A stretch of 64,000 bases of DNA, taken from NCBI RefSeq assembly GCF_000308575.1, contig NZ_BAFZ01000002.1:1-64000 (forward strand), read 5' to 3'. Position numbers and translations under genes: made by a program. Of the stretch, positions 1 to 64,000 are shown piece after piece. Each line of letters opens with the position of its first letter. Position 1 is the first letter of the stretch. The stretch is from Nocardia exalbida NBRC 100660. GTDB taxonomy: Bacteria > Actinomycetota > Actinomycetes > Mycobacteriales > Mycobacteriaceae. A model generated the notes under the pieces. That model made no database searches and was not told where the DNA came from. It saw only the letters and a list, made by a program, of their open reading frames with translations.

Positions 1-739
1 GTTCGCGCACGTTGCCGGGCAGATCGGCGGGCATCGGAGGCGGTGTCTCGCGCACGTGCTTCATCGCGACGGTGATCGCGCCGTCGCCGGTGAACGGCCG
101 CTGCCCGGCCAGCACTTCGTAACCGACCACGGCGAGTGAGTACACGTCGCTGGCCGCGGTGGCGTCCTCGCCGACCGCCTGTTCCGGTGCGATGTACTGG
201 GCGGTGCCCATCACCATGCCGGTCTTGGTCACCGGGGAGGCGTCCACCGCTTTGGCGATACCGAAGTCGGTGATCTTCACCTGGCCGGTCGGCGTGACCA
301 GGATGTTGCCCGGCTTCACGTCACGGTGCACCACGCCCGCGCGGTGCGCCACGTCCAGCGCGCGCCCGGTTTGCTCGAGCAGATCGAGTCCTTGGGCCAC
401 CGACAGCCTGCCGAGCCGGTTGAGCACGGTGTTCAGCGGCTCGCCCTGGACGAACTCCATGACGAGGTAGGCGATCTCGCTGCCCTGCGGGTCGATGGTC
501 TCGCCGTAGTCGTAGATGCCCGCGATGCCGGAGTGATTCAGCTGGGCGGTGGTCTTCGCCTCGGTGCGGAATCGATGCCGGAACGTCGGGTCGGCCGAGA
601 ACTCCGATTTCAGCACCTTGACCGCGACCCTGCGGTCGAGCCTGGTGTCCAGCGCTTCCCAGACCTGGCCCATGCCGCCGGTCGCGATCAGTCGCTGCAG
701 CCGGTATCGGTCGGCGATCATCGCACCGTTGTTCAGCAT
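1..739 (-). CDS. pknA: Serine/threonine protein kinase PknA (partial, C-terminus off window)
   Basis: Membrane-anchored Hanks-type kinase that controls cell shape, division and peptidoglycan synthesis in mycobacteria and relatives. The visible 246 residues are most of the kinase domain: Gly-rich loop [14 protein letters not shown] lysine, catalytic loop [11 protein letters not shown] and APE (in AQYIAPEQ). The sequence closely tracks M. tuberculosis PknA from memory. The start is the ATG at 739 ([15 protein letters not shown]). The activation loop, carrying Thr residues in [12 protein letters not shown], would be the autophosphorylation site. The rest of the domain, the juxtamembrane region and any pknB lie beyond position 1. 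It is the last gene visible of the fhaA-to-pknA operon, 37 bp after pbpA. Confidence 0.96.
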
Positions 740-776
740 CGAGGTCCCCGTACCTTCACTCGCACATCCATATCGT

Positions 777-2243
777 TCAGCCCCCTCGAAGACCGGCGTC
801 CAGAACCGCGCGAGCCACCGGCGCGGCGACCGAGCCACCGGTCGCGGCAAGCGCCCGGTCCCCACCGTTCTCCACGATCACCGCGATGGCGATCTTCGGG
901 TTCTGGGCGGGGGCGAACGCGATATACCAAGCGTGCGGCGGCGTGTTACGCGGGTTGGTCCCGTGTTCCGCGGTGCCGGTCTTGGACGCGATTTGATAGG
1001 GGGTCTGGCCACCTCCGGAGGTGTTGCTCTCCGACGCGATCATCAAGTTGGTTAGGGTCGACGCTACATCGGCGCTGACGGCTTGGCCGACCGAGACCGG
1101 CTTGGTCTTGGTCAGCTCGCTCAGATCCGGGCGCTGCAACTGATCGACCAGGTACGGCTCCATCCGGACGCCGCCGTTGGCGATGGTCGCCGCGACGACC
1201 GCGTTCTGCAAGGGGGTCAGCGCCACGTCGCGCTGCCCGATGCTGCTCTGCGCCAGAGCGGCGTCGTCGGAGATCGTGCCGACGGTGCTCTCCGCCACCG
1301 GCATCGGGATCCCCCGGTGCGGGCCCACACCGAACGCGGCCGCCTCGTCCTTGAGGTCCGCGGCGCCCACCTTGATGCCGAGTTCGGCGAACGCGGTGTT
1401 GCACGAGCGCCGGAACGCCTCGAACAACGAAGCGGTCGGATTCGGACCGCAGGTGGTGCCGTTGTAGTTCTCCATCGGAGTGCTGGTGCCGGGCGGTGTG
1501 AAGGTCGGGGCGGCGGTGAACTGGTCGTCGGGGGTCGCGACGCCGTTGGCCAGCGCGGCCGCGGTGACCACGACCTTGAATGTGGACCCGGGCGGGTAGG
1601 TCTGTGAGATAGCGCGATTCAACATGGGGTGGTTCGGATCCGCGCTCAGCGTTTCCCACGCCTGGGTGCCACGCGCGCCGTCGTGCCCGGACAGCAGGTT
1701 CGGGTCGTAGCTCGGCGTGGACACCATGGTGAGGATCTTGCCGGTGCTCGGCTCGATGGCCACCACCGAGCCGGTGTAGCCCTTGCTGGTCATCTGGTCG
1801 TAGGCGACCTTCTGCATCAGCGGGTTGAGCGTGGTGAGCACGTTGCCGCCGCGCGGGTCCCGGCCGGAGATCAGGTCGACGAGACGGCTGCCGAACAGCT
1901 GACTGTCGGAGCCGTTGAGCACCGAATCCTCGGCGCGCTCCAATCCGGTGCTGCCGTACTGCATCGAGTAGAAGCCGGTGGCAGGCGCGTACGCCTCCGG
2001 CTCGCTCGGGTAGGCGCGCAGGTACTTGTAGCGATCGTCGGTCGCGATCGAGCTGGCCAGCACGGTGCCGCCCGCCGAGATCTGCCCGCGCTGGCGGGCG
2101 TATTCGTCCAGCAGCACCCGGGAGTTGCGTGGATCCGAGCGCAGGTCGTCGGCCTTGATCACCTGCACGTAGGTGGCGTTCGCCAGCAGTGCGACGACCA
2201 TCACCATCACCGCGACCGCGACTCGGCGTAGTGGAGTGTTCAT
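777..2243 (-). CDS. pbpA: Penicillin-binding protein PbpA, class B transpeptidase
   Basis: D,D-transpeptidase that cross-links peptidoglycan in the periplasm, partner of the RodA glycosyltransferase encoded just upstream. It has 488 residues with one N-terminal membrane anchor (about residues 8-28, [19 protein letters not shown]). The transpeptidase domain carries the active-site serine motif PPGSTFK, an S-C-N second motif (SCNTAF) and the KTG box (SKTGTAEH). No PASTA domains follow, which matches mycobacterial PbpA. The start ATG at 2243 overlaps the rodA stop as ATGA, so the two are translationally coupled. In mycobacteria PbpA is a substrate of the kinase encoded next to it. Confidence 0.95.
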
Positions 2244-3724
2244 GTCAGCGGCCCCGCATCCGGTCGTCCCCCGTCGCGGCGCAGCAGTTCGGTCTGCGCG
2301 TCGGCGATCGGCGCCGGTTCCTTCTTACGCACCGGGGCGGGTGCGCGGGCGGCGTCGGAGACCTTGATCAGCAACGCCAGCAATGCGTAGTTGGCCAACA
2401 GCGAGGAGCCACCGTAGGACATGAACGGAGTGGTGAGACCGGTCAGCGGAATCAGCTTGGTCACACCCCCGACCACGACGAACAGCTGGATCGCGATGGT
2501 GAACGACAGACCGGCCGCGAGCAGCTTGCCGAAGCTGTCGCGCACCGCGAGGGCGGTGCGCAGCCCGCGCACCACGAACACCAGGAACAGCATCAGCACT
2601 GCGGCGAGCCCGATCAGGCCGAGCTCCTCGCCGATCGTGGTGACGATGAAGTCGGTCTTGGCGAAGGGCACCTGGCTGGGCCTGCCGCTCCCGAGGCCGG
2701 TTCCGGCGAGACCGCCGGTGGCCAGGCCGAACAGTGACTGCGAGATCTGATAGCCGGTGTTGTTGTAGTCGTCGAACGGGTGCAGCCAGGTCTCCACCCG
2801 GACCCGCACGTGACCGAACAACTGGTAGGCGAAGATGAATCCGAGTGCGAGCAGCCCGCCGCCGATGACCAGCCAGCCGACCCGTTCGGTGGCGATGTAG
2901 AGCATCACGAGCACCGTGCTGAAGATCAGCAGCGAGGTACCGAGATCCTTCTCGAACACCAGCACGCCGATGCAGACGATCCAGACGGCCAGGATCGGGC
3001 CGAGGTCGCGGCCGCGCGGGAACTCCATGCCCAGGACGTGACGCCCGGCGGCGGTGAAGATCTCGCGCTTGGCCACCAGCACCGAGGCGAAGAAGATGAT
3101 CAGCAGGATCTTCGCGAACTCACCCGGCTGGACGCTGAACCCGGGCAGCCGGATCCAGATCTTCGCGCCGTTGGTCTCGGAGAACGCGCTGGGCAGCAGC
3201 GCCGGGATGGCCAGCGCGACGAGGCCGATGAGGCCGAGGGTGTAGCTGTAGCGGGCGAGCGTGCGGTAGTCGCGCAGGGCGATCAGCAGGGTGATGAACA
3301 CCAGTGTGCCCAGCGCGGTCCACAGGATCTGCTGATTGGCGTCGGGGGAGGGGGTCGCCCACGAGTTGTAGGCGGCGGTCTGCTGGTCGGCCAGGTCGAG
3401 CCGATGGATCAGCACGAGACCGAGTCCGTTGAGCAACGCGACGATCGGCAGCAGCAGCGGGTCGGCGAACGGGGCGAACCGACGCACGGCCAGGTGCGCC
3501 ACCGCGAACAGCGCCAGGTAGGCCAGACCGTACTTGGCGATATCCCAGGTGATCGACTGTTCTTGACTGGCCTCGACCAGGAAGAGGGACACGGTGGTGA
3601 TGACTGCTGCCGCCCCGAGCAGCAGCAGTTCCGCGTTTCGTCTGGTGCTCGGCGGTGGCGCGGGAGCGAAGCCGCCCGGGGGACTGGGAAAAGCCCCAGC
3701 CGACGGCGGTGCCGGCGCGGACAT
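2240..3724 (-). CDS. rodA: RodA/FtsW-type peptidoglycan polymerase (SEDS family)
   Basis: Multi-spanning membrane glycosyltransferase that polymerises lipid II, working with PbpA in elongation growth. It has 494 residues: a Pro-rich cytosolic N-terminus of about 25 residues, roughly 12 hydrophobic segments, and a short polar tail. Family signatures include [19 protein letters not shown] (extracytoplasmic loop and following helix) and the C-terminal [15 protein letters not shown]. The ATG at 3724 overlaps the pstP stop (TGATG), and its own stop overlaps the pbpA start. Confidence 0.95.
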
Positions 3725-5235
3725 CAGTCCGTCACCCGGCAGTTCTCCCCCGTGGTCTGGGGATTGGGCGAGGTGCTCGACGGCGTGGCAGGAGCCTCCG
3801 ACTTGGTCGGCGTCTTGATCTCGGTGCCCCTGGCGTCACCCTGTTCCGGTGCAGGCACCGGTGCCGGTGCAGGCGCGGGTGTGGTGGTGACCGGTGCGGG
3901 CGGAGCGCCGTTGGGCGCGGGCGGTGTGGGCTCGGCGGACGGGACGACTCCCGGCTGCGGCGCCGATTCCTTGACCGGGCACGGCGGCAGCAGTTCTCGC
4001 TGAGCGAGATAGGTCATCGAGTCCCTGGCCTTGTCCAGCGAACCGGGCGGCAATCCCTTGTCCACCTGGTCACGGCCGGTCTGCTTCAGATCACTGACCT
4101 TCAGCGGCTTGCACGAGGAGGGCGAATCCGCGCCGGGCTCGGACAGGGTGAGTTCACCGTTGCGGGTCACGCACCCGACCAGGTTCACGTCATGGATCGA
4201 ATAGCCGAGGATCGACCCGGGCAACCCGCGCAGGATCACCACCGAACCGTCGTCGGCGCCGACGTAGTAATTGCTGCGGATCATCTTGTAGCCGACCACG
4301 AGCCCCACACAGACGGCGGCGACGAGCGCCAGCGCGAGCACGATCCAGCGCAGCCGGTGCGACTTCTTCGCGGGCGGCTCGGGCGCGGCGGCGGCCCGGC
4401 GCGGCGCCGAGCGCGGCGGACGCAGGGCGGAGGCCCGGCCCGCGGCGGTGTTGGGCGGAGGAGTGTCCTCGTCGACGCCGGACGCGGCGCCCGCCACGAT
4501 CGGGTGGCTCTGGCCGTAGTCCAGATCGATGACGTCGGCCACGACGACGGTCACGTTGTCCGGACCGCCGCTGCGCAACGCCAGCTCGATGAGCCGGTCG
4601 GCGCACTCGTCGGTGGTGCCCTCGCGCATCGTGTTCGCGATGGTCTCGTCGCTGACCACGTCCGAGAGACCGTCGGAGCACAGCAGGTAGCGGTCGCCTG
4701 CGCGCGATTCGCGCATGATCAGCGTCGGCTCGATCTCGTTGCCGGTGAGCGCGCGCATGATCAGCGAACGCTGCGGGTGCGTGTGCGCCTGCTCCGGTGT
4801 GATCCTGCCCTCATCGACCAGCGACTGGACGAATGTGTCGTCCCGGGTGATCTGGGCCAGCTCGCCGCCGCGCAACAGATAGGCGCGAGAGTCGCCGATG
4901 TGCACGAGGCCGAGTTTCTTGCCCGCGAACAGGATTGCCGTGAGCGTGGTGCCCATGCCGTCGAGCTCGGGCTCCTCCTCGACCTGATCGGCGATGGCGG
5001 CGTTGCCTTCTCGGGTCGCCGCGTCGAGCTTGCCGAGCAGATCGTCGCCGGGTTCGTCGTCGTCGAGGTGGGCGAGCGCGGCGATCATCAACTGGGACGC
5101 GACTTCTCCCGCGGCATGGCCACCCATGCCGTCGGCGAGTGCGAGCAGCCGGGCGCCCGCGTACACGGAGTCTTCGTTGTTGCCTCGGACGAGACCACGG
5201 TCGCTGCGCGCTGCGTAGCGGAGAACAAGTGTCAC
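3724..5235 (-). CDS. pstP: PP2C-family Ser/Thr phosphatase PstP
   Basis: The phosphatase that reverses PknA/PknB phosphorylation. It has 503 residues. The N-terminal PP2C domain (about 1-240) shows the metal-binding motifs [43 protein letters not shown] and [11 protein letters not shown] transmembrane helix lies near residues 295-317 ([20 protein letters not shown]), followed by an extracytoplasmic region and a Pro/Thr/Ala-rich tail ending in a single Cys motif. The start is GTG at 5235, inside a GTGA overlap with the fhaB stop. It aligns without gaps to the start of the M. tuberculosis core ([17 protein letters not shown]). Confidence 0.95.
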
Positions 5236-5699
5236 GATCGCAGCTCGATCACTGTTTTGCCGACACGAACAGGCGTGCCGAGTGGAACACGGACGGCGGT
5301 GGTGACTTTCGCGCGATCGAGGTAAGTGCCGTTCGTCGAGCCGAGGTCTTCCACGTACCAGTCGTCACCACGCGGAGACAGTCGCGCATGCCTGGTCGAG
5401 GCGTAATCATCGGTGAGTACCAGCGTGGAGTCGTCCGCACGCCCGATCAGCACCGGTTGGGTGCCGAGCGAGATGCGGGTGCCGGCGAGTGAACCCTGAG
5501 TCACCACAAGAAATTTGGCGCCCTTCTGGCCCCGGCTGAAGGAAGGCAGCACCGCGGAACCGCGTGCGGCCCTGGGCTGAATCCGAATGCCGGATGCCGC
5601 GTAGATGTCGCTGCGCAACGTGCGCAGCACAGCCCACACGAACAACCACAACAGCAGAAGGAACCCCGCACGGGTCAGTTGCAGGATCAGTCCCTGCAC
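5232..5699 (-). CDS. fhaB: FHA-domain membrane protein FhaB (FipA)
   Basis: Phosphothreonine-reading adaptor that links the kinase/phosphatase pair to the division and elongation machinery. It has 155 residues: one N-terminal transmembrane helix (LTRAGFLLLLWLFVWAVL), a short linker, and a C-terminal FHA domain ([28 protein letters not shown]). The start is GTG at 5699 (VQGLILQLTRAG), not the longer ORF upstream. An AGGAGGTGG ribosome site sits just before this GTG, and mycobacterial FhaB begins at the same residue. The stop overlaps pstP. Confidence 0.94.
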   Translation of the reverse strand: MQGLILQLTRAGFLLLLWLFVWAVLRTLRSDIYAASGIRIQPRAARGSAVLPSFSRGQKGAKFLVVTQGSLAGTRISLGTQPVLIGRADDSTLVLTDDYASTRHARLSPRGDDWYVEDLGSTNGTYLDRAKVTTAVRVPLGTPVRVGKTVIELRS

Positions 5700-5904
5700 G
5701 GCGCTCCACCTCCTGTTCGACCGTGTACGTCGGTGCCGTAGGTGCGGTTCGACCACCCCCACCAGCCTGCTGGTCTTGCCGGCCCCGGTATCGGCGCCGC
5801 GCGTGTGTAGGCAGCATCATAGGGCCGTCGGTCGAGTTCGATCACGATACGGCCGACGAATCCCTCGAGAGCCATGTCGTGACCTGCACCGCGAGCTTAC
5901 GGGA

Positions 5905-7308
5905 TCAGACGATACGGATCAGGATCTCGGAGTGCCCGGCACGGATGACGTCGCCGTCGGCGAGCTGCCAGTCCTGCACGGGGGAGCCGTTCACCAGGGT
6001 GCCGTTGGTGGAGCCGAGGTCGGACAACATCGCGGTCTGCCCGTCCCAGCGCACCTCGATGTGCCTGCGCGACACGCCCGTGTCGGGCAGGCGGAAGTGC
6101 GCGTCCTGGCCGCGGCCGATGATGTTGCTGCCTTCCCGCAGCTGGTAAGTCCGGCCGCTGCCGTCGTCCAGCTGGAGGGTCGCCGAGTAGCCCGAACCGG
6201 CCTGCGGCGCGGCGCCGTAGCCCTGGCCGCCCGCGTAAGCCTGCGGCGCGCCGTATCCGGGTTGCTGCGAATACGCCTGACCGTAGCCGCCCTGGTCGTC
6301 CTGACCGTAGCCACCTTGATCGGCGTAGCTCTGATCGCCGTAGCTCGGATCGGTGTATCCCGACTGCCCGTATCCGGGCTGACCATAGCCTGGCTGGCCG
6401 TAGCCCGGCTCGGCGTAGCCCTGCTGGCCGTAACCGGCATCGCTGTAGCCCTGCTGGCCATAGGCTTGGTCGGCGTAGCCCTGCTGGCCGTAGCCCTGGT
6501 CGCCGTAGCCTTGCTGGCCGTAACCGCGTTCGGCGTAGCCGCCCTGCTGGCCGTAGCCCGGCTCGCCGTAACCGGCTTGCTGGCCGTAGCCGGATTCGCC
6601 GTAACCCTGCTGCCCGTAGCCCTGACCGCCCTGGCCACCCTGGGGGTAGTCGTAGCCGTTCTGGTAATCGCCGTAACCCTGCTGTGCGTCCGGAGCCTGG
6701 TAATCCGCCCCGTACGCGCCACCGCGGCCGTAGTCGTCGCGGTACGCGCCGTTCTGCGCACCGCCGCGACCGGCAGGCGGTGGAGCGTACCCGCGGTTGC
6801 GTGGATCGGACTCCGCGGGCTCACGGCTCGGGTCGTAGCCTGAGTTCTGCGTCATGGGGCCAGCTCCTGGTTGCGGGTTTGCAGGTCGTTGTGGCGGTGA
6901 TTCGGGGCCGCGAGCCGCGCCGGCTCTGTGGCCGGCGTCGGGATCGACGCGGCCACTCGCCCTGAACTGTCCGGTGTGCAGCGTAGGTGATGCCTCGAAC
7001 GCCACGTGTACTTCGCCGTAGGTCTGCCAGCCTTGTTCGCGGATGTAGTCCTGCAGGTGTTTGGCGAACGCGCGGGTGGTGAGGTCGTGGTCGGCGTCCA
7101 ACTGCTGGTGATCGGAGGAGTTGATCGTGATCACATAGCTGTTGGGTGCCAGCAGATGCCCTCCGCCCACGTCTTGGACATGATCGGCGGCCTCGCGTTG
7201 CAGCGCCGCCTCCACCTCCTGGGGCACGACACTGCCGCCGAACACTCGGGCGAACACGTCACCGACGGCGCCTTGCAGGCGACGCTCGAATCGCGAAACG
7301 ATGCCCAT
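5905..7308 (-). CDS. fhaA: FHA-domain protein FhaA
   Basis: Cytosolic FHA adaptor. In mycobacteria it binds phosphorylated MviN and regulates peptidoglycan synthesis. It has 467 residues. Residues 1-120 are the DUF3662 domain ([20 protein letters not shown]). A low-complexity Gly/Tyr/Gln-rich region of repeated GYGQQGY-type units fills about residues 180-360. The C-terminal FHA domain has [20 protein letters not shown] and [10 protein letters not shown]. The ATG at 7308 is preceded by GGGAGG at a 5-nt spacing and is preferred to the TTG codon just upstream. It is the first gene of the minus-strand operon, 205 bp before fhaB. Confidence 0.95.
6290..6640 (-). repeat. Gly-Tyr-Gln repeat tract inside fhaA
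   Basis: About 25 imperfect units of 12-24 bp encode GYGQQGY(A/S/G)(D/E) variants such as [11 protein letters not shown] and [11 protein letters not shown]. On the plus strand the units read as repeated CCGTAGCC and CTGCTGGCC words. The tract is longer and more regular than I recall for the mycobacterial homologue and is a likely site of length variation. Confidence 0.9.
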
Positions 7309-7349
7309 CAAGGCCTCCCTTCGGTGCGCGTCTCTTCCTGATTCGTAAC

Positions 7350-7376
7350 AACGACACGCGTGTATGGCGTGTCGTT
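7350..7376. promoter_or_regulatory. Perfect 9-bp inverted repeat upstream of fhaA
   Basis: AACGACACG and CGTGTCGTT flank a 9-nt spacer. The repeat lies 42-68 bp upstream of the fhaA ATG. It could be an operator for a dimeric regulator or a hairpin in the leader RNA. The sequence does not decide between them. Confidence 0.5.
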
Positions 7377-7533
7377 AATCGACCACGTTCATTGCATGAT
7401 ATCCACGATCGTCCACACCTGTAACTCTTGGCGACGGCCTCGGGTTCCCGGGGCTGTCCAGCCCCCCGGTCAGGCCTCTGAAATGGCGATTTCGTATCCG
7501 GCGCGAGGCCGTGATACTGTCTCCCAGTCGCTC

Positions 7534-7616
7534 GGGCGAGTGGCGGAATGGCAGACGCGCTGGCTTCAGGTGCCAGTGTCCTTCGGGACGTGGGGGTTCA
7601 AGTCCCCCTTCGCCCA
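7534..7616 (+). tRNA. tRNA-Leu (anticodon CAG)
   Basis: Class II cloverleaf. The acceptor stem is GGGCGAG/TTCGCCC with one G-T pair at its end. The anticodon arm is CTGGC-TTCAGGT-GCCAG with anticodon CAG. The long variable arm has stem GTCC/GGAC around TTCG. The T arm is GGGGG-TTCAAGT-CCCCC. No CCA is encoded. It lies next to fhaA, as leuT does in M. tuberculosis. Confidence 0.97.
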
Positions 7617-7621
7617 CAGAC

Positions 7622-7664
7622 GGGAAAGCCGCGTATCGGATTGGTACTGATACGCGGCTTTCCC
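7622..7664 (+). terminator. Rho-independent terminator of tRNA-Leu
   Basis: A 16-bp perfect stem, GGGAAAGCCGCGTATC paired with GATACGCGGCTTTCCC, has an 11-nt loop and is followed by TATTTT. It begins 5 nt after the mature tRNA end. Confidence 0.93.
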
Positions 7665-7704
7665 TATTTTCGTGTTACGAAACGCTGCGCTCGGCCCGCG
7701 TCGG

Positions 7705-8133
7705 TCAGTGCCCTCCCACAGCGGGTAATACTCCGAGCTGCTGAAGGAACCCCAGCACGTCCTTGTCGGACCACTTCTCGGCGATCTTGCCGTCCGCGAT
7801 CCGGTGGATCGCGGTGCCGGTCATCGTCAATTCGTTTCCGGTCGCCGGTATCCCCGGTAGGTCCCCGGTATGGCGGCCGTACGCGGTGAGTCGTGTCACG
7901 ACCCGGTCGCCCTCCGCGAGCTGATCCTCGATCACGTGCCTCCCGGGAGTGGCGTCCCAGAACATGCGAAAGGCCTGTTTGAGGCCCTCGCGGCCGGTGG
8001 CGAGGCCGGGAAACGGCGGCGGCGAGTGGTCGAGGTAATCCTCCGCGACGAGGTCGTCCATCGCGTCGACGTTCCCCGCGTCGATCTCCTGATAGAACCG
8101 GCGGACCAGCGCCTTGTTGGCTTCCAGCGACAT
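7705..8133 (-). CDS. SnoaL-like / ester cyclase family protein
   Basis: A 142-residue protein with an NTF2-like cone fold typical of SnoaL polyketide cyclases and unassigned ester cyclase relatives. Recognisable family features are LVRRFYQEIDAGNVDAMDDLVAEDYLDHS near the N-terminus, GREGLKQAFRMFW, and the C-terminal GTAIHRIADGKIAEKWSDKD. The start is the ATG at 8133 (MSLEANKAL), preceded by GGAAGG. A longer reading from 8208 has no ribosome site. It stands 147 bp after the candidate immunity gene on the same strand, so co-transcription is possible. No pathway partner is visible and the substrate is unknown. Confidence 0.85.
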   Translation of the reverse strand: MSLEANKALVRRFYQEIDAGNVDAMDDLVAEDYLDHSPPPFPGLATGREGLKQAFRMFWDATPGRHVIEDQLAEGDRVVTRLTAYGRHTGDLPGIPATGNELTMTGTAIHRIADGKIAEKWSDKDVLGFLQQLGVLPAVGGH

Positions 8134-8280
8134 GATCGACCTTCCTGCTCGGGTGCCGGGCGGCGAACGGCCGTTGTGTACCCGAGTGTCGCGCCGCGCG
8201 GACAGCAACTTCTACCAACAGAGCTCACAATATCGAAAAAGCATGTCGGCGAACTGTTGGCAAAGATTCCTGCTCGGCTG

Positions 8281-9774
8281 TCAGGCCACCGGGGCGTGGC
8301 GATCGAGGAAGCGCTGCTCGAACCCGGCGATGAACTGCGCCTGATCGACTGCCGAAGACGAGTGCGCGAACTCGCCGTCGTCGGCGACGTAGAAGACCGC
8401 CCGGCGGGCCTGAGCGTTCGCGGGCACGTGCACCATCCAGCCGAAGCGGAAGCGCTCGGCGCTCAGCTGCGACAGCGGATACCCGGTGGTGTCCAGCTGC
8501 CGTCCGGTGATGTAGTCCCGTACCCGGCCGATCGCCTGTGCGGCGGGCATCGGCTCGGGCACGGTGGACAGCAGCCCGGCCGCCGAGAACTGATAGAGCG
8601 CGCCGTCGATGTCATAGCGGCCGTCATCGGCGAATACGGCGACCAGCGCCGATCGCGTCACCCTTCCTGTCTCGGCCGCGGACAACAACGCGTCTATAGC
8701 CTCCGGCGCGTCCCTTCCCGCGCTGTTCGCGAGCAGACCCGCCACGATCTTGATCGCCGTCTCCCGGGTCCACATGCCCGGCACGGCGGGCGCGCACTCC
8801 TGTGCGGGCGGTGACTGCCCCCGGTACCAGCGCCCCGCTTCCCACCAGTAGCAGAACGACAGCAGGCCGGATGCCGCCCGCGGGTTCAAGACCGGGTCGG
8901 CCACCCAGTCCGGCGCGCCGCTGTACAACTGCGGCATCGGTGCGCCCGCGTTGTACACCGCGGCCAAGGTCGGCGCGTTCCACACACCGCCGGACAACAC
9001 GGCCCGCCCGGCCGGGAGCGCATGCAATGTCGATCCCCCGCGCGCGGTGCCTTCGAATACGCCTACCCAGGGCAGCATCCGCGGGCCCCATTCCGACCGC
9101 GCCGCCACGAAGGCCGCGGCGATCGTCGTCCAACGCGACCACATCTGCGGGAACGGCGGGAACTCGTTCTCCGCGAGTACCGCCCACACCTGTTCGGCCC
9201 GGTCGGCGCGCGCCTGGGCGGCGGCCTGCTGCGGGGTGCGCCGCTGCCGGTCGCCATGGCCGATGTACGCGGCCAACCACACGGGCACCTTCGCGCGCGG
9301 ATACGCCGCGAGGTCGGCGCGGTACGCCTCCGGCACGAACAGTTGACCGTCCGGGAAGGGCTCGTCGCCGTAGTCGTACGCGACTTCGATCCGGCCGGAA
9401 CTCGTCATTGCCAGCAGCAGACGCCACCAGGGTTCCGCGCCGGAGCCGGCCGAGATCGCACGGTGCTCCCGGACGATGGCAAGCACCGGCTCCGGCGGGT
9501 CTACCCGTATCGCCTGTTCGCCAACGGCATACACGAGGTGGGCGATCTCACCCACCACCGTGACAGCGAACGCCGCGTCCACCCGCTGCCACCCCGTCGG
9601 CGCGTGTGCCGCCAGCGCACGAGCGAGCGGGTGTTCGACGGTCAGCCCACCGGGTTCGTCTGCCACGCCGTCCTCCGTATCGATGTCGAGCCATTGGTCT
9701 CGCCGCCCATCGCCGAGTGAGCAATGCGCGTCGGCGGTGGCAGCGGACGTCGAAGATAGCCCGGGGTGCGGCAT
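8281..9774 (-). CDS. Candidate immunity protein for the giant toxin, two-part
   Basis: A 497-residue soluble protein with no signal peptide. Residues 30-150 resemble the YezG/DUF600-like immunity fold common beside actinobacterial toxins, including the string VAYDYGDEPFPDGQ and the following PEAYRADLAAYPRAKVPVWL. The C-terminal part (FGWMVHVP, RAVFYVADDGEFAHSSSAV, GFEQRFLDRH) resembles another small domain often found in such immunity proteins. The middle is Trp/Ala-rich and unassigned. The ATG at 9774 lies 4 bp after the stop of the 7589-residue ORF, so expression is probably coupled. An upstream in-frame extension to 9852 would overlap that ORF and is not favoured. The immunity role rests on position and fold resemblance only. 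Confidence 0.7.
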   Translation of the reverse strand: MPHPGLSSTSAATADAHCSLGDGRRDQWLDIDTEDGVADEPGGLTVEHPLARALAAHAPTGWQRVDAAFAVTVVGEIAHLVYAVGEQAIRVDPPEPVLAIVREHRAISAGSGAEPWWRLLLAMTSSGRIEVAYDYGDEPFPDGQLFVPEAYRADLAAYPRAKVPVWLAAYIGHGDRQRRTPQQAAAQARADRAEQVWAVLAENEFPPFPQMWSRWTTIAAAFVAARSEWGPRMLPWVGVFEGTARGGSTLHALPAGRAVLSGGVWNAPTLAAVYNAGAPMPQLYSGAPDWVADPVLNPRAASGLLSFCYWWEAGRWYRGQSPPAQECAPAVPGMWTRETAIKIVAGLLANSAGRDAPEAIDALLSAAETGRVTRSALVAVFADDGRYDIDGALYQFSAAGLLSTVPEPMPAAQAIGRVRDYITGRQLDTTGYPLSQLSAERFRFGWMVHVPANAQARRAVFYVADDGEFAHSSSAVDQAQFIAGFEQRFLDRHAPVA

Positions 9775-9778
9775 GCTC

Positions 9779-12700
9779 TCACGGTTGCCATGAGCGGAGA
9801 ATCTCGAGTTCCGCGCGTGGCGGCAGTAGCTCGGTGTGACCGGACAGCTCACGCACCTGGATCACAGCCTCACTGAATTCGGTGTTGACGAATTCGATCA
9901 GTTGGGGGGTGAGTTGTCCGGCGGCGGCCAGCGGCGCCAGTTTGACGGTGTCGTTCATGACCCGTTTGAACTTCTCGAGCCGGGCGAATTCGACCATATC
10001 GGGGCCACCGAGTTCGCGAGGCACCTCGATGCCGGGAATGAGATGGCCCAACCGGGCCCAGTCGTAGGCGCTCGGGCCGGTGACGGCGAGCTCCCAGTCG
10101 AGCAATGTCACGTGTAGTTCGTTGCTGATGAGGAAGTTTCCCTCATTCGGGTCGGCATGCAGGATGTGGTGGCGGGACTCCCGCATCGATCCGGCCTCAT
10201 CGATGAGTGGCTCGAAAGGATTTCCGCGCAGCAGGCCGAACTCGTCGAACAGCTGTCCGAAGCGGTCATAGTGCCGACGATAGAAATTCTCTGTGTACCA
10301 AGCGATATGACTCAGGTACCAGCCGCCGGTGTCGCCCCTTTCGACGCCTGGCGGCGTCAGTCGCGCCAGCAGCGGATGGTCCTCCGGCATCGCGCGCAGC
10401 TGCTCGTGGATGTTCGCGAAAGCCCGCAGTATCAGGCCCTGATGGGATCGGATCGTTCTCCGGTCGGCCCGCCGGAACGTCTCGGCGAGATTGTCTCCCC
10501 GCGCGAGTCTTTCGATGAGAATCGGCGTCGATTCGTCGACGACGCGCCCGTCCGGCATGCGGCCGGTGATGACTTTCAGCAGTTGAGGCGCGTTCCGGAC
10601 GTATCGAGAGATGTCGGGGAGGGTGCTGTGCTCGGGTCCGAAACGTGGATCGTAGCTGTCGGTATCGGGCCGGCCGATGCGCAGAACCAAGCCGAGGGTT
10701 TCGAGGATGACCGTCGTGTTGTAGGTCCCCGACAGCGCATCATGAAGTAGTGGTTGAGCCGCTCGGTACACCGTCAGGCCCTCGTCGTGCGTCATGGCGA
10801 ACCCCCGGCGGCCCCCGAGCGGTCGGTACTCGTTCGCGGTGAGCAGCTGAGACACGTCGCGGACGGTGGTGGGGGTCTCGATCAGCGGAGCGGCTGATCG
10901 GCCGGAGGCGTCCGGCGCGGTTTCGATATCGGCGCCTTGTCCGACCATGATCAGTCCGATGGTGTTCGGATCGCCGTTCCGGTCGCGGTGGGGGTTCAGC
11001 GTATACACATCTTCAGTGCCGACATGGAGCTGATCGGCGGTGAGGAGCCGGTCGTCGGCCGAGTCGGGAACGAGAACGATCTGGTCCACAGCTCGATCCA
11101 TCCACAAAGTGTCGGCGGCCGCGCGCAGCACACCGATACCGTCGCCGTGTCCGATCACAGTGAACAACTGTGACCTGCGTGACCAACTCTGGTCTCTGCT
11201 GTCGAGGGCCAATTCGCGGGTTGCGTCATAGGTGATGAGTTCCCGCATCACGTTGTCCCCGGCTACGTCGCGAGCCGCGGCGTTGTCTATTGCCATGGTG
11301 GCCGGCTCAGCTGTGTGCGAAGGATGTCTTCGCCATCCCGTCCATCGTCGACGTCGATCCGCGGCGGCTGCGCGCGAGCTTCGAGACGAAGGTGCCGGCG
11401 CATCGATTTCACGCGGTGAGCCGACCGTGAACATGATCGCTACACGGGTGTCGCGGGGCGCGTGTTGCTGCGCTTTCTCGAACTGCCGGCAGGCGTGACC
11501 CGACCAGTGCGACAGATCGGTTACAGGCGTGTCGGCTCCGGTGACGTTGAACGCTATGAAAGATGCGCTGTCGGCTTCGCCGATCGAGACGACAGATCGG
11601 CCCGTGCCTCCTTCGGCGATGGGATCGTAAGAGATCAGCAGCACCGGTGGCGGAGCCGAGCCGGGGGAGGCGAGCCCGAAGGCACGGTGTCTGACCTCTG
11701 CCAGCTGGTCGCGCAGCGTGGCCAGCTCCTGCCGGCGTTCGGGCGCGATTCCGGGGGATTCGAGGTCGCGGGCGAGCGATAGCCGATTCGCCAGATCCCG
11801 CGCCCGGTATTCGATGCCAGGGGCTGCTCCGATGATGTGCGGATACTGTCTCAGCACCGCCAACTGCATCTGCGACACCGAGAAGTCCGTGGCTCCCGCC
11901 AGCAGGGAACCGATCGGTGTGTTCCCGCCGGTCCATCTCCCGAGCTTGTTCCACCATCGCATGTTTTTCGAGACGTTGTCGAAGGTGTCCTCGAACAGAT
12001 CCGGGGAATCGCTGTGGAGGAGCAATGAGGAGATGCCGGCGTCCGGTCCTCGGACGTTGTGCAGCAAGTCCGCTGCGGTTGCGGCGAGGGCACGCTCGTC
12101 ATCGGTGATTTCCCAGTCCCACGGCAAGACGGGGTCCAGCCGATGCTCGCGAGTCGCGTACTCGATCCCCGGACTCTGGCTACCCAGTCCCCACAGCGCC
12201 CGTACTCCCCAGAGGAATGATCGGTGTAAGGGAGACTCCGATCCGACGCCGAAGAAATCCGACAAGGTTTCATGAATGCGCCGCGCCCGGACTTCGGGCG
12301 CTCGGCGCGAGTCCGCGGCGAGGATGTCTTCGTGGAGTTTGTGTACGTTGTCGGCGGCGTCCTGTAGCGAATAGACGACGATGTGGTTCGCGAAGCGCGT
12401 GGTGGCCTCGGTCAGCAGGTCGTCGGCCTGACGCAGGTAGTCCAGTCCCAAGGCGAAGTTGCTCGTGGGGAGCAAGTAGAACGCCGCATCGAGCAGATGC
12501 GGCAGGGCGGTCGCGGCCGTCGCGGCGAACAGCCGGTCGGAGCCGGTTCGCGCCCGATCGAGCGCAAGGGCGTGGACGGGCAGCGACTCGAAGATCGTGG
12601 CGTACCTGGGTGAGAAGTCCTCCCCGGATCGCTGCCGTAGCAGCGTGTTCATGACATCGGCCCACTCCGTGACCATTCGAGACATTGTCGGGCTGCGCAT

Positions 12701-15700
12701 GTCGTCCAGCACAACGGACTGCGCCAGCCGCACATGTTCCGCATCGAGGGCGCCATCCGGCGGGAACGCATCCTCCTCGAGCCAGATGCGGTGCTGCGCG
12801 GCTTCTTCGACATGGCGTGCTATCTCCTGGAGATGCGCCGGGACCGTGTGGTGCATGGCGCCCACCGACCAGCGGTGCTCGACGACCGTACGGGACACAG
12901 CGAACGCGGCGTCGAGCACTGCGGTCATGCCGGCGTGCAGGTCGGCGACGGTGCTCCGGCTCGCCCGCAGCCAGGACCCGAGAGCGAACAATTCCCGGTA
13001 GGTGCTCGGCGTGTCGGTAGGAACGCTGTCGCCGAAGCGGCCGGCCGCTTCCGTCACGATCGCGCCCAGCAGGCGTGCCGGATCGATCACATGGTCGGTC
13101 GCCGATGGCGGTTTGCCGCGATGAATGGCAGCTAGCTGTGCGGCGACCCGGTGGGTGAAGCCGGTCAACAGGTGCTGCAGAACGTCATCGGAGAGGCGTG
13201 CGGCCCAATTCCGGTGGTGGTCGAATGTGGCCTCGACGCGGAAGGTCGACAGGGCAGCGTTGGCGATTCGCTCGGCTTCGCTCCGTGCACCGCCGAACGC
13301 GCCGCCATGCGGGTCATCCGCGTTCGCGGCATGAGCCACCACGCCCTCGGGTAAACCCCGTGGGACGCCGCCGAGGTGATTCGCCACTACCGACGGCGGA
13401 TCGAAACCGACTCCATCGAGACCACGGGCACGTTGTGGCGGAAGATCCAGCACCACAGCCGGATCGAACGGCGCATCGGCGCCCGGGCCGAACGCCGGCG
13501 TCCGAACAGCGGTCGTCGGGTCACGCGCCACATCTCGCGGGTCGACCTGTCGCGCGAGACCGCTGCCGGGCGCCGCAGCGGTGGGGGTGGTGGCACTGCT
13601 CGATCGCGCCTCCGACTGCTGCGTGTGAGCCAGCTGGAGTATCTCGGTGAACGACAAAATCTGCTGATCAGACCCCTGCCGCGCCCGAGCAAGCGACTGG
13701 GCCACATTCCAAGCCAACCCGAGCAGCTGTTTGTCGTCGGAATCCGGCGACTTCGCCGCGTCCACCAAGCGGACGGTGTCGACGAAGACTCGGTTCAGGT
13801 CGAGCAGATGAAGCCAAGGCCCCAGGCGACCATGGAGCCGGTCGAGTATGAACGGGGCGCTCGGGCTCCGGTGTGAGAAAACCGCCGCTTCATAGTCCTT
13901 GGGACCGTAGAGAGCCAGCCCGAAGTCCACGATTTCGTAACCTCGTGGGGTCGCTAGGATATTGGCGTTTGTCAGATCGCCGTGTATGACGATAAAGGGC
14001 TGGGAGCGGACGTACGGTAGTTCCGGCTCGAGTATGGGTCTCAGCGATTCACCCAGTCCGACGCGACCGAGCATGGTTCGGTACGGCTCCACCGAGCGAT
14101 AGCGCTGATAATTCTGCTCGATGAATTCCATGAGCATTCGGAAGAAGCCCACCGAATCGCCCGATTCCGGATATCCGGCCGGTAGCGGCAGTAGTGTCTG
14201 CGGGACGGGAACCTCGTTCAGCTGATGATTTGCTGCCACGACAGCCTCGAGCATTTGTAGGTCGTGGAGGTTCGTCACAGGTTCGCCGTAGATCCGCCGC
14301 TGAATCTCGAACAGCACATCGCCCTGGTCGTCCAGTTCTACGTGCAGCACCCGTGGCACCCCTTGTACACCGGCCTGCGCCAACGCGTGCAACGTCTGGT
14401 ACTCCTTCGGCCAGAGCACGAAGTCCAGCCGATCCGGGCCTTCCTTCGGGATACGGATGGCGAAATCTCCGAGCAGGTAGACGTTGTTGTAGGAACCCGA
14501 CATCGGCTGACCGTGCTCGACCGCGGCGTCACGGAGCGCCACCGCCATCGTTCGTGGCAGCACCACACCCTGATCGCCACCGAGATGCCGGTATTCCTCG
14601 ACCGGCAGCAGGTCGCGCAGCGCCGGATACACGGATGGGAGTGCGTGTGGCGACACGAAGTAGATCGGCTCGTTCGAGCCGTCGACCGCCATTTCCTCTT
14701 CGGATGTCACCACATAGAGCGGTTCATCGAGGTCTTCCGGGGCGTGCGCCACATACAGCGGTGCGTCGAGATCGACGTCGCCGTCAGACGCATCGCGGAT
14801 CGCGCCGACATCGGGTGTCGTCGCCTCGTTACCGCGTGTGCCCGCCGGCGCCGGGGTGTGCGCGGTCTCCCCGACGGCCTTGTCATCTCGGCGGTTCCGG
14901 TCGGCGGCATGCGCCACCACTCCGTGCGGCACTCCGTGCGGCACTCCGCGGAATGGATCCGCGACCGCGGCCGGCGGATCGAAGCTCAGCCCATCCAGAC
15001 CGCGGGCTCGGTGTGGCGGAAGATCCAGCAGCGGAATGTCGTCCTCATAGTCTGGTTTCAAGTCCCATCGTCCTCGCGACCAGTGCATCCACTTCGGCAA
15101 CGGCAGCGGATCGGATTCGGCGCGCCGGATCGCCTGCATGCGGTGGTCGTCGCCGCGGGCGCGATAGAACGCGTCCCGTTCGGCACGGAAGTGGCTCGCG
15201 ATGACGGGTAGCGCGTCCATGCCCATCATGTGAGAGACGCCGCGGAAGAGATACAGCTTCGATGTCGGGATGAGCCTGGCGTTATCGCGGCTGTGGTCGA
15301 CAGGTGAGAATTGGTCGGCGGCGCCGTGCACGATGTCGACCGGGACGCGGTACTGGTCGAACCGGATGCCCCAGTTCCCGGTCAGCTGAATGGCGTCATC
15401 CGCCCATGCTTGCGGATAGTTCCGCAGCGCGCGTTGATAACCCCGTGCGAGCTCTTTGCGGTGTGTGCCCACCCACATGTGGTCCACCCTGGTGAATGCG
15501 TCCTGGTTGTAGCGGAGCAACCACTCCCCGTCCCGCGCGATGTTCTCGGCCATCTCGGTGAGCATCGCGGCCATGGCTTCGATGTCGGCCCTGGCATAGA
15601 TCTGTTGGTTCGCATCGGCCATGCCTGCCATCCACTTACCCATGTCGTCGAGCCGCGGAGCGGTACCCACGAGGGAGACGACCCGGTCGACATGGTCTGG

Positions 15701-18700
15701 GTCGAGCGCGCCGACCGCGATGGCCACCGATCCGCCGCCGGATCGTCCGAGCACGGAATAGCGGTCGAACGCGAATAGTTCGGTCGCGATGTGGATGATG
15801 TCGCGGGCGCAATCGGCCACGGTGCGCCCGGGCAGCGGATCCGAGTCGCCGTAACCGGGTCTCTCCACGACGATGAGCGTGAATCCGCGGTCGGACAGCT
15901 GCCGAGGATCGGGCAGCGGGCCGTCGACTCCGACGGGCGTGCCAGGGGAGAACAGGATCGGATAGCCGAAAGGGTTGCCCAGTAGGCGGAAATGTACGGT
16001 TCTGCCGTCCGGCATTCGCGCGGCATAGAGTTGCGAAACAATTCCCAGGTCGGCGGTTTCGTCGGGTTCTGGGACCGCGCGCACGGTGTCGTTCGGCAGT
16101 GCGGCTCGGTGGCCACGGTGACGGGCCTCTTGGCGGCGCGTTTCGGCGGAATCGTGCTCGCCCTGAACGGGATCCGGTCGCATCGAGATCGCCGATGCCG
16201 TCTCCGTGGCCGCGCCTGCGCCGCCTTCGGCGGAGTCGAGCAGTCGAATCGGCGCCGCCTCGGAAACCTCGTCGGCGCGGCGATCTGCCTGATCGTCCTC
16301 GAGCGGAATCGGCCGACCGCCTGCGTCGGCTTGCTCGGTCCACTCGAAAATTGTTACCAGGAGCTCGATGTCGTCTATTTCTGTGCGTCCCGGATCGGCC
16401 GCGAGTTCGGCGAGGCGGTCGATCGACTGCCGTATCTCGGCCAGCAGTTTCTGTGCCTCGGCCGGCGCCGAATTCGCGCGGGCGAATTGGTAGCCGAGCA
16501 GCCTGCTCATGGCGTCACGGTAGGCCTGCTGATAGGCGCGTTCGGGATGGAAAATCGAGTCCATGGCCAGCTGGTGGTCCGGGCCGGCCGCCACCGGAAC
16601 GTCATCGTTCACCGTTCCGGTACTTCGCAGACGGACAAGTTCGGCCTCGATCTGGCCGTAGGCTCGGTTCAACCTATCCGCGCTGACCACCTCCCCCTCC
16701 CGATGGCGTTGCACGGTCATCCCGTTCATCTCGGCCATTCGCGTCTGTAGGCTGCTGATTCGCTGGGTCGTCTCCGGAGCGGGTTCGGCCGCTTCACCTC
16801 GTTCCGCAGCCGATGTTTCCGGGTTGGCATCGCGGTCTCCGTGCTGCGCTTCGAGCGCGGCAGGCGGCCTGGAAGCAGGGTGGTGCTCGGTGGAGCCGTC
16901 TCCGACGGGGCCGGGTGGAACGAGCAGCTTGCGGCCGCCCAGGCTGCTGTCCGCCGCGGGGAGAGTCGAAGCGGAGTTCCGGCAGGCCGCACAGTTGTCC
17001 AAGTGCTCCTCGACCTCGGCCCCTACCTTTCGGCCCAGGCCTCTGAGTGCCCACACGCCGAGTTGCTCCATTGTGGAGCGGCATGAATTCGGCAGGTGAT
17101 GGGATAGTTCGTGGAGCAATACCCGGCCGGCCGCTACACCCTGACGGCGCAGGTACGGACGGACGACATGATCCAAGTACTGCACCTCGAGCGGCTTGGA
17201 GGCGATCTTGTCGAAGATGGCCACCGTCAGATAGCGCGTGAGCAGGAAGTCGGGGGATTGCGGTTCCAGCTCTCGGCAGCCGGGATAGTGGACGGTCCAC
17301 AGCGCGTCGTGGCTGAACATCAGCCACAATGCGTACTCCTCCGGAGTGAGGACAGGATCACGTCCCGCCACCATGAGGTTGTAGCCTGCGGCATAACGGC
17401 CCGCCACCATCAGGTTGTGCCCCTCGGCACGTAGCAGGCGGCCCCCCACGTAGGCCAATTCGCCCTGGCGGATCTGCTTGGTCTGGGGCAACTCGTCCCC
17501 GGACACTCTCCTCCAGAACTTCTCGAAGGCCGTCATCTCCTCTACGTCGGCGCGATTGGCCTCGCGTACCTCCGCATCGGCGTCCATGGTCCGCTTCTTC
17601 TCGGCATCGATCTCGCCACGGCCCGGAATGACCCGTCGTTGCCGGAGCGTCGCGGGTCCATGAGTCGCATTGGGAGCCTTCAGCAATCGCTCGGCTCCGA
17701 GCGTCAACCGTACGGCCGCGTCGACGCCCGCATAGAGCGGTGCCCGTCGAATCGCTCGCCGCCTCATCCAAGCTTTTCGCTCGCTGCTTTCGATCCATTC
17801 CCGGCCGGATGGCTCACCTTCCCGAGGCAGCGGGAACTCCCAGAAGTAGGAGAAGATCTCCTTCCACGGACTCAGCCGCTCCATGAGCTCTTCCAGAGAG
17901 GGATCGGCGGGCATCACATGCGCGGCGGGCACGATCAAGCTGTTGGTCGGGTCGGCGGGCACGATCAGGCCGGCGGGAGTTATGCGAATACCGCCGCCGG
18001 TGTTCTCGCGAGCACCTGGCTGTCCGGCGGAGCGAGATCCGTTCTCATGGTGGTCGGTCGTTTCGATCTCGTCGCCGCGCGGCATCGGTTGCGCGGCGGG
18101 TCGACTGACCGAGGCGTCTCCCGCCGGTTCGTGGGCATCGGGTGGTCGCTGGGGCCGGCGACCGCGCCGACCGACCGCCCAGGCGTCCGGTTCGAGACGA
18201 GGGTCGACGGCATGGACCATGCCGGGGTCGAAGCGCCGGCGTGGGGGCGGCACTGTCCCTATATCCCAGGCTTTTCGTTCGGGGAGGTCCAAGGCCATTC
18301 CGGCGGGACCTGTTCCCGATACTCGATGCGAACCGTCATCGAGCTGGTCTCGTGCCTCGTGGGGGCCGCGGGTCGTATGGGGATTGCGCGCGGTGGTCTG
18401 AGCTGCGGATGGTGTCGTGGCGGTCCGGGCATCTCGGGAGTACTCGAGCAGCGTCCTGCGCCGCTGCTCGGCGGCGGCCACGGTCTCCGGTGAGAGTGCG
18501 ATGTCCATCGCCAGGACCTCGGTCGGAAACGCCTGAATCATCGCCGCGCGCAATGCCGGGGTCAGCCGCTCGTTCCACCACGACTCGAGGTCGGTGCCCG
18601 GCGGGCGTTCGGCGGGCGTGGAAAGCCATTGGGGCGTCGCGTTCACTCCGAGTTCGAGCAGCGCCTCCGGCCACAGGAGACGCTGGTCCGAGAGGAAATG

Positions 18701-21700
18701 CTCGAGCGCGGGTTGTGGTCCGATCAGCCGACGGGTCGCTTGGGCGAGATCGTTCTCTTCGTACCGTAGGATTTCATCTAGAATTATTTTCCCGGTCTCC
18801 GGTGTGAGTCCACTGTGTTGTTCGATGCTCGGGTCGATCCGTAGTCCGAAAACGGTCAGCGCGAGGACGTCGCTCAGCAGATATGACCAATACTGACCGG
18901 AGTATGTCCCGAAAGCTCCCATCTGCGCGAAGAGATGGCGGAACCATTGGGACGGATAGGGATTACCTATCTCGGAGAAATAGATTCCTGCCTGTCTCAG
19001 AACTGCCTCCTCGAATTCTTGTACCATCGCCCGGGGATCCCTGCCGGAGGGGACCTGTGCGGAGGACAACGAATTCCACCCGAGGTCGACGTATGCGCCC
19101 GCGAGCCGAAAGACGGTTGCGGTGCCCCGGTACGCCGTCCGCCACTCGTCCAGCTTTTCGAGCATTTCCGGAGGCATCGGTTCACCGGTACGGTGGTGCA
19201 CTGCGTAGTTCTCGACCACATCAGGATGTTTCCAGAACTGCTGGAAAACCTTGGCGACGAACTCTATCCACGCGAATACCAGGTGTCGCTTGGCCGGTTC
19301 GTGGGTACCGGCGCCGAGTAGGAAGTGCAGTGCGTGACCGAACTCGTGGAACAGCGTGTCAAGCTGGTTCGGGGCCAGCAGGGTAGGTTTTCCGGTAGGC
19401 GGTTTCTCCAAGTTCAGGTGGACGCTGATCAGTGGACGTTGACCGGTCGGCGTGAACTTGAGGCGAATCGGGTCCGTCCATTCTCCGCCATTCTTACCCT
19501 TGCGCGCGTAGGGATCGAAGTAGAAATTTGTGAGGTGCTGCCCTTCCTTGTCGAGCACTGCGAACACGCGGACATCTTCGTGCCAGACCGGCGGTTTGCC
19601 TTGCTCGACGAGTTCGGTGATGGTGAGTTCGAACAAATCCTCGGCGACACGGAACACGCCTTTTTCGAGCACCCGATCCAGCTCGAAGAACTCCCGTATC
19701 ATCTGTTCGTCGATTCCGACCCGTCTGCCGATCAGCACATCGAGCGCCCGATATCGGTCCCAGGGCCGGATCTGCTCGGTGCTGATGGCTTCGGCGAGAA
19801 GCGGGATCTCGATGCGCGCCGCCGTGGCCGCCGCGCGCGCGATCCGGTCCAAAATGTTCCGCACAGTCGCAACCGAATCGAAGATGCCGGAGGACATCAC
19901 ATATTCAGCGTGGTTGTTCTTCCCGGTGATTTCGGCACGTTCGGCCAGCTTCCTGACTTGATCCAGCACATTCTGCGAGTTGTCGTGGTCGACGATAGCC
20001 AGCGCCGCGACTTTCTCGTAGATCCGCTGACGCAGCGCGGGGTCGCTCAGATAGGTCAGGTAGGGGTACCAGATCCCGCTGATCGAGGGAGGCTTGGGTA
20101 GTAGGTATCCGCCGTCTTCCCCGGCGCGCGACCGAGCGCTTTCTATCTGGTCCCCGGTCAGGCCGCGAAGTTCGCCGGCGTCGTCCACCCGGATCTCGAT
20201 ATCTTCGAGCGCGCGCTCCTGATTGTCCTTGTACGCGGTTTGTAATACCGCTACCTCGGAATTCAGTTCGGAGAGCCGATGCTTTTCCTGATCGGTGGAG
20301 AGGTATGCTCCGGCGTTCTCGAAATCCTGGTACTTTCGTTCCAGGTATCCGATCTCTGTGTCGCTCAGCTCCAGATCGCTGCGATGTTCGTGCAGGTACC
20401 GGAAAATCTCGGCCGATGCCGGGTCGGTGAGAATTCGGTTTGCGTGCGCATCCTGCAACTCCGCGACCACCGGCTCCGCTTCCGCGGTTGCAGCATCCCG
20501 ATCGACTGCGGCTTTCTGGGCGAAGAGTTGTTTCACCGCGCCGAGTAGCAGACCCGACCGGACGAACGGGCGCAGCGCGTTGTCCGCGGTCCATGGCCCG
20601 GGAGCACCGACGATGTCATCGATGGCGGCAAGCTGCATCCGCATCGCGTATTCGAACACGGGCGGAAAATGCTCCGCTTTCATGCGGTCGAAGGCAGGAT
20701 CCCCGGCTGGGTTCAGCACCGCCGCGAGCACGGGATTCGTTGCGGGGTCGAGGCCATCGGACGCATCCGGCTCGGATCGGTCGGCTTCTCGGCGTGGATC
20801 GGCCGAAGTCTCGGTCCGTGGTTCGGAGGGCTGGACATCCACGTCTTCCGGATCTTCGTTCCGTGACGGAGACTGCGATGGGGTGATCGGTCCGGCCTGG
20901 TTCGGGATGCCATTCGGTGTCGTCCCGTGCTCCGGCCCGGGCGTGTGCTCGGTCGCGTCTGTGCTCGAAGACCCGAATCCTGGGTTCAATCGCACGGTGA
21001 CGAACCGTGGTCGGTACTTCGACACGTCGCCGACGACGCCCTCGAAGTCCAGGCTGTTCACGTTGTAGCTGACGATCAGCGTGTCTCCGGACCGCAAGTC
21101 GGGATGTTCGTGCGCGTTGTAGGCGTAAACGTTCGGGTCCTCGAAAGATCCGTCGGCACCGGCTTCGGGGGCGCGGTAGACCAAGGTCGGCAAGGTGAAC
21201 GGGCCGGTGGGGGAATCCGACAGGTAGGCCCAGATCTCGGCGCTGAAAGGGGCGCTGGTGTCCTGTGTGATGAGCAGATAACGGTCGCGCCACCGAGTCA
21301 CGCTGTATTCGTTGGCTACACCGGGCATGATGCGGGCGGAGTCGTTTTCGTTCGGAGTCCAACGTTCGCCGTCGAAGAATTCCCATTGCGCACGAAGGTC
21401 GTCACCGGAGACCCGGGCCACGTGCATGAATTTGTCGCTGCCCGATTCCTCGGTGCCGTAGACGTATGTGTGGGTGCCGTCGTAGTCCAGCCAGGCCGAC
21501 CACATGACTCCTGCCTGCGAGGGCATCGGGGTGAGATCGATCAGGCTGAGGTCGTCGGCGTCAAATCTGGCGAGTACGTTCTCGTCCCACGTGAGACCCC
21601 ACATCAGGTCGTCCGGGTCGTTGTTGACGAACCGAACCAGCATGATGTTGAGGACGTCTCCCGTGACGTATCCGCCTCCCACCCAGAGCATTTGTCCCTT

Positions 21701-24700
21701 GGGGGAGGGCACCACAGCTGTCGGGGCGTCGGCCGTCCCACCGTGAACGGTCGACATCCGGCCTTGGTCGTCCACGACGAACGTGTTCTTCACCATCGGG
21801 CTCGTCGCGGGCCTCGACCCGTCGGGATGCACGGTGCCGAGGAACGTGTCGGAGAACATCCACAGATGCCGGCCGTCCGGCAAGCGCCGTGAGTACGTGC
21901 TGTCCGCACCTGTCCATCCGTCGCCGGTGTCGCCATACGATGCGAGTGCTGCCGTTAGTTCGGCGTGAGGAATCGCCTGCACGACCAACCCCGGCTCGGA
22001 TGCGGCGTCCGGCCGCGGCGTCGGGATCCCATCTCGACGTTCCTGCTCATGCTGCATGGCGGTTTCCGCCGCGCCTTCTCGTGACGGTGCAGGAGTCCGT
22101 TGCTCGTGGTTTTCGCCGAATATCCCTGAGCGCTCGGCCTCGGCTATAGCCTCTGCTCGGGTGCCGGTGCCGACGAGTTTGCGGCGCGCTCGACCCAAAT
22201 GACTTTCCGCGCTGTGTGGCGCGATTCCCAGTGTCAGGGCTATGTCCCGGACCGACAGCCCTTGCGCCGCCAAGCCGATCACTTCGACCTCTCGCCCGGT
22301 CAAACCGGTACCGGCATGGCCGGACGGCATCGGGCGCGTGCGAGATCGCTTGGTGGCGGATTTCGAAGTCGGCGATTGTCCTCGCTGGACAACCTGGCTA
22401 TGCGTGATCTCGGCGGACCGGGTAGGGATCAGCTCTTCCCACCGGTGCAGCACGTTGCGTAGGAGAGGGATCGCGTCGAGCGAAGGACCGCTTGTGCCCG
22501 ACTCATGTGATGTCGCGGGCATACGCGGGCGCCCGCGAGAACCATCCTCTCCGGGGATGAGAGGCTGCGGTGGATCGAGCCGTTCGGAAAGATGCTTCGC
22601 CAGGTTCACCCGAGCCTTACCTGCGAAATGCGCGATTTGGCTCTCGGAGAGGTTCGTTGCTTTTGCGGCATCCTTCACGCTGGCACCGTCGACGAACAAC
22701 AGTTTGCCGACCTGTCTCTGCCTCCCCTTCAGGAAGTGTTCGACCGCCCATTGCAATACCACGGGATCATCACGATGAGCCGCCTCGACCAGCAGTTCCG
22801 CTTCGGAACCGGAGATCGGCTCGCTGTTCACCCGTGTCGAGATACCGGAGCGTGCCGTGCCCTGCGCATCAGGCCCGATGTCCTCGCCCCGGTTCTTGGC
22901 GATTTCCCTGGCCATCCTCTTCACAGCGCCCGCTGCCATCAGCCTGATGGTGGCTTCGTCGAGGCCTAGCGTCACCGCTATGTCGGCGACATTTTGCCGG
23001 TCCCGGAACAAGCCCATCACGACTCGCCGGGCGGGCCCGAGTGTGCGGAGTGCTTCCTGTATTTGCTGCGGGGTCGCCTCGGCCAGCGCTCGGAAAAGTC
23101 GGTCCGACTGTGTCCGAGCTTTGGTGATCGATCGGACGACGCGTTTGACGGCCTGGTTCGCGTTGACGACGACCGACTCCCAGCCGCTGTTGCGCTCATG
23201 GGCTATCTCGACGATCGTTGCCCCGGCTTTCAGTCCTTCGATGACGGTCAACTGGTCTCGAGTCAATCTGCGGAGCGCATTCCGCATTTGCTGAGCGGTG
23301 GCGTCGGCCAGCACCTGCTCCGGGGCGGGCTGCTCGGTCGCCGCGGCCAGCGCAGTGCAGAGTGCGGTACGGAATTCGGCGAAACTCGGTGGCGCGGGAC
23401 GTGTCGTCGTCCCTGGCAGGGCCGCAGGCCGGGCGGAGACGGCTTCGCCAGGGGCAGGCGGCTCGTCGATGTTCAACGCGGCGGCTTTCTCCGCCCCGCT
23501 GGCCGGCGTCGCGGCCCGCGGGGGCTGGTCCGGTGTCTCGGGTTCGGGCGCTTTCGCCTCCGGCGCCGCCGTTCGAGGCCTCCCGGCTGCCTGTACCGTC
23601 CGCGATGGATTGCTCGGGTTGCGGAAGAAATGTGACCAAGGGATGCCCGCCGCGTCCAGCAGTTCTCGCAGGTGCTGGTCCGGAGGAGACGTATGGAATA
23701 CGACGTAGTCGATGTCGGCGACTGTGGCGCCGTGCACCTGTGCCTCGATGTAGGTGCTACCGGTGAACCGTTTGCCGGTGTAGTCGCGGTCGATGCCTTC
23801 GAGTCCGATATAGCCGAGCGTCTTGTGTCCATGTGGGGTGGCGGCGAACGATTCCGGTTGCGGATCGGTGACTCTGCTCGGGATCGCCACGACCGATTTC
23901 GTATCGCCGACGTTGGCTGTTGTCCGTTCTTCCACAGCTGATTTGAAGACGATGTCGATGTCGCCGTACTGAGCGAGCGCATCGCCCTCGGTCACCCGAT
24001 AGGACGGTGCCGTGCGGATGAATCCGTAGATGGGCCGTGATTGCGTCGGAAGGTCGGGCGGGTAACCGAACAGGGCCTGCTCGAGTGCCACCCGGCCTGC
24101 CAATAGGCTGCGTCCCATCCGACTCTGCCCGGCGAAGTCGAACTCGGTCTTGAATCTTCCGCTTCCGAGGATGCCTCGCAGTGATCCCGAGGTGGCTCGG
24201 GTCACGATCTCGCCGTCGAACAGCTTCCGCAGTTCTTCGGCCATCAAGGTGCGGAGCCGTTCGAGCGGTATTCCCAACTCCTCCGCCAGCGCGGCCGCAT
24301 GTCGCTCATTTTCGGCGAAACGCTGGACGTAGGCCCTTTCTCCGGTATCCGGGATGTGCTGTTCGACCTCCACGAGCAGTTCTTGCGCCTGTCCATCGGC
24401 GGCCGCCACCGCATCGAGATAGCGGTGCATCAACTCCAAGGTCGTGTCGCTCGGCCTGCCGCGCGAGATCGGCGTCGCGGCGGACGGTTCGTCGATGTGG
24501 TCCTCGGGAGGGAGGGCGCCGGCATCGACCGGTCGTAGGGCACGCCCGCGGGCCATATCCGGATCGGCGGGAGCGATTTCCTCGCCGAGTTGCTGCTGTC
24601 GCGATTCCAGCGTGTTGCCGCTGCCCTGCCGGGTCAGTAACAGAGCATGTGTCGTCTGCACCGCGAACGGGAAGTTTCGGGGGTCGAACACCGCCTTCGG

Positions 24701-27700
24701 CTCCGCTGCCTGCCGGTCGTGGATCCAGAGGTGCTTTCCATCGTTGTGCAGCAAGAACAGGTGGCCGATCGCCGCGCCGACCGGACGGACATTCACCAGC
24801 ATTCCCGCGCCGGGGCCCAGATCGGTTATGAGCTGCGCCACTTCACCGAGACCGTCATCGAAACGCCTGTGGTGCGCTCCAGCCAGCCAGGACACCGCCG
24901 CTGCCGGAACCGGCCCGTCCACGTCCACCGGTTGCCGCACGTCGAATCCGAGATCCCAGGCATCGGCGAACGCTCCTACCGCACACGGCAAATCCACTGC
25001 GTTGGTAGCTTCGATGTCGCTGTTGGTGCGGTCGACGGGTCCGGCGGAATCGCGCGGGCTCACGGTGCCGATCGGTGCCGTGGGCTGGGCCGGTCGTCGG
25101 ACAGGTACGGGCGGCGAGTCTGGTGACGCAGTGCCGGCGGTCGGGCCGCTTTGCCGCTCCGGTGCCCGCGGAGACGGGGCAGCTCGTTGCCAGGGTGTCG
25201 GCCTACCTGACTTACCCCGGACGAGCGGCTCGGCCTCCGGCTGAGCTGACGGAGCACCGCCGCTCCACGGTGTCTGTCGGCCTGCACCCTCCGGGTTCTC
25301 GGGCTGACCCGTGCGAGGTTCGGTCCGCGCGGCAGAATCGACCGCAAGTCTGCGGCGTTGAGCTTCGAAAATGTCCCGCAACAGCCCGGGGTTGCGAGCC
25401 GGCAATCCCCAGAATCGGCGGACCATGGCGTAGCTCGCCGCGTATTCCGCGATGCGGTTGGGGTCCGGCTCACCCTGTGCGACGAGTTCCACTGCGCCGT
25501 GGACGACTCGCCGGACATGCAGCAAGCTCTCATAGATGGGCGTATTGGGTGGTCTGAGGCGCGATGGCACATAATCACCGGCCCCCCGGTGGTTCAGCCA
25601 CGCCCAATCGAATGCCGGATCTCCGATCAAGGCTCCAGCCCAGCCCGTTATCGCCGTGATTCGGCCTCGGTCGATCCGGATGTTCTCTCTGCCGAGTCGC
25701 CCGTGGAGCACCTCGAACCGGGCCGGAATCATGAAGATCGCTTGCTCGAGTATCGCGGCGAACGGGTCTCGGCCAGGAATTTCCAGGTCGGTGAACATTT
25801 CGGCCCAACCTGCTTGCCGATATCGCGAGACCTGACCCGTCCACTCCCCGGTGAGAAACCGCAGGAATCCCTCGGTGTCTCGATCCTCCGGGAATCCGGG
25901 AAGCCACTGTCGCAGCGGTTCTACCGGTACCTCGCCCAGCGCCCGCCGCAGCCCTTCCATACTGCGCAGCACCATGGCCCGCAGTCGATCGAACTGGAAA
26001 TCGGTCGGAACGGCACCGGGCGGCCGCTGCTCGATGAGCACCGGCGTCGAAGAATCCAGAATCCGGCCATCCGGCAGCCGCACATCCGAGAGCAGGTGCA
26101 GAACCTTGCGGAACCGCTGGACGTGCGGCGGCATCATCTGCCACAGCTCGTGCTCCGGAAAAAGCGGTCTGCCATCGGCTGTGGACGCATCCGGGATCCG
26201 CACCGAGAAATCGCCGACCGTCGAAGTCCCGCTGCGAACCGCCGATTCGAAAAGTACGTGGGCCTCGTATCGAGTCATTCGGTACCCGGCGTCGCCACCC
26301 AGATACCGGTACTGTTCCGCAGGCCCGACGACGCGCAGCGGCGGCGCGACCCCCTCGCGCTGCACGAACGTGTGCCCCAGTCGATCCGCGGCTTCGAGCA
26401 CGCGACGCCTGGTTTCCGGCGCGAATTCTCCTTGGCCTCTGAGCACCTTTTCGGCAGTACTCTGACTGACCCCTGCCTCGCGAGCGACATCGGGCGTCGT
26501 GGCCGACTGGAGCAGGCCTCGATTCGTGTAACTCTCGCGCAGCTCCCTGGGGACCTTCTGCGCCATGAACTGGGCCACCCGGTACACGCGCATGTAGATC
26601 GTCTTCGGCTTGCTGCGTTCGGCGGCAGCCATCTCGTTGACGGTGCGTCGCTGCATGAAGAACTGCTCGAACGTCTTCTGGTGGAGCGGGTCGAGTCCCG
26701 GCACGTAAGGCGCCAGAACAGCTGGATCGTGCCGCTGCGCTGCCCGCGTGAGCATCACCGCCTCATGGTCGGTGAGCACCACACCACCGGCCAGCAACGT
26801 TGCCAGGGCGGGGACGACTTGCTGGTACAAGGTTTCCCTGAGTCTTCGGGGTGAAGTGCCCAGCGCCTTCGCCTTACCGGGCAGCAGGAGTCCGGCGACC
26901 TCGCGCTGTCGCTCGGGAAGCATGTGGATATGCCGCTCGAGTTCGCCAGGATCCGCGTCCTGGATCAATCGCCATTGCTGCCGGCGCTGGGCGCTCTGTC
27001 CGCCCACGACCACACCGAGTTCGGCGGCGACCAGCTCGACCACGCGCTGCGCGGCCCTGCGCTCTACCCTCCGAACCGTCCGCGATTCCCACGCGGACGG
27101 CATCGATTCGGCGATCTGCGTCGCCGTCTTGTCCTGTTCGAACCGCCAGACGAGAACCTTCCGGTGGTCGGACGGCAATTGGTGCACAGCACGTAGCACG
27201 GTCGCGCGATCGGCTCTCGCCAGCAGCCCACCCTGCGGGCCCGATTCGGTGTTTCGCGGCCCGGTGTAGGAGGCCCATATCCCGTCGCGCAGCCGCTCAT
27301 ATCTCCGGTGTTCGACGAGGACATTGCGAGCGATGACACCCAGCCACTGCTTGATGTTCTGTTCTGCACGCAACCGCCCGATTCCCGCGGCAGCACGGGT
27401 GAACACCTCCTCGGTCAGTCCCTCGGCCGCGGCTCGGTCGCCGGCCATCCTGGCCGACATCCACTGGACGATCGGATCCGCCAAATCCGCACGCAGCAGG
27501 TCGAACGCCACGCTGTCGCCATTTCGAGCCGCACGTACCAGCGCCGGTGTGTCGGGCGCTTCCTGGACAGGGGCGCTCTGCGCGCCTGTTCGCGGCGTGG
27601 CGACCTTCGGCGGTGAAGTCGGCGCATTGTTCCGGGCAGCCCCTGGCGGTGGCGGGGTGATGCCGGGATCGGGTGCCGTGGACTGCTGCCAGGGCGTGGG

Positions 27701-30700
27701 ACCGGGTCTGCTCGGTCTGGCCGACGGAGTGCCGCCGCCTGGGTTCGGTTGTTCCTGGTCCTCGTAGTCGGCCGTGGCCAGGCGTTGATCGCCGACGTGA
27801 GCACGCTCTTCGTCGTCGGAGATGAGCGGTTCCGCCGGTACTCGGCTGCCCGCCGGCGGTTGATCCCCCGAGCCGAGTGGGGATTCAGCCGGCTGGACCG
27901 GGTCGCCGTTGGTAGCGGTCGGTGGTGTGGTCTTGTCGCGCTCCGGATGTGGATGGTTGGTGGGCTCCTCGGGTTCGTCCATACCCGAGAGCTGGCCGGT
28001 GACGGGGTTTTTGTAGTTGAGTACGCCCCAATCGAGTCCGTCAGGTCCGAGGATGCCTGTCAATGTCCGGTGACGCCTGCGGGCGGGACGATCGGATGCG
28101 AACGGATCGATGTCCTGGAAGGCCACCACTGGGCCCGGAGACTGCCCGCCGCCGCCCGGCTGCTCGGGACGACTCGGCGGGGCGACGTCCGTCGGTACGA
28201 ACTTGTCGGCTGCGCCATCCGGTCGAGTCGGCTGCCGGCCACTCGGGGAACCGCCGCCGCTTCCTGTCTTCTCCGCGCCGGCGACCGGGGCAGCATCCAT
28301 CAGCGGAAGGTTGCCTGTGCGTAGTGCGAAAGCCGCCATCCCCGCGCGATGATGGGTACCGAACTTCTGGTTGATATTGAAGACGTACGTTTTCACGCTC
28401 TGCCGGGTCAGGCCCAGCGCAGCGGCTATCTCGTTGTCGTTCTCGCCTTGCGCGACCAAACCGAGCACTTCTCGTTCACGAGGCGTCAGCTCCGGCCGGG
28501 CGGCGCCATCCGACGCGGTCGCATCGATCGGGGGAATGATGCCGGTGCGGATGACGATCGCCACCGACCCGGCTCGGGTGCCTACGCCGAGTTTTCGATT
28601 GATCCGCGACGCATAGGACTCCACAGTCTGCGGGGTCAGTGCGAGATCGTCGGCTATCTCGGCGCTGGTCTTGCCTTTCGCGATGAGGGTCAGCACCTCG
28701 ATCTCGCGTTGGGTGAACTCAGGAAGAGCCTGGCCGGGTTCGCCTTCCCGTGTGGTGCGAGGAAGGACGTCCGTGCTGACGGCCACGGCAACCATCCCCG
28801 CCCGGGTGGGTGAGCCGAGCTTCTCACCGGCGCGCTCCACGAGAGAATCCACCGCCGCCACGGAAATGTCCAACTGCGTGGCGATCTGGGGGCTCGATTT
28901 GCCCTCCGCGACCAGAGCGAGGACCTCGGTCTCGCGCGGGGTCAGGTCGGGCAAGGGTGAGCGGGCTCGATCCGCGGGGTCGTCGAGCGTTTGCGGCAGA
29001 ATGTTTTTGCGGATCGCCGCCACTACCGCCGTTACCCGGTCCTCTGCGCCGAGTTTGCGTTCGATGCGGACGAGGTGGGCACGGACCGTGGTTTCCTTCA
29101 ACCCGATCAACACGCCGATTTCCCGGAGCGATTTGTCCTCCGCGACCAGCCGCAGTTCGGTCAGCTCGAGGTCGGTCAGCGTGCCGGTGCTGTCGAGCGG
29201 CTCCATCGGCAGCAAACGAACGAATGCCTTGATGGCGTCGCCCTGCAAGGGTGAGAGCTCTTGGCCCTTCTCGACCGCGGATACGACATCGATGACGCGC
29301 CTGCGCACCAGCGGACTCAACTTGCTGAGAATGACCAGATCAAGTAACTCCATCCGGGCCAGCGCCTGGCTCACCGGGTGAAGCTCCCCCGCACCCTCGG
29401 TTTGCCGATAGGCCGCGGTGATCCCATCCCTTATGTGAGTGAAGTCGCGAGGAGGGGCGGCGGGTGCGTGGGTCTTGGCCTGCCCCTGCTGGTTCGGGTC
29501 GCGTAGCGGAGTGGAACGGTTGTCGGAATTCTTCGCATCGGACCGCACGCCCGGCGTCGGCACCGAGATAGGCGTCCTGGTCGCGTCTACCGGCGGTGGC
29601 GGAGGTGGGGGCGGCGGTTGTTTTTTGCGGCGTTTGGGTTTGTCCTCCGGCTCGGCACCCATCCGGGTGACCAGGCGCTTACCTTCCCTCTTCTTCGGTG
29701 GCGGCGCGGGTGAGAGGTGTGGGACTCCGCCTATGGCGGGAAGGCGGCTGGGGTCCTCGCTGTATTCGAGGGAATGCGGGTTCAGGTGGGGGGCCGCAGG
29801 TTTTTGCGGAGCGCCTGGGGTTTCGGAGTTCGGTTCGGTCGCATACCGGGACGGCATCGCCAGTGCGTCGGGCGTTTTGCCGAGCCCGGCGTCCAAATTG
29901 GTTTCCGGTGCGGCCGAATGGCGGTCCGATAGGGGATTGGTGATGTCGGGTGGCCGTGGTGACGTGGGGTCGGGGGTGTTTCCCGAGTCGTCAGGATTCT
30001 GGAAGGCGCGGCCCAAACCGACGGAATCGGCAGGTAGGGGCGTCAGAGCGGGTGTGCGCGGGATGACCGGAATGGCGTTTTCGGGTGGTTCGTCCTCCAA
30101 CGGGTAGGAGACGCCGGGGATGGTTACGTAATCCCCGGCGGGCTTCTTCTGGACGTTGTGGTCCCGGGGGTCTTGTTGGACGCTGTGCTCCCGCGGGTCT
30201 TTCTGGACGTTGTGCTCTCGGGGGTCGTCCACGACGGTTCCCGGCGGGGTGGGGAACTCTTCTGGGTCTGCGTCGGGTTCGTCGTCGGTGCCCGGCCGGA
30301 CGGCTGCGGCGATGGGGGGCGGTGGTGTCGAAGAAGTCTGGGGCGTGGTCGAAGCCGATGTTGTCGGCGCGTTCGTGTGGGCGGCCGGGCCGTGGGCACC
30401 CGGTGTGGGGCCCGCCAGCGGTCCGGTGCTCTGGGAGCCGCTGGGCGGTGTGGGGCCCAGGGGTGGCTTCGGTCCGCCAGTGTGCGAGGTGCCGCCTGCC
30501 GCCGCCGGGGCGGCCGCTGACGGGGTGGCCGAGTTCGTGGCGTTCGAAGGGACGACGGGGTTTCGCGGCTCGGCCGTGGCGGAGGCATAGCCCGCCGGCG
30601 CGGGGTCGGCCTTCGGTATCGCCGCACTGGCTTGTGCGCCGGGAATCGGCGTATCGGTCCCGGCGGACACTGCGGGTGGGGCATCGGGAATCGATTGCGC

Positions 30701-32548
30701 GTGGCCCGCGATGAGGTCGTCCGTTCCGGTACGAGCCGCAGGGGCCGGTGGGGCGTCCACCGCTTGCATCGACGGCGCGGTGGCACTCGCCGGTGGGGAA
30801 GTCTGCGCCAGTTCCGCTTCCAGCGCGGCGATCTCCGCGTCGAAATCGACTTGGTGAACGGGGGGTGCTTCGTGGGTGGCAGCCCCCTCGCCCAGCGATT
30901 CACCGGAAGGTCGCGGTCCCGTCATGTCCTGGGATGCATGGCCCGCGGTCTGTTCCGGCGCGAGCAAGTACATTTCCCCGGCGGGTCCGTGTTCGATCGC
31001 GATGGGCGCGTAAGCACTGCTGCCGTCGTCGAACAGGACTTCGGTGCCCGGCGCGATGTCCGGTTGGGTGACCGCGCCTTCGGTGATCACATTGATCCCC
31101 TGCTGGTCCGGACGCACCTGAGGATCGCTGATCTGAAACTGGCGGGCAGGCAGTGGTGTGACCGGACCGCCTTCGGGATGTGCGGCCACCGCGACGCCGC
31201 CCCGGGCCGGCTGGGCGGTGTCCCACGCGGGCCAACCGGTGCCGCCGCCACGGGATGAGGGGTGCGACGACCCTCCCGACGGGTAGTCGGGCGCGACGCC
31301 GGGTGTCGTTCCGCCGCTGCCGTCCGGCAGCTGTCCAGGGCCGTCGCCTCCCATTATTCGGGCGAGGGCGTCGTCGACCATATCGCGGAGGATCTGATCG
31401 CCCTCCGCCATCATCTCCGGGGTCAGGTCGTCCGGCCGGTCCATGGAGCCATCACCGAACTCGGGCCCGGGGCGCCTCGCTTGCGGCGCGTCCACCTCAC
31501 TGGTGGTGGAAACAGGTTCAGGAGTCGCCGTTTGCGTCTGGGGCGGCTGACCGTCCCCAGGCGCGGAAATCCTCGCCGATGGCGCGGCGTCGGAGGGTGG
31601 ACCCGAATCCGCGGACGCCACCGGTTCGGGTACACCGGCATATGCCCCGGCCCGTGCGGCCCGCACCGATGCGCCGAGTGACCCGACCAGTCCCGAGCCG
31701 AACCCGGTCCACACCATGGTGGCCAGATCCTTGCCGCGCAGTTCGCCCTTCGTCAGAGCGAATGCGGTCAGGCCGCCCGCGAGACCACCGGCCATACCGC
31801 CCACGCCGCCCGCGGCCACGGTGCCGAGCACCCGGCCGCCCGCTCGCATCGCCGCGGGTGCGACACGACGACCGACCTCCACACCGACCAATCCACCGAC
31901 GGCGCCTGCCGCCGCTCCGATCCTGACCTGCTGCCAATCCACCGCCTTCCGGTGGCCTTGGGCGATCTGCACACGCTGGGCGACATAGGGAACCCCACCA
32001 CCGATCGCCGTCCCGAAGAACACGCCTTTCGAGGCCAGCACGAGTCGCGGGTGTTCGGCGACGAACCGCGCGGCGCGTGTCAGCATGGTCAGCACCAAGT
32101 CGCGCTCGGCGAGTTCCATCCCCACCCGAGCCTCGGCGCGATCGGTGATCGCCTTCACGATGCTGCCGGGCGGCGGCATCGCCATATCGATGATCACCTG
32201 TGCCAGCAGCGCTCCCGCGATCCCGATGAGGACGTACTGCTGGTATTCGATGGCTGTGGCGTTGTCGTACAACTGCCGCGCCATGGCGTTGTTGAACTCG
32301 ATCTGCGCATGGATCTGGCCGATGATCTTGCGGTATTGCTTCTGTACCTCCGTACCGGTCTCGCCCTCGACCGCCTTCTCCAGCTGCTCCACCATCGGCT
32401 GGAGCCGATGCAGCACCAGGACGAGCCCGTTCGCCGCGTCCGACCAGGTGTCGGCGCTGCGCCGCATCGCCTCGGGATCCCCCTCCGGAAAGTGTCCCAG
32501 CACCATCGCGGTCAGCCAGTCGGGGAAATAGTCGGGAATCTGCACCAT
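9779..32548 (-). CDS. Giant multidomain ESX-secreted polymorphic toxin-like protein, 7589 aa
   Basis: An uninterrupted ORF of 22,770 bp. Its ATG at 32548 overlaps the stop of the WXG100-like gene (TGATG) and its stop is followed after 4 bp by the candidate immunity gene. The first 300 residues resemble the CpnT-type N-terminal domain (WLTAMVLGHFPEGDPEAMRR, then Gly/Ala-rich hydrophobic stretches), which directs type VII secretion. A Pro/Ala/Thr-rich linker runs to about residue 1110. After that come many recognisable modules, listed separately: HTH arrays, sigma-like segments, three APH kinase domains, a papain-like toxin domain, a DUF3626-like domain, a DUF4185-like propeller, an M3 peptidase, an alpha/beta hydrolase and a DUF1023-like relic. 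The GC content by eye is lower and the codon use looser than in flanking housekeeping genes, consistent with acquisition or relaxed selection. I cannot say which domain, if any, is the delivered toxin, or whether the chain is processed. Alternative reading: a giant surface or scaffold protein. Confidence 0.9.
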   Translation of the reverse strand: MVQIPDYFPDWLTAMVLGHFPEGDPEAMRRSADTWSDAANGLVLVLHRLQPMVEQLEKAVEGETGTEVQKQYRKIIGQIHAQIEFNNAMARQLYDNATAIEYQQYVLIGIAGALLAQVIIDMAMPPPGSIVKAITDRAEARVGMELAERDLVLTMLTRAARFVAEHPRLVLASKGVFFGTAIGGGVPYVAQRVQIAQGHRKAVDWQQVRIGAAAGAVGGLVGVEVGRRVAPAAMRAGGRVLGTVAAGGVGGMAGGLAGGLTAFALTKGELRGKDLATMVWTGFGSGLVGSLGASVRAARAGAYAGVPEPVASADSGPPSDAAPSARISAPGDGQPPQTQTATPEPVSTTSEVDAPQARRPGPEFGDGSMDRPDDLTPEMMAEGDQILRDMVDDALARIMGGDGPGQLPDGSGGTTPGVAPDYPSGGSSHPSSRGGGTGWPAWDTAQPARGGVAVAAHPEGGPVTPLPARQFQISDPQVRPDQQGINVITEGAVTQPDIAPGTEVLFDDGSSAYAPIAIEHGPAGEMYLLAPEQTAGHASQDMTGPRPSGESLGEGAATHEAPPVHQVDFDAEIAALEAELAQTSPPASATAPSMQAVDAPPAPAARTGTDDLIAGHAQSIPDAPPAVSAGTDTPIPGAQASAAIPKADPAPAGYASATAEPRNPVVPSNATNSATPSAAAPAAAGGTSHTGGPKPPLGPTPPSGSQSTGPLAGPTPGAHGPAAHTNAPTTSASTTPQTSSTPPPPIAAAVRPGTDDEPDADPEEFPTPPGTVVDDPREHNVQKDPREHSVQQDPRDHNVQKKPAGDYVTIPGVSYPLEDEPPENAIPVIPRTPALTPLPADSVGLGRAFQNPDDSGNTPDPTSPRPPDITNPLSDRHSAAPETNLDAGLGKTPDALAMPSRYATEPNSETPGAPQKPAAPHLNPHSLEYSEDPSRLPAIGGVPHLSPAPPPKKREGKRLVTRMGAEPEDKPKRRKKQPPPPPPPPPVDATRTPISVPTPGVRSDAKNSDNRSTPLRDPNQQGQAKTHAPAAPPRDFTHIRDGITAAYRQTEGAGELHPVSQALARMELLDLVILSKLSPLVRRRVIDVVSAVEKGQELSPLQGDAIKAFVRLLPMEPLDSTGTLTDLELTELRLVAEDKSLREIGVLIGLKETTVRAHLVRIERKLGAEDRVTAVVAAIRKNILPQTLDDPADRARSPLPDLTPRETEVLALVAEGKSSPQIATQLDISVAAVDSLVERAGEKLGSPTRAGMVAVAVSTDVLPRTTREGEPGQALPEFTQREIEVLTLIAKGKTSAEIADDLALTPQTVESYASRINRKLGVGTRAGSVAIVIRTGIIPPIDATASDGAARPELTPREREVLGLVAQGENDNEIAAALGLTRQSVKTYVFNINQKFGTHHRAGMAAFALRTGNLPLMDAAPVAGAEKTGSGGGSPSGRQPTRPDGAADKFVPTDVAPPSRPEQPGGGGQSPGPVVAFQDIDPFASDRPARRRHRTLTGILGPDGLDWGVLNYKNPVTGQLSGMDEPEEPTNHPHPERDKTTPPTATNGDPVQPAESPLGSGDQPPAGSRVPAEPLISDDEERAHVGDQRLATADYEDQEQPNPGGGTPSARPSRPGPTPWQQSTAPDPGITPPPPGAARNNAPTSPPKVATPRTGAQSAPVQEAPDTPALVRAARNGDSVAFDLLRADLADPIVQWMSARMAGDRAAAEGLTEEVFTRAAAGIGRLRAEQNIKQWLGVIARNVLVEHRRYERLRDGIWASYTGPRNTESGPQGGLLARADRATVLRAVHQLPSDHRKVLVWRFEQDKTATQIAESMPSAWESRTVRRVERRAAQRVVELVAAELGVVVGGQSAQRRQQWRLIQDADPGELERHIHMLPERQREVAGLLLPGKAKALGTSPRRLRETLYQQVVPALATLLAGGVVLTDHEAVMLTRAAQRHDPAVLAPYVPGLDPLHQKTFEQFFMQRRTVNEMAAAERSKPKTIYMRVYRVAQFMAQKVPRELRESYTNRGLLQSATTPDVAREAGVSQSTAEKVLRGQGEFAPETRRRVLEAADRLGHTFVQREGVAPPLRVVGPAEQYRYLGGDAGYRMTRYEAHVLFESAVRSGTSTVGDFSVRIPDASTADGRPLFPEHELWQMMPPHVQRFRKVLHLLSDVRLPDGRILDSSTPVLIEQRPPGAVPTDFQFDRLRAMVLRSMEGLRRALGEVPVEPLRQWLPGFPEDRDTEGFLRFLTGEWTGQVSRYRQAGWAEMFTDLEIPGRDPFAAILEQAIFMIPARFEVLHGRLGRENIRIDRGRITAITGWAGALIGDPAFDWAWLNHRGAGDYVPSRLRPPNTPIYESLLHVRRVVHGAVELVAQGEPDPNRIAEYAASYAMVRRFWGLPARNPGLLRDIFEAQRRRLAVDSAARTEPRTGQPENPEGAGRQTPWSGGAPSAQPEAEPLVRGKSGRPTPWQRAAPSPRAPERQSGPTAGTASPDSPPVPVRRPAQPTAPIGTVSPRDSAGPVDRTNSDIEATNAVDLPCAVGAFADAWDLGFDVRQPVDVDGPVPAAAVSWLAGAHHRRFDDGLGEVAQLITDLGPGAGMLVNVRPVGAAIGHLFLLHNDGKHLWIHDRQAAEPKAVFDPRNFPFAVQTTHALLLTRQGSGNTLESRQQQLGEEIAPADPDMARGRALRPVDAGALPPEDHIDEPSAATPISRGRPSDTTLELMHRYLDAVAAADGQAQELLVEVEQHIPDTGERAYVQRFAENERHAAALAEELGIPLERLRTLMAEELRKLFDGEIVTRATSGSLRGILGSGRFKTEFDFAGQSRMGRSLLAGRVALEQALFGYPPDLPTQSRPIYGFIRTAPSYRVTEGDALAQYGDIDIVFKSAVEERTTANVGDTKSVVAIPSRVTDPQPESFAATPHGHKTLGYIGLEGIDRDYTGKRFTGSTYIEAQVHGATVADIDYVVFHTSPPDQHLRELLDAAGIPWSHFFRNPSNPSRTVQAAGRPRTAAPEAKAPEPETPDQPPRAATPASGAEKAAALNIDEPPAPGEAVSARPAALPGTTTRPAPPSFAEFRTALCTALAAATEQPAPEQVLADATAQQMRNALRRLTRDQLTVIEGLKAGATIVEIAHERNSGWESVVVNANQAVKRVVRSITKARTQSDRLFRALAEATPQQIQEALRTLGPARRVVMGLFRDRQNVADIAVTLGLDEATIRLMAAGAVKRMAREIAKNRGEDIGPDAQGTARSGISTRVNSEPISGSEAELLVEAAHRDDPVVLQWAVEHFLKGRQRQVGKLLFVDGASVKDAAKATNLSESQIAHFAGKARVNLAKHLSERLDPPQPLIPGEDGSRGRPRMPATSHESGTSGPSLDAIPLLRNVLHRWEELIPTRSAEITHSQVVQRGQSPTSKSATKRSRTRPMPSGHAGTGLTGREVEVIGLAAQGLSVRDIALTLGIAPHSAESHLGRARRKLVGTGTRAEAIAEAERSGIFGENHEQRTPAPSREGAAETAMQHEQERRDGIPTPRPDAASEPGLVVQAIPHAELTAALASYGDTGDGWTGADSTYSRRLPDGRHLWMFSDTFLGTVHPDGSRPATSPMVKNTFVVDDQGRMSTVHGGTADAPTAVVPSPKGQMLWVGGGYVTGDVLNIMLVRFVNNDPDDLMWGLTWDENVLARFDADDLSLIDLTPMPSQAGVMWSAWLDYDGTHTYVYGTEESGSDKFMHVARVSGDDLRAQWEFFDGERWTPNENDSARIMPGVANEYSVTRWRDRYLLITQDTSAPFSAEIWAYLSDSPTGPFTLPTLVYRAPEAGADGSFEDPNVYAYNAHEHPDLRSGDTLIVSYNVNSLDFEGVVGDVSKYRPRFVTVRLNPGFGSSSTDATEHTPGPEHGTTPNGIPNQAGPITPSQSPSRNEDPEDVDVQPSEPRTETSADPRREADRSEPDASDGLDPATNPVLAAVLNPAGDPAFDRMKAEHFPPVFEYAMRMQLAAIDDIVGAPGPWTADNALRPFVRSGLLLGAVKQLFAQKAAVDRDAATAEAEPVVAELQDAHANRILTDPASAEIFRYLHEHRSDLELSDTEIGYLERKYQDFENAGAYLSTDQEKHRLSELNSEVAVLQTAYKDNQERALEDIEIRVDDAGELRGLTGDQIESARSRAGEDGGYLLPKPPSISGIWYPYLTYLSDPALRQRIYEKVAALAIVDHDNSQNVLDQVRKLAERAEITGKNNHAEYVMSSGIFDSVATVRNILDRIARAAATAARIEIPLLAEAISTEQIRPWDRYRALDVLIGRRVGIDEQMIREFFELDRVLEKGVFRVAEDLFELTITELVEQGKPPVWHEDVRVFAVLDKEGQHLTNFYFDPYARKGKNGGEWTDPIRLKFTPTGQRPLISVHLNLEKPPTGKPTLLAPNQLDTLFHEFGHALHFLLGAGTHEPAKRHLVFAWIEFVAKVFQQFWKHPDVVENYAVHHRTGEPMPPEMLEKLDEWRTAYRGTATVFRLAGAYVDLGWNSLSSAQVPSGRDPRAMVQEFEEAVLRQAGIYFSEIGNPYPSQWFRHLFAQMGAFGTYSGQYWSYLLSDVLALTVFGLRIDPSIEQHSGLTPETGKIILDEILRYEENDLAQATRRLIGPQPALEHFLSDQRLLWPEALLELGVNATPQWLSTPAERPPGTDLESWWNERLTPALRAAMIQAFPTEVLAMDIALSPETVAAAEQRRRTLLEYSRDARTATTPSAAQTTARNPHTTRGPHEARDQLDDGSHRVSGTGPAGMALDLPERKAWDIGTVPPPRRRFDPGMVHAVDPRLEPDAWAVGRRGRRPQRPPDAHEPAGDASVSRPAAQPMPRGDEIETTDHHENGSRSAGQPGARENTGGGIRITPAGLIVPADPTNSLIVPAAHVMPADPSLEELMERLSPWKEIFSYFWEFPLPREGEPSGREWIESSERKAWMRRRAIRRAPLYAGVDAAVRLTLGAERLLKAPNATHGPATLRQRRVIPGRGEIDAEKKRTMDADAEVREANRADVEEMTAFEKFWRRVSGDELPQTKQIRQGELAYVGGRLLRAEGHNLMVAGRYAAGYNLMVAGRDPVLTPEEYALWLMFSHDALWTVHYPGCRELEPQSPDFLLTRYLTVAIFDKIASKPLEVQYLDHVVRPYLRRQGVAAGRVLLHELSHHLPNSCRSTMEQLGVWALRGLGRKVGAEVEEHLDNCAACRNSASTLPAADSSLGGRKLLVPPGPVGDGSTEHHPASRPPAALEAQHGDRDANPETSAAERGEAAEPAPETTQRISSLQTRMAEMNGMTVQRHREGEVVSADRLNRAYGQIEAELVRLRSTGTVNDDVPVAAGPDHQLAMDSIFHPERAYQQAYRDAMSRLLGYQFARANSAPAEAQKLLAEIRQSIDRLAELAADPGRTEIDDIELLVTIFEWTEQADAGGRPIPLEDDQADRRADEVSEAAPIRLLDSAEGGAGAATETASAISMRPDPVQGEHDSAETRRQEARHRGHRAALPNDTVRAVPEPDETADLGIVSQLYAARMPDGRTVHFRLLGNPFGYPILFSPGTPVGVDGPLPDPRQLSDRGFTLIVVERPGYGDSDPLPGRTVADCARDIIHIATELFAFDRYSVLGRSGGGSVAIAVGALDPDHVDRVVSLVGTAPRLDDMGKWMAGMADANQQIYARADIEAMAAMLTEMAENIARDGEWLLRYNQDAFTRVDHMWVGTHRKELARGYQRALRNYPQAWADDAIQLTGNWGIRFDQYRVPVDIVHGAADQFSPVDHSRDNARLIPTSKLYLFRGVSHMMGMDALPVIASHFRAERDAFYRARGDDHRMQAIRRAESDPLPLPKWMHWSRGRWDLKPDYEDDIPLLDLPPHRARGLDGLSFDPPAAVADPFRGVPHGVPHGVVAHAADRNRRDDKAVGETAHTPAPAGTRGNEATTPDVGAIRDASDGDVDLDAPLYVAHAPEDLDEPLYVVTSEEEMAVDGSNEPIYFVSPHALPSVYPALRDLLPVEEYRHLGGDQGVVLPRTMAVALRDAAVEHGQPMSGSYNNVYLLGDFAIRIPKEGPDRLDFVLWPKEYQTLHALAQAGVQGVPRVLHVELDDQGDVLFEIQRRIYGEPVTNLHDLQMLEAVVAANHQLNEVPVPQTLLPLPAGYPESGDSVGFFRMLMEFIEQNYQRYRSVEPYRTMLGRVGLGESLRPILEPELPYVRSQPFIVIHGDLTNANILATPRGYEIVDFGLALYGPKDYEAAVFSHRSPSAPFILDRLHGRLGPWLHLLDLNRVFVDTVRLVDAAKSPDSDDKQLLGLAWNVAQSLARARQGSDQQILSFTEILQLAHTQQSEARSSSATTPTAAAPGSGLARQVDPRDVARDPTTAVRTPAFGPGADAPFDPAVVLDLPPQRARGLDGVGFDPPSVVANHLGGVPRGLPEGVVAHAANADDPHGGAFGGARSEAERIANAALSTFRVEATFDHHRNWAARLSDDVLQHLLTGFTHRVAAQLAAIHRGKPPSATDHVIDPARLLGAIVTEAAGRFGDSVPTDTPSTYRELFALGSWLRASRSTVADLHAGMTAVLDAAFAVSRTVVEHRWSVGAMHHTVPAHLQEIARHVEEAAQHRIWLEEDAFPPDGALDAEHVRLAQSVVLDDMRSPTMSRMVTEWADVMNTLLRQRSGEDFSPRYATIFESLPVHALALDRARTGSDRLFAATAATALPHLLDAAFYLLPTSNFALGLDYLRQADDLLTEATTRFANHIVVYSLQDAADNVHKLHEDILAADSRRAPEVRARRIHETLSDFFGVGSESPLHRSFLWGVRALWGLGSQSPGIEYATREHRLDPVLPWDWEITDDERALAATAADLLHNVRGPDAGISSLLLHSDSPDLFEDTFDNVSKNMRWWNKLGRWTGGNTPIGSLLAGATDFSVSQMQLAVLRQYPHIIGAAPGIEYRARDLANRLSLARDLESPGIAPERRQELATLRDQLAEVRHRAFGLASPGSAPPPVLLISYDPIAEGGTGRSVVSIGEADSASFIAFNVTGADTPVTDLSHWSGHACRQFEKAQQHAPRDTRVAIMFTVGSPREIDAPAPSSRSSRAAAADRRRRWTGWRRHPSHTAEPATMAIDNAAARDVAGDNVMRELITYDATRELALDSRDQSWSRRSQLFTVIGHGDGIGVLRAAADTLWMDRAVDQIVLVPDSADDRLLTADQLHVGTEDVYTLNPHRDRNGDPNTIGLIMVGQGADIETAPDASGRSAAPLIETPTTVRDVSQLLTANEYRPLGGRRGFAMTHDEGLTVYRAAQPLLHDALSGTYNTTVILETLGLVLRIGRPDTDSYDPRFGPEHSTLPDISRYVRNAPQLLKVITGRMPDGRVVDESTPILIERLARGDNLAETFRRADRRTIRSHQGLILRAFANIHEQLRAMPEDHPLLARLTPPGVERGDTGGWYLSHIAWYTENFYRRHYDRFGQLFDEFGLLRGNPFEPLIDEAGSMRESRHHILHADPNEGNFLISNELHVTLLDWELAVTGPSAYDWARLGHLIPGIEVPRELGGPDMVEFARLEKFKRVMNDTVKLAPLAAAGQLTPQLIEFVNTEFSEAVIQVRELSGHTELLPPRAELEILRSWQP
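9800..10870 (-). other. Module: C-terminal APH-type kinase (copy 3), residues 7227-7583
   Basis: The last folded unit of the giant chain, hence the position of a classical C-terminal toxin. It opens with NEYRPLGGRRGFAMTHDEG and shares MPDGRVVDESTPILIER with copy 1. Catalytic loop HADPNEGN has His7464 and Asp7466, and LLDWELAVTGPSAYDW has Asp7484, so the active site looks intact. Confidence 0.82.
10925..11720 (-). other. Module: degenerate DUF1023-type hydrolase, residues 6943-7208
   Basis: Strings such as SPGSAPPPVLLISYDP, GRSVVSIGEADSASFIAFNV and the closing LHVGTEDVY match the actinobacterial DUF1023 alpha/beta hydrolase pattern. The nucleophile elbow normally reads VIGHSYGS. Here it is VIGHGDGI, with Gly7135 in place of the serine, so the module should be catalytically dead. 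The preceding residues, about 6415-6940, form an unassigned helical region. Confidence 0.65.
13328..13452 (-). repeat. Linker repeat B (LDLPPQRARGLDG...FDPP)
   Basis: Second copy of the inter-module linker, starting VLDLPPQRARGLDGVGFDPP and ending GVVAHAAN, about 1.58 kb from copy A. DNA similarity to copy A is obvious by eye, including AGACCACGGGC/AGACCGCGGGC and GTTGTGGCGGAAGATCCAGC variants. Confidence 0.85.
13640..14620 (-). other. Module: APH-type kinase (copy 2), residues 5977-6303
   Basis: Phosphotransferase fold opening with EEYRHLGGDQGVVLP. Catalytic loop HGDLTNANIL has His6189 and Asp6191, and DFGLAL has Asp6208. Both catalytic acids are intact, in contrast to copy 1. It resembles small-molecule kinases more than protein kinases. 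The phosphate acceptor is unknown. Confidence 0.82.
14905..15030 (-). repeat. Linker repeat A (LDLPPHRARGLDG...FDPP)
   Basis: Encodes a linker starting LLDLPPHRARGLDGLSFDPP and ending GVVAHAAD. It is closely similar to the segment at 13328-13452, and a more distant version (ALDLPERKAWDIG, then RRRFDPGMVHAVD) lies near 18200-18290. The copies sit between folded modules. Confidence 0.85.
15130..16055 (-). other. Module: alpha/beta hydrolase with apparent triad, residues 5498-5806
   Basis: A standard alpha/beta hydrolase. The oxyanion-hole region is GNPFGYPILFSPGTP, followed by VVERPGYGDSDP. The nucleophile elbow is GRSGGGSVAIA with Ser5603. The acid is Asp5745 in HGAADQFSPV, and the base is His5773 in GVSHMMGM. 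The cap is helical. All three triad residues are present and correctly ordered. The substrate is unknown. Confidence 0.88.
16980..17930 (-). other. Module: HELSH segment with anti-sigma-like HxxxCxxC end, residues 4873-5190
   Basis: An unrecognised helical domain. It contains HELSH at residues 5146-5150, which fits HExxH of zinc metallopeptidases, and ends with EEHLDNCAACR, where His5182, Cys5186 and Cys5189 form the HxxxCxxC pattern of zinc-binding anti-sigma factors (zf-HC2). Either motif could be accidental. A repeated HNLMVAGR / YNLMVAGR string lies before them. Confidence 0.45.
18650..20738 (-). other. Module: M3-family zinc oligopeptidase, residues 3938-4634
   Basis: A nearly full-length M3 (Dcp/thimet-type) peptidase of about 700 residues. 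It has a helical N-terminal half (YLHEHRSDLELSDTEIGYLE, and others), NFYFDPYARKGKNGGEW before the active site, and the zinc motif HEFGHALH with His4401, Glu4402 and His4405. Glu4429 in FAWIEF fits the third zinc ligand. The usual FVE-LPSQ context after that Glu is diverged (IEFVAKVFQQFW). Downstream YSYLLSD-type and QMGAFGTYSGQYWSYLLSDV segments also match the family. It is probably active, or only recently not. Confidence 0.88.
20980..21990 (-). other. Module: DUF4185-like five-bladed propeller, residues 3520-3857
   Basis: It resembles DUF4185/DUF5005, whose characterised actinobacterial members (GH183) are endo-D-arabinanases acting on mycobacterial-type arabinogalactan. Signatures are WTGADSTYSRRLPDGRHLWM with FSDTFLG near the start, NEYSVTRWRDRYLLITQDTS, and the closing SGDTLIVSYNVNSLDFE with PRFVTVRL. 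Asp and Glu residues suited to catalysis are present, but which ones act is not established here. Confidence 0.7.
22125..23390 (-). other. Module: second HTH block (sigma-4-like and LuxR), residues 3053-3475
   Basis: Two or three sigma-region-4-like helix-turn-helices come first (LRRLTRDQLTVIEGLKAG with IVEIAHERNS; LRTLGPARRVVMGLF with VADIAVTLGLDEATIRLM; then VKDAAKATNLSESQIAHF). A fifth LuxR-type HTH follows near residues 3414-3475 (LTGREVEVIGLAAQGLSVRD, then HSAESHLGRARRKL). This repeats the theme of the first block. Confidence 0.72.
23615..24450 (-). other. Module: DUF3626-like domain, residues 2700-2978
   Basis: A domain of unknown biochemistry. Distinctive strings are GRVALEQALFGYPPDLP, RPIYGFIR, YGDIDIVFKSAVEERTT with VGDTKS, and TYIEAQVHGATVADIDYVVF. 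These match what I recall of DUF3626, which has occasional resemblance to ADP-ribosyltransferase-like folds. I am not sure of that link, and the function is unknown. Confidence 0.6.
24625..25010 (-). other. Module: papain-like Tox-PL domain, residues 2514-2642
   Basis: The pattern fits papain-fold toxin domains (glutamine deamidase or protease effectors). Cys2522 lies in DLPCAVGAFADAW, His2596 in IGHLFLLHNDGKHLWIHD, and Asp2611 in the closing HDRQ. The GH....HN.GK.....D.Q spacing is the Tox-PL signature. All three presumed catalytic residues are present, so this is a good candidate for a toxic activity within the chain. Confidence 0.78.
25340..26335 (-). other. Module: APH-type pseudokinase (copy 1), residues 2072-2403
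   Basis: An aminoglycoside-phosphotransferase-like fold related to the two later kinase modules, sharing the entry motif YR.LGG..G and the strand LPDGRILDSSTPVLIEQ. The Brenner-type loop reads HGRLGREN starting at His2282, so the catalytic Asp is Arg2284. The metal-binding motif reads ITGW in place of LLDW. Both catalytic acids are therefore missing and the module should be inactive as a kinase. Confidence 0.8.
26361..27547 (-). other. Module: sigma-70-like regions followed by LacI-type HTH, residues 1668-2063
   Basis: Residues 1668-1845 look like an ECF sigma factor. There is a region-2-like part (ALVRAARNGDSVAFDLL, then IKQWLGVIARNVLVEHRR) and a region-4-like part (LHQLPSDHRKVLVWRFE with TATQIAESM). 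A second region-4-like segment follows (HMLPERQREVAGLLL, then NEMAAAERSKPKTIYMRV). Residues 2014-2063 are a LacI-type HTH (TPDVAREAGVSQSTAEKVLRG, with EFAPETRRRVLEAADRLG). All are assigned by motif and none is a complete transcription factor. Confidence 0.75.
28303..29179 (-). other. Module: four tandem LuxR-type HTH units, residues 1124-1415
   Basis: Four consecutive GerE/LuxR-like helix-turn-helix units of about 65-75 residues. Their openings are LTDLELTELRLV, LTPRETEVLALVAEGKS, FTQREIEVLTLIAKGKT and LTPREREVLGLVAQGEN. Each continues with the IA..L.....V..H/Y/L....KLG recognition-helix pattern and ends in a similar LP/IPP tail. Units 2-4 keep the canonical PRE-EVL core and unit 1 is diverged. 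Tandem copies of this domain inside one polypeptide are very unusual, because LuxR HTHs normally act as single C-terminal DNA-binding domains of transcription factors. Confidence 0.88.
30146..30226 (-). repeat. Three tandem 27-bp repeats in the linker
   Basis: Three consecutive 27-bp units encode DPREHNVQK, DPREHSVQQ and DPRDHNVQK within the Pro-rich linker of the giant ORF. The units differ at a few positions, so the duplication is not brand new. Length variation between strains would be expected here. Confidence 0.9.
31650..32548 (-). other. Module: CpnT/WXG100-like secretion domain, residues 1-300
   Basis: Helical start with the pattern FPEGDPEAMRRSADTWSDAA, typical of N-termini of large actinobacterial toxins exported with EsxE/EsxF-like partners. 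A helix-rich region and a hydrophobic segment (YVLIGIAGALLAQVIIDMAM) follow, then a Gly/Ala-rich stretch around residues 210-265. The family resemblance is by eye. Confidence 0.75.
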
Positions 32549-34272
32549 CAGGCGCTCGAACGTCCGCGTGCGTGCTCGACGACCAGTCTGTGCAGTACTT
32601 TCGCCGGTCCGCAGGCGCCCTCGCCGCGCAATTCGACTTCGGTGAACCCTTCGATTACCGCCGCTCGGGGGTCGAAGCGGTCACCGGAGAAGCAGCCTCG
32701 GATCAGTTGGGCACGCCATTGCCGGTAGCCGCGGACGATCGCGGCCAGTGTGTCACCGCGGTCCCACGGTCCGCTGATGCGCTGGTACTCCATCAGCAAC
32801 GACCGATGCGCCGAGTGCCGGACCCGGGGCCCCGCCCCCGCTTCGAGAATCCGGCCGAGGTCGTGCACGATGGTCGAATACATCGGCCGCTCACCGGATC
32901 CGGCTACCCGCTCGCCCGATCGAATCGCGGTCTCGACTTTTTCTTCGAGCAGCGCCGGGCCGGCCGCCGTGACACGGTCGAGCAGGATCCGCTCACCGGT
33001 GACCGGACCCTCCGCCTCTTGCGTCGCGCGAGCCGACGTCACGCGCGACACCGCACCGTCCGGTAGGTCGGTGATCTCTATCCCGGCCAGCTCGATGTAG
33101 GGATGTTTGCCGAGGATGTCGTCGACGGCCGCCGCGATTTCGTCGACGGTACGTCTGGACACACCGGAGGTGTCGAATCCGGCTATCCGGAGGCCATGGC
33201 GAGCGGCGAGCGCCTGCGCGGCGGCCACCGCATCCGGGTCCGTCCGTATCCGGGAGCGCTTCGCTTCCGCCGGGGCCGGCTTCGGCTTGCGCCGCCTCGC
33301 GTCCTTGCCGGTTTTCCCGGGTTGGACCGCGTCGGGCCCGGGTCCTTTGCGGCGCGGCGGGTAGGCCTGGCCCGGTGACGGACCACCGGCGTTTCGCGAC
33401 CACGGCGTGCCGGGTGTGTTTCGCATCCACGGCGAATCGGTGGGCGGCCTCGTCCATCGGCCTTCTGGTGTTCGCTGGACGGCCCCCGGTCGCGGTGCGC
33501 CGGGTTTGGGTGTCGCCGCCGCAGGGGGTGAGCCGGTGGCGGGCGGCGTGGCAGTGGCGGGGGACGCCGGGGTTCGCGCGGCCGGCGCGGCGCCTCGCGC
33601 GATCGGCGTCGCTCGGTCCGGAACCGAAGGCGTTGGCGCGGAGTTGGGTAACGGCTCCCGCTCGGATGAGTTGGGTCCGTCGATCGGGCCGTATTCGCCG
33701 GGGCTCGCGCCGGGCACGGTCGGATCCGCGGTCGGTTGGTAGCCGGGCTGCTCGGTTCCCTGCGCGGCGGTGGGGTCGTTGGCCGCGGCGGTGGGGTCGT
33801 ACGCCGGAGCGGTGGAGTCGTAGGCCGGGGTGGGCGCGGTGGAGTCGCGAGCGGAATTCGGCTCGGCGGCATTCGGTGTGGAGACGGGTTGATAGGGAGC
33901 TGGGCTCCGCCACTGCGGCTGGTCGAACGGAGCGCTGCCGACCGGCCGCGAGGCGAACGGATCCTGATCGCGGAGTCGGGAGCCGATGTTCTGGTCCTGG
34001 TCCTCCAGCACATTGCCTGCATCCGCGACGCTGCCGCTCATTCCGCGCAGATTGTGGACGAGGTTCTCGAACCCGGTGATTCCCTTGTCGGCCGCGGGCT
34101 CGTAGCTGTCGCCGAAGATCCGGCCCGGCTCGTCGTCGCCCCAGCACCTTCCCTCGGCGGCGAGCCTCTGCTTCAGGCGCGCGAGTTCCTCTTGCGCCAC
34201 GTCGGCGATCGCGGCGAGTTCCGGGGTCAGCGCTCGCAGCAGGTCGGTATCCACCCGCAACGACCGACCCAT
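32548..34272 (-). CDS. WXG100-like T7SS protein with Pro-rich linker and unassigned C-terminal domain
   Basis: A 574-residue protein. Residues 1-100 are two amphipathic helices joined by a turn containing Trp44 in CWGDDEPGRIFGDSY, the WXG-like hairpin of Nocardia ESX substrates. Residues 105-340 are Pro/Ala/Thr-rich, with short repeats of the type AYDSTAP / AYDPTAA, followed by a basic Lys/Arg/Pro stretch. The last 230 residues form a folded domain (LAARHGLRIAGFDTSGVSRR, then HSAHRSLLMEYQRISGPWDRGD and AVIEGFTEVELRGEGACGPA) that I do not recognise. The ATG at 34272 is chosen for the WXG-like start. Its stop overlaps the giant ORF's start, so the two are very likely a secreted pair or substrate and partner. 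Confidence 0.82.
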   Translation of the reverse strand: MGRSLRVDTDLLRALTPELAAIADVAQEELARLKQRLAAEGRCWGDDEPGRIFGDSYEPAADKGITGFENLVHNLRGMSGSVADAGNVLEDQDQNIGSRLRDQDPFASRPVGSAPFDQPQWRSPAPYQPVSTPNAAEPNSARDSTAPTPAYDSTAPAYDPTAAANDPTAAQGTEQPGYQPTADPTVPGASPGEYGPIDGPNSSEREPLPNSAPTPSVPDRATPIARGAAPAARTPASPATATPPATGSPPAAATPKPGAPRPGAVQRTPEGRWTRPPTDSPWMRNTPGTPWSRNAGGPSPGQAYPPRRKGPGPDAVQPGKTGKDARRRKPKPAPAEAKRSRIRTDPDAVAAAQALAARHGLRIAGFDTSGVSRRTVDEIAAAVDDILGKHPYIELAGIEITDLPDGAVSRVTSARATQEAEGPVTGERILLDRVTAAGPALLEEKVETAIRSGERVAGSGERPMYSTIVHDLGRILEAGAGPRVRHSAHRSLLMEYQRISGPWDRGDTLAAIVRGYRQWRAQLIRGCFSGDRFDPRAAVIEGFTEVELRGEGACGPAKVLHRLVVEHARGRSSA

Positions 34273-34296
34273 ATCCCGGCAAACCCTTCACCTGCG

Positions 34297-34840
34297 TCAA
34301 CGACACCGAGAGAAGACATTGTCCTCCCGGAGCAGCTCCGGCACCCGTGGCGTCTCTTCCCGAAGCTGGGAGGGGCCCAAGGGTGGGATCAGCTCCCATG
34401 AGGGCGTTCTCCTCTTCGAACAGCGACCGCAGATCGTCCGGTATCTCGACCTTCTCGTGTTCGCGGGCTTCGGCTTCGGAGGTGAAGTACACCGTCTCGA
34501 CGAATCCGTCGTCGCCGTAGGTCGCCAGCGTGCCGCCGAGAATCTCCGGGCGTACCTCGTGCAACCGATCACCCGACCGGGCCAGTATCTCGCGCATCCG
34601 TCCGGCGTCCCGGGTGTGACCTTCCATTACCTGCACGAATCCGGCGCGGTCGGAGCCGCCACCCATCCACTGCGTGACTTCGGCGCAGTCCATGAACGTG
34701 ACCGGCCCGTCGAAGCACTGCTCGGTCTCCCGCCACCAAGCGCCCTGCTCCGGGCGCTCGCTGTTGCGGCGGGCGGCCTCCTCGGATCGTTCGCCGCTCG
34801 GATGCCGCGCGCAAGTGCCGGACGCCGGGCCCTGTCGCGG
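34297..34840 (-). pseudogene. Small conserved-type protein gene, apparently frameshifted, with no clear start
   Basis: A coding signal reads ...SEEAARRNSERPEQGAWW through FDGPVTFMDCAEVTQWMGG to ENALMG. It has strong G/C third positions from about 34789 to about 34400. The first ATG in frame is at 34693, yet the coding signal continues 30 codons further upstream, where no ATG, GTG or TTG occurs before the stop of the preceding gene. After ENALMG the frame loses its G/C bias and runs open deep into the WXG gene. A +1 shift near 34395 restores the bias and ends at a TGA at 34297. Either the gene is decayed at both ends or the sequence has small indels. It would encode a protein of about 150 residues of unknown function. 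Confidence 0.6.
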
Positions 34841-35173
34841 TCAGGCGGCGGAGATCGGCGTGTGGGTGCGGCGGGATGCTTCGTTGTCGCGTTCGGTGAT
34901 GCGGACGTACAGCCGGATCAGCACCTCGCGCAGGGTGACGCCGAGCTCGGCGGCGTGCAGGGCGGCCAGTTCCAGCGCGAGGTCGCTGGTGAGCGTGCCG
35001 GGATCGCTGAGCATTTCGTCCAGCACCATCCCGGTCACCGCCTGATCGCGGGTCAGGACGACGGAGGGCAGCCAGCTGAGTTCCCACGCTGCGCCGGAGG
35101 ACGAGGAGAGCAGCCGGGCGATTTCCGGGCTGATGTCGCTGGTGATGATCGAATCGGTGATGTCGAGTGCCAT
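34841..35173 (-). CDS. Hypothetical helical protein
   Basis: A 110-residue protein I cannot assign. It is acidic and Leu/Ser-rich, with helices such as SDLALELAALHAAELGVTLR and REVLIRLYVRITERDNEASR, and no signal peptide or membrane segment. The ATG at 35173 is preceded by GAGAGCGG. It is the first gene of the minus-strand toxin-locus gene string. Its stop is in the same frame as the damaged gene that follows it. A chaperone or regulatory role for the ESX substrate would be a guess. Confidence 0.6.
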   Translation of the reverse strand: MALDITDSIITSDISPEIARLLSSSSGAAWELSWLPSVVLTRDQAVTGMVLDEMLSDPGTLTSDLALELAALHAAELGVTLREVLIRLYVRITERDNEASRRTHTPISAA

Positions 35174-35795
35174 GATCCGCTCTCATTCACGCTGTTTCGG
35201 GATGACGTGGACCCGCCGCTCGACGGTTACCGTGCCCGAACGCGATGGATTCGTCCGCGCTTCGGTCGTATCGGTGTCCGAATGCGCCGGGAGATCGGCG
35301 CGAGCGAGAAGGCGGGTGGTCACACCTGGCCGCGGATGATGCCGGGCCGCGCCATGACGAGGTATCCGCATCCGGCACCTCCTAGAGTTATCGGGCCACC
35401 GAGATCGGCAGGCCGGAAACCGTTGTGCCGAACCGAATTGCGGTGACGTCGAGATCAAGGCTAGGTGCGGCCACATCTTGCTGTCAACGAAGCTTTAGCG
35501 CTTTGTGATGATAGTAGATAAGCTTCAATGACTTCATATAGTCATGCGGCTCAATACTCATCAGGAATTCGGGCAAAAATTGGTTATCGCTGCGGGGTCA
35601 AGCCGGTGCGGTACGTTTCTGAGCTCATGTGGCAGCCCTTTTCGCAGGGGGTGTCGGATGTGGCTGGATCTCTGCTCGACAACGAAATTCGGCGAACGCG
35701 ATTCGTCGGATGCCTTTTGCCACTCGATGATTAGAATGATGCATCGTGACATGCCGTGAGCATGCGTAGGCAAGGTGCAGGATGGGAGGCACGGG
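35174..35795. promoter_or_regulatory. Divergent intergenic region between the toxin locus and the XRE operon
   Basis: No convincing gene lies here. A minus-strand frame at 35183-35476 exists, but its third positions are only weakly G/C-biased. The stretch 35480-35760 is clearly lower in GC than its surroundings, as expected of promoters. It should hold the promoters of the minus-strand toxin locus and the plus-strand operon. Confidence 0.6.
35528..35545. promoter_or_regulatory. Palindrome ATGACT-N6-AGTCAT
   Basis: A perfect 6-bp inverted repeat, ATGACTTCATATAGTCAT, in the AT-rich divergent region, about 250 bp before the XRE regulator gene. It is a candidate operator for that regulator or another dimer. 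There is no second copy near the start codon. Confidence 0.4.
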
Positions 35796-36845
35796 ATGGC
35801 TGGCTCCGGCTCGGATGAGCAGGTCGGCGATCTGGTCCGCAGGCTACGACTGGAACGCGGCTACACGCAGGCGGCGCTCGCCACCCGAGCGGGCTGTTCC
35901 CGCAGTCTGATTCAGCAGATCGAGAACGGCAGCCGGATTCCGCCGCTCGCGCTGCGGGAACGCTTGAGCCTCGCTCTCGGCGCGGAACTGCCGACCGACG
36001 GCAGCGCCGATCCCGCGACCGATCCGACCAGCAGCAACTACTACGACCTGCGGATGCGATTCAACGTCCTGCTCGGCAAGGACCCCGAATTGGTCTCGCG
36101 CGCACTGGGTATCGCGCAGAGCCTGATCGACGCGTCCGGTGCGCGAGCGGAAATCGAACCGCTGCGCCTGGTCGCCGACCGGCAGTTGGAACGCGCCGAG
36201 GAGATCCTCGCGCAGATTCCCTCGCGCAGCGCCACGGTATGGGAATGGAACACCGTCACCGACTGGCTGACGATCCTGGAACAGGCCACCACGTCGGTGC
36301 GCGCGATCCACACCGCAGACCTGGGCACGATCGGCGGCGACGTCGGCGACGACTATCACGCGGCGATCCTGCGCCTGGCCGACAAGACCCATCCGCCGAA
36401 GATCGATGTGCGGCGGATGTATGTGCTCGACGACATCTCGGACGTCTGGCCCTATGACGACAAACTGTGGAAGCAGGCGCGCTCGGGCGTGGAGAGCGTG
36501 CTGGTCAAGCGCGAGTACGCCCGCAACGCGCAGAGCATGCTCGTGGTCGACGACCGCTACGTCGCGGTGGGCGAGTACGACTACTCGCGCCAGGCCCGGG
36601 TGGCGACGCGCTTCTCCGCGCTGAAGCACGACGTCGCGTTCGCGGTCCGGCGGTTCGAGAAACTCTACGACCTCCGGCGCGCCGGTTCGGCCATCGTGGT
36701 CGACCAGATCGTCGCGCAACCGCCACTGGCGGAATTCGAACGACTCGCCGAGGGCGACTGCCGCCGCCTGTTCCGCGCCGCGCTCCAGGAGAAATGGAAC
36801 ACCATGCCCGCACCGGGAGACTCTTCAGAAGGCGAGGTTCCGTGA
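35796..36845 (+). CDS. XRE-family transcriptional regulator with C-terminal PLD/sensor-like domain
   Basis: A 349-residue regulator. Residues 8-70 are a Cro/C1-type HTH (RLRLERGYTQAALATRAGCS, then LIQQIENGSRIPP). The remaining 270 residues, with AEEILAQIPSRSATVWEWN and later MLVVDDRYVAVGEYDY, resemble the phospholipase-D-like sensor fold found in some regulators. No HKD catalytic motif is visible. The ATG at 35796 has GGGAGG 6 nt upstream. Its stop overlaps the GTG of the aminotransferase (GTGA), so it very likely regulates its own operon. The ligand is unknown. Confidence 0.82.
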   Translation: MAGSGSDEQVGDLVRRLRLERGYTQAALATRAGCSRSLIQQIENGSRIPPLALRERLSLALGAELPTDGSADPATDPTSSNYYDLRMRFNVLLGKDPELVSRALGIAQSLIDASGARAEIEPLRLVADRQLERAEEILAQIPSRSATVWEWNTVTDWLTILEQATTSVRAIHTADLGTIGGDVGDDYHAAILRLADKTHPPKIDVRRMYVLDDISDVWPYDDKLWKQARSGVESVLVKREYARNAQSMLVVDDRYVAVGEYDYSRQARVATRFSALKHDVAFAVRRFEKLYDLRRAGSAIVVDQIVAQPPLAEFERLAEGDCRRLFRAALQEKWNTMPAPGDSSEGEVP

Positions 36846-38281
36846 CTCAGAGCCACGTGCTCACCGATCCGCTCGCCGACCTGGCGATGCTGACCAATCG
36901 CTCCGAGGCCAGGAAACGGCAAGTGCGCGGGCACGTTTCGCGGGACGCCTGGTTCGCGGGGACCGGCGGCCTGCGCCACTCGGGCGTCATCGACGCCTAC
37001 CACGGCGAGACCGGCCGTGCCCCCGACGCGCACGCCGTCGCGGCGCTGGACCGGGCGTGGCGAGAGAGCCTGCACATCGCGCCCGCCGCGGAGTATCTCG
37101 ACGGCAGGCTCTACGACAAGCGGCAGCCGTTGATCCTGCGGGAGCTGGCGGCCCGCAGGCTGTTCGGGCGCCTGTCACATCCGGTGGAAGGGGTCCCCGG
37201 CGTCCGGGTGCGCGCGGAGGAGGTGATCGTCTGCCCGTACTCGAGCACGATGCTGCTCGAGGAGGCTGTCGCGAGCCTGGCCAGGCCGGGCGGGGTGATC
37301 GTGTGCCCGGAGGGCTTCTACAAGAGCTCCAGCATCCACGTGGAGAAATTCGGCTTGCGGATCGTGTCGTGCCCGGTGGCCCCGGACGACGGGTTCAAGA
37401 TCGACCCCGCCCGGCTGGCCCGCTGCCTCGCCGGGCTGCGGGCGACGGGCGAGCTGTGCGGTGTGCTGCTCACGCTGCCGGGCAACCCGGTCGTCGCCGA
37501 CTACACGGCCGCCGAGCTGGCGGAGATCGGGCGGGTGCTGCTCGACTGCGGCGTCCCCGTGATCTGCGACATGGCCTTCGACCTGCTGGTGGCCTCGCAC
37601 ATCCCGGTCGCCGCGCTGCACGTGCCGACCGAGCAGGGCATTCGGCGGCTCTACGACGTGGTGCTGACCATCACGGGCAACTCCAAGGGCTACAACGCCT
37701 TCGGCCCCTGCAAGATGGGTGCGGCATGCACCGGCGACAGCGCGTGGCTGGAGCGGATCCGGGAACGGCTCACCATCTCGTTCCAGCGCGAGACCACCCA
37801 CCTGGCTCGCGCGATCCTCGAGCACACCTCCGAGGACTACTTCGCCCGCAACCACGCGCTGATGCGCGCGCAGATCGAGCGGGCGTGCGGCCACATCGCC
37901 GCGATCAACACGCGGCTCGGAGCGGAGGTCCTGCGACCGCTGGGCAATCCGGAAGGAATGTTCGTCTCGGTGGTGTTCGATCGCGCGCTCCTCGACGCGG
38001 CGGGTGTACACACGAGTGCGCAGGTGGAAGACCTGTTGCTCGCCGTGGCCGGCGTCGACAGCGTCGCACTCGACCGCACCGGCTCGCTGCGACCCGGCGT
38101 CCGGTTGAACGTTCTCGCTCCCCGCAAAGCGCCGCGACACGAATCGCCCGCTTTGCTCGATGAGCTCTTCGACCGGCTGGAGCAATTGATCCGCGATATC
38201 GCCGGCGGGCTCACCTATCGCGCCGCGCTCGCCGATCGCGGCCTGACCGCCTTGGTAGCGGAGCCCGGAGCCGCGCGGTGA
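36842..38281 (+). CDS. PLP-dependent aminotransferase, class I/II fold
   Basis: A 479-residue fold-type I PLP enzyme. Visible elements are the phosphate-binding region PYSSTMLLEEAV, the cofactor Asn in LLTLPGNPV, the pyridine-nitrogen Asp in VICDMAFD, and the Schiff-base Lys in TITGNSKGYNAFGPCK. The start is GTG at 36842 within a 4-bp overlap with the regulator. Its own stop overlaps the next GTG in the same way. With a dehydrogenase and an SDR downstream, the operon probably converts an amino acid or keto acid. The substrate cannot be read from the sequence. Confidence 0.85.
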   Translation: MTQSHVLTDPLADLAMLTNRSEARKRQVRGHVSRDAWFAGTGGLRHSGVIDAYHGETGRAPDAHAVAALDRAWRESLHIAPAAEYLDGRLYDKRQPLILRELAARRLFGRLSHPVEGVPGVRVRAEEVIVCPYSSTMLLEEAVASLARPGGVIVCPEGFYKSSSIHVEKFGLRIVSCPVAPDDGFKIDPARLARCLAGLRATGELCGVLLTLPGNPVVADYTAAELAEIGRVLLDCGVPVICDMAFDLLVASHIPVAALHVPTEQGIRRLYDVVLTITGNSKGYNAFGPCKMGAACTGDSAWLERIRERLTISFQRETTHLARAILEHTSEDYFARNHALMRAQIERACGHIAAINTRLGAEVLRPLGNPEGMFVSVVFDRALLDAAGVHTSAQVEDLLLAVAGVDSVALDRTGSLRPGVRLNVLAPRKAPRHESPALLDELFDRLEQLIRDIAGGLTYRAALADRGLTALVAEPGAAR

Positions 38282-39273
38282 TCGTCGGGGTGCTTCGCGA
38301 GACCGCACGGCGGGAGACTCGTGTGGCGCTCACACCCGACGCGGTCCGCACGCTTTCGACGACGGGACTTCGAGTGCTCGTGGAGGAAGGCGCGGGGCGA
38401 GGTGCGGGTTTCACCGACGCGGCCTATCGGGCGGCCGGGGCGGACGTCGTCGGGGATCGCGCGGAGGTGTTCGAGCGCGCGGGCATCGTCGTCTGGGTGA
38501 AACCGCCCGCGTTCGACCTGGATTCGATGCCGTTGCGTGCGGGAACCACGCTGGTCGGCTTCCAGGATCCGCACTACCGTCGCGGCGAGATCGATCGGTT
38601 GCGTGGCCTCGGCATCGAATCGGTCGCCTTCGACGAGGTGCCGCGCGACGACTCGACCGCCGAGATCGATGCGCTGTCCGGGATGAGCCGGATCGCGGGC
38701 GCGGAGGGTTACGCCGAAGGCAGGCGGCTGCTCGCCCCGGCGCGGCTCACCCGTCCGGTCCGTGGCCTGGTGCTGGGGTGCGGGGCGGCCGGGCTGGCCG
38801 CGATCGCGGCCGCGCGCACGTTCGGCGACGAGAAGCCGACAGCGGTCGGTAACCGCCTCGCACAACGGTCGGCCGCGTCGGCGGCGGGCGCCGGGCAGTT
38901 CGTGCCGATCCGGGACGACAACGCGGCGCTGCTGGAATCGCTCGCCGCGGCGCCGCCCGACCTCGTCGTCTGCACCGCCGTGCACCGCGGATCCCCGGCG
39001 CCCCGCCTGCTCGGGCAGGCGGAGTTGGACCTGCTCGGCCCGGGGACCGTGATCGTGGATCTCGTGGCCAAGGCGGGCGGCAATTGCGTCGCGACCGTTG
39101 CGGACCGGACGGTCATCCTGCCCAACGGCGTCGTTGTCACCCATCGCTCCAATTACCCGGCGAGCCGTCCGGCCGCGGCCAGTCGTGCGTACGCCGCGGC
39201 GACGGCCGCCATGGTGCTGCGGATCGCCGGAGAGCGCGGAAGTACCTTGACGGTCGATGAGAACGTGTTCTAA
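38278..39273 (+). CDS. Alanine dehydrogenase/PNT-alpha-like NAD(P) oxidoreductase
   Basis: A 331-residue two-domain protein. The N-terminal AlaDH_PNT domain has RETARRETRVALTPDAV and the substrate Lys in VVWVKPPAF. The C-terminal Rossmann part has VLGCGAAGLAAIAAA and then LVAKAGGNC. It is shorter than typical alanine dehydrogenase (about 370) and lacks the canonical second-strand acidic residue context, so a saccharopine-dehydrogenase-like or other amino-acid dehydrogenase role is possible. It starts at GTG 38278 in a GTGA overlap with the aminotransferase, which argues for sequential action on one metabolite. Confidence 0.78.
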   Translation: MIVGVLRETARRETRVALTPDAVRTLSTTGLRVLVEEGAGRGAGFTDAAYRAAGADVVGDRAEVFERAGIVVWVKPPAFDLDSMPLRAGTTLVGFQDPHYRRGEIDRLRGLGIESVAFDEVPRDDSTAEIDALSGMSRIAGAEGYAEGRRLLAPARLTRPVRGLVLGCGAAGLAAIAAARTFGDEKPTAVGNRLAQRSAASAAGAGQFVPIRDDNAALLESLAAAPPDLVVCTAVHRGSPAPRLLGQAELDLLGPGTVIVDLVAKAGGNCVATVADRTVILPNGVVVTHRSNYPASRPAAASRAYAAATAAMVLRIAGERGSTLTVDENVF

Positions 39274-39281
39274 TTTTTGGC

Positions 39282-40049
39282 ATGCGCAGATTTGACGGCC
39301 GCCGCGTGGTGGTGACGGGAGCGGGATCCGGCATCGGTCAGGGCATCGCCCTGCGACTGCTGGACGAAGGGGCGCAGCTGGTCGCCGCCGACATCGATGC
39401 GGCGGGCTTGGCCACCACCGCGGACAAGGTGGGCGACGGCGCCGAGCGACTGCGAACGGTCGAGGTCGACACCGCCGATCCGGCGTCGGTGCGCACCGCC
39501 ATCGACACGGCGCTCGAGTTCCTCGGCGGACTCGACGTGCTGGTCAACGCGGCGGGCATCCTTCGTCCCGCGCGCACCCACGAGATGCCGCTCGAGGTGT
39601 GGAACCAGGTGATCGGGGTGAATCTCACCGGCACCTTCCTGATGACCCAGGCCGCGCTGCCCGCTCTGCTGGACACCGGACGCGGCGTGGTGGTCAACAT
39701 CTCCTCCACCGCGGCGTTCAGCGCGGCGCCATACCTGGCCTCCTACGCGGCGTCCAAGGGCGGCGTGAACGCTTTCACGCACGCCATCGCCTTGGAGTAC
39801 GCCAAACAGGGCTTGCGCGCGGTGAACATCGTCCCGGCCGGCATCACCAGCGGGATCACGACGAAGTCCATCCTGGCCCAGCCCGAGGGTTTCGACCCGC
39901 AGTTGTTCTCCCGGATGACCGGGTGGCTCAATGGCGGCGCGCTCGGCTCTCCGGAGGACATCGCCGGGGTGGTCGCCATGGTCGCCTCCGATGACGGGCG
40001 GTACATGACCGGCACCGAGATCCGGGTCGACGGCGGCGCGCTGATGTGA
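39282..40049 (+). CDS. Short-chain dehydrogenase/reductase (SDR)
   Basis: A 255-residue classical SDR. It has the cofactor motif TGAGSGIG, an Asp after the second strand (AADID) suggesting NAD(H), the NAAG strand, catalytic Ser in ISSTAAF, and YAASK. The C-terminus GRYMTGTEIRVDGGALM is typical. The ATG at 39282 is 8 bp after the dehydrogenase stop. It is the last gene of the XRE operon and converges with the methyltransferase, with 1 bp between the stops. Confidence 0.92.
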   Translation: MRRFDGRRVVVTGAGSGIGQGIALRLLDEGAQLVAADIDAAGLATTADKVGDGAERLRTVEVDTADPASVRTAIDTALEFLGGLDVLVNAAGILRPARTHEMPLEVWNQVIGVNLTGTFLMTQAALPALLDTGRGVVVNISSTAAFSAAPYLASYAASKGGVNAFTHAIALEYAKQGLRAVNIVPAGITSGITTKSILAQPEGFDPQLFSRMTGWLNGGALGSPEDIAGVVAMVASDDGRYMTGTEIRVDGGALM

Positions 40050-40050
40050 G

Positions 40051-40689
40051 TCAGCGGGGCGTCGCCACCAGAAGGTGGTGCGGAATCGGCGTATTCGCGA
40101 GCCGACGATGCTCGACCTGGCAGCCCGCCTGTTCCAGTACCGCGATCACCTCCGGCACCGGACGCAGGGTGAAGCCGTACGGGGTGAACGGCAGCTTCGC
40201 CATCGCGTCCGGATCGCCGATGCCGACCACCAGACGGCCACCCGGCCGGACCACGCGCGCGAGTTCGGCGCAGGCCGCTCGCAGGTCCGGCACGAAGTAG
40301 ACGGTGTTGACGGTGATCGCGGCGTCGAGACTGTCGTCAGGCAAGGGCAGCGCGGTGAGCGAACCCTCGCGCAGCCGCAGGCGACCGGACTCGATGTCGC
40401 TTCCGTGACCGGAGCGGGCGCGTGCCAGCATGTCCGCGGAGATCTCGACGCCGTGCACCACACCGTCCGCGCCGACTCGATCGAGCAGCAGCGAAAGCCC
40501 TGCGCCGCCGCCGAATCCGACGTCGGCCGCCGTGCCGCCGGGCGCGACGGAGGCCGCCTCAACCGCACCGGCGATGGCGGCCTTGTTGCCGCGATCGAGC
40601 ACGAAGGCGATCCCTTTGCCGAGCACCCCGTGGGGATTTCCGAGCTGACCGGCGAGGCCGGACAACAAGCGGGCCCGAACGGAGTTCAT
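40051..40689 (-). CDS. Class I SAM-dependent methyltransferase
   Basis: A methyltransferase of 212 residues with SAM motif I AADVGFGGGAG, motif II region VHGVEISADML, the post-motif Asp in LPLPDDSLDAAITVN, and RVVRPGGRLVVG. The substrate is unknown. Two ATGs are possible, 40698 and 40689. I prefer 40689, because a TACGAT -10 box ends 7 nt before it and there is no ribosome site, suggesting a leaderless message. Confidence 0.85.
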   Translation of the reverse strand: MNSVRARLLSGLAGQLGNPHGVLGKGIAFVLDRGNKAAIAGAVEAASVAPGGTAADVGFGGGAGLSLLLDRVGADGVVHGVEISADMLARARSGHGSDIESGRLRLREGSLTALPLPDDSLDAAITVNTVYFVPDLRAACAELARVVRPGGRLVVGIGDPDAMAKLPFTPYGFTLRPVPEVIAVLEQAGCQVEHRRLANTPIPHHLLVATPR

Positions 40690-40696
40690 GGGCGCC

Positions 40697-40702
40697 ATCG
40701 TA
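40697..40702 (-). promoter_or_regulatory. -10 box TACGAT for a leaderless methyltransferase mRNA
   Basis: TACGAT on the minus strand, followed by 7 nt and then ATG. This spacing puts the transcription start at the start codon, a common actinobacterial arrangement. Confidence 0.5.
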
Positions 40703-40793
40703 TCGGCCCGCCCGTACCGGACGGGTGCGGCGAATGTCCGAATACTGTTCCGTTGGTATCCGTTCGACTACCGCCTTGTGAAGGACGACCTCG

Positions 40794-42206
40794 ATGCGCC
40801 GACCGATGATCGTTCTCGCCGCCTGCGCGCTGGCTCTGCTGCCCGGTCAGCCCGCCTCGGCCGCCGCGCCATGGGGGCCGCTCGCGCCGCCGAACCCGTT
40901 CCTCGGGCCGCCCGGCGCCGCGACCATGCACGGCGACGCGGGATCCTCGGACGTGACGGCGCTCGCCGGGCCCGCCGCCGCGGGCGCGGTCGCGGCCTAT
41001 CCGCTGGCCTCCGCGTGCCCCACGCTGCTGGAAGGATCGGACCGCCTCGTGGTCGCCCTGTGCACCGCGATCGCGGGACAGACCCCGACGGTGCACCTGC
41101 TCGATCCCGCGGCGCCGGGCCCGCTGGTGGGTTCGCTCGCCGCACTGCCGTTGACCAGGGGAAGCCTGCTCGGCGGCGTGTACGCCTACCTCGACCAGGT
41201 CGACCGCTTGGTGGTCGTGGACGGCACCGACCGGCTGCTGCGCATCCGGCACGAGCGCGACGCGACGGGGGCGTGGCGGCTGATCAGCGAAGACTTCGCC
41301 GATCTCGGTCCGGTGCTCCCGGCCGGAGACGCGGTGACCGGACTCGTGCCGGACTGGTCGGGCAATGTGTGGTTCGCGTCCGGTCAGGACGTGGCCGGGT
41401 TCGTCACGGCTACCGGGGAGGTCGCGGCGCTCGCGTTGCCCGCGGGAGAGCGCGTGGCCAACAGCATCTCGTCGGCACCGGGCGGGCAGGTGGCGGTGGC
41501 CACGACGCACGCGCTGTACGAACTGCGCGCCACCGCGTCCGGCGTTCCCGAGATCGTGTGGCGCGCGCCGTACGACCGGGGATCGGCGCGCAAGCCGGGA
41601 CAGCTCAGTTGGGGCACCGGCTCTACCCCGACCTATTTCGGGCCGCGCACCGGTGCGGACTACCTGACCATCGTCGACAACGCCGACGAGCAGGTGCACG
41701 TCCTGGTATTCCGTTCGGGGACCGGCGACCTGGTATGCACGGCACCGGTGCTCGGTGAAGGCGCCCCGGGCAGCGAGAATTCGCCGGTCGGGGTCGGCCG
41801 CTCCGTCTTCGTGGCGAGCACATACGGATACCCCTACCCGGCGCTGCCGGAGGGTGCCGGACCGGCGGTGCCCCCGAGCGCGCCGTTCACCGGTGGCATG
41901 ACGCGCGTCGATGTGGACGGCGACGGATGCCGCGTGGTGTGGGAGAACACGGTGCGCAGCGCGGCCGTACCGCGCCTGTCCACGGCCGACGGCCTGCTGT
42001 ACACGGTCGCCCGCCTCGGCGCGGACCACACCACGCCCCTCGACGGGTACGCGTTCACCGTGCTCGACCCGGAAACCGGTGCGGTCACCGCCGCACAGCA
42101 CCTTCCCGGCACCGTCGTCGACGATCCGCTCCAAACCGCGCCGCTGATCACGCAGGACGGCCACCTGCTCCAAGGAACGGTCACCGGGATCCTGCGCGTC
42201 GGCTGA
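40794..42206 (+). CDS. Secreted beta-propeller-like protein
   Basis: A 470-residue protein with a clear Sec signal peptide (MRRPMIVLAACALALLPGQ then PASA-AAP). The mature part is Gly/Ala/Val-rich, with short repeated strand units (DRLVVALC, VYAYLDQVDRLVVVDG, GNVWFASGQDVAGF, GRSVFVASTYGYPYP) like a six- or seven-bladed propeller. It has two or three Cys residues that could form a disulfide. No catalytic motif is recognised. Function is unknown, with binding or a cell-envelope role likely. It stands alone between the methyltransferase and a long intergenic region. Confidence 0.8.
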   Translation: MRRPMIVLAACALALLPGQPASAAAPWGPLAPPNPFLGPPGAATMHGDAGSSDVTALAGPAAAGAVAAYPLASACPTLLEGSDRLVVALCTAIAGQTPTVHLLDPAAPGPLVGSLAALPLTRGSLLGGVYAYLDQVDRLVVVDGTDRLLRIRHERDATGAWRLISEDFADLGPVLPAGDAVTGLVPDWSGNVWFASGQDVAGFVTATGEVAALALPAGERVANSISSAPGGQVAVATTHALYELRATASGVPEIVWRAPYDRGSARKPGQLSWGTGSTPTYFGPRTGADYLTIVDNADEQVHVLVFRSGTGDLVCTAPVLGEGAPGSENSPVGVGRSVFVASTYGYPYPALPEGAGPAVPPSAPFTGGMTRVDVDGDGCRVVWENTVRSAAVPRLSTADGLLYTVARLGADHTTPLDGYAFTVLDPETGAVTAAQHLPGTVVDDPLQTAPLITQDGHLLQGTVTGILRVG

Positions 42207-43038
42207 GCCCACCCGATCCATTTCCGCCTCTGACCGGGACGCACCGTTCCGTCCGCGCGTCGACGAACTCGGTGGTGCGTCCAGCCGTGCACAGACGATC
42301 GCCTCGGCGAGGGAACGGGAACCGGCCGAGCACTGGACTGTGACGTGCGTCTCTCGAACTCGGCTGTGGTGGGGTCGATTTCGCGCGGTTCCAGCCCTCG
42401 TTGCGGCAGGTGAGGCGAAGATCACATAACCCGTTACGGTTGCGGCCGAGGTGCTGAATCGGGCTACGGGGCGGGGTGGGCGACCGCTCTTTCCCCAGCC
42501 GGTTAATCCGGAGCCTGTCGGGGAACTGGCCGGTCTTCCCTGCGCGCCACTATGTCCTTACCCGGTTTATTACCGCGTAAACAAACCTGTGGTCGCTTTC
42601 TTTCGTGTGCTGATCAGCAACCGTCAATTCTTGCAAATGAACGTGCAGGTGGGAGCCCATGTCAGCAACCATGGAGAGGTCTATCTTCCGTCCTGGCTAA
42701 CGCCTCGGAGAGGTTCCCGAGCTATTGCGGAGGCGATTCCCATCGAGTGTTTCGGGAGTGTCACCGAGGCGGTGCCCGGCCGTCGAAACAGTGATCGCGC
42801 GTGTCGCATGCGGTTAGCTGGCGGGGGGTGAAAGGGCGCGGCCACCAGGGTTTGCTGGGGCGCTGCTTTATACGCTTGACCTCGACGGGGAGGGTTGCGT
42901 AGGGATAACGATTGTGTAGAGTTGACGGTAACGCTGGCCGCAGCTCGAGCCGGACTCGCTGCGGCCAGCGGAACTCAAATGGGGGACTTCCGAACCGAAC
43001 TCACACCGCGTAGCTGCCGATTATCCCAGCTGCGTCGC
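42207..43038. other. Gene-free region of 830 bp with an inverted repeat
   Basis: No supported gene is seen. A plus-strand frame at 42451-42831 has low third-position G/C and poor composition. The part 42540-42930 is relatively AT-rich for this genome and includes repeated TCAGCAACC words. A structured non-coding RNA is possible but none is recognised. Confidence 0.55.
42932..42970. terminator. Stem-loop after the SpoIIM-like gene
   Basis: CGCTGGCCGCAG and CTGCGGCCAGCG form a perfect 12-bp stem around a 15-nt loop that can itself pair. It lies 69 bp downstream of the minus-strand gene that ends at 43039. No T-tract follows on either strand, so a termination role is likely but not certain. Confidence 0.5.
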
Positions 43039-44055
43039 TCAGGGTGTGCTGAATGTTGGCTGCGTCACAGCGGACGGCTGATCGCCGGATGTCGCGGAAT
43101 CCGTGCTCGCCTGCTCCGTGACCGCGCGGCGACCCACCCCGAACACGTACACCAGGAACAACGCCTCGGCGGTGAAGCCGATCGCGAGGCGAATCGGCGT
43201 CGGCAGCGGGCTCGGTGTCACGAATCCCTCGATGAAGCCGCACACCAGCAGCACTCCGACCAGGCCGAGCGCGACGGTTGCGGTCGCCCGTCCCTGCCTC
43301 GCCACCGCCTCCACGCGGCTGAGCCGTCCCGGATCGATCAGCGTCCAACCGAGTTTCAGGCCCACGCCGCCCGCGACGAACACCGCGGTGAGCTCCAGCG
43401 TGCCGTGCGGAAGGATGAACCCGAAGAACGAGTCCAGCCGCCCCGCGTCGGCCATCAGCCCGGCGCTGACGCCCAGATTGAGCGCGTTCATGAACAACAG
43501 ATAGACCGCGGGCAGGATCAGTACGCCGGTGAACAAGGCGATGGCGGTCACCCACGCGTTGTTGGTCCACACCTGTGCGGCGAAGGCGCCCTGCGGATGC
43601 TCCGAGTAGTACGTCTCGAACGCGCCGCCCGGTGCGGTGAGACTTCCGGTGTCCGCCGGGATTCCGAGTACTTCGCGCGCCGACTCGAATCGGTCCACCC
43701 AGACGGCCAAGCCGGCCGATACGCACAAGAACACCGCGGCCACCCCGACCCACCACGGCCAGGACCGGTAGAGCGCCGCGGGGAAGCGGTAGCCGAAGAA
43801 CCGGCCGATCTCCTGCCAGGTGTCGGCTCGGGTCCCGAGTACCCGGCCGCGCGCACGCGCCAGCAGTGCGCTCAGCCCGGCGATCAGCTCCGGGTCGGGG
43901 CTGTGCGACTGCAACCGTGCCAGCTGCTGGGAGGTGCGGCGGTAGAGCGTGACGAGTTCGTCCGCCTCCGCGCCGGTCAGCCTGCTCCGTTTGGACAAGT
44001 AGTCGAGCCGGTCCCACGCCCTGCGGTGCGCCAGGCTGTATGCGTCAACGTCCAT
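43039..44055 (-). CDS. Stage II sporulation protein M-like membrane protein (Rv3694c-like)
   Basis: A 338-residue integral membrane protein of the SpoIIM/DUF95 family. About 95 cytosolic helical residues (MDVDAYSLAHRRAWDRLDYL and following) come first, then five or six hydrophobic segments, with the family motif FGFILPHGTLELTAVFVAGG. The tail is polar and Thr/Ser-rich. The ATG at 44055 is preceded by GGGAGG. It is divergent to the RDD gene, 43 bp apart, as in the Rv3694c/Rv3695 pair. It is part of a set of MoxR-associated envelope genes. Confidence 0.88.
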   Translation of the reverse strand: MDVDAYSLAHRRAWDRLDYLSKRSRLTGAEADELVTLYRRTSQQLARLQSHSPDPELIAGLSALLARARGRVLGTRADTWQEIGRFFGYRFPAALYRSWPWWVGVAAVFLCVSAGLAVWVDRFESAREVLGIPADTGSLTAPGGAFETYYSEHPQGAFAAQVWTNNAWVTAIALFTGVLILPAVYLLFMNALNLGVSAGLMADAGRLDSFFGFILPHGTLELTAVFVAGGVGLKLGWTLIDPGRLSRVEAVARQGRATATVALGLVGVLLVCGFIEGFVTPSPLPTPIRLAIGFTAEALFLVYVFGVGRRAVTEQASTDSATSGDQPSAVTQPTFSTP

Positions 44056-44098
44056 TCGGTTGCCTCCCACTCCCGCCGGTCGCAAGAATGCTATCGAC

Positions 44099-44899
44099 AT
44101 GGCTGAATTCACCACCGGCGAAGCAGTGGCCCTGGAGCTGCCGATCGCCCGGATCCCCACCAGGGCGAGCGCGTTCCTGATCGACGTGCTGGCCCAGTGC
44201 ACGCTGGCTTTCGCGCTGCTGTTCGCGATCGTCACGCTGCTGCTGCCCGCCGGCGTCGACTCGGCCTGGCTGGACGTGGTGATGCTGGTCACCATCGTGA
44301 CCGTGCTGGTCGGGTATCCGGTGGCCTGCGAGACCGCTTGGCGGGGGCGGACACTGGGCAAGCTGATGCTCGGGCTGCGCGTGGTGCGCGCCGACGGGGG
44401 GCCGATCGACTTCCGGCACGCGCTCACCCGCGGCTTGGCGGGCGCGATCGTCGATTTCTGGATGCTCGGCGGGTTCGGCGCCATCGCGGTACTCACCTCG
44501 ATGTGCTCGCCGCACGCGCGGCGGATCGGTGACGTGCTCGCGGGCACCGTGGTCGTGCACGCGCAGCGCCCGCTGCCACCGCCCGCGCTCGCGATCGCGC
44601 CGCCGTGGCTGACCGGATGGAGCGCGCAGCTCGATCTGTCCGGACTGCCGGAGGAGCTCGCCTTGGCGGTGCGGCAGTACCTGACGCGGTTGCGCACCCT
44701 GACGCCCGCGGCGCGGCACCAGCTGGGCACGGCGCTCGTGGGCGAGGTGTGCGGGCGGCTGCGCGTCGCGCCGCCTGCCGGTTACCCGCCGGCGCAGATC
44801 CTCGGCGCGGTCATCGCCGAACGACAGCGCCGGGTGCTGCCCGCGCCGATGTACCCGGTGTTCCCGCCGCGCGTGGGTCAGCCGTTCGCCGCGACGTAG
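44099..44899 (+). CDS. RDD-family membrane protein (Rv3695-like)
   Basis: A 266-residue protein. The RDD domain covers residues 15-160, with RIPTRASAFLIDVLAQ, the central ETAWRGRTLGKLMLGLRVVR, and HARRIGDVLAGTVVVH, and three or four membrane segments. The last 100 residues are a cytosolic helical region (YLTRLRTLTPAARHQLGTAL). The ATG at 44099 fits the family start. The upstream extension to 44060 lacks a ribosome site. Its 3' end overlaps the deaminase gene by 22 bp on the other strand. Confidence 0.88.
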   Translation: MAEFTTGEAVALELPIARIPTRASAFLIDVLAQCTLAFALLFAIVTLLLPAGVDSAWLDVVMLVTIVTVLVGYPVACETAWRGRTLGKLMLGLRVVRADGGPIDFRHALTRGLAGAIVDFWMLGGFGAIAVLTSMCSPHARRIGDVLAGTVVVHAQRPLPPPALAIAPPWLTGWSAQLDLSGLPEELALAVRQYLTRLRTLTPAARHQLGTALVGEVCGRLRVAPPAGYPPAQILGAVIAERQRRVLPAPMYPVFPPRVGQPFAAT

Positions 44900-45897
44900 T
44901 CGTCCACCTCGCGAAGGAACGCGTCCTGCCGGGCCGGCGTCAGCCAGGAAGCGCGGAACGAATTCCTGGCCAGCTCGGCCAGCCGATCGATGCCGAGGCC
45001 GGCGTGCTCGGCGAGTGCGAGGTAGTTGTCGGCCACGTACGCCCCGAAGTAGGCGGGGTCGTCGCTGTTGACCGTCACCGTCAGCCCGCGATCGAGCAGG
45101 CCGACGATCTGCGCGGACTTCATCTCGGCGGTGACGAAGGAGTTCGACACCGGACAGCAGGTGAGCGCGATTCCCTTGGCCGCGGCCAGTTCGACCAGAC
45201 GATCGTCCTCGACGATGTTCGTGCCGTGGTCGAGGCGGTCGACGGCGATGTCCTCCAGCGCCTGGCGGATGTGCTCGACCGAATCCGGCTGGTCGATGTC
45301 GCAGTGCATGGTCAGCAGGAAGCCTTCGGCACGGGCGCGCTCGAAGACGGCGGCGAACTTGCTCGGCGGGTTGCCGCGCTCGTCGGAATCCAGCCCGACT
45401 CCGAGGATCCAGCTCTTGTACGGCAACGCCTCCAGCAGCGTCGCCATGGCGTACTCCGCGGAGTGATCGCGCAGGAAGCACAGGATCAGCTCGGCGGATA
45501 TCCCCAACTCCCGCCGCGCTCGCGCGATCGCCGACCGGTAGCCGCTGATCACCGTGGGAAACGGGATCCCGCGCCCGGTGTGCGCCTGCGGATCGAAGAA
45601 CAACTCGGCATGGCGCACGCCTTGGCCGTGCGCCCGGCGCAGATAGTCGAATGCGAGGTCGTGGAAGTCCTCCGGGCGCTGGAGAACGCGCATCGCGGGG
45701 TAGTAGACCCGGAGGAACGACGTCAGGTCGTGGAAGCGATAGGTCTGCTTCACCTCGTCCACGGTCTTCTCCGGCAGCTCGATGCCGTTTCGCCGGGCGA
45801 GGAGGAACTTCAGCTCCGGCTCCAGCGTGCCTTCCAGATGCAGGTGCAGCTCCGCTTTCGGCAGTCCACGGACGAAGGCGGCGAGATCTGAGGCCAT
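44878..45897 (-). CDS. Adenosine/adenine deaminase family protein
   Basis: A 339-residue amidohydrolase of the adenosine deaminase superfamily, closer in sequence to bacterial adenine deaminases (RGIPFPTVISGYRSAI, LGVGLDSDERGNPPSKF). The metal ligands are in AELHLHLEGT and in NSDDPAYFGAY near the C-terminus. The usual catalytic HAGE motif is replaced by MHCDID, so the general-acid Glu is missing at its normal place. This variant may define another purine-like substrate. The convergent overlap with the RDD gene is 22 bp. It separates the DUF58 gene from the SpoIIM/RDD pair, which are adjacent in M. tuberculosis. Confidence 0.85.
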   Translation of the reverse strand: MASDLAAFVRGLPKAELHLHLEGTLEPELKFLLARRNGIELPEKTVDEVKQTYRFHDLTSFLRVYYPAMRVLQRPEDFHDLAFDYLRRAHGQGVRHAELFFDPQAHTGRGIPFPTVISGYRSAIARARRELGISAELILCFLRDHSAEYAMATLLEALPYKSWILGVGLDSDERGNPPSKFAAVFERARAEGFLLTMHCDIDQPDSVEHIRQALEDIAVDRLDHGTNIVEDDRLVELAAAKGIALTCCPVSNSFVTAEMKSAQIVGLLDRGLTVTVNSDDPAYFGAYVADNYLALAEHAGLGIDRLAELARNSFRASWLTPARQDAFLREVDDYVAANG

Positions 45898-45913
45898 GGG
45901 GCCATGATCCTCC

Positions 45914-47209
45914 TCAGAGTGCGCCGGATTGCTTCAGTTCCAGGTATTCGTCCGCCAAGGCCTCCGGCAGTCGTTCCGGTGACGCGGCGACGACCGCGAT
46001 ACCGGTGCGGCGCAGCGATTCCTGGACCAGCGCGCGTTCGGCGAGGACGGATTCGGCCGCGGCCGCGGCGTAGAGGTCGGCGAGGCTGTCGCGGCGGGTG
46101 GCGGCCGCGGCGACATCGGGGTCGGTCACCGAGACGATGAGCACTCGGTGCCGCTGCGCCAGCACCGGCAGCACGGGCAACAGGTTCTCCTCGACCGCGG
46201 CGCCGTCCAGGCTGGTGAACCAGACGACCAGGCTGCGGCGGCGGGTGCGCTGGATGGCCGCCCGCACCAGCCCGGCGCTGTCGGTATCGACGAGCGCGGG
46301 GGTGATGCCCGCCATCGCGTGCATCAGCTTCAGCTGCAAACCTTTCCCGCCGATACCCCGGACTTCGGCGCGGGCTCGCCGGTCGAAGGCGAGCAGGTCG
46401 ACCGAGTCTCCCGCGGCCGCGGCCAGGCCACCGAGCAGCAGGGCCGCCTCGATGCTCGCGTCCAAGCGGGTGCCGTCGCCCACCCGGCCCGCGCTGACCC
46501 GGCCGGTGTCCAGCAGCATCAGCATGTGCCGGTTGCGCTCCGGGCGCCAGGTGCGGACCAGGACGTCGGTGGCGCGGGCGGTGGCGCGCCAGTCGATGGC
46601 GCGGACATCGTCCCCGGCGACGTACTCGCGGAAGGAGTCGAATTCGGTGCCCTGCCCGCGCAGGTTGGCCACATTGCGGCCTTCCAGGTGTTGCAACCGC
46701 TTGACCTTCGAGCGCAACAGCCGTTCGGCGCGGAACGCGGGCAGCGCGCGTACCCGGGCGGGCACGTCGTGCCTGGTCTGCTTGCCCGCCAGCCCGAGCG
46801 GGCCGAGCAGGCGCACGGTGACCTGGCCGGCGACCCGATCGCCGCGATAGGTGGGCGTGAGCGCGGTGCGGAAGCGGACCTTGGTGCCCGGCGCGAGATC
46901 CAGTTCGTGCGTGCGGTTTCCGGCGCGTGCGCTGCCTGGCCAGTCGTCCCACACGGTGCCGTGCAGCGTGCGTGCCCCGGTGTTGACCGCGACGAGCTCC
47001 ACCTCGACGGAGCGCCCGAGCCGCACCGTGGTGAGTGCCTCGCGAGACAGCGCCAGGTCGCGCGACCGTCCCACCGCGCCGAGATCGATGAGCAGCCCGG
47101 CCGCCAGGGCACAGGTCACCACGACCACGCCGAGCACGGACGGCAGGACCAGGGTGACGAACAGGGCCGCCACGCCTGCCGCGGCGGCCAGCCGACCGGT
47201 GACGACCAT
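45914..47209 (-). CDS. DUF58 protein with vWA-like domain (Rv3693-like)
   Basis: A 431-residue protein anchored by two N-terminal hydrophobic helices (about residues 5-45). After an extracytoplasmic-type beta region it has the DUF58 signature FREYVAGDDVRAIDWRATAR, followed by a vWA-like fold. Its metal site reads LLDTGRVS rather than the canonical DxSxS. It typically works with a MoxR ATPase in assembling or activating envelope complexes. The ATG at 47209 is 3 bp after the moxR stop. Confidence 0.9.
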   Translation of the reverse strand: MVVTGRLAAAAGVAALFVTLVLPSVLGVVVVTCALAAGLLIDLGAVGRSRDLALSREALTTVRLGRSVEVELVAVNTGARTLHGTVWDDWPGSARAGNRTHELDLAPGTKVRFRTALTPTYRGDRVAGQVTVRLLGPLGLAGKQTRHDVPARVRALPAFRAERLLRSKVKRLQHLEGRNVANLRGQGTEFDSFREYVAGDDVRAIDWRATARATDVLVRTWRPERNRHMLMLLDTGRVSAGRVGDGTRLDASIEAALLLGGLAAAAGDSVDLLAFDRRARAEVRGIGGKGLQLKLMHAMAGITPALVDTDSAGLVRAAIQRTRRRSLVVWFTSLDGAAVEENLLPVLPVLAQRHRVLIVSVTDPDVAAAATRRDSLADLYAAAAAESVLAERALVQESLRRTGIAVVAASPERLPEALADEYLELKQSGAL

Positions 47210-47212
47210 GCG

Positions 47213-48190
<978 letters not shown>

Positions 48191-48257
48191 TCGATCTCCT
48201 GTGGTTCGCGGGCGTTCCCGGATGCCGTGGGCCGGGCGAGGATTGGGCGAAGGCGTC

Positions 48258-49355
48258 TCATCCGACCTCCGATTCGATCCATTCGAGCTGAGCGGCGACC
48301 ACCCGCAGGGTCCCCGGATCGGGCACCGGGCCGAACAAGGCGGCCCCGATCTGGGCGGGGTGGGCTCCGACGCGCGCGGCGACCGCGGCGACGATGCGGT
48401 CCGGCGGGGTGTCGGCCGTGATGCCGAGCGGGGCGCGGATGCGGCGCAGCGTGGCCGCCCGCAGCTTCCCGGCGACGTGGTCGTGGTCTTTCGAGCGGCG
48501 GTACAGGGCGGCGTGGCCTGCGAGCAGTTCGTTCGCCGCCACCTCGACCGGGCGGGGCTCACGCACCAGTGCGCCCCGCCTGCGGGCCCGCCACCACACC
48601 ACCAATGCGGCGGCGATCAGGAATTGCACGCCGCCGTAGAAGACCGGCGCGGGCAGCCGGTCCCAGATCGGGTCGTCGCCCGCCCCGAAGCCGGGGCGGC
48701 TTGGCGGCGGGACATCGGGCAGATCCGGTGGCGGCTGTGGCGGCGGCGGGGTGGGCGCGGTGGGCGCACCGCAGGATTGCAGGGCGCCGTAGACCAGCAG
48801 CAGCAACGCGGCCGTCGCGGCGAGCGCCGCCCAGAACCGGGGGTCGCGCAGCAGATCGGGCAGCGGGGGAAGCCTGCGCCTGGTGCGCGGCGCCTTCTCG
48901 ACCGCCTCGATCTCGACCGGTTCCGGCGCGGGTGGCGGCGCGGAGGCGGAGAACCGGTCGGCGTATTCCAGCCTGCGGTATTCGTCTTCGGTGGCGCGGC
49001 GTCCGCCGTAGACCACCTCGTCGAAACTGTGTGCGGCGGGTTGGATCTCGGTGGCGACCTCGAGCGGCAACGCTGTCGTCACGTCGTCGGCGGTTTCCCG
49101 CGCGGTGCGCGAGCGCCGGACCTCCAGCACGCCACCCTGTTCCAGGCCGCGCAGCACGGCACGGAAACGTTCCCGCAATGCACGGTCGAAATCGCGGTGC
49201 CGCGCGGCGGATTCGGCGGCGGCCCGATGATCGGCGGCGGCGCCGAGCCGCGGCGCGCCGGGCGCCGGGTCGTCGGTCGCGTGGGGACCCTTGGTCAGCC
49301 GGATCTCACCAGGATGCCGAGCCGACGGGATCTCCGGCGGTGTCGGATCGCTCAT
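48258..49355 (-). CDS. DUF4129/DUF4350-type membrane protein (Rv3691-like)
   Basis: A 365-residue protein. The N-terminal cytosolic part has the DUF4129-like string HRDFDRALRERFRAVLRGLE and TADDVTTALP. Two transmembrane helices (ALAATAALLLLVYGALQSCG and VFYGGVQFLIAAALVVWWRA) flank a Pro-rich extracytoplasmic loop. The C-terminal part (ANELLAGHAALYRRSKDHDH, then AATLRRIRAPLGI) resembles the end of DUF4350. The ATG at 49355 overlaps the upstream stop (ATGA), with CAGGAG before it. It ends 67 bp before the moxR start. Confidence 0.82.
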   Translation of the reverse strand: MSDPTPPEIPSARHPGEIRLTKGPHATDDPAPGAPRLGAAADHRAAAESAARHRDFDRALRERFRAVLRGLEQGGVLEVRRSRTARETADDVTTALPLEVATEIQPAAHSFDEVVYGGRRATEDEYRRLEYADRFSASAPPPAPEPVEIEAVEKAPRTRRRLPPLPDLLRDPRFWAALAATAALLLLVYGALQSCGAPTAPTPPPPQPPPDLPDVPPPSRPGFGAGDDPIWDRLPAPVFYGGVQFLIAAALVVWWRARRRGALVREPRPVEVAANELLAGHAALYRRSKDHDHVAGKLRAATLRRIRAPLGITADTPPDRIVAAVAARVGAHPAQIGAALFGPVPDPGTLRVVAAQLEWIESEVG

Positions 49356-50224
49356 CGCGTCTCCTGCCGGGGAATGCGAATGTCCAATCCCTCCCTGCGG
49401 CAACGGCGATCGAGGTAGCACACCACGCGCGACGACGCCTCGACCACCTCGCCGAAGGCCGTCAGCAGCAGCACCGCCGACGTGGTCAGCACGATCACCG
49501 GCCACCGGTGCGTGCCGGAGAAGTCCGAGACGTACAGCGGGATGGCCAGCAGCGGGATGGCCAGCAGCCCGAACAGGACGCGTTGCGCGATCCAGAGCCC
49601 GACGGTCGGCCACTCCGCGCCTTCGGCGAGCAGCTTGGCGCGGGCGATTCCATCGCGGTGCGAGGTGCGCTCCACGAACAGCACCGGCACCGCTACCCAG
49701 CGGCGGGCGCGCAGCCAGCCCAGCCAGAGCACCGCGAGCGGCAGCGTCACGATGGGCAAGCCGCTCACCGCGAGCACGCCGACGCCCACCAGCGTGAACA
49801 ACAGCTGGAACACCAGCAGCGGGCCGAGCGTCGCACCGAACCGGCGCAACGCGGTCCTGCGGCCGATCGGCGCGCCACCGACGGTCGCGAGCCCAAGGGC
49901 CACGGTCGTGCCGCGTAACGCGAACCGCAGCAACCAGGCACAGGCCGCGGTGGACCCGATCGCCGCCCAGGCGGTGCCCGCGTCGGAACCGCCGGTCAGC
50001 TCGGAGACGCCCGCGGTCACCGCGACGACCACGGTCTCGGCCAGCAGCAAGCCCGGCACGATCGAACCGGCGATGGCGCGGATGTTCGCCTGGATCAGCG
50101 CGAACGGCGCATCGAGCAGTTCACGGAAACTCAGCGGTCGGATCGGCACCGTCGTTCCAGGAGACCCTGGTACCGGATCTGTTCCCGCCCCGACGGCGCC
50201 GGCCGGTTCGGCGGCTGGCAGCAC
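49352..50224 (-). CDS. Integral membrane protein (Rv3690-like)
   Basis: A 290-residue protein with about six hydrophobic segments, for example GSIVPGLLLAETVVVAVTAG, LLVFQLLFTLVGVGVLAVSG and VLFGLLAIPLLAIPLYV. The N-terminus is Pro/Gly-rich and cytosolic (IRPLSFRELLDAPFALIQAN). It is the first gene of the MoxR operon and is overlapped by the next gene. The molecular role is unknown. Confidence 0.85.
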   Translation of the reverse strand: MLPAAEPAGAVGAGTDPVPGSPGTTVPIRPLSFRELLDAPFALIQANIRAIAGSIVPGLLLAETVVVAVTAGVSELTGGSDAGTAWAAIGSTAACAWLLRFALRGTTVALGLATVGGAPIGRRTALRRFGATLGPLLVFQLLFTLVGVGVLAVSGLPIVTLPLAVLWLGWLRARRWVAVPVLFVERTSHRDGIARAKLLAEGAEWPTVGLWIAQRVLFGLLAIPLLAIPLYVSDFSGTHRWPVIVLTTSAVLLLTAFGEVVEASSRVVCYLDRRCRREGLDIRIPRQETR

Positions 50225-50240
50225 GGGCCGAGTCTAGCCG

Positions 50241-50780
50241 TCAGCGGCGCAGTAAGCGGTCCACCACCTGCCGGTAGCGAACCGGATCGATGGGCGGGAG
50301 CCCCAGCAGCGCGCGCAGGTACACGCCGTCGCCCACGAGCCGGATGAGGTCGGCCTGGACCGGGTCGGCGACCTCCGCGTCCAGACCGTCCGACCAGGCG
50401 TTCATCATCTCGACCAGCGCCTGCTGTACCTCGTCGGGCTCCGGTGTGGCGTCGATCGTGCGCATGGTCGCGAGCATGGACCGATAGAGCTCCAGTTCCA
50501 CCGCTTCCGCCGCGTCGTCCGGGTTCGGCGTCTGTAGGTACCACTCGGCTACCGAGCCGCCTCTGGCGACCGCGCCGTCCAGCTGCTTGCCCGCACGGTC
50601 GGCCAGCCTGCGGACCAGGCCCGCGAGCAGCGCGTCCTTGCTCTTGAAGTGATAGAGCAAGCCGCCTTTGGAGACGCCCGCGGTGGCCGCCACGTTCTCC
50701 AATGTCACTTGCGACATGCCTTTTTCCAGCAGCAAGGTCTCGAGCGCGTCCAGGATGCGGTCGCGGGTGTCAGCGGTCAC
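50241..50780 (-). CDS. TetR-family repressor of the adjacent exporter
   Basis: A 179-residue TetR regulator. The HTH lies in residues 5-50 (TRDRILDALETLLLEKGMSQ, then NVAATAGVSKGGLLYHFKSK), followed by a helical ligand-binding domain with DGVYLRALLGLPPID. The start is GTG at 50780. A TATAGT -10 box sits 6 nt upstream, so the mRNA is probably leaderless. Two near-identical palindromes in the divergent promoter fit its operators. It likely represses itself and the DHA2 exporter until an exported compound binds. Confidence 0.92.
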   Translation of the reverse strand: MTADTRDRILDALETLLLEKGMSQVTLENVAATAGVSKGGLLYHFKSKDALLAGLVRRLADRAGKQLDGAVARGGSVAEWYLQTPNPDDAAEAVELELYRSMLATMRTIDATPEPDEVQQALVEMMNAWSDGLDAEVADPVQADLIRLVGDGVYLRALLGLPPIDPVRYRQVVDRLLRR

Positions 50781-50786
50781 GGCTCG

Positions 50787-50805
50787 ACTATACCGTCCGG
50801 ACGGT
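50787..50805. promoter_or_regulatory. TetR operator 1 overlapping the tetR -10 box
   Basis: ACTATACCGTCCGGACGGT contains the perfect palindrome ACCGTCCGGACGGT (50792-50805). Its left end, read on the minus strand, is the TATAGT -10 box of tetR. Confidence 0.82.
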
Positions 50806-50814
50806 TGGTCAGTT

Positions 50815-50834
50815 ACTATACCGTCTGGACGGTA
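50815..50834. promoter_or_regulatory. TetR operator 2 before the exporter gene
   Basis: ACTATACCGTCTGGACGGTA repeats operator 1 with one centre change, exactly 28 bp further on. TACTAT here can serve as a plus-strand -10 box for the exporter, whose ATG is at 50865. Confidence 0.82.
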
Positions 50835-50864
50835 AGAAAATGGACGACGGAAGTCGAGAAAGTC

Positions 50865-52403
50865 ATGAACACCCAGACCGCGCGGCCCACCGGACGATCG
50901 GCCACCACGCCGCCCCGCGCCGGAACGCGCGAGTGGGCCGGATTGTCCGTGCTCGCGCTCGCCCTGCTCCTGCTCGCCGTCGACGCGACCGTGCTGGACC
51001 TGGCCGTACCCGCGATCAGCGCCGATCTCGCCCCGACCACGCCGCAGCTGCTGTGGATCATCGACGTGTACTCGTTCGTGCTGGCCGGGTTGCTCGTCGT
51101 CATGGGGAACCTGGGGGACCGGATCGGGCGGCGCAAGCTGCTGCTGCTCGGCGCGGCCGGATTCGGTATCGCCTCCGTGCTCGCGGCGTGGGCCCCGACG
51201 CCGGAGATGCTCATCGCGGCGCGGGTGCTGCAAGGCATCGCCGGTGCGACGCTGATGCCCGCGACGCTGGCGCTGATCAGGTCGATGTTCCTCGATCCGC
51301 GGCAGCGCACGGTCGCGATCGCGGTGTGGAGCGCGATGGCGGGCGGTGGCGCCGCGGCGGGACCGCTGCTGGGCGGCTGGCTGCTCGAGCACTACTGGTG
51401 GGGGTCGGTGTTCCTGGTGAACCTGCCGGTCATGCTGGTGCTGATCGGGCTGGGGCCGGTGCTGATCCCGGAGTCGCGCGATCCGCAGCCCGGCCGCTTC
51501 GACCTGCCCAGCGCCGTGCTGTCGATGCTCACCCTGGTGCCCGTGGTGTACGCGGTGAAGGAGGTCGCGGCGCACGGTCCGGGTATCCGACCGGTCCTGG
51601 TCGGCGCGCTGGGTGTGCTGGCGGGTGCGGTGTTCGTGCGCAGGCAGCGACGGCTCGCGCGGCCGATGCTCGACCTGGCGCTGTTCGCGCTGCCGACCTT
51701 CCGTACGGCGGTGGTGACCAGCCTGCTCGCGGTGTTCGCGCTGGCCGGTGTGCTGTTCTTCGGCTCGCAGTACCTCCAGTTGGTGCTCGGACGCTCGCCG
51801 ATGCAGGCGGGCTTGCTGCTGCTGCCGGGCCTGCTGGCCGGGATGATCGCCTCGCTCGCCGCGGCCTGGTTGGTGCGGCGGCTGCGGCCGGGCACCGTGC
51901 TGGGCGGCGCGCTGATCACCGCGGCGGTGGGCGCGGCGCTGTTCGGATGGCTGGGTCCGGAGGCGGCCACCAGCACGACGCCGTTCGTGCTCGGCTTCCT
52001 GTTCGTGGGGGCAGGTGTCGGCGTCGCGCTGACCGTGTCGTCGGACCTGGTGGTCGGCGCGGCGCCCGCGGAGCGCGCGGGTGCGGCCGCCGCGGTGTCG
52101 GAGACCGCCTACGAGACCGGTATCGCGCTGGGCGTCGCGATACTCGGCAGCGTGGTCATGGCGATCTTCCGCAACGGCCTCGACCTGAGCCACGTGCCGG
52201 ATGATCAGGCGGACGCCGCCTCGGAATCCCTCGGCGCGGCCACGGCTTTCGCCCGTGAGCTGCCGGAGGCCGCCGGAAACGCGTTCCTCGCCTCGGTGCA
52301 CGATTCGTTCGTCTCCGGCATCCACTTCGCGGCGATCGGCACCACCTCGATCCTGCTGGCAGCCGCGCTGGTGGCGTTCCGGTTGCGCGGTGCGCGGATG
52401 TGA
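50865..52403 (+). CDS. DHA2-family MFS drug exporter
   Basis: A 512-residue proton-coupled exporter with about 14 transmembrane helices. Motifs are LLLLAVDATVLDLAVPAI (TM1, motif D1), GNLGDRIGRRKLLL (motif A) and VLQGIAGATLMPATLAL (motif B), with MAGGGAAAGPLLGG (motif C) in TM5. The ATG at 50865 (MNTQTARPTG) is used. The long upstream extension runs through the divergent operators and is not real. It is most similar to antiseptic or multidrug exporters under TetR control. Confidence 0.93.
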   Translation: MNTQTARPTGRSATTPPRAGTREWAGLSVLALALLLLAVDATVLDLAVPAISADLAPTTPQLLWIIDVYSFVLAGLLVVMGNLGDRIGRRKLLLLGAAGFGIASVLAAWAPTPEMLIAARVLQGIAGATLMPATLALIRSMFLDPRQRTVAIAVWSAMAGGGAAAGPLLGGWLLEHYWWGSVFLVNLPVMLVLIGLGPVLIPESRDPQPGRFDLPSAVLSMLTLVPVVYAVKEVAAHGPGIRPVLVGALGVLAGAVFVRRQRRLARPMLDLALFALPTFRTAVVTSLLAVFALAGVLFFGSQYLQLVLGRSPMQAGLLLLPGLLAGMIASLAAAWLVRRLRPGTVLGGALITAAVGAALFGWLGPEAATSTTPFVLGFLFVGAGVGVALTVSSDLVVGAAPAERAGAAAAVSETAYETGIALGVAILGSVVMAIFRNGLDLSHVPDDQADAASESLGAATAFARELPEAAGNAFLASVHDSFVSGIHFAAIGTTSILLAAALVAFRLRGARM

Positions 52404-52448
52404 TCGCTGGTCGGGGCGCTTCCGAGCGGGAGCGTCCCGCCGAAGGCC

Positions 52449-53999
52449 TCAGGCGGGACGTGCGAGCCGGGTCGGTGTGAGGCGGCCGCGGAGGGTGACG
52501 GATTCGCCGAGCTGCCACTGCCCGGTCTCCGCCTCGGCCGCCGCCGCGACGGTGGCACCGGAGGCGAGCAGCAGACCCCGCTGCTTGGCCAGCTCGCACA
52601 GGCGCGCGGCCTCGTTGACCGCGTCGCCGATGACGGTGAACTCGTAGCGCTGATGAGCGCCGACATTGCCCGCCACCACCCGGCCCGCGGCCACGCCGAT
52701 GGCCGCGACGAAATCGGTCGCGTCGGCATCGAGCCGGGCCCGGATCGCGCGGGCGGTGGCCAGCGCCGCGCCCGCGGCATCGGACAGCGGCGCGGGCGTG
52801 CCGAAGACGGCGAGCGCGGCGTCTCCCTCGAACTTGTTGACCAGCCCGCCGTGGCGCTCCACCTCGTCCACCACGATGGCGAAGAACCGGTTGAGCAGGG
52901 CGACCATCTCCGGCGCCGGGATGGTCGCGGCCATCGTCGTGGAGCCGACGATATCGATGAACAGGGCCGCGGCGTCGGTCTCCACGCCACCGAGCGTCGG
53001 ATCGCCCGCCAGCGCGGCCGCGGCGACCTCACGCCCGACATGCCTGCCGAACAGGTCCCTGATCTGCTCGCGTTCCCGCAGCCCCTCCACCATGTGGTTG
53101 AAACCGCTCTGTAGCTCGCCGAGCTCGGTGCCGTCGTAGACCGCCAGCGCGACAGCGAGATCGCCGTCCTCCACCTGGCGCATCGCGCGGCGCACACCGA
53201 GGATCGGGGCGACAGTCGCGGCCAGTGTTTGTGTCATCAGCAGCAGGCCGAAGATCAAGGTCGCTCCGCCGAGGGACAGCACGCAGACCGCCAGCCGAGC
53301 CTTGGTCACGTCGTCCATCACGAGCGCCGACACCGCGAGCACCATCATCCCGGCCACCGGAACACCCGATCCGACCACCCACACCACCAGTGAGCGTCCG
53401 AAGACGCCGATGCCGCGGCGTCGACCGGAAGGCGCGGCTTCCAGCACCCGCGCGGTGACGGGTCGCAGCGCGAACTCGATGATCAGGTAGCTGTTCGCGC
53501 ACACCACGATGGCGCTGAGCGCGATGCCGAAGGCCACCTTTGGAATCAGCCGCGGTTCGGCCAGGCCGTACAGGGTGGTCAGCAGGACGAGGCCGCCGAA
53601 CCACAGCAGCGCTTGGTTACGCACCAGCCTGCGCGGTACCACCGTGGCCGCGGCCTGTTCTTCCTCGGTGGGCACGTGCAGCGGGTCGGTGGCCCACCGC
53701 AGCGCGCGCAGCCCGCGGGTCGTGCCCCACCACAGCCCGAGCAGCAGCGCGCAGCTCGCGTACAGCGGTGCGGCGAGCACGTCGAGCAGCAGGAGATCCC
53801 GGGTGAACACCGACGGCCCCGGCAGGACGAAGCCCACCAGCACGATCGACACCACCATGCCCGTCAGGTTCCCCAACAGGGTGGGCACGGTGAGCAACAA
53901 CTGAATGCGAAGGCGCCGCAGCCCCGACGACTCCTCGGCGGACCCGAGCAATGGCGAGCCCCACGGCGCCGCGGCGAGCGTCACCTCCCTGTGTTGCAT
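52449..53999 (-). CDS. Membrane class III adenylate cyclase with HAMP domain
   Basis: A 516-residue protein. The N-terminal part has six hydrophobic segments (residues 35-270), then a HAMP domain (APILGVRRAMRQVEDGDLAV) and a C-terminal cyclase domain. Cyclase residues are present: metal Asp in ALFIDIVGSTTM and in NKFEGDAALAVFG, adenine-specifying Lys in the latter, and transition-state Asn/Arg in VIGDAVNEAARL. The layout matches the mycobacterial Rv1318c-Rv1320c/Rv3645 group. The ATG at 53999 has a TACGCT -10 box 6 nt upstream, so it is probably leaderless. Confidence 0.92.
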   Translation of the reverse strand: MQHREVTLAAAPWGSPLLGSAEESSGLRRLRIQLLLTVPTLLGNLTGMVVSIVLVGFVLPGPSVFTRDLLLLDVLAAPLYASCALLLGLWWGTTRGLRALRWATDPLHVPTEEEQAAATVVPRRLVRNQALLWFGGLVLLTTLYGLAEPRLIPKVAFGIALSAIVVCANSYLIIEFALRPVTARVLEAAPSGRRRGIGVFGRSLVVWVVGSGVPVAGMMVLAVSALVMDDVTKARLAVCVLSLGGATLIFGLLLMTQTLAATVAPILGVRRAMRQVEDGDLAVALAVYDGTELGELQSGFNHMVEGLREREQIRDLFGRHVGREVAAAALAGDPTLGGVETDAAALFIDIVGSTTMAATIPAPEMVALLNRFFAIVVDEVERHGGLVNKFEGDAALAVFGTPAPLSDAAGAALATARAIRARLDADATDFVAAIGVAAGRVVAGNVGAHQRYEFTVIGDAVNEAARLCELAKQRGLLLASGATVAAAAEAETGQWQLGESVTLRGRLTPTRLARPA

Positions 54000-54005
54000 G
54001 GGTGC

Positions 54006-54011
54006 AGCGTA
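54006..54011 (-). promoter_or_regulatory. -10 box TACGCT for a leaderless cyclase mRNA
   Basis: TACGCT on the minus strand, 6 nt before the ATG at 53999, with no ribosome site in between. The same box and spacing occur before the chorismate mutase gene. Confidence 0.5.
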
Positions 54012-54209
54012 GGCCGAGGCGTCGCGCCGTGCCGCAGGGCCGTTTCGGCATCCGGGCTCAGGCAGTCCAACCGAACTCGTACCCGCACAGCTCCGGGCCG
54101 AGACGGCGACGACGACCACCGAGGTACCCGTAGTCCGAGGTGTCGGTGGCGGCGCGCGCCACCCCGCCGCTGTCTGCGGCGAGGACGTGGCGCCGCGTAG
54201 CGGGACCGG

Positions 54210-55886
54210 TCAGCGCCCGGGCGGCAGTTCGCGCCGGTCGGGTTCAGGCAGTTCGGGGTATCGGCGACCGGGCAGTTCGTCTCGCCGGGCGCCGGTGGGC
54301 AGGCCGTAGCCCGCGGCGCCGGTCGGCGGAAGCGAGGAGTAGCGGGGCACCGCGTCGACGACGGTGGAGGCGACGTGCTGGGCGTGCGCGATCTCGGGGG
54401 AGCCGGGCTGCGGCTGGTAGCCGACGGCCTGCGGATGCGTGGCTTGGCCGTCGATGGTCACCTTGCGGGTGCGCCGCAGCGTGAACGTGATCTCCTCGAC
54501 CTCCTCGAACGCCTGCCGAGCGGTGCGCAGCGGATGCGTCGCCGTGTCGATCGCGTTGGCGACGAACGACGGGACCAGCGGACGGATGAGACGCGCCGCG
54601 GTGTCGGTGAACGGCACCGTGCCGATCAGGGGCAGTTCGAGTCCGCCGCTCTGCGGCGCCGCCTGCGGGGCAGCGACGGCGGGCGACTGCGCGGTCACTG
54701 GCGCCGGTAGGTTCGGCGTCACCTCGTCGGGCATGGCGCTGTCCTTTCGGTCTTCCGCCGCGGCGGGAAGTTCGGGGCGGCGCGGCGGCTCCGTGATGCC
54801 GATCTCGATGCCGCCGATGGCCGCGATGATGCGGGTGCGCTGCCGCTCCCGGTCGATGGCCGTGTCCGCCTCGACGGCGAGACGGGCGGCGGTGAGCTGC
54901 TGCTCGGCACGCAGGATCTCCGCCTCGGTGCGCACTTCGGCCTGCTTGACCGCGATCGCCGCGTCGGCGTCGCGCTCGGCGCGATCGTGCACCGTGCGGG
55001 CGGCGTTGTGCCGGTCGAACGAAGTCTCGCCACGCCACCACCGCAGCACAAGGGGCAGCAGGGCGAGTGCGACGAACGCCACGATGGTGAGGATGCGCAG
55101 CGGCAGCGCGTGGTGCACGGTGTAGTCGTTCATCGCCTGCCAGCGCGCGCCGAGTCCGCGATCGGTGTCGTCGAAGGCGGCGGTCCGCGCGGCCGACAAG
55201 GCGTCCCGGTCGGCGTCGATCCGGCGGTCCGCGGCATCCACCCGGGCCTGGGCGGTGGCGAGTTGCTTGCGGGCGTCGTCGAGCATGGCGTCTGCCGTCC
55301 GCGCCTCCGGCCCGCGACCGGGCACGCCGGTGATCCTGGTGCGCGGGCACTCGGGGGCCGGGTTGAATTCGCAGCGGGCGATCACCAGGGCGTGATCGAT
55401 ATCGTTCTGGGCCATGCCGATCGCCTGTTCGAGCGCGGCCCGGTCGGCCTTGGCCCGGTCCAGTTCCGCCTGCGCCGCGACGACCCGAGGCGCCGAATCG
55501 AGCGAGCGCTGCGCCTGCTCATCCAGCACCCGGTCGACGGATCCGCTGAACAGCACGATCGCGGCCAGTTCGGCGAGCAATCCACCGGCCAGTACGGCGA
55601 CCGCGAAGCGCGCGAGCAGCCCGAGCCGATCCGGTCCTCCGCTCGGCCGCGCCGTGGCCAGAGCACGCGCCGAAGCGCCGGTCAGCGCGCCGACCACGAT
55701 TCCCACCGCCGTCGCTGCCCACCAGGGCCAGGCGGACGCCGCGGCCAGGGCGGCGACCACACCGGAGATACCGGCGAACAACAACACGACGGCACCGGTG
55801 ACGGCGTACCCGGCACGCTCGTGACGATCGGTGATCGCGCTGGTCCGGCCCCCGCCGAGCCAGGTGAACAAGCCGGTGACGGTCAT
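54210..55886 (-). CDS. DUF4407 membrane protein with coiled coil
   Basis: A 558-residue protein of the DUF4407 family. Three N-terminal hydrophobic segments (residues 20-125) are followed by a long Ala/Arg-rich coiled coil (AELDRAKADRAALEQAIGMA, DARKQLATAQARVDAADRRI) that carries two Cys residues (ARCEFNPAPECPRTR) in a predicted outer loop. A fourth membrane segment (VAFVALALLPLVLRWW), another coiled coil and a Pro-rich tail complete it. The ATG at 55886 (MTVTGLFTW) is chosen because the ATG 12 nt earlier overlaps its AGAGG site. The function is unknown. Confidence 0.85.
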   Translation of the reverse strand: MTVTGLFTWLGGGRTSAITDRHERAGYAVTGAVVLLFAGISGVVAALAAASAWPWWAATAVGIVVGALTGASARALATARPSGGPDRLGLLARFAVAVLAGGLLAELAAIVLFSGSVDRVLDEQAQRSLDSAPRVVAAQAELDRAKADRAALEQAIGMAQNDIDHALVIARCEFNPAPECPRTRITGVPGRGPEARTADAMLDDARKQLATAQARVDAADRRIDADRDALSAARTAAFDDTDRGLGARWQAMNDYTVHHALPLRILTIVAFVALALLPLVLRWWRGETSFDRHNAARTVHDRAERDADAAIAVKQAEVRTEAEILRAEQQLTAARLAVEADTAIDRERQRTRIIAAIGGIEIGITEPPRRPELPAAAEDRKDSAMPDEVTPNLPAPVTAQSPAVAAPQAAPQSGGLELPLIGTVPFTDTAARLIRPLVPSFVANAIDTATHPLRTARQAFEEVEEITFTLRRTRKVTIDGQATHPQAVGYQPQPGSPEIAHAQHVASTVVDAVPRYSSLPPTGAAGYGLPTGARRDELPGRRYPELPEPDRRELPPGR

Positions 55887-56058
55887 CGGAAGGCACATCC
55901 TCTACGTCCCAGGCGCTTTCGCGGGCGCGACGAAACTGTCACGGATTCGTTGTGACAGCGTGACAGGCCCCGCGGGTACCCAGCGAGCAGGGGAGGCCGG
56001 ATGTGGCCAGGCTCACAGCGGGGTCCGCGGCACGCCGGTCGGGGCGGGTCCCCTCGCC

Positions 56059-56064
56059 TACGCT
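56059..56064 (+). promoter_or_regulatory. -10 box TACGCT for a leaderless chorismate mutase mRNA
   Basis: TACGCT followed by 6 nt and then the GTG start codon at 56071. No ribosome-binding site is visible. Confidence 0.55.
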
Positions 56065-56070
56065 GACGCG

Positions 56071-56685
56071 GTGATTCGTTTCCATGCGGGCGATCCCGGG
56101 AGGTCACGACGTGCGCGAGTCGGTTGGACGCTGCTGGTGGCGGTACTGCTGATGTGGCCGGTCGGCGCGGGCGCCGCTCCGGCCGACGGGTCCTTGGACC
56201 GGCTGGTCGCCCTGGTGGTCGAGCGCTTGAACACCGCCGACGCGGTGGCCGCGGCGAAGTGGGTGGCCGCGGGCGAACTCGACATCGAGCCCACGATCGA
56301 CGATCCGGCCAGGGAGGCGGAGGTCTACGACGCGATGGCCCGGTCGGGCGATGGTCGTGACCTGCCGGAGGACTGGGTGCGGCAGGTTTTCCTCGGGCAG
56401 ATCGAGGCCAACAAGACGGTGCAGCGCGGGCTGATGCTGCGGTGGCGCTTCGACCCGGCCGCCGCGCCCATCGCGCCCGCGGGGCTCGCCTCGGTGCGCC
56501 CGGTCATCGACCGCGTGAATGTCGAGATCCTCGACCAGCTCGCCATGCACCGCGCCGAGCTGAGCGCGCCGGACTGCGCGGAACGGTTGGCGCGCAGCGT
56601 CTTCGGGGTGTTCACCACGGGCAACGGGGACGCCCTGCACCGCGCGGCGCTGGTGCGGGCCGCCGTCTCGCTCTGCCGGTCGTAG
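56071..56685 (+). CDS. Secreted chorismate mutase (AroQ gamma type)
   Basis: Converts chorismate to prephenate outside the cytoplasm. The 204-residue protein has a signal peptide (ARVGWTLLVAVLLMWPVGAG, then AAPA) and an all-helical AroQ domain. Active-site-type residues are in LVALVVERLNTADAVAAAKW, Arg and Glu in VRQVFLGQIEANKTVQRGLM, and the Cys pair in APDCAERL and SLCRS that would form the disulfide known in M. tuberculosis Rv1885c. The start is GTG 56071. A secreted form is typical of mycobacteria, and its function outside the cell is unclear. Confidence 0.9.
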   Translation: MIRFHAGDPGRSRRARVGWTLLVAVLLMWPVGAGAAPADGSLDRLVALVVERLNTADAVAAAKWVAAGELDIEPTIDDPAREAEVYDAMARSGDGRDLPEDWVRQVFLGQIEANKTVQRGLMLRWRFDPAAAPIAPAGLASVRPVIDRVNVEILDQLAMHRAELSAPDCAERLARSVFGVFTTGNGDALHRAALVRAAVSLCRS

Positions 56686-57061
56686 GCCGGGTCCCACGGG
56701 TTCTGGGCGCGTCAGCGGAAAGATGTGTCCAACACCACTTCCCGAGATTTGCTGGTTATGTGCTGAATGACACAGCAGGCAAAAGAGGCCGGACGGTCGG
56801 ATCACATTCATGGCTTGTCACGCCGGTGTCGGAAATATCTCAGCGGGCCGATCGCCGAGTTAGCCGCTGCCGCTTGGTTTGCCGCGCCGTCCCGCGGGGA
56901 AATCCACTTCGACGCAGGTGAGGGCGGTTTCCGGGCTTTGTGAGGAAGGTCTCGGGTCGGTGTCGCGCGCCGGTTTCCCCAGCTGGCACCGGGTGCCATG
57001 GGGATCGATCGCACGGCACTCGCTGCTTTACACTGGACGACGCGCACACGTGGAGGACCAA
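56686..57061. other. Gene-free region between the chorismate mutase gene and the gltB leader
   Basis: Nothing with convincing coding bias is seen. Short frames on both strands look random. It probably contains the gltBD promoter near its right end, since the structured leader begins around 57062. Confidence 0.5.
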
Positions 57062-57079
57062 ATGCAGAAGCCCAGCTAA
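57062..57079 (+). CDS. Five-codon leader ORF (MQKPS) before gltBD
   Basis: ATGCAGAAGCCCAGCTAA follows GGAGG at a 5-nt spacing (57052-57056 region), an excellent ribosome site with no other gene to serve. The second codon is Gln. It lies 346 bp upstream of gltB, at the start of a leader with several inverted repeats. A role in sensing translation or glutamine is a guess. The site could also be incidental, since the stop also closes a longer random frame. Confidence 0.4.
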   Translation: MQKPS

Positions 57080-57164
57080 ACATGGTTATTAGCACAACCT
57101 AAGTTGGTTGGGCCCTGGACCTGACTTATCGTTTGCTCTTACGCCGAACACAGAACGTTCGGCT

Positions 57165-57228
57165 ACCTCGCCCGCTCGGGCAGCCCTAGCCAGGTGCTCA
57201 GCGTAGCGGGCGAGCACCCGCTCGGAGG
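57165..57228 (+). promoter_or_regulatory. Structured element in the gltB leader
   Basis: CTCGCCCGCT (57167-57176) pairs with AGCGGGCGAG (57205-57214) over 10 bp. An alternative closing helix, ACCTC (57165-57169) with GAGGT (57224-57228), overlaps it, and CCCGCTCGG occurs twice (57171 and 57217). The overlapping options suggest a switchable RNA. It matches no riboswitch I recognise. Confidence 0.5.
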
Positions 57229-57316
57229 TAAGGATCTTGTTAGGGATCCGTTACCGAAGGGCACCCACTACGTCACAGAAGCGGGTGGAGAGACAACTGC
57301 AGACCTGACTGCACGC

Positions 57317-57415
57317 CGAAGACCATCAGCGCGGCTGGCTTCGGAACGTACGGGCGCAGTCTTGTACGGAGGCGTTCGGCGAAAGGCCGTTTTCTTCGAA
57401 GGCCGACTTTCTTGA
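57317..57415 (+). promoter_or_regulatory. Competing hairpins just before gltB
   Basis: CCGAAG...CTTCGG (57317-57345) is one stem. Next, CGGC-GAAAG-GCCG followed by TTTTC (57377-57394) looks like a short terminator. GAAAGGCC there can pair alternatively with GGCCGACTTTC (57101-57111 of the next block, that is about 57401-57411). Mutually exclusive pairing 10-50 nt before the ATG fits attenuation or translational control of gltB. Confidence 0.4.
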
Positions 57416-57425
57416 AGGCAGAGGC

Positions 57426-60400
57426 ATGACGCAACTTCCTGGCCACAGGTCACCTGGACCCATCGGGCTCTACGACCCGGCGAACGAGCACGACGCCTGC
57501 GGCGTCGCATTCGTCGTCGACATGCACGGCCGCCGCAGCCGCGACATCGTCGACAAGGCTATTACGGCTCTGTTGAACCTGGAGCACCGTGGCGCCGCCG
57601 GCGCCGAGCCCAACAGCGGTGACGGCGCGGGCATCCTGATCCAGGTCCCGGACCGCTTCTTCCGCGCCATCGTGGACTTCGAGTTGCCGCCGGAGGGCTC
57701 CTACGCCACCGGTATCGCCTTCCTGCCGCAGGCCCGCCGCGAAGCCGCGCGCGCCGCCTACGGCGTGGAGAAGATCGTCAAGGAAGAGGGCCTCGAGGTC
57801 CTCGGCTGGCGCGAGGTGCCGATCGACGAGTCGTCGCTCGGCGCGCTGGCCCGCGACGCCATGCCGAGCTTCCGGCAGATCTTCATCGCCTCCCCGAAGA
57901 ACGCTTCCGATCCGCTGTCGGAGATGGATCTGGAGCGTCGCGCCTACGTGGTGCGCAAGCGGGTCGAGCGAGAGCTGGGGTCGGCCGGTGCGGGTGAGGG
58001 CGCGGTCGGCAGGGAGTCGGTCTACTTCCCGAGCCTGTCCGGGCAGACCTTCGTCTACAAGGGCATGTTCACCACGCCGCAGCTGCGCGCGTTCTACCTG
58101 GACCTGCAGGACTCCCGGGTGGAGAGCGCCCTGGGCATCGTGCACTCCCGGTTCTCCACCAACACCTTCCCCTCCTGGCCGCTGGCGCACCCGTTCCGCC
58201 GGGTGGCGCACAACGGTGAGATCAACACCGTCACCGGCAACGAGAACTGGATGCGCGCCCGTGAGGCGCTGCTGCGCAGCGACGTCTTCGGCGTCGACTC
58301 CGCGGGCAAGAACCGGCTGGAGAAGATCTTCCCCATCTGTACCCCGGGGGCGAGCGACACCGCCCGGTTCGACGAGGTGCTGGAACTGCTGCATCTCGGC
58401 GGCCGCAGCTTGCCCCACGCCGTGCTGATGATGATTCCCGAGGCATGGGAACGCAACGACACCATGGACCCGCGCCAGCGGGCCTTCTACGAGTACCACT
58501 CGATGCTGATGGAGCCGTGGGACGGCCCCGCGTCGGTGTGCTTCACCGACGGCACCGTCGTCGGCGCCGTGCTCGACCGCAACGGCCTGCGGCCGAGCCG
58601 AATCTGGGTGACCGACGACGGCTTGGTCGTGATGGCCTCCGAGGTCGGCGTGCTGGACATCGACCCGTCCAAGGTGGTCAGGAAGGCGCGCCTGCAGCCG
58701 GGCCGCATGTTCCTGGTCGACACCGCCCAGGGCCGCATCGTCGGCGACGAAGAGGTCAAGTCCCAGCTCGCCGCCGAGCACCCGTACCAGGAGTGGCTGG
58801 ACGCGGGCGTGTCCCGCCTCGCCGACCTGCCCGACCGCCCGCACGTGCACATGTCGCACGACCGCGTGCTGATCCGCCAGCAGATCTTCGGATACACCAC
58901 CGAGGAGCTCAACCTGCTGATCTCGCCGATGGCCAAGACCGGCGGCGAAGCGCTCGGCTCGATGGGCACCGACACCCCGATCGCGGTGCTGTCGGCCCGT
59001 CCGCGTCTGCTGTTCGACTACTTCTCCCAGCTGTTCGCGCAGGTCACCAACCCGCCGCTGGACGCGATCCGGGAAGAGGTGGTCACCAGCCTCAAGCGCA
59101 ACATCGGCCCGGAGGCCGACCTGCTGCACCCGGGGCCGGAGTCGTGCAACATGATCGCGCTCGAGCAGCCGATCCTGGACAACGACGAGCTGGCCAAGCT
59201 CGTGCACATCAACGACGACGGATCGCACCCCGAGCTGCGCTCGGTGGTCGTGCGCGGCCTGTACCCCGTCAAGAAGGGCGGCAAGGGCCTGCGCAAGGCG
59301 CTGGAGGCGATCAACACCCAGGTGTCGGCCGCCATCGACGGCGGAGCGCGGATCATCGTCCTGTCCGACCGCGAGTCCAACGAGAAGCTGGCGCCGATTC
59401 CGTCGCTGCTGCTGACCTCCTCGGTGCACCACCACCTGGTGCGCGAGCGCACCCGCACCATGGTCGGCCTCGTCGTGGAGGCCGGTGACGCCCGCGAGGT
59501 GCACCACATGGCCACCCTGGTCGGCTTCGGCGCCGCCGCGATCAACCCCTACATGGCCTTCGAGACCATCGAGGACATGCTCGAGCGCGGCGCCCTCGAA
59601 CTGCCGGGCAGCACCGGCGACCTGGCCGCCGACTACCGCAAGGCGGTCGCGAACTACAACAAGGCCGCGGGCAAGGGCGTGCTGAAGGTGATGTCCAAGA
59701 TGGGCATCTCCACGCTGGCCTCCTACAACGGCGCCCAGCTCTTCCAGGTGATCGGCCTGTCGCAGGACCTGGTGGACGAGTACTTCACCGGCCTGCGCTC
59801 GCACCTGGACGGCATCGGCCTCGACGAGATCGCCGAGGACGTCGCGCAGCGGCACCGGATCGCGTTCCTGGAGAACCGCAACGAGCGCGCCCACCGCGAG
59901 CTCGAGGTCGGCGGTGAGTACCAGTGGCGGCGTGAGGGCGAATACCACCTGTTCAACCCGGACACGGTGTTCAAACTGCAGCACGCCACCCGGTCCGGCC
60001 AGTACCCGATCTTCAAGGAGTACACCAAGCTGGTCGACGACCAGTCCGAGCGGCTGGCGTCGCTGCGCGGTCTGTTCAAGTTCAAGCACAAGGCGCGCAG
60101 CCCGATCTCGATCGACGAGGTCGAGCCCGCCTCGGAGATCGTGAAGCGGTTCTCCACCGGCGCGATGAGCTACGGCTCCATCTCGGCCGAGGCGCACGAG
60201 ACCCTGGCGATCGCGATGAACCGCCTCGGCGGCCGGTCGAACTCGGGTGAGGGCGGCGAGTCGCCGTCGCGCTTCGAGCCGGAGGAGAACGGCGACTGGC
60301 GGCGCAGCGCGATCAAGCAGGTGGCCTCCGGCCGCTTCGGCGTGACCGCGCACTACCTGACCAACTGCACCGACATCCAGATCAAGATGGCGCAGGGCGC

Positions 60401-62078
60401 GAAGCCGGGCGAGGGCGGTCAGCTCCCGGCGCACAAGGTGTACCCGTGGGTCGCCGAGGTGCGGCACTCGACGCCGGGCGTCGGCCTGATCTCGCCGCCG
60501 CCGCACCACGACATCTACTCGATCGAGGATCTGGCGCAGCTGATCCACGACCTGAAGAACGCCAACCCGCAGGCGCGCATCCACGTGAAGCTGGTCGCCG
60601 AACCGGGCGTCGGCACCGTCGCGGCGGGCGTCTCCAAGGCGCACGCCGACGTCGTGCTGATCTCCGGCCACGACGGCGGCACCGGCGCGTCCCCGCTGAC
60701 CTCGCTCAAGCACGCCGGCGGTCCCTGGGAGCTCGGCCTCGCGGAGACCCAGCAGACGCTGCTGCTCAACGGGTTGCGCGACCGCATCGTCGTGCAGGTC
60801 GACGGCCAGATGAAGACCGGCCGCGACGTGATGATCGCCGCGCTGCTCGGCGCCGAGGAGTACGGCTTCGCCACCGCGCCGCTGGTGGTCTCGGGCTGCA
60901 TCATGATGCGCGTCTGCCACCTGGACACCTGCCCGGTCGGCGTCGCGACGCAAAACCCGGTGCTGCGCGAGCGGTTCACCGGCAAGCCGGAGTTCGTCGA
61001 GAACTTCTTCCTGTTCATCGCCGAAGAGGTCAGGGAGCTGCTGGCGCAGCTGGGCTTCCGCACGCTGGACGAGGCCATCGGCCGGGTCGACCTGCTCGAC
61101 ACCTCGCGGGCCAAGCAGCACTGGAAGGCCAGCAAGCTGGACCTGTCGCCGATCCTCGACGACGTCGAGACGGCGTTCATGTACCAGGACCGCCGCTGCA
61201 CCAAGTCCCAGGACCACGGCCTGGACAAGGCGCTGGACCAGCAGCTGATCGTGCAGAGCCGCGACGCGCTGGAGCGGGGTCAGGCGGTGAAGTTCGAGAC
61301 CAAGATCACGAACGTCAACCGCACCGTCGGCACCATGCTCGGTCACGAGGTGACCAAGCTCTACGGCGGCGCGGGCCTGCCCGACGACACCATCGACATC
61401 ACGTTCACCGGGTCGGCGGGCAACAGCTTCGGCGCCTTCGTGCCCGCGGGCATCACGCTGCGCGTGCAGGGTGACGCGAACGACTATGTCGGCAAGGGTC
61501 TTTCCGGCGGTCGCCTGGTGGTGCGCCCGTCGCTGAACGCGCCCGGCGAGTTCGTCTCGGAGCAGAACATCATCGCGGGCAACGTGATCCTGTTCGGCGC
61601 CACCAGCGGTCAGGTGTTCCTCCGCGGCGTGGTCGGCGAACGGTTCGCCGTGCGCAACTCCGGCGCCACCGCGGTGGTCGAGGGCGTGGGCGACCACGGC
61701 TGCGAGTACATGACCGGTGGCCGGGTGGTCATCCTCGGCGAGACCGGACGCAACTTCGGCGCCGGTATGTCCGGCGGCGTGGCGTTCGTGTTCGACCCGA
61801 ACGGCACCTTCGCGTCCAAGCTCAACCCCGAGCAGGCCGACGCCGTCGAGCAGTTGTCCGGTGACGATTTCACCTGGCTGCACGACATCATCACCCAGCA
61901 CCGTGACCAGACCGGTTCCGCGGTGGCCGAGCGCATTCTGAGCGACTGGTCGCAGCAGGTGAACCACTTCGTGAAGGTCATGCCGCGCGAATACAAGAAG
62001 GTTTTGCTCGCCATCTCCGAAGCTGAGAAGAGCGGCAAGGACGTGGACGAAGCGATTATGGAGGCCGCTCGTGGCTAA
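57426..62078 (+). CDS. gltB: Glutamate synthase (NADPH), large subunit
   Basis: Makes two glutamates from glutamine and 2-oxoglutarate with GltD. It has 1550 residues. The class II glutaminase domain starts at the catalytic Cys25 (EHDACGVAF) after a propeptide of 24 residues. A central region follows, then the FMN-binding synthase domain ([19 protein letters not shown] loop, [20 protein letters not shown]) with the 3Fe-4S cysteines in [15 protein letters not shown], and the C-terminal Gly-rich beta-helix ([29 protein letters not shown]). The ATG at 57426 follows GGCAGAGGC. The length is normal for actinobacterial GltB. Confidence 0.97.
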
Positions 62079-62139
62079 GGAAGTTCTAGAGATGACGTGG
62101 ACGAAGCGCTGTGACCATTCGGGGGCCGCACGTGGCTGA
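62040..62139 (+). repeat. Short duplication at the gltB-gltD junction
   Basis: GACGTGGACGAAGCG at 62040-62054 recurs exactly at 62094-62108. GCCGCTCGTGGCTAA at 62064-62078 recurs as GCCGCACGTGGCTGA at 62125-62139. The second copy supplies the GTG start of gltD. Confidence 0.85.
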
Positions 62140-63601
62140 CCCCCAGGGTTTTCTGAAGCACACCGCACGCGAACTGCCCAAGCGGCGGCCGGTCCCGCTG
62201 CGCCTGATGGACTGGAAAGAGGTCTACGAGGAGAAGTTCTCCCACGAGACCCTGCGCACCCAGGCCAGCCGGTGCATGGACTGCGGTATCCCGTTCTGCC
62301 ACAACGGTTGCCCGCTGGGGAACCTGATCCCCGAGTGGAACGACCTGGTCTACAAGGACCGCTGGCGGGAAGGCATCGACCGGCTGCACGCGACCAACAA
62401 CTTCCCGGAGTTCACCGGGCGGTTGTGCCCCGCGCCGTGCGAGGCGTCCTGCGTGCTCGGCATCAACCAGGATCCGGTCACGATCAAGCAGGTCGAGGTC
62501 GAGATCATCGAGAACGCCTTCGACGAGGGCTGGGTGACCCCGGTCTACCCGACCCGCCTCACCGGCAAGAAGGTCGCCGTCGTCGGGTCCGGTCCGGCCG
62601 GTCTGGCCGCCGCGCAGCAGCTGACGCGCGCCGGGCACACCGTCACCGTGTTCGAGCGGGCCGACCGCATCGGTGGCCTGCTGCGCTACGGCATCCCGGA
62701 ATTCAAGATGGAGAAGCGCTTCATCGACCGCCGCATGGCGCAGATGGAGGCCGAGGGCACCATCTTCAAGACCGGCGTGAACGTGGGCGTCGACATCACG
62801 GCCGAGCAGCTGCGTGAGAAGTTCGACGCGATCGTGCTGGCCGGTGGCGCCACCCTGGCCCGCGACCTGCCGATCCCGGGCCGCGACCTGGACGGCATCC
62901 ACCAGGCCATGGAGTTCCTGCCGTGGGCCAACCGGGTGCAGCACGGCGACGACGTCACCGACGACGAGGGCCTGCCGCCCATCCACGCGAAGGACAAGAA
63001 GGTCGTCATCATCGGCGGTGGCGACACCGGCGCCGACTGCCTCGGCACCTCGCACCGGCAGGGCGCGGCCAGCGTGCACCAGTTCGAGATCATGCCGCGC
63101 CCGCCGGAGGAGCGGGCCGCGTCGACCCCGTGGCCGACCTACCCGCTGATTTACCGGGTTTCCTCGGCGCACGAGGAGGGCGGCGAGCGGGTGTTCTCGG
63201 TGAACACCGAGCGCTTCGTCGGCGCGGACGGCAAGGTGACCGGCTTGGACGCCCACGAGGTCAAGATGGTCAACGGTCGCTTCGAGAAGGTGGAGGGCAC
63301 CGACTTCACCCTCGAGGCCGATCTGGTGCTGCTGGCCATGGGCTTCGTCGGTCCCGAGAAGCCGGGCCTGCTCACCGATCTCGGCGTGGGCTACGACCAG
63401 CGCGGCAACGTGCAACGCGACAAGAACTGGGCCACCAATGTTCCCGGCATCTTCGTCGCCGGTGACATGGGCCGCGGTCAGTCGCTGATCGTCTGGGCCA
63501 TCGCCGAAGGCCGCGCCGCGGCCGCGGGTGTGGACCGGTACCTGGAAGGCGAGACCGCCCTCCCGGCGCCGATCACCCCCACCATGGTGGCGCAGCGCTA
63601 G
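62132..63601 (+). CDS. gltD: Glutamate synthase (NADPH), small subunit
   Basis: NADPH-oxidising flavoprotein that feeds electrons to GltB. It has 489 residues. N-terminal 4Fe-4S cysteines are in CMDCGIPFCHNGCPLGN and CPAPCEASC. FAD-binding VVGSGPAGLAAAQQL and NADPH-binding IIGGGDTGADCLG follow, with GIFVAGDMGRGQSLIVWAI near the end. The start is GTG 62132 (VADPQGFLKHT), which matches the homologue's N-terminus. The longer reading from GTG 62111 adds seven residues encoded by a small duplication of the gltB 3' end. It lies 53 bp after gltB in one operon. Confidence 0.95.
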   Translation: MADPQGFLKHTARELPKRRPVPLRLMDWKEVYEEKFSHETLRTQASRCMDCGIPFCHNGCPLGNLIPEWNDLVYKDRWREGIDRLHATNNFPEFTGRLCPAPCEASCVLGINQDPVTIKQVEVEIIENAFDEGWVTPVYPTRLTGKKVAVVGSGPAGLAAAQQLTRAGHTVTVFERADRIGGLLRYGIPEFKMEKRFIDRRMAQMEAEGTIFKTGVNVGVDITAEQLREKFDAIVLAGGATLARDLPIPGRDLDGIHQAMEFLPWANRVQHGDDVTDDEGLPPIHAKDKKVVIIGGGDTGADCLGTSHRQGAASVHQFEIMPRPPEERAASTPWPTYPLIYRVSSAHEEGGERVFSVNTERFVGADGKVTGLDAHEVKMVNGRFEKVEGTDFTLEADLVLLAMGFVGPEKPGLLTDLGVGYDQRGNVQRDKNWATNVPGIFVAGDMGRGQSLIVWAIAEGRAAAAGVDRYLEGETALPAPITPTMVAQR

Positions 63602-63627
63602 AACCCCTCTCTTACCGGAGCGGAAAC

Positions 63628-63665
63628 AAAGGCGCCTGTGGACAACTCGTCCGCAGGCGCCTTTT
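63628..63665 (+). terminator. Rho-independent terminator of gltBD
   Basis: AAAGGCGCCTG pairs with CAGGCGCCTTT over 11 bp. The 15-nt loop contains a further GGAC/GTCC pairing, and the stem ends in TTTT. It lies 27 bp after the gltD stop. Confidence 0.95.
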
Positions 63666-63817
63666 CGCGATCGATGGCTTCCGGCCCACGCCTCACCTGT
63701 GCTCCTGCCCGAGCAGGCATCGGAAATCCGACACACTACGAGGTTCGAATGGCATTGCGGCGTTCGTGGCTTTATTGTGATCTGCGGCGTGCTGCTGATC
63801 TTGGGATGCGGTAATGG

Positions 63818-63863
63818 GTGCACGTCATACCGGTCGGGTGATCGTTGTTCACCCGGCGTGCAC
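63818..63863. promoter_or_regulatory. Nested inverted repeat upstream of the final gene
   Basis: GTGCACG and CGTGCAC enclose GGGTGA/TCACCC with CCGG elements between, making a long interrupted hairpin 77 bp before the ATG at 63941. No T-tract follows. An operator or a leader-RNA structure are both possible. Confidence 0.45.
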
Positions 63864-63940
63864 TGAAACGACATCCGGTGAGTTCAGCATTGACGCGGCA
63901 ACTCGGCGGGAAGTTCGACGAGGGCGAGGTTTGGAGCGGT

Positions 63941-64000
63941 ATGCAGTGGAAGAAGGTCGTCGCGGCTCTGGGCGCGTCCGCGACCGTGATGTCCGGCTTG
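63941..64000 (+). CDS. Secreted or membrane protein, N-terminus only
   Basis: Twenty codons are visible: MQWKKVVAALGASATVMSGL. A positive start followed by a small hydrophobic stretch suggests a Sec signal peptide. GGAG lies 4 nt before the ATG at 63941. The rest is outside the window and no function can be inferred. Confidence 0.65.
   Translation, partial: MQWKKVVAALGASATVMSGL

Follow-up and report, generated by a model that had tools for sequence, protein, structure and literature searches.

The gene at 9779..32548 (minus strand) of Nocardia exalbida is a single frame of 22.8 kb that encodes one protein of 7,589 residues. This giant may well be a single carrier exported by a type VII (ESX) system, in which enzyme-like and regulator-like cassettes are swapped between shared ends and taken to other cells as a multiple payload, a reading to which we give about an even chance. 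The N-terminus and an upstream partner protein would guide the chain to the ESX exporter, cassettes would enter by recombination in the linkers, and the payload would be delivered into or onto other cells, where the modules could act in parallel. A multi-warhead effector was among the options listed in the first-pass annotation of this DNA and remains the best of them. A chain cut into many pieces had been another, and nothing found here points to it; HINT, caspase and subtilisin families do not occur among the Pfam matches at E 0.1.

The open frame is uninterrupted, as had been claimed. It starts with ATG and runs through 7,589 codons with no internal stop, and the window (the whole 64-kb stretch of DNA that was analysed) contains no N bases. 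Over the same positions, the other two frames of the minus strand have 179 and 78 stops and the in-register frame of the plus strand has 75. GC amounts to 0.73-0.78 at third and 0.46-0.58 at second codon positions in all eight blocks of the frame, which thus shows a coding-type codon bias along its whole length. Independent assemblies do not split the gene: the single-frame protein P0003, 6,660 aa long, agrees with the giant at 92% over residues 1-3051 and at 87% over 3871-5225, and P0006 (7,522 aa), also in a single frame, does so at 89% over 1-1554, 93% over 1615-3015 and 85% over 3479-4738. One giant frame lies at the same chromosomal place in six orthologous loci of other genomes, that of G051 being cut by a contig end, and single giant frames are also present in genomes assembled into few contigs (G061, one contig; G022, two contigs). 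Even though long chance frames are likelier at high GC, an origin of this one by chance or through faulty assembly is practically ruled out by the frame statistics, the codon bias, these single frames in other assemblies and the purifying selection described below.

The modules of the giant, from N- to C-terminus, and its two neighbours are:

32548..34272, minus strand: WXG100-like partner of 574 aa, encoded by the upstream gene that overlaps the giant (WXG100 E 3.6e-4, 21.2 bits, under the cut-off of 27.3)
9779..32548, minus strand: giant mosaic gene, 7,589 aa, single ORF, with single frames in independent assemblies
32156..32539, minus strand: WXG100_2 export-type N-terminal domain, aa 4-131 (Pfam PF25547, E 5.8e-9, 36.5 bits, cut-off 27)
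32177..32233, minus strand: sole strongly hydrophobic segment, aa 106-124 (Kyte-Doolittle scan at 1.8)
29459..31648, minus strand: Pro/Ala-rich linker, aa 301-1030 (Pro at least 10% in successive windows to aa 1050; dN/dS 0.26-0.40)
28319..29161, minus strand: LuxR/GerE-type HTH array, aa 1130-1410 (Pfam GerE, E 3.7e-62; dN/dS 0.19-0.24, two pairs)
26534..27631, minus strand: ECF sigma-like regions 2 and 4 with further HTH-like parts, aa 1640-2005 (Pfam; TIGR02937, E 3.7e-31)
26375..26491, minus strand: LacI-type HTH, aa 2020-2058 (PF00356, E 2.2e-7)
25349..26341, minus strand: kinase fold K1, predicted pseudokinase, aa 2070-2400 (APH E 4.5e-4, below cut-off; HGR/GW)
24569..25036, minus strand: papain-like (Tox-PL type) module, aa 2505-2660 (PF15644 E 0.15, below cut-off; Cys2522)
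23579..24481, minus strand: unnamed shared module, aa 2690-2990 (weak DUF3626 likeness, E 0.055; dN/dS 0.18-0.34)
22109..23461, minus strand: second HTH and sigma-4-like stretch, aa 3030-3480 (HTH_10 at 3432-3459; IniR-type LuxR HTH at 3394-3467)
20939..22021, minus strand: DUF5005/DUF4185 propeller glycosidase-like module, aa 3510-3870 (PF16396; PDB 4hbs, E 2.5e-11)
18449..20761, minus strand: full M3 metallopeptidase, aa 3930-4700 (PF01432, E 3e-61; HEFGH and downstream Glu kept)
16949..18031, minus strand: sugar-transferase-like piece and zf-HC2, aa 4840-5200 (PF02397, E 6.1e-8; PF13490, E 4.2e-4, just below cut-off)
16289..16741, minus strand: unnamed module, aa 5270-5420 (in 4 of 31 other giants; dN/dS 0.27-0.30)
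15059..16066, minus strand: alpha/beta hydrolase with GRSGG, Asp and His, aa 5495-5830 (PF00561, Abhydrolase_1, E 6.8e-14)
14904..15030, minus strand: linker repeat copy 1 (74.8% DNA identity to copy 2 over 127 nt, E 6.5e-18)
13619..14656, minus strand: kinase K2, flanked by linker copies 1 and 2, aa 5965-6310 (APH E 3.9e-13; HGDLTNAN and DFG kept)
13326..13452, minus strand: linker repeat copy 2 (DNA self-comparison)
11879..13261, minus strand: first, probably helical part of the shared C-terminal unit, aa 6430-6890 (in 18 of 31 other giants; dN/dS 0.42-0.55)
10874..11881, minus strand: shared C-terminal unit, alpha/beta-hydrolase-like part, aa 6890-7225 (GHGDG at the expected nucleophile; homology to PF06259 giants)
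9782..10876, minus strand: shared C-terminal unit, kinase K3, aa 7225-7589 (APH E 4.2e-9; dN/dS 0.14-0.23)
8281..9666, minus strand: downstream gene, about 461 aa, travels with giants (directly after the giant in all 6 loci that hold that side, 85-91% identical)

The CpnT-like secretion domain that had been read at the start of the protein is supported by WXG100_2, which scores over its Pfam cut-off. HTH arrays and sigma-like parts were likewise found, as had been proposed, with GerE matches in five stretches within the first 4,000 residues, Sigma70_r4 over cut-off at aa 1788-1835 and the LacI-type HTH, although Sigma70_r2 (aa 1699-1752) stays below cut-off. The propeller hydrolase and the full M3 peptidase hold as well. 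The former scores 37.2 bits with PF16396 (DUF5005; cut-off 29.6) and 36.3 bits with PF13810 (DUF4185), under the cut-off of 39.5; the latter is over the cut-off of Peptidase_M3 and matches PDB 5l43 at E 8e-82 across positions 8-661 of 771. The sugar-transferase-like piece and the module at aa 2690-2990 had not been mentioned before. The sugar-transferase-like/zf-HC2 module occurs in 14 of the 31 other giants and has the lowest dN/dS of the compared stretches (0.11-0.18); the module at 2690-2990 occurs in 8 of 31, and a PDB sequence search with it gave only ribosomal S9 at E 0.35, which was discarded. Residues 3030-3340 are present in three of the 31. The helical character of the first part of the C-terminal unit is probable according to a low-confidence model; AlphaFold reached a mean pLDDT of 36 with 7 rows for this unit, and a PDB sequence search with the unit returned none at E 1.

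An order of domains without described counterpart had suggested a singular protein, a view that does not stand, since giant WXG100_2 frames are common across the genus. Among the matches listed, at least 45 open frames that span 5,000 codons or more are found in at least 35 of 98 genomes; the longest frame that was read encodes 40,805 aa, and the N-terminal 301 aa are matched in 94 of the 98 genomes. Together with this one, the other giants use a menu of LuxR, sigma, LacI, GntR, PP2C, HATPase and kinase modules. The N-terminal 1,000-1,600 residues are 55-71% identical in the six orthologues, and 14 other giants contain residues 6420-7589 over the full length at 70-92% identity. Among orthologues at this chromosomal position, the N-terminus is common, the C-terminus is mostly common, and the middle is a block mosaic that differs even among proteins named N. 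gamkensis. Variation is thus not confined to a C-terminal toxin tip: the C-terminal residues are common and the middle is variable. P0004 ends on a K2-type kinase and lacks the shared C-terminal unit, of which P0008 has only a piece. This main structural feature, shared ends around a middle whose blocks are present in one relative and absent from another, was missed by the first-pass annotation.

The M3 module is 59-62% identical to the M3 modules of other giants and 30-34% to stand-alone M3 enzymes of 675-875 codons. In a tree, three stand-alone enzymes of the genus are separated from the modules of the giants (an unsure G078 row excepted), and the latter have extra residues inserted ahead of the C-terminal Tyr motif. 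A second M3 match was not found in the own genome. For M3, with its nearest kin in other giants, the idea that modules were recently captured from the strain's chromosome is therefore unsupported.

A DNA self-comparison of the giant gene at E 1e-4 finds a single repeat, the pair of 127-nt linkers that flanks K2. That this pair marks a clean insertion is only a possibility. In P0003 and P0006 the K2 slot is occupied by a K2-like kinase (47-48%) followed by one linker motif, while in P0004 the motif precedes the K2-type kinase; the motif on both sides, as in the window giant, would thus also fit a join of these two arrangements. TPW-like motifs were considered as a repeated cleavage or recombination signal and dropped, there being four copies, one of them inside the sugar-transferase-like module. 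The linker DPVAIDL, which is found nine times in the C140 paralogue, is absent from the window giant.

Of the three kinase folds that had been announced, K2 and K3 are confirmed by APH matches over cut-off and the presence of HxDxxxxN and DFG/DWE, whereas K1 is below cut-off, has HGR and GW instead of HGD and DF, and misses both catalytic Asp residues; it is predicted to be inactive, either binding-only or inert. The claim of two alpha/beta hydrolases divides in the same manner. The Abhydrolase_1 domain keeps GRSGG, Asp and His in 6 of 6 rows, but the C-terminal module has no alpha/beta-hydrolase Pfam match and shows GHGDG, with no nucleophile Ser, in all 11 giants compared. The latter is recognised as alpha/beta-hydrolase-like because it is homologous to giants annotated with PF06259 (Abhydrolase_8). 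Three such giants align with it: P0022 (GHSYG) and P0023 have GHS[YF]G, located about 35 residues beyond the aligned stretch, and the aligned P0021 copy reads AHGFG; the alignments end before the motif. Judged from these residues, the C-terminal module would be inactive as well, binding-only or inert. The proposed papain-like toxin finds support in its conserved residues, Cys2522 being present in 11 of 11 covering rows and His and Asp in 12 of 12, which we take to be the catalytic set of Tox-PL/PF15644. Its PF15644 score of 13.6 bits lies under the cut-off of 24.1; the G061 copy (E 0.014) is also below cut-off and the G070 copy has no PF15644 match. The M3 module comprises the full domain with HExxH and the downstream Glu, and the DUF5005 module has GAD and FSDTF in 4 of 4 rows, motifs whose Asp residues are candidates for the catalytic pair (D39/D170) of GH183. 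The M3 peptidase, the papain-like module, the alpha/beta hydrolase, K2 and K3 are predicted to be active.

A different use of such modules can be envisaged, although we find it doubtful. The giants could be type VII-delivered libraries of decoys, in which shuffled mimics of a bacterial cell's own regulators and transporters bind to complexes in the recipient and jam them in a dominant-negative way, next to a small number of true enzymes. The mimics would be sigma and anti-sigma parts, LuxR arrays, SecA-like and PP2C modules, an RsbW-like ATPase and a water-soluble MFS fold, to which the pseudokinase and the Ser-less hydrolase could be added, and the targets would be transcription and other core complexes. 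They would be exchanged in frame, as internal cassettes between fixed ends, within chains that can reach tens of thousands of residues.

The compared modules are under purifying selection, with dN/dS of 0.11-0.55 in all eleven stretches compared (the sigma, LacI, K1, DUF5005, M3 and K2 modules lie outside this set). For the pair formed with G022, dS is 0.31 for the N-terminus, 0.32 for the hydrolase and 0.34 for K3, discordant values of 1.12 and 0.71 are found for the papain-like module and module 2690, and the three flanking genes give 0.23-0.25. These constraints bear on a single-warhead toxin, in which K3 would be the toxin, the 461-aa gene its immunity gene, and the middle only spacer, targeting or receptor-binding sequence. 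Such a toxin would explain the C-terminal position of K3, the kinase motifs that it keeps in all 11 giants compared, its dN/dS of 0.14-0.23, and the next gene kept beside it in 6 of 6 loci. However, constraint on the middle is equal or stronger, as in the sugar-transferase-like/zf-HC2 and papain-like modules (dN/dS of the latter 0.20-0.22), and P0004 has no K3. Furthermore, genes of the downstream-gene family are also found immediately upstream of two giants with other contents, those of G050 and G087, and the family is therefore not tied to K3. We consider this explanation unlikely.

The upstream partner gene abuts the start of the giant in 7 of 7 loci and is 65-81% identical in the other six. 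The downstream gene, whose family is found in 94 of 96 genomes, probably encodes an export helper or an immunity protein. It has no significant Pfam match (YezG-like, E 0.16), a PDB sequence search gave nothing of note, and its AlphaFold model, of low confidence (mean pLDDT 57), gave no fold match at E 0.001. Immunity genes lined up to match each warhead were not seen at the locus. For ESX machinery, full-length EccB (PF05108) is encoded at two places in the own genome, C66 and C130. Other neighbours of the locus resemble fhaA-fhaB-pstP-rodA-pbpA. This location would suit an exported scaffold that is retained at the surface and displays the DUF5005 propeller, the M3 peptidase and the alpha/beta hydrolase, which would act on nutrients and on the envelope of the cell itself or of a neighbour. 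DUF4185, a family related to the propeller module, includes endo-D-arabinanases of the mycobacterial wall (PMC10115798), and huge bacterial proteins are mostly annotated to the cell periphery or membrane (PMC11573180). Nevertheless, it is not obvious what HTH, sigma and kinase modules would do outside a cell, and a second strongly hydrophobic segment was not seen in the giant by the Kyte-Doolittle scan, which makes a wall scaffold quite unlikely.

The cysteine content of the giant is low, with 8 Cys in 7,589 aa (1.1 per 1,000), one of which is the papain-like Cys and two of which belong to the CxxC of zf-HC2; ten window proteins taken as control have 22 in 4,145 aa (5.3 per 1,000), two of the ten being without Cys. 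Greasy helices are missing from the MFS modules of all six other giants that list one and are retained by all 30 MFS proteins encoded in the same genome as the window giant; this loss is a possible sequence mark of export. Both features argue against a cytoplasmic signalling scaffold that is never exported and that assembles DNA-binding, sigma, anti-sigma-like and kinase parts, as do the export-type N-terminus with its WXG100-like partner and the differences in the middle between close strains. The module menu of the family does resemble bacterial signal transduction, yet we hold this option to be improbable.

Some observations count against the reading as an exported multi-payload carrier. 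LuxR HTH, sigma parts and zf-HC2 normally work in the cytoplasm, and to this may be added the absent immunity-gene row, the matches below cut-off of the papain-like module and of the partner to WXG100, and the C-termini of P0004 and P0008.

If the exported carrier is real, a genus that counts human pathogens and soil competitors among its members exchanges whole rows of payloads inside single exported chains instead of one warhead at the tip. Its giants would form a natural catalogue of domains worth delivering to another cell, the frame of 40,805 aa would be a strong test of the length limit of ESX export, and the regulator-like domains would allow a test of their action as decoys.

Among known systems, CpnT has a WXG100-type N-terminal region, a WXG100-family partner encoded upstream, and a next gene that is a possible immunity gene. 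The giant has an N-terminus of this type, an upstream gene with a WXG100-like product as putative partner, and a next gene that may serve immunity. In CpnT, however, a single toxin domain is located at the end, whereas the present chain is about nine times longer and its partner is one protein of 574 aa that carries a long Pro-rich tail. CpnT/TNT of Mycobacterium tuberculosis is treated together with EsxE/EsxF in PMC7810871. Polymorphic toxin systems (LXG, WXG, Rhs, CDI) share with the giants a constant delivery end, cassettes that differ between relatives, and an orphan-like cassette beside a paralogue. There, it is usually the C-terminal tip with its immunity gene that is exchanged, whereas here most of the variation lies inside the chain and preserves the frame, and an immunity row was not seen.

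Regarding the enzymes, GH183/DUF4185 comprises endo-D-arabinanases of the mycobacterial wall with catalytic D39/D170, as described in PMC10115798; the related module found here, over cut-off for DUF5005 and under it for DUF4185, is embedded in a giant chain. The M3 module gives a long match, including the HEFGH zinc site, to K-26 dipeptidyl carboxypeptidase/Dcp of family M3 (PDB 5l43, 1y79), from which the modules of the giants differ by their separate grouping (G078 again excepted as unsure) and their insertion.

The closest parallel in build is SACTE_5178 (13,652 aa) of Streptomyces sp. SirexAA-E, presented by Zhang et al. 2012 (PMC3482391) as a giant with several toxin domains, which combines ALF-type metallopeptidases, caspases, ARTs and MCF1-SHE. 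Both proteins are actinobacterial giants whose single chain unites many domains, among them several that are toxin-like. In contrast, the giant described here has LuxR, sigma and LacI HTH parts, APH kinases, a full M3 peptidase and a DUF5005 propeller, and its variable part is internal, between shared ends. The variable middle and the regulator-like payload differ from the 2012 giants as described there.

The giant gene is real and intact, as follows from its open frame, its codon pattern and the single frames seen in independent assemblies. The following features of the window and parts of the giant are referred to below.

9779..32548 (-), giant, 7,589 aa
32548..34272 (-), partner, a 574-aa WXG100-like gene upstream of the giant
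34274-34693 (-), first stretch of frame 32993-34693, on the upstream side of the partner
8281..9666 (-), downstream gene, about 461 aa
giant aa 4-131, WXG100_2 (Pfam)
giant aa 2070-2400, 5965-6310 and 7225-7589, APH-type kinase folds K1, K2 and K3
giant aa 2690-2990, unnamed module (module 2690)
giant aa 6430-7589, shared C-terminal unit (probably helical part, hydrolase-like part, K3)

The 7,589 codons at 9779-32548 (-) are open without a stop, the window sequence contains no N, and the codon pattern is steady over all eight blocks of the gene (GC 0.73–0.78 at the third and 0.46–0.58 at the second position); the remaining two minus-strand frames across it hold 179 and 78 stops. Database protein P0003, from an independent assembly and encoded in a single frame, aligns with residues 1-3051 (92%) and 3871-5225 (87%), and P0006, likewise a single frame from an independent assembly, matches in three long blocks at 85–93%. 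The uninterrupted ORF described in the first-pass annotation is thus borne out, with coding bias throughout, and the splitting into several genes that would have spoken against it is absent from both assemblies.

The supposed singularity of the protein, on the other hand, has to be given up, and the observation is part of something larger than one gene. A search with the first 301 residues found matches in 94 of 98 congeneric genomes; open frames that reach 5,000 codons number at least 45, spread over at least 35 of the 98, and the longest among the matches listed has 21,183 codons. Two one-contig genomes contain still longer single frames with the same coding-type codon bias, of 40,805 aa (G050 C1:1939687-2062104) and 32,449 aa (G087 C1:1970700-2068049); a phmmer scan of slices found no match between their N-termini and that of the window's giant. 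The module searches list two more frames for G087, one of 52,074 codons and one of 36,589. Among 151 genomes drawn from the taxonomic family 27 matched; ten of them belong to this genus, and the 17 that belong to other genera have frames of at most 1,954 codons. Relatives carry additional modules (PP2C, HATPase, GntR, SecA-like, 4'-phosphopantetheinyl transferase, amidase), and their precomputed Pfam accessions include others that we take to be MFS, prolyl oligopeptidase, GDPD and PI3/4-kinase, among others.

The own genome holds a second giant of 9,116 aa (G000:C140:84827-112177) with LuxR arrays, a SecA-like part and, by eye, a PP2C-like part, along which a DPVAIDL linker occurs nine times. 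The same linker stands near the start of a 259-aa frame just downstream (C140:84008-84787), presumably ART-like by its motif, which looks like an orphan cassette. In giants of 7,234–9,196 codons from three other genomes (G056:C51, G052:C1, G066:C8), the C-terminal hydrolase-like module is present in several copies per frame, which gives it the look of a recurring carrier unit.

Among relatives the ends are shared and the middle differs. Six orthologous loci were compared. Five are complete, with frames of 4,894 to 14,207 codons (the longest starting 148 codons before the matching start), and in G051 the contig stops 3,830 aa into the giant. The N-terminal 1,000–1,600 residues match at 55–71% in all six, and in the five complete ones the stretch from about 6,330 to 7,589 matches at 72–82%; middle blocks are present, absent or in another place. 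Residues 6420-7589 are fully covered, at 70–92%, in 14 other giants; P0004, without the shared C-terminal unit, and P0008, with only part of it, are exceptions. The middle differs even among Nocardia proteins that are 96–97% identical over the first 310 residues. Three of these are named N. gamkensis (P0002, 6,357 aa; P0004, 7,322 aa; P0005, 7,263 aa). P0002 has residues 1-1574 in common with the giant and then only 4708-5265, besides weak HTH and kinase likeness; in P0004 the common blocks are 1-3088 and 3435-4734, and the last module of the chain is a K2-type kinase. At a threshold of E 1e-4, 31 other giants contained the papain-like module in 9 cases, module 2690 in 8, sigma in 9, the hydrolase in 4, the sugar-transferase/zf-HC2 module in 14, DUF5005 in 4 (one a 58-residue piece), a K3-like part in 16 and each of the two parts preceding K3 in 18.

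Of the domains named in the first-pass annotation, Pfam supported WXG100_2, GerE (five stretches within the first 4,000 aa), LacI HTH, DUF5005 (DUF4185 there being sub-threshold), Peptidase_M3, Abhydrolase_1 and, in slices, the APH kinases K2 (E 3.9e-13) and K3 (E 4.2e-9). K1 (E 4.5e-4) and the papain fold toxin PF15644 stayed below the cut-off, the latter with E 0.15 in the giant, 0.014 in the G061 homologue and no match in a slice scan of the G070 homologue. A sugar-transferase stretch and sigma-70 region 4 were also matched, with region 2 and zf-HC2 sub-threshold. Some modules keep their catalytic residues and others lose them, so that the giant is likely a mixture of enzymes and non-enzymes. 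In the papain-like module Cys2522 is kept in all 11 rows covering it, and all 12 rows that reach them have the His and the Asp. Over most of its length the M3 module aligns with K-26 dipeptidyl carboxypeptidase (PDB 5l43, E 8e-82), and it retains HEFGH and the downstream Glu; all six rows of the first alpha/beta hydrolase show GRSGG, the Asp and the His; DUF5005 matches PDB 4hbs (E 2.5e-11). K1 has HGR and GW at the places of HGD and DF in K2, and both catalytic Asp are therefore gone; from this motif loss it is predicted to be dead. The C-terminal hydrolase-like module also looks dead by motif: all 11 giants in the comparison, a set that includes close relatives, have GHGDG. Three more distant PF06259-annotated giants align to it: the aligning P0021 copy has AHGFG, also without Ser, and P0022 and P0023 carry GHS[YF]G some 35 residues beyond the aligned stretch.

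The modules seem to have had separate histories. Within a single protein pair, synonymous divergence varies by module. Against G022, dS is 0.31 for the N-terminus, 0.32 for the hydrolase, 0.34 for K3, 0.71 for module 2690 and 1.12 for the papain-like module, with 0.23–0.25 for the neighbours FHA, PstP and RodA; against G061 it is 0.38 for the N-terminus, 0.25 for sugar-transferase/zf and 0.65 for the papain-like module. Across eleven stretches, all under purifying selection, dN/dS is 0.11–0.55, laxest in the first part of the shared C-terminal unit (0.42–0.55); the comparison covers modules with a close counterpart in the five orthologues, and thus omits sigma, LacI, K1, DUF5005, M3 and K2. 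The nearest relatives of the M3 module are other giants (59–62% in G004, G088, G012, G028 and G043), stand-alone M3 enzymes of about 675–875 codons being 30–34% identical, and no second M3 match was found in the own genome. In an M3 tree of 15 rows, nine close giant rows group with full support and the G078 giant joins three stand-alone rows, subject to a long-branch warning. K2 is flanked by two 127-nt linker copies that are 74.8% identical; at E 1e-4 the gene has no other DNA self-repeat. The linker core motif occurs once in 12 of 17 other giants checked, twice in G022 and not in 4; it lies before the K2-type kinase in P0004, after it in P0003 and P0006, and on both sides here, as expected from a join of two single-linker arrangements, although other histories fit too.

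Regarding export, the giant has one strongly hydrophobic segment, at residue 106, and 8 cysteines, including the papain-like Cys2522 and the zf-HC2 pair 5186/5189; ten window proteins have 22 in 4,145 residues, FHA and SDR having none. MFS_1 is listed for six giants (P0011, P0016, P0017, P0019, P0020, P0032). The profile matched 10 to 346 of 347 in P0016; in the other five the module was placed by hydropathy. The most hydrophobic 340-residue stretch of the six has a mean hydropathy of 0.39–0.50 and a top 19-residue window of 1.68–1.87, with 0 or 1 windows reaching 1.8, and all 30 own-genome MFS proteins (best 30 of 91) have means of 0.64–1.10, top windows of at least 2.21 and at least three windows at 1.8. 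Transmembrane hydrophobicity is thus lost in 6 of 6 giant modules versus 0 of 30 own-genome proteins. An MFS fold without greasy helices would hardly be a functional transporter, but could pass a channel, which supports export of the family and a decoy reading; the window's giant itself has no MFS module. Full EccB (ESX) occurs at two places in the own genome. Two short EccB pieces (profile 2-49 and 442-473) lie at G000:C141:39548-39915, as of a remnant of a broken ESX locus, and at 14415 the same contig has a relative of the downstream gene.

Seven loci including the window were compared for gene order, the downstream side being visible in six since the G051 contig ends inside its giant. The partner (WXG100 E 3.6e-4, below cut-off) abuts the giant start in 7 of 7, the other six being 65–81% identical, and the downstream gene directly follows in 6 of 6 (85–91%). 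Beyond it, within the retrieved stretches of the same six loci, come genes that we take to be FHA, FHA, PstP, RodA and PbpA, 92–100% identical where compared. The downstream-gene family (about 460 aa) has no significant Pfam match; 94 of 96 genomes gave between one and nine matches to it. Its members often adjoin giant frames on either side: a comparison of tables by hand puts one within 5 kb of at least 16 of the 45 frames listed as reaching 5,000 codons, and in G050 and G087 a member lies just upstream of the giant. The downstream gene thus seems to accompany giants in general and not to be tied to a single toxin. The stretch 34274-34693 (-) has no Pfam match and is perhaps a short gene in the operon of the partner. 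Elsewhere, frames of 1,550 and 1,572 codons overlap on opposite strands (57426-62078 (+) and 57450-62168 (-)).

What the sequence shows is the anatomy, the mosaic, selection on the modules compared, the composition and ESX genes in the genome. A multi-payload protein is plausible: on the reading preferred here the giant would be a type VII-exported, cassette-exchanging carrier whose payload modules, delivered to another cell, may act in parallel. We infer ESX as the export route; ESX-4 is stated to be the sole type VII system of non-mycobacterial Actinomycetota, Nocardia included (PMC11217815). Modules resembling bacterial regulators, together with the propeller of arabinan type, hint weakly at bacterial targets. 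In the literature searched, mostly outside subscription journals, there was no description of the differing middle or the regulator-like payload, and the main text of a huge-protein survey does not mention Nocardia (PMC11573180). The closest known kind are the giant actinobacterial proteins combining several toxin domains of Zhang et al. 2012 (PMC3482391), the longest toxin in that set being SACTE_5178 with 13,652 aa.
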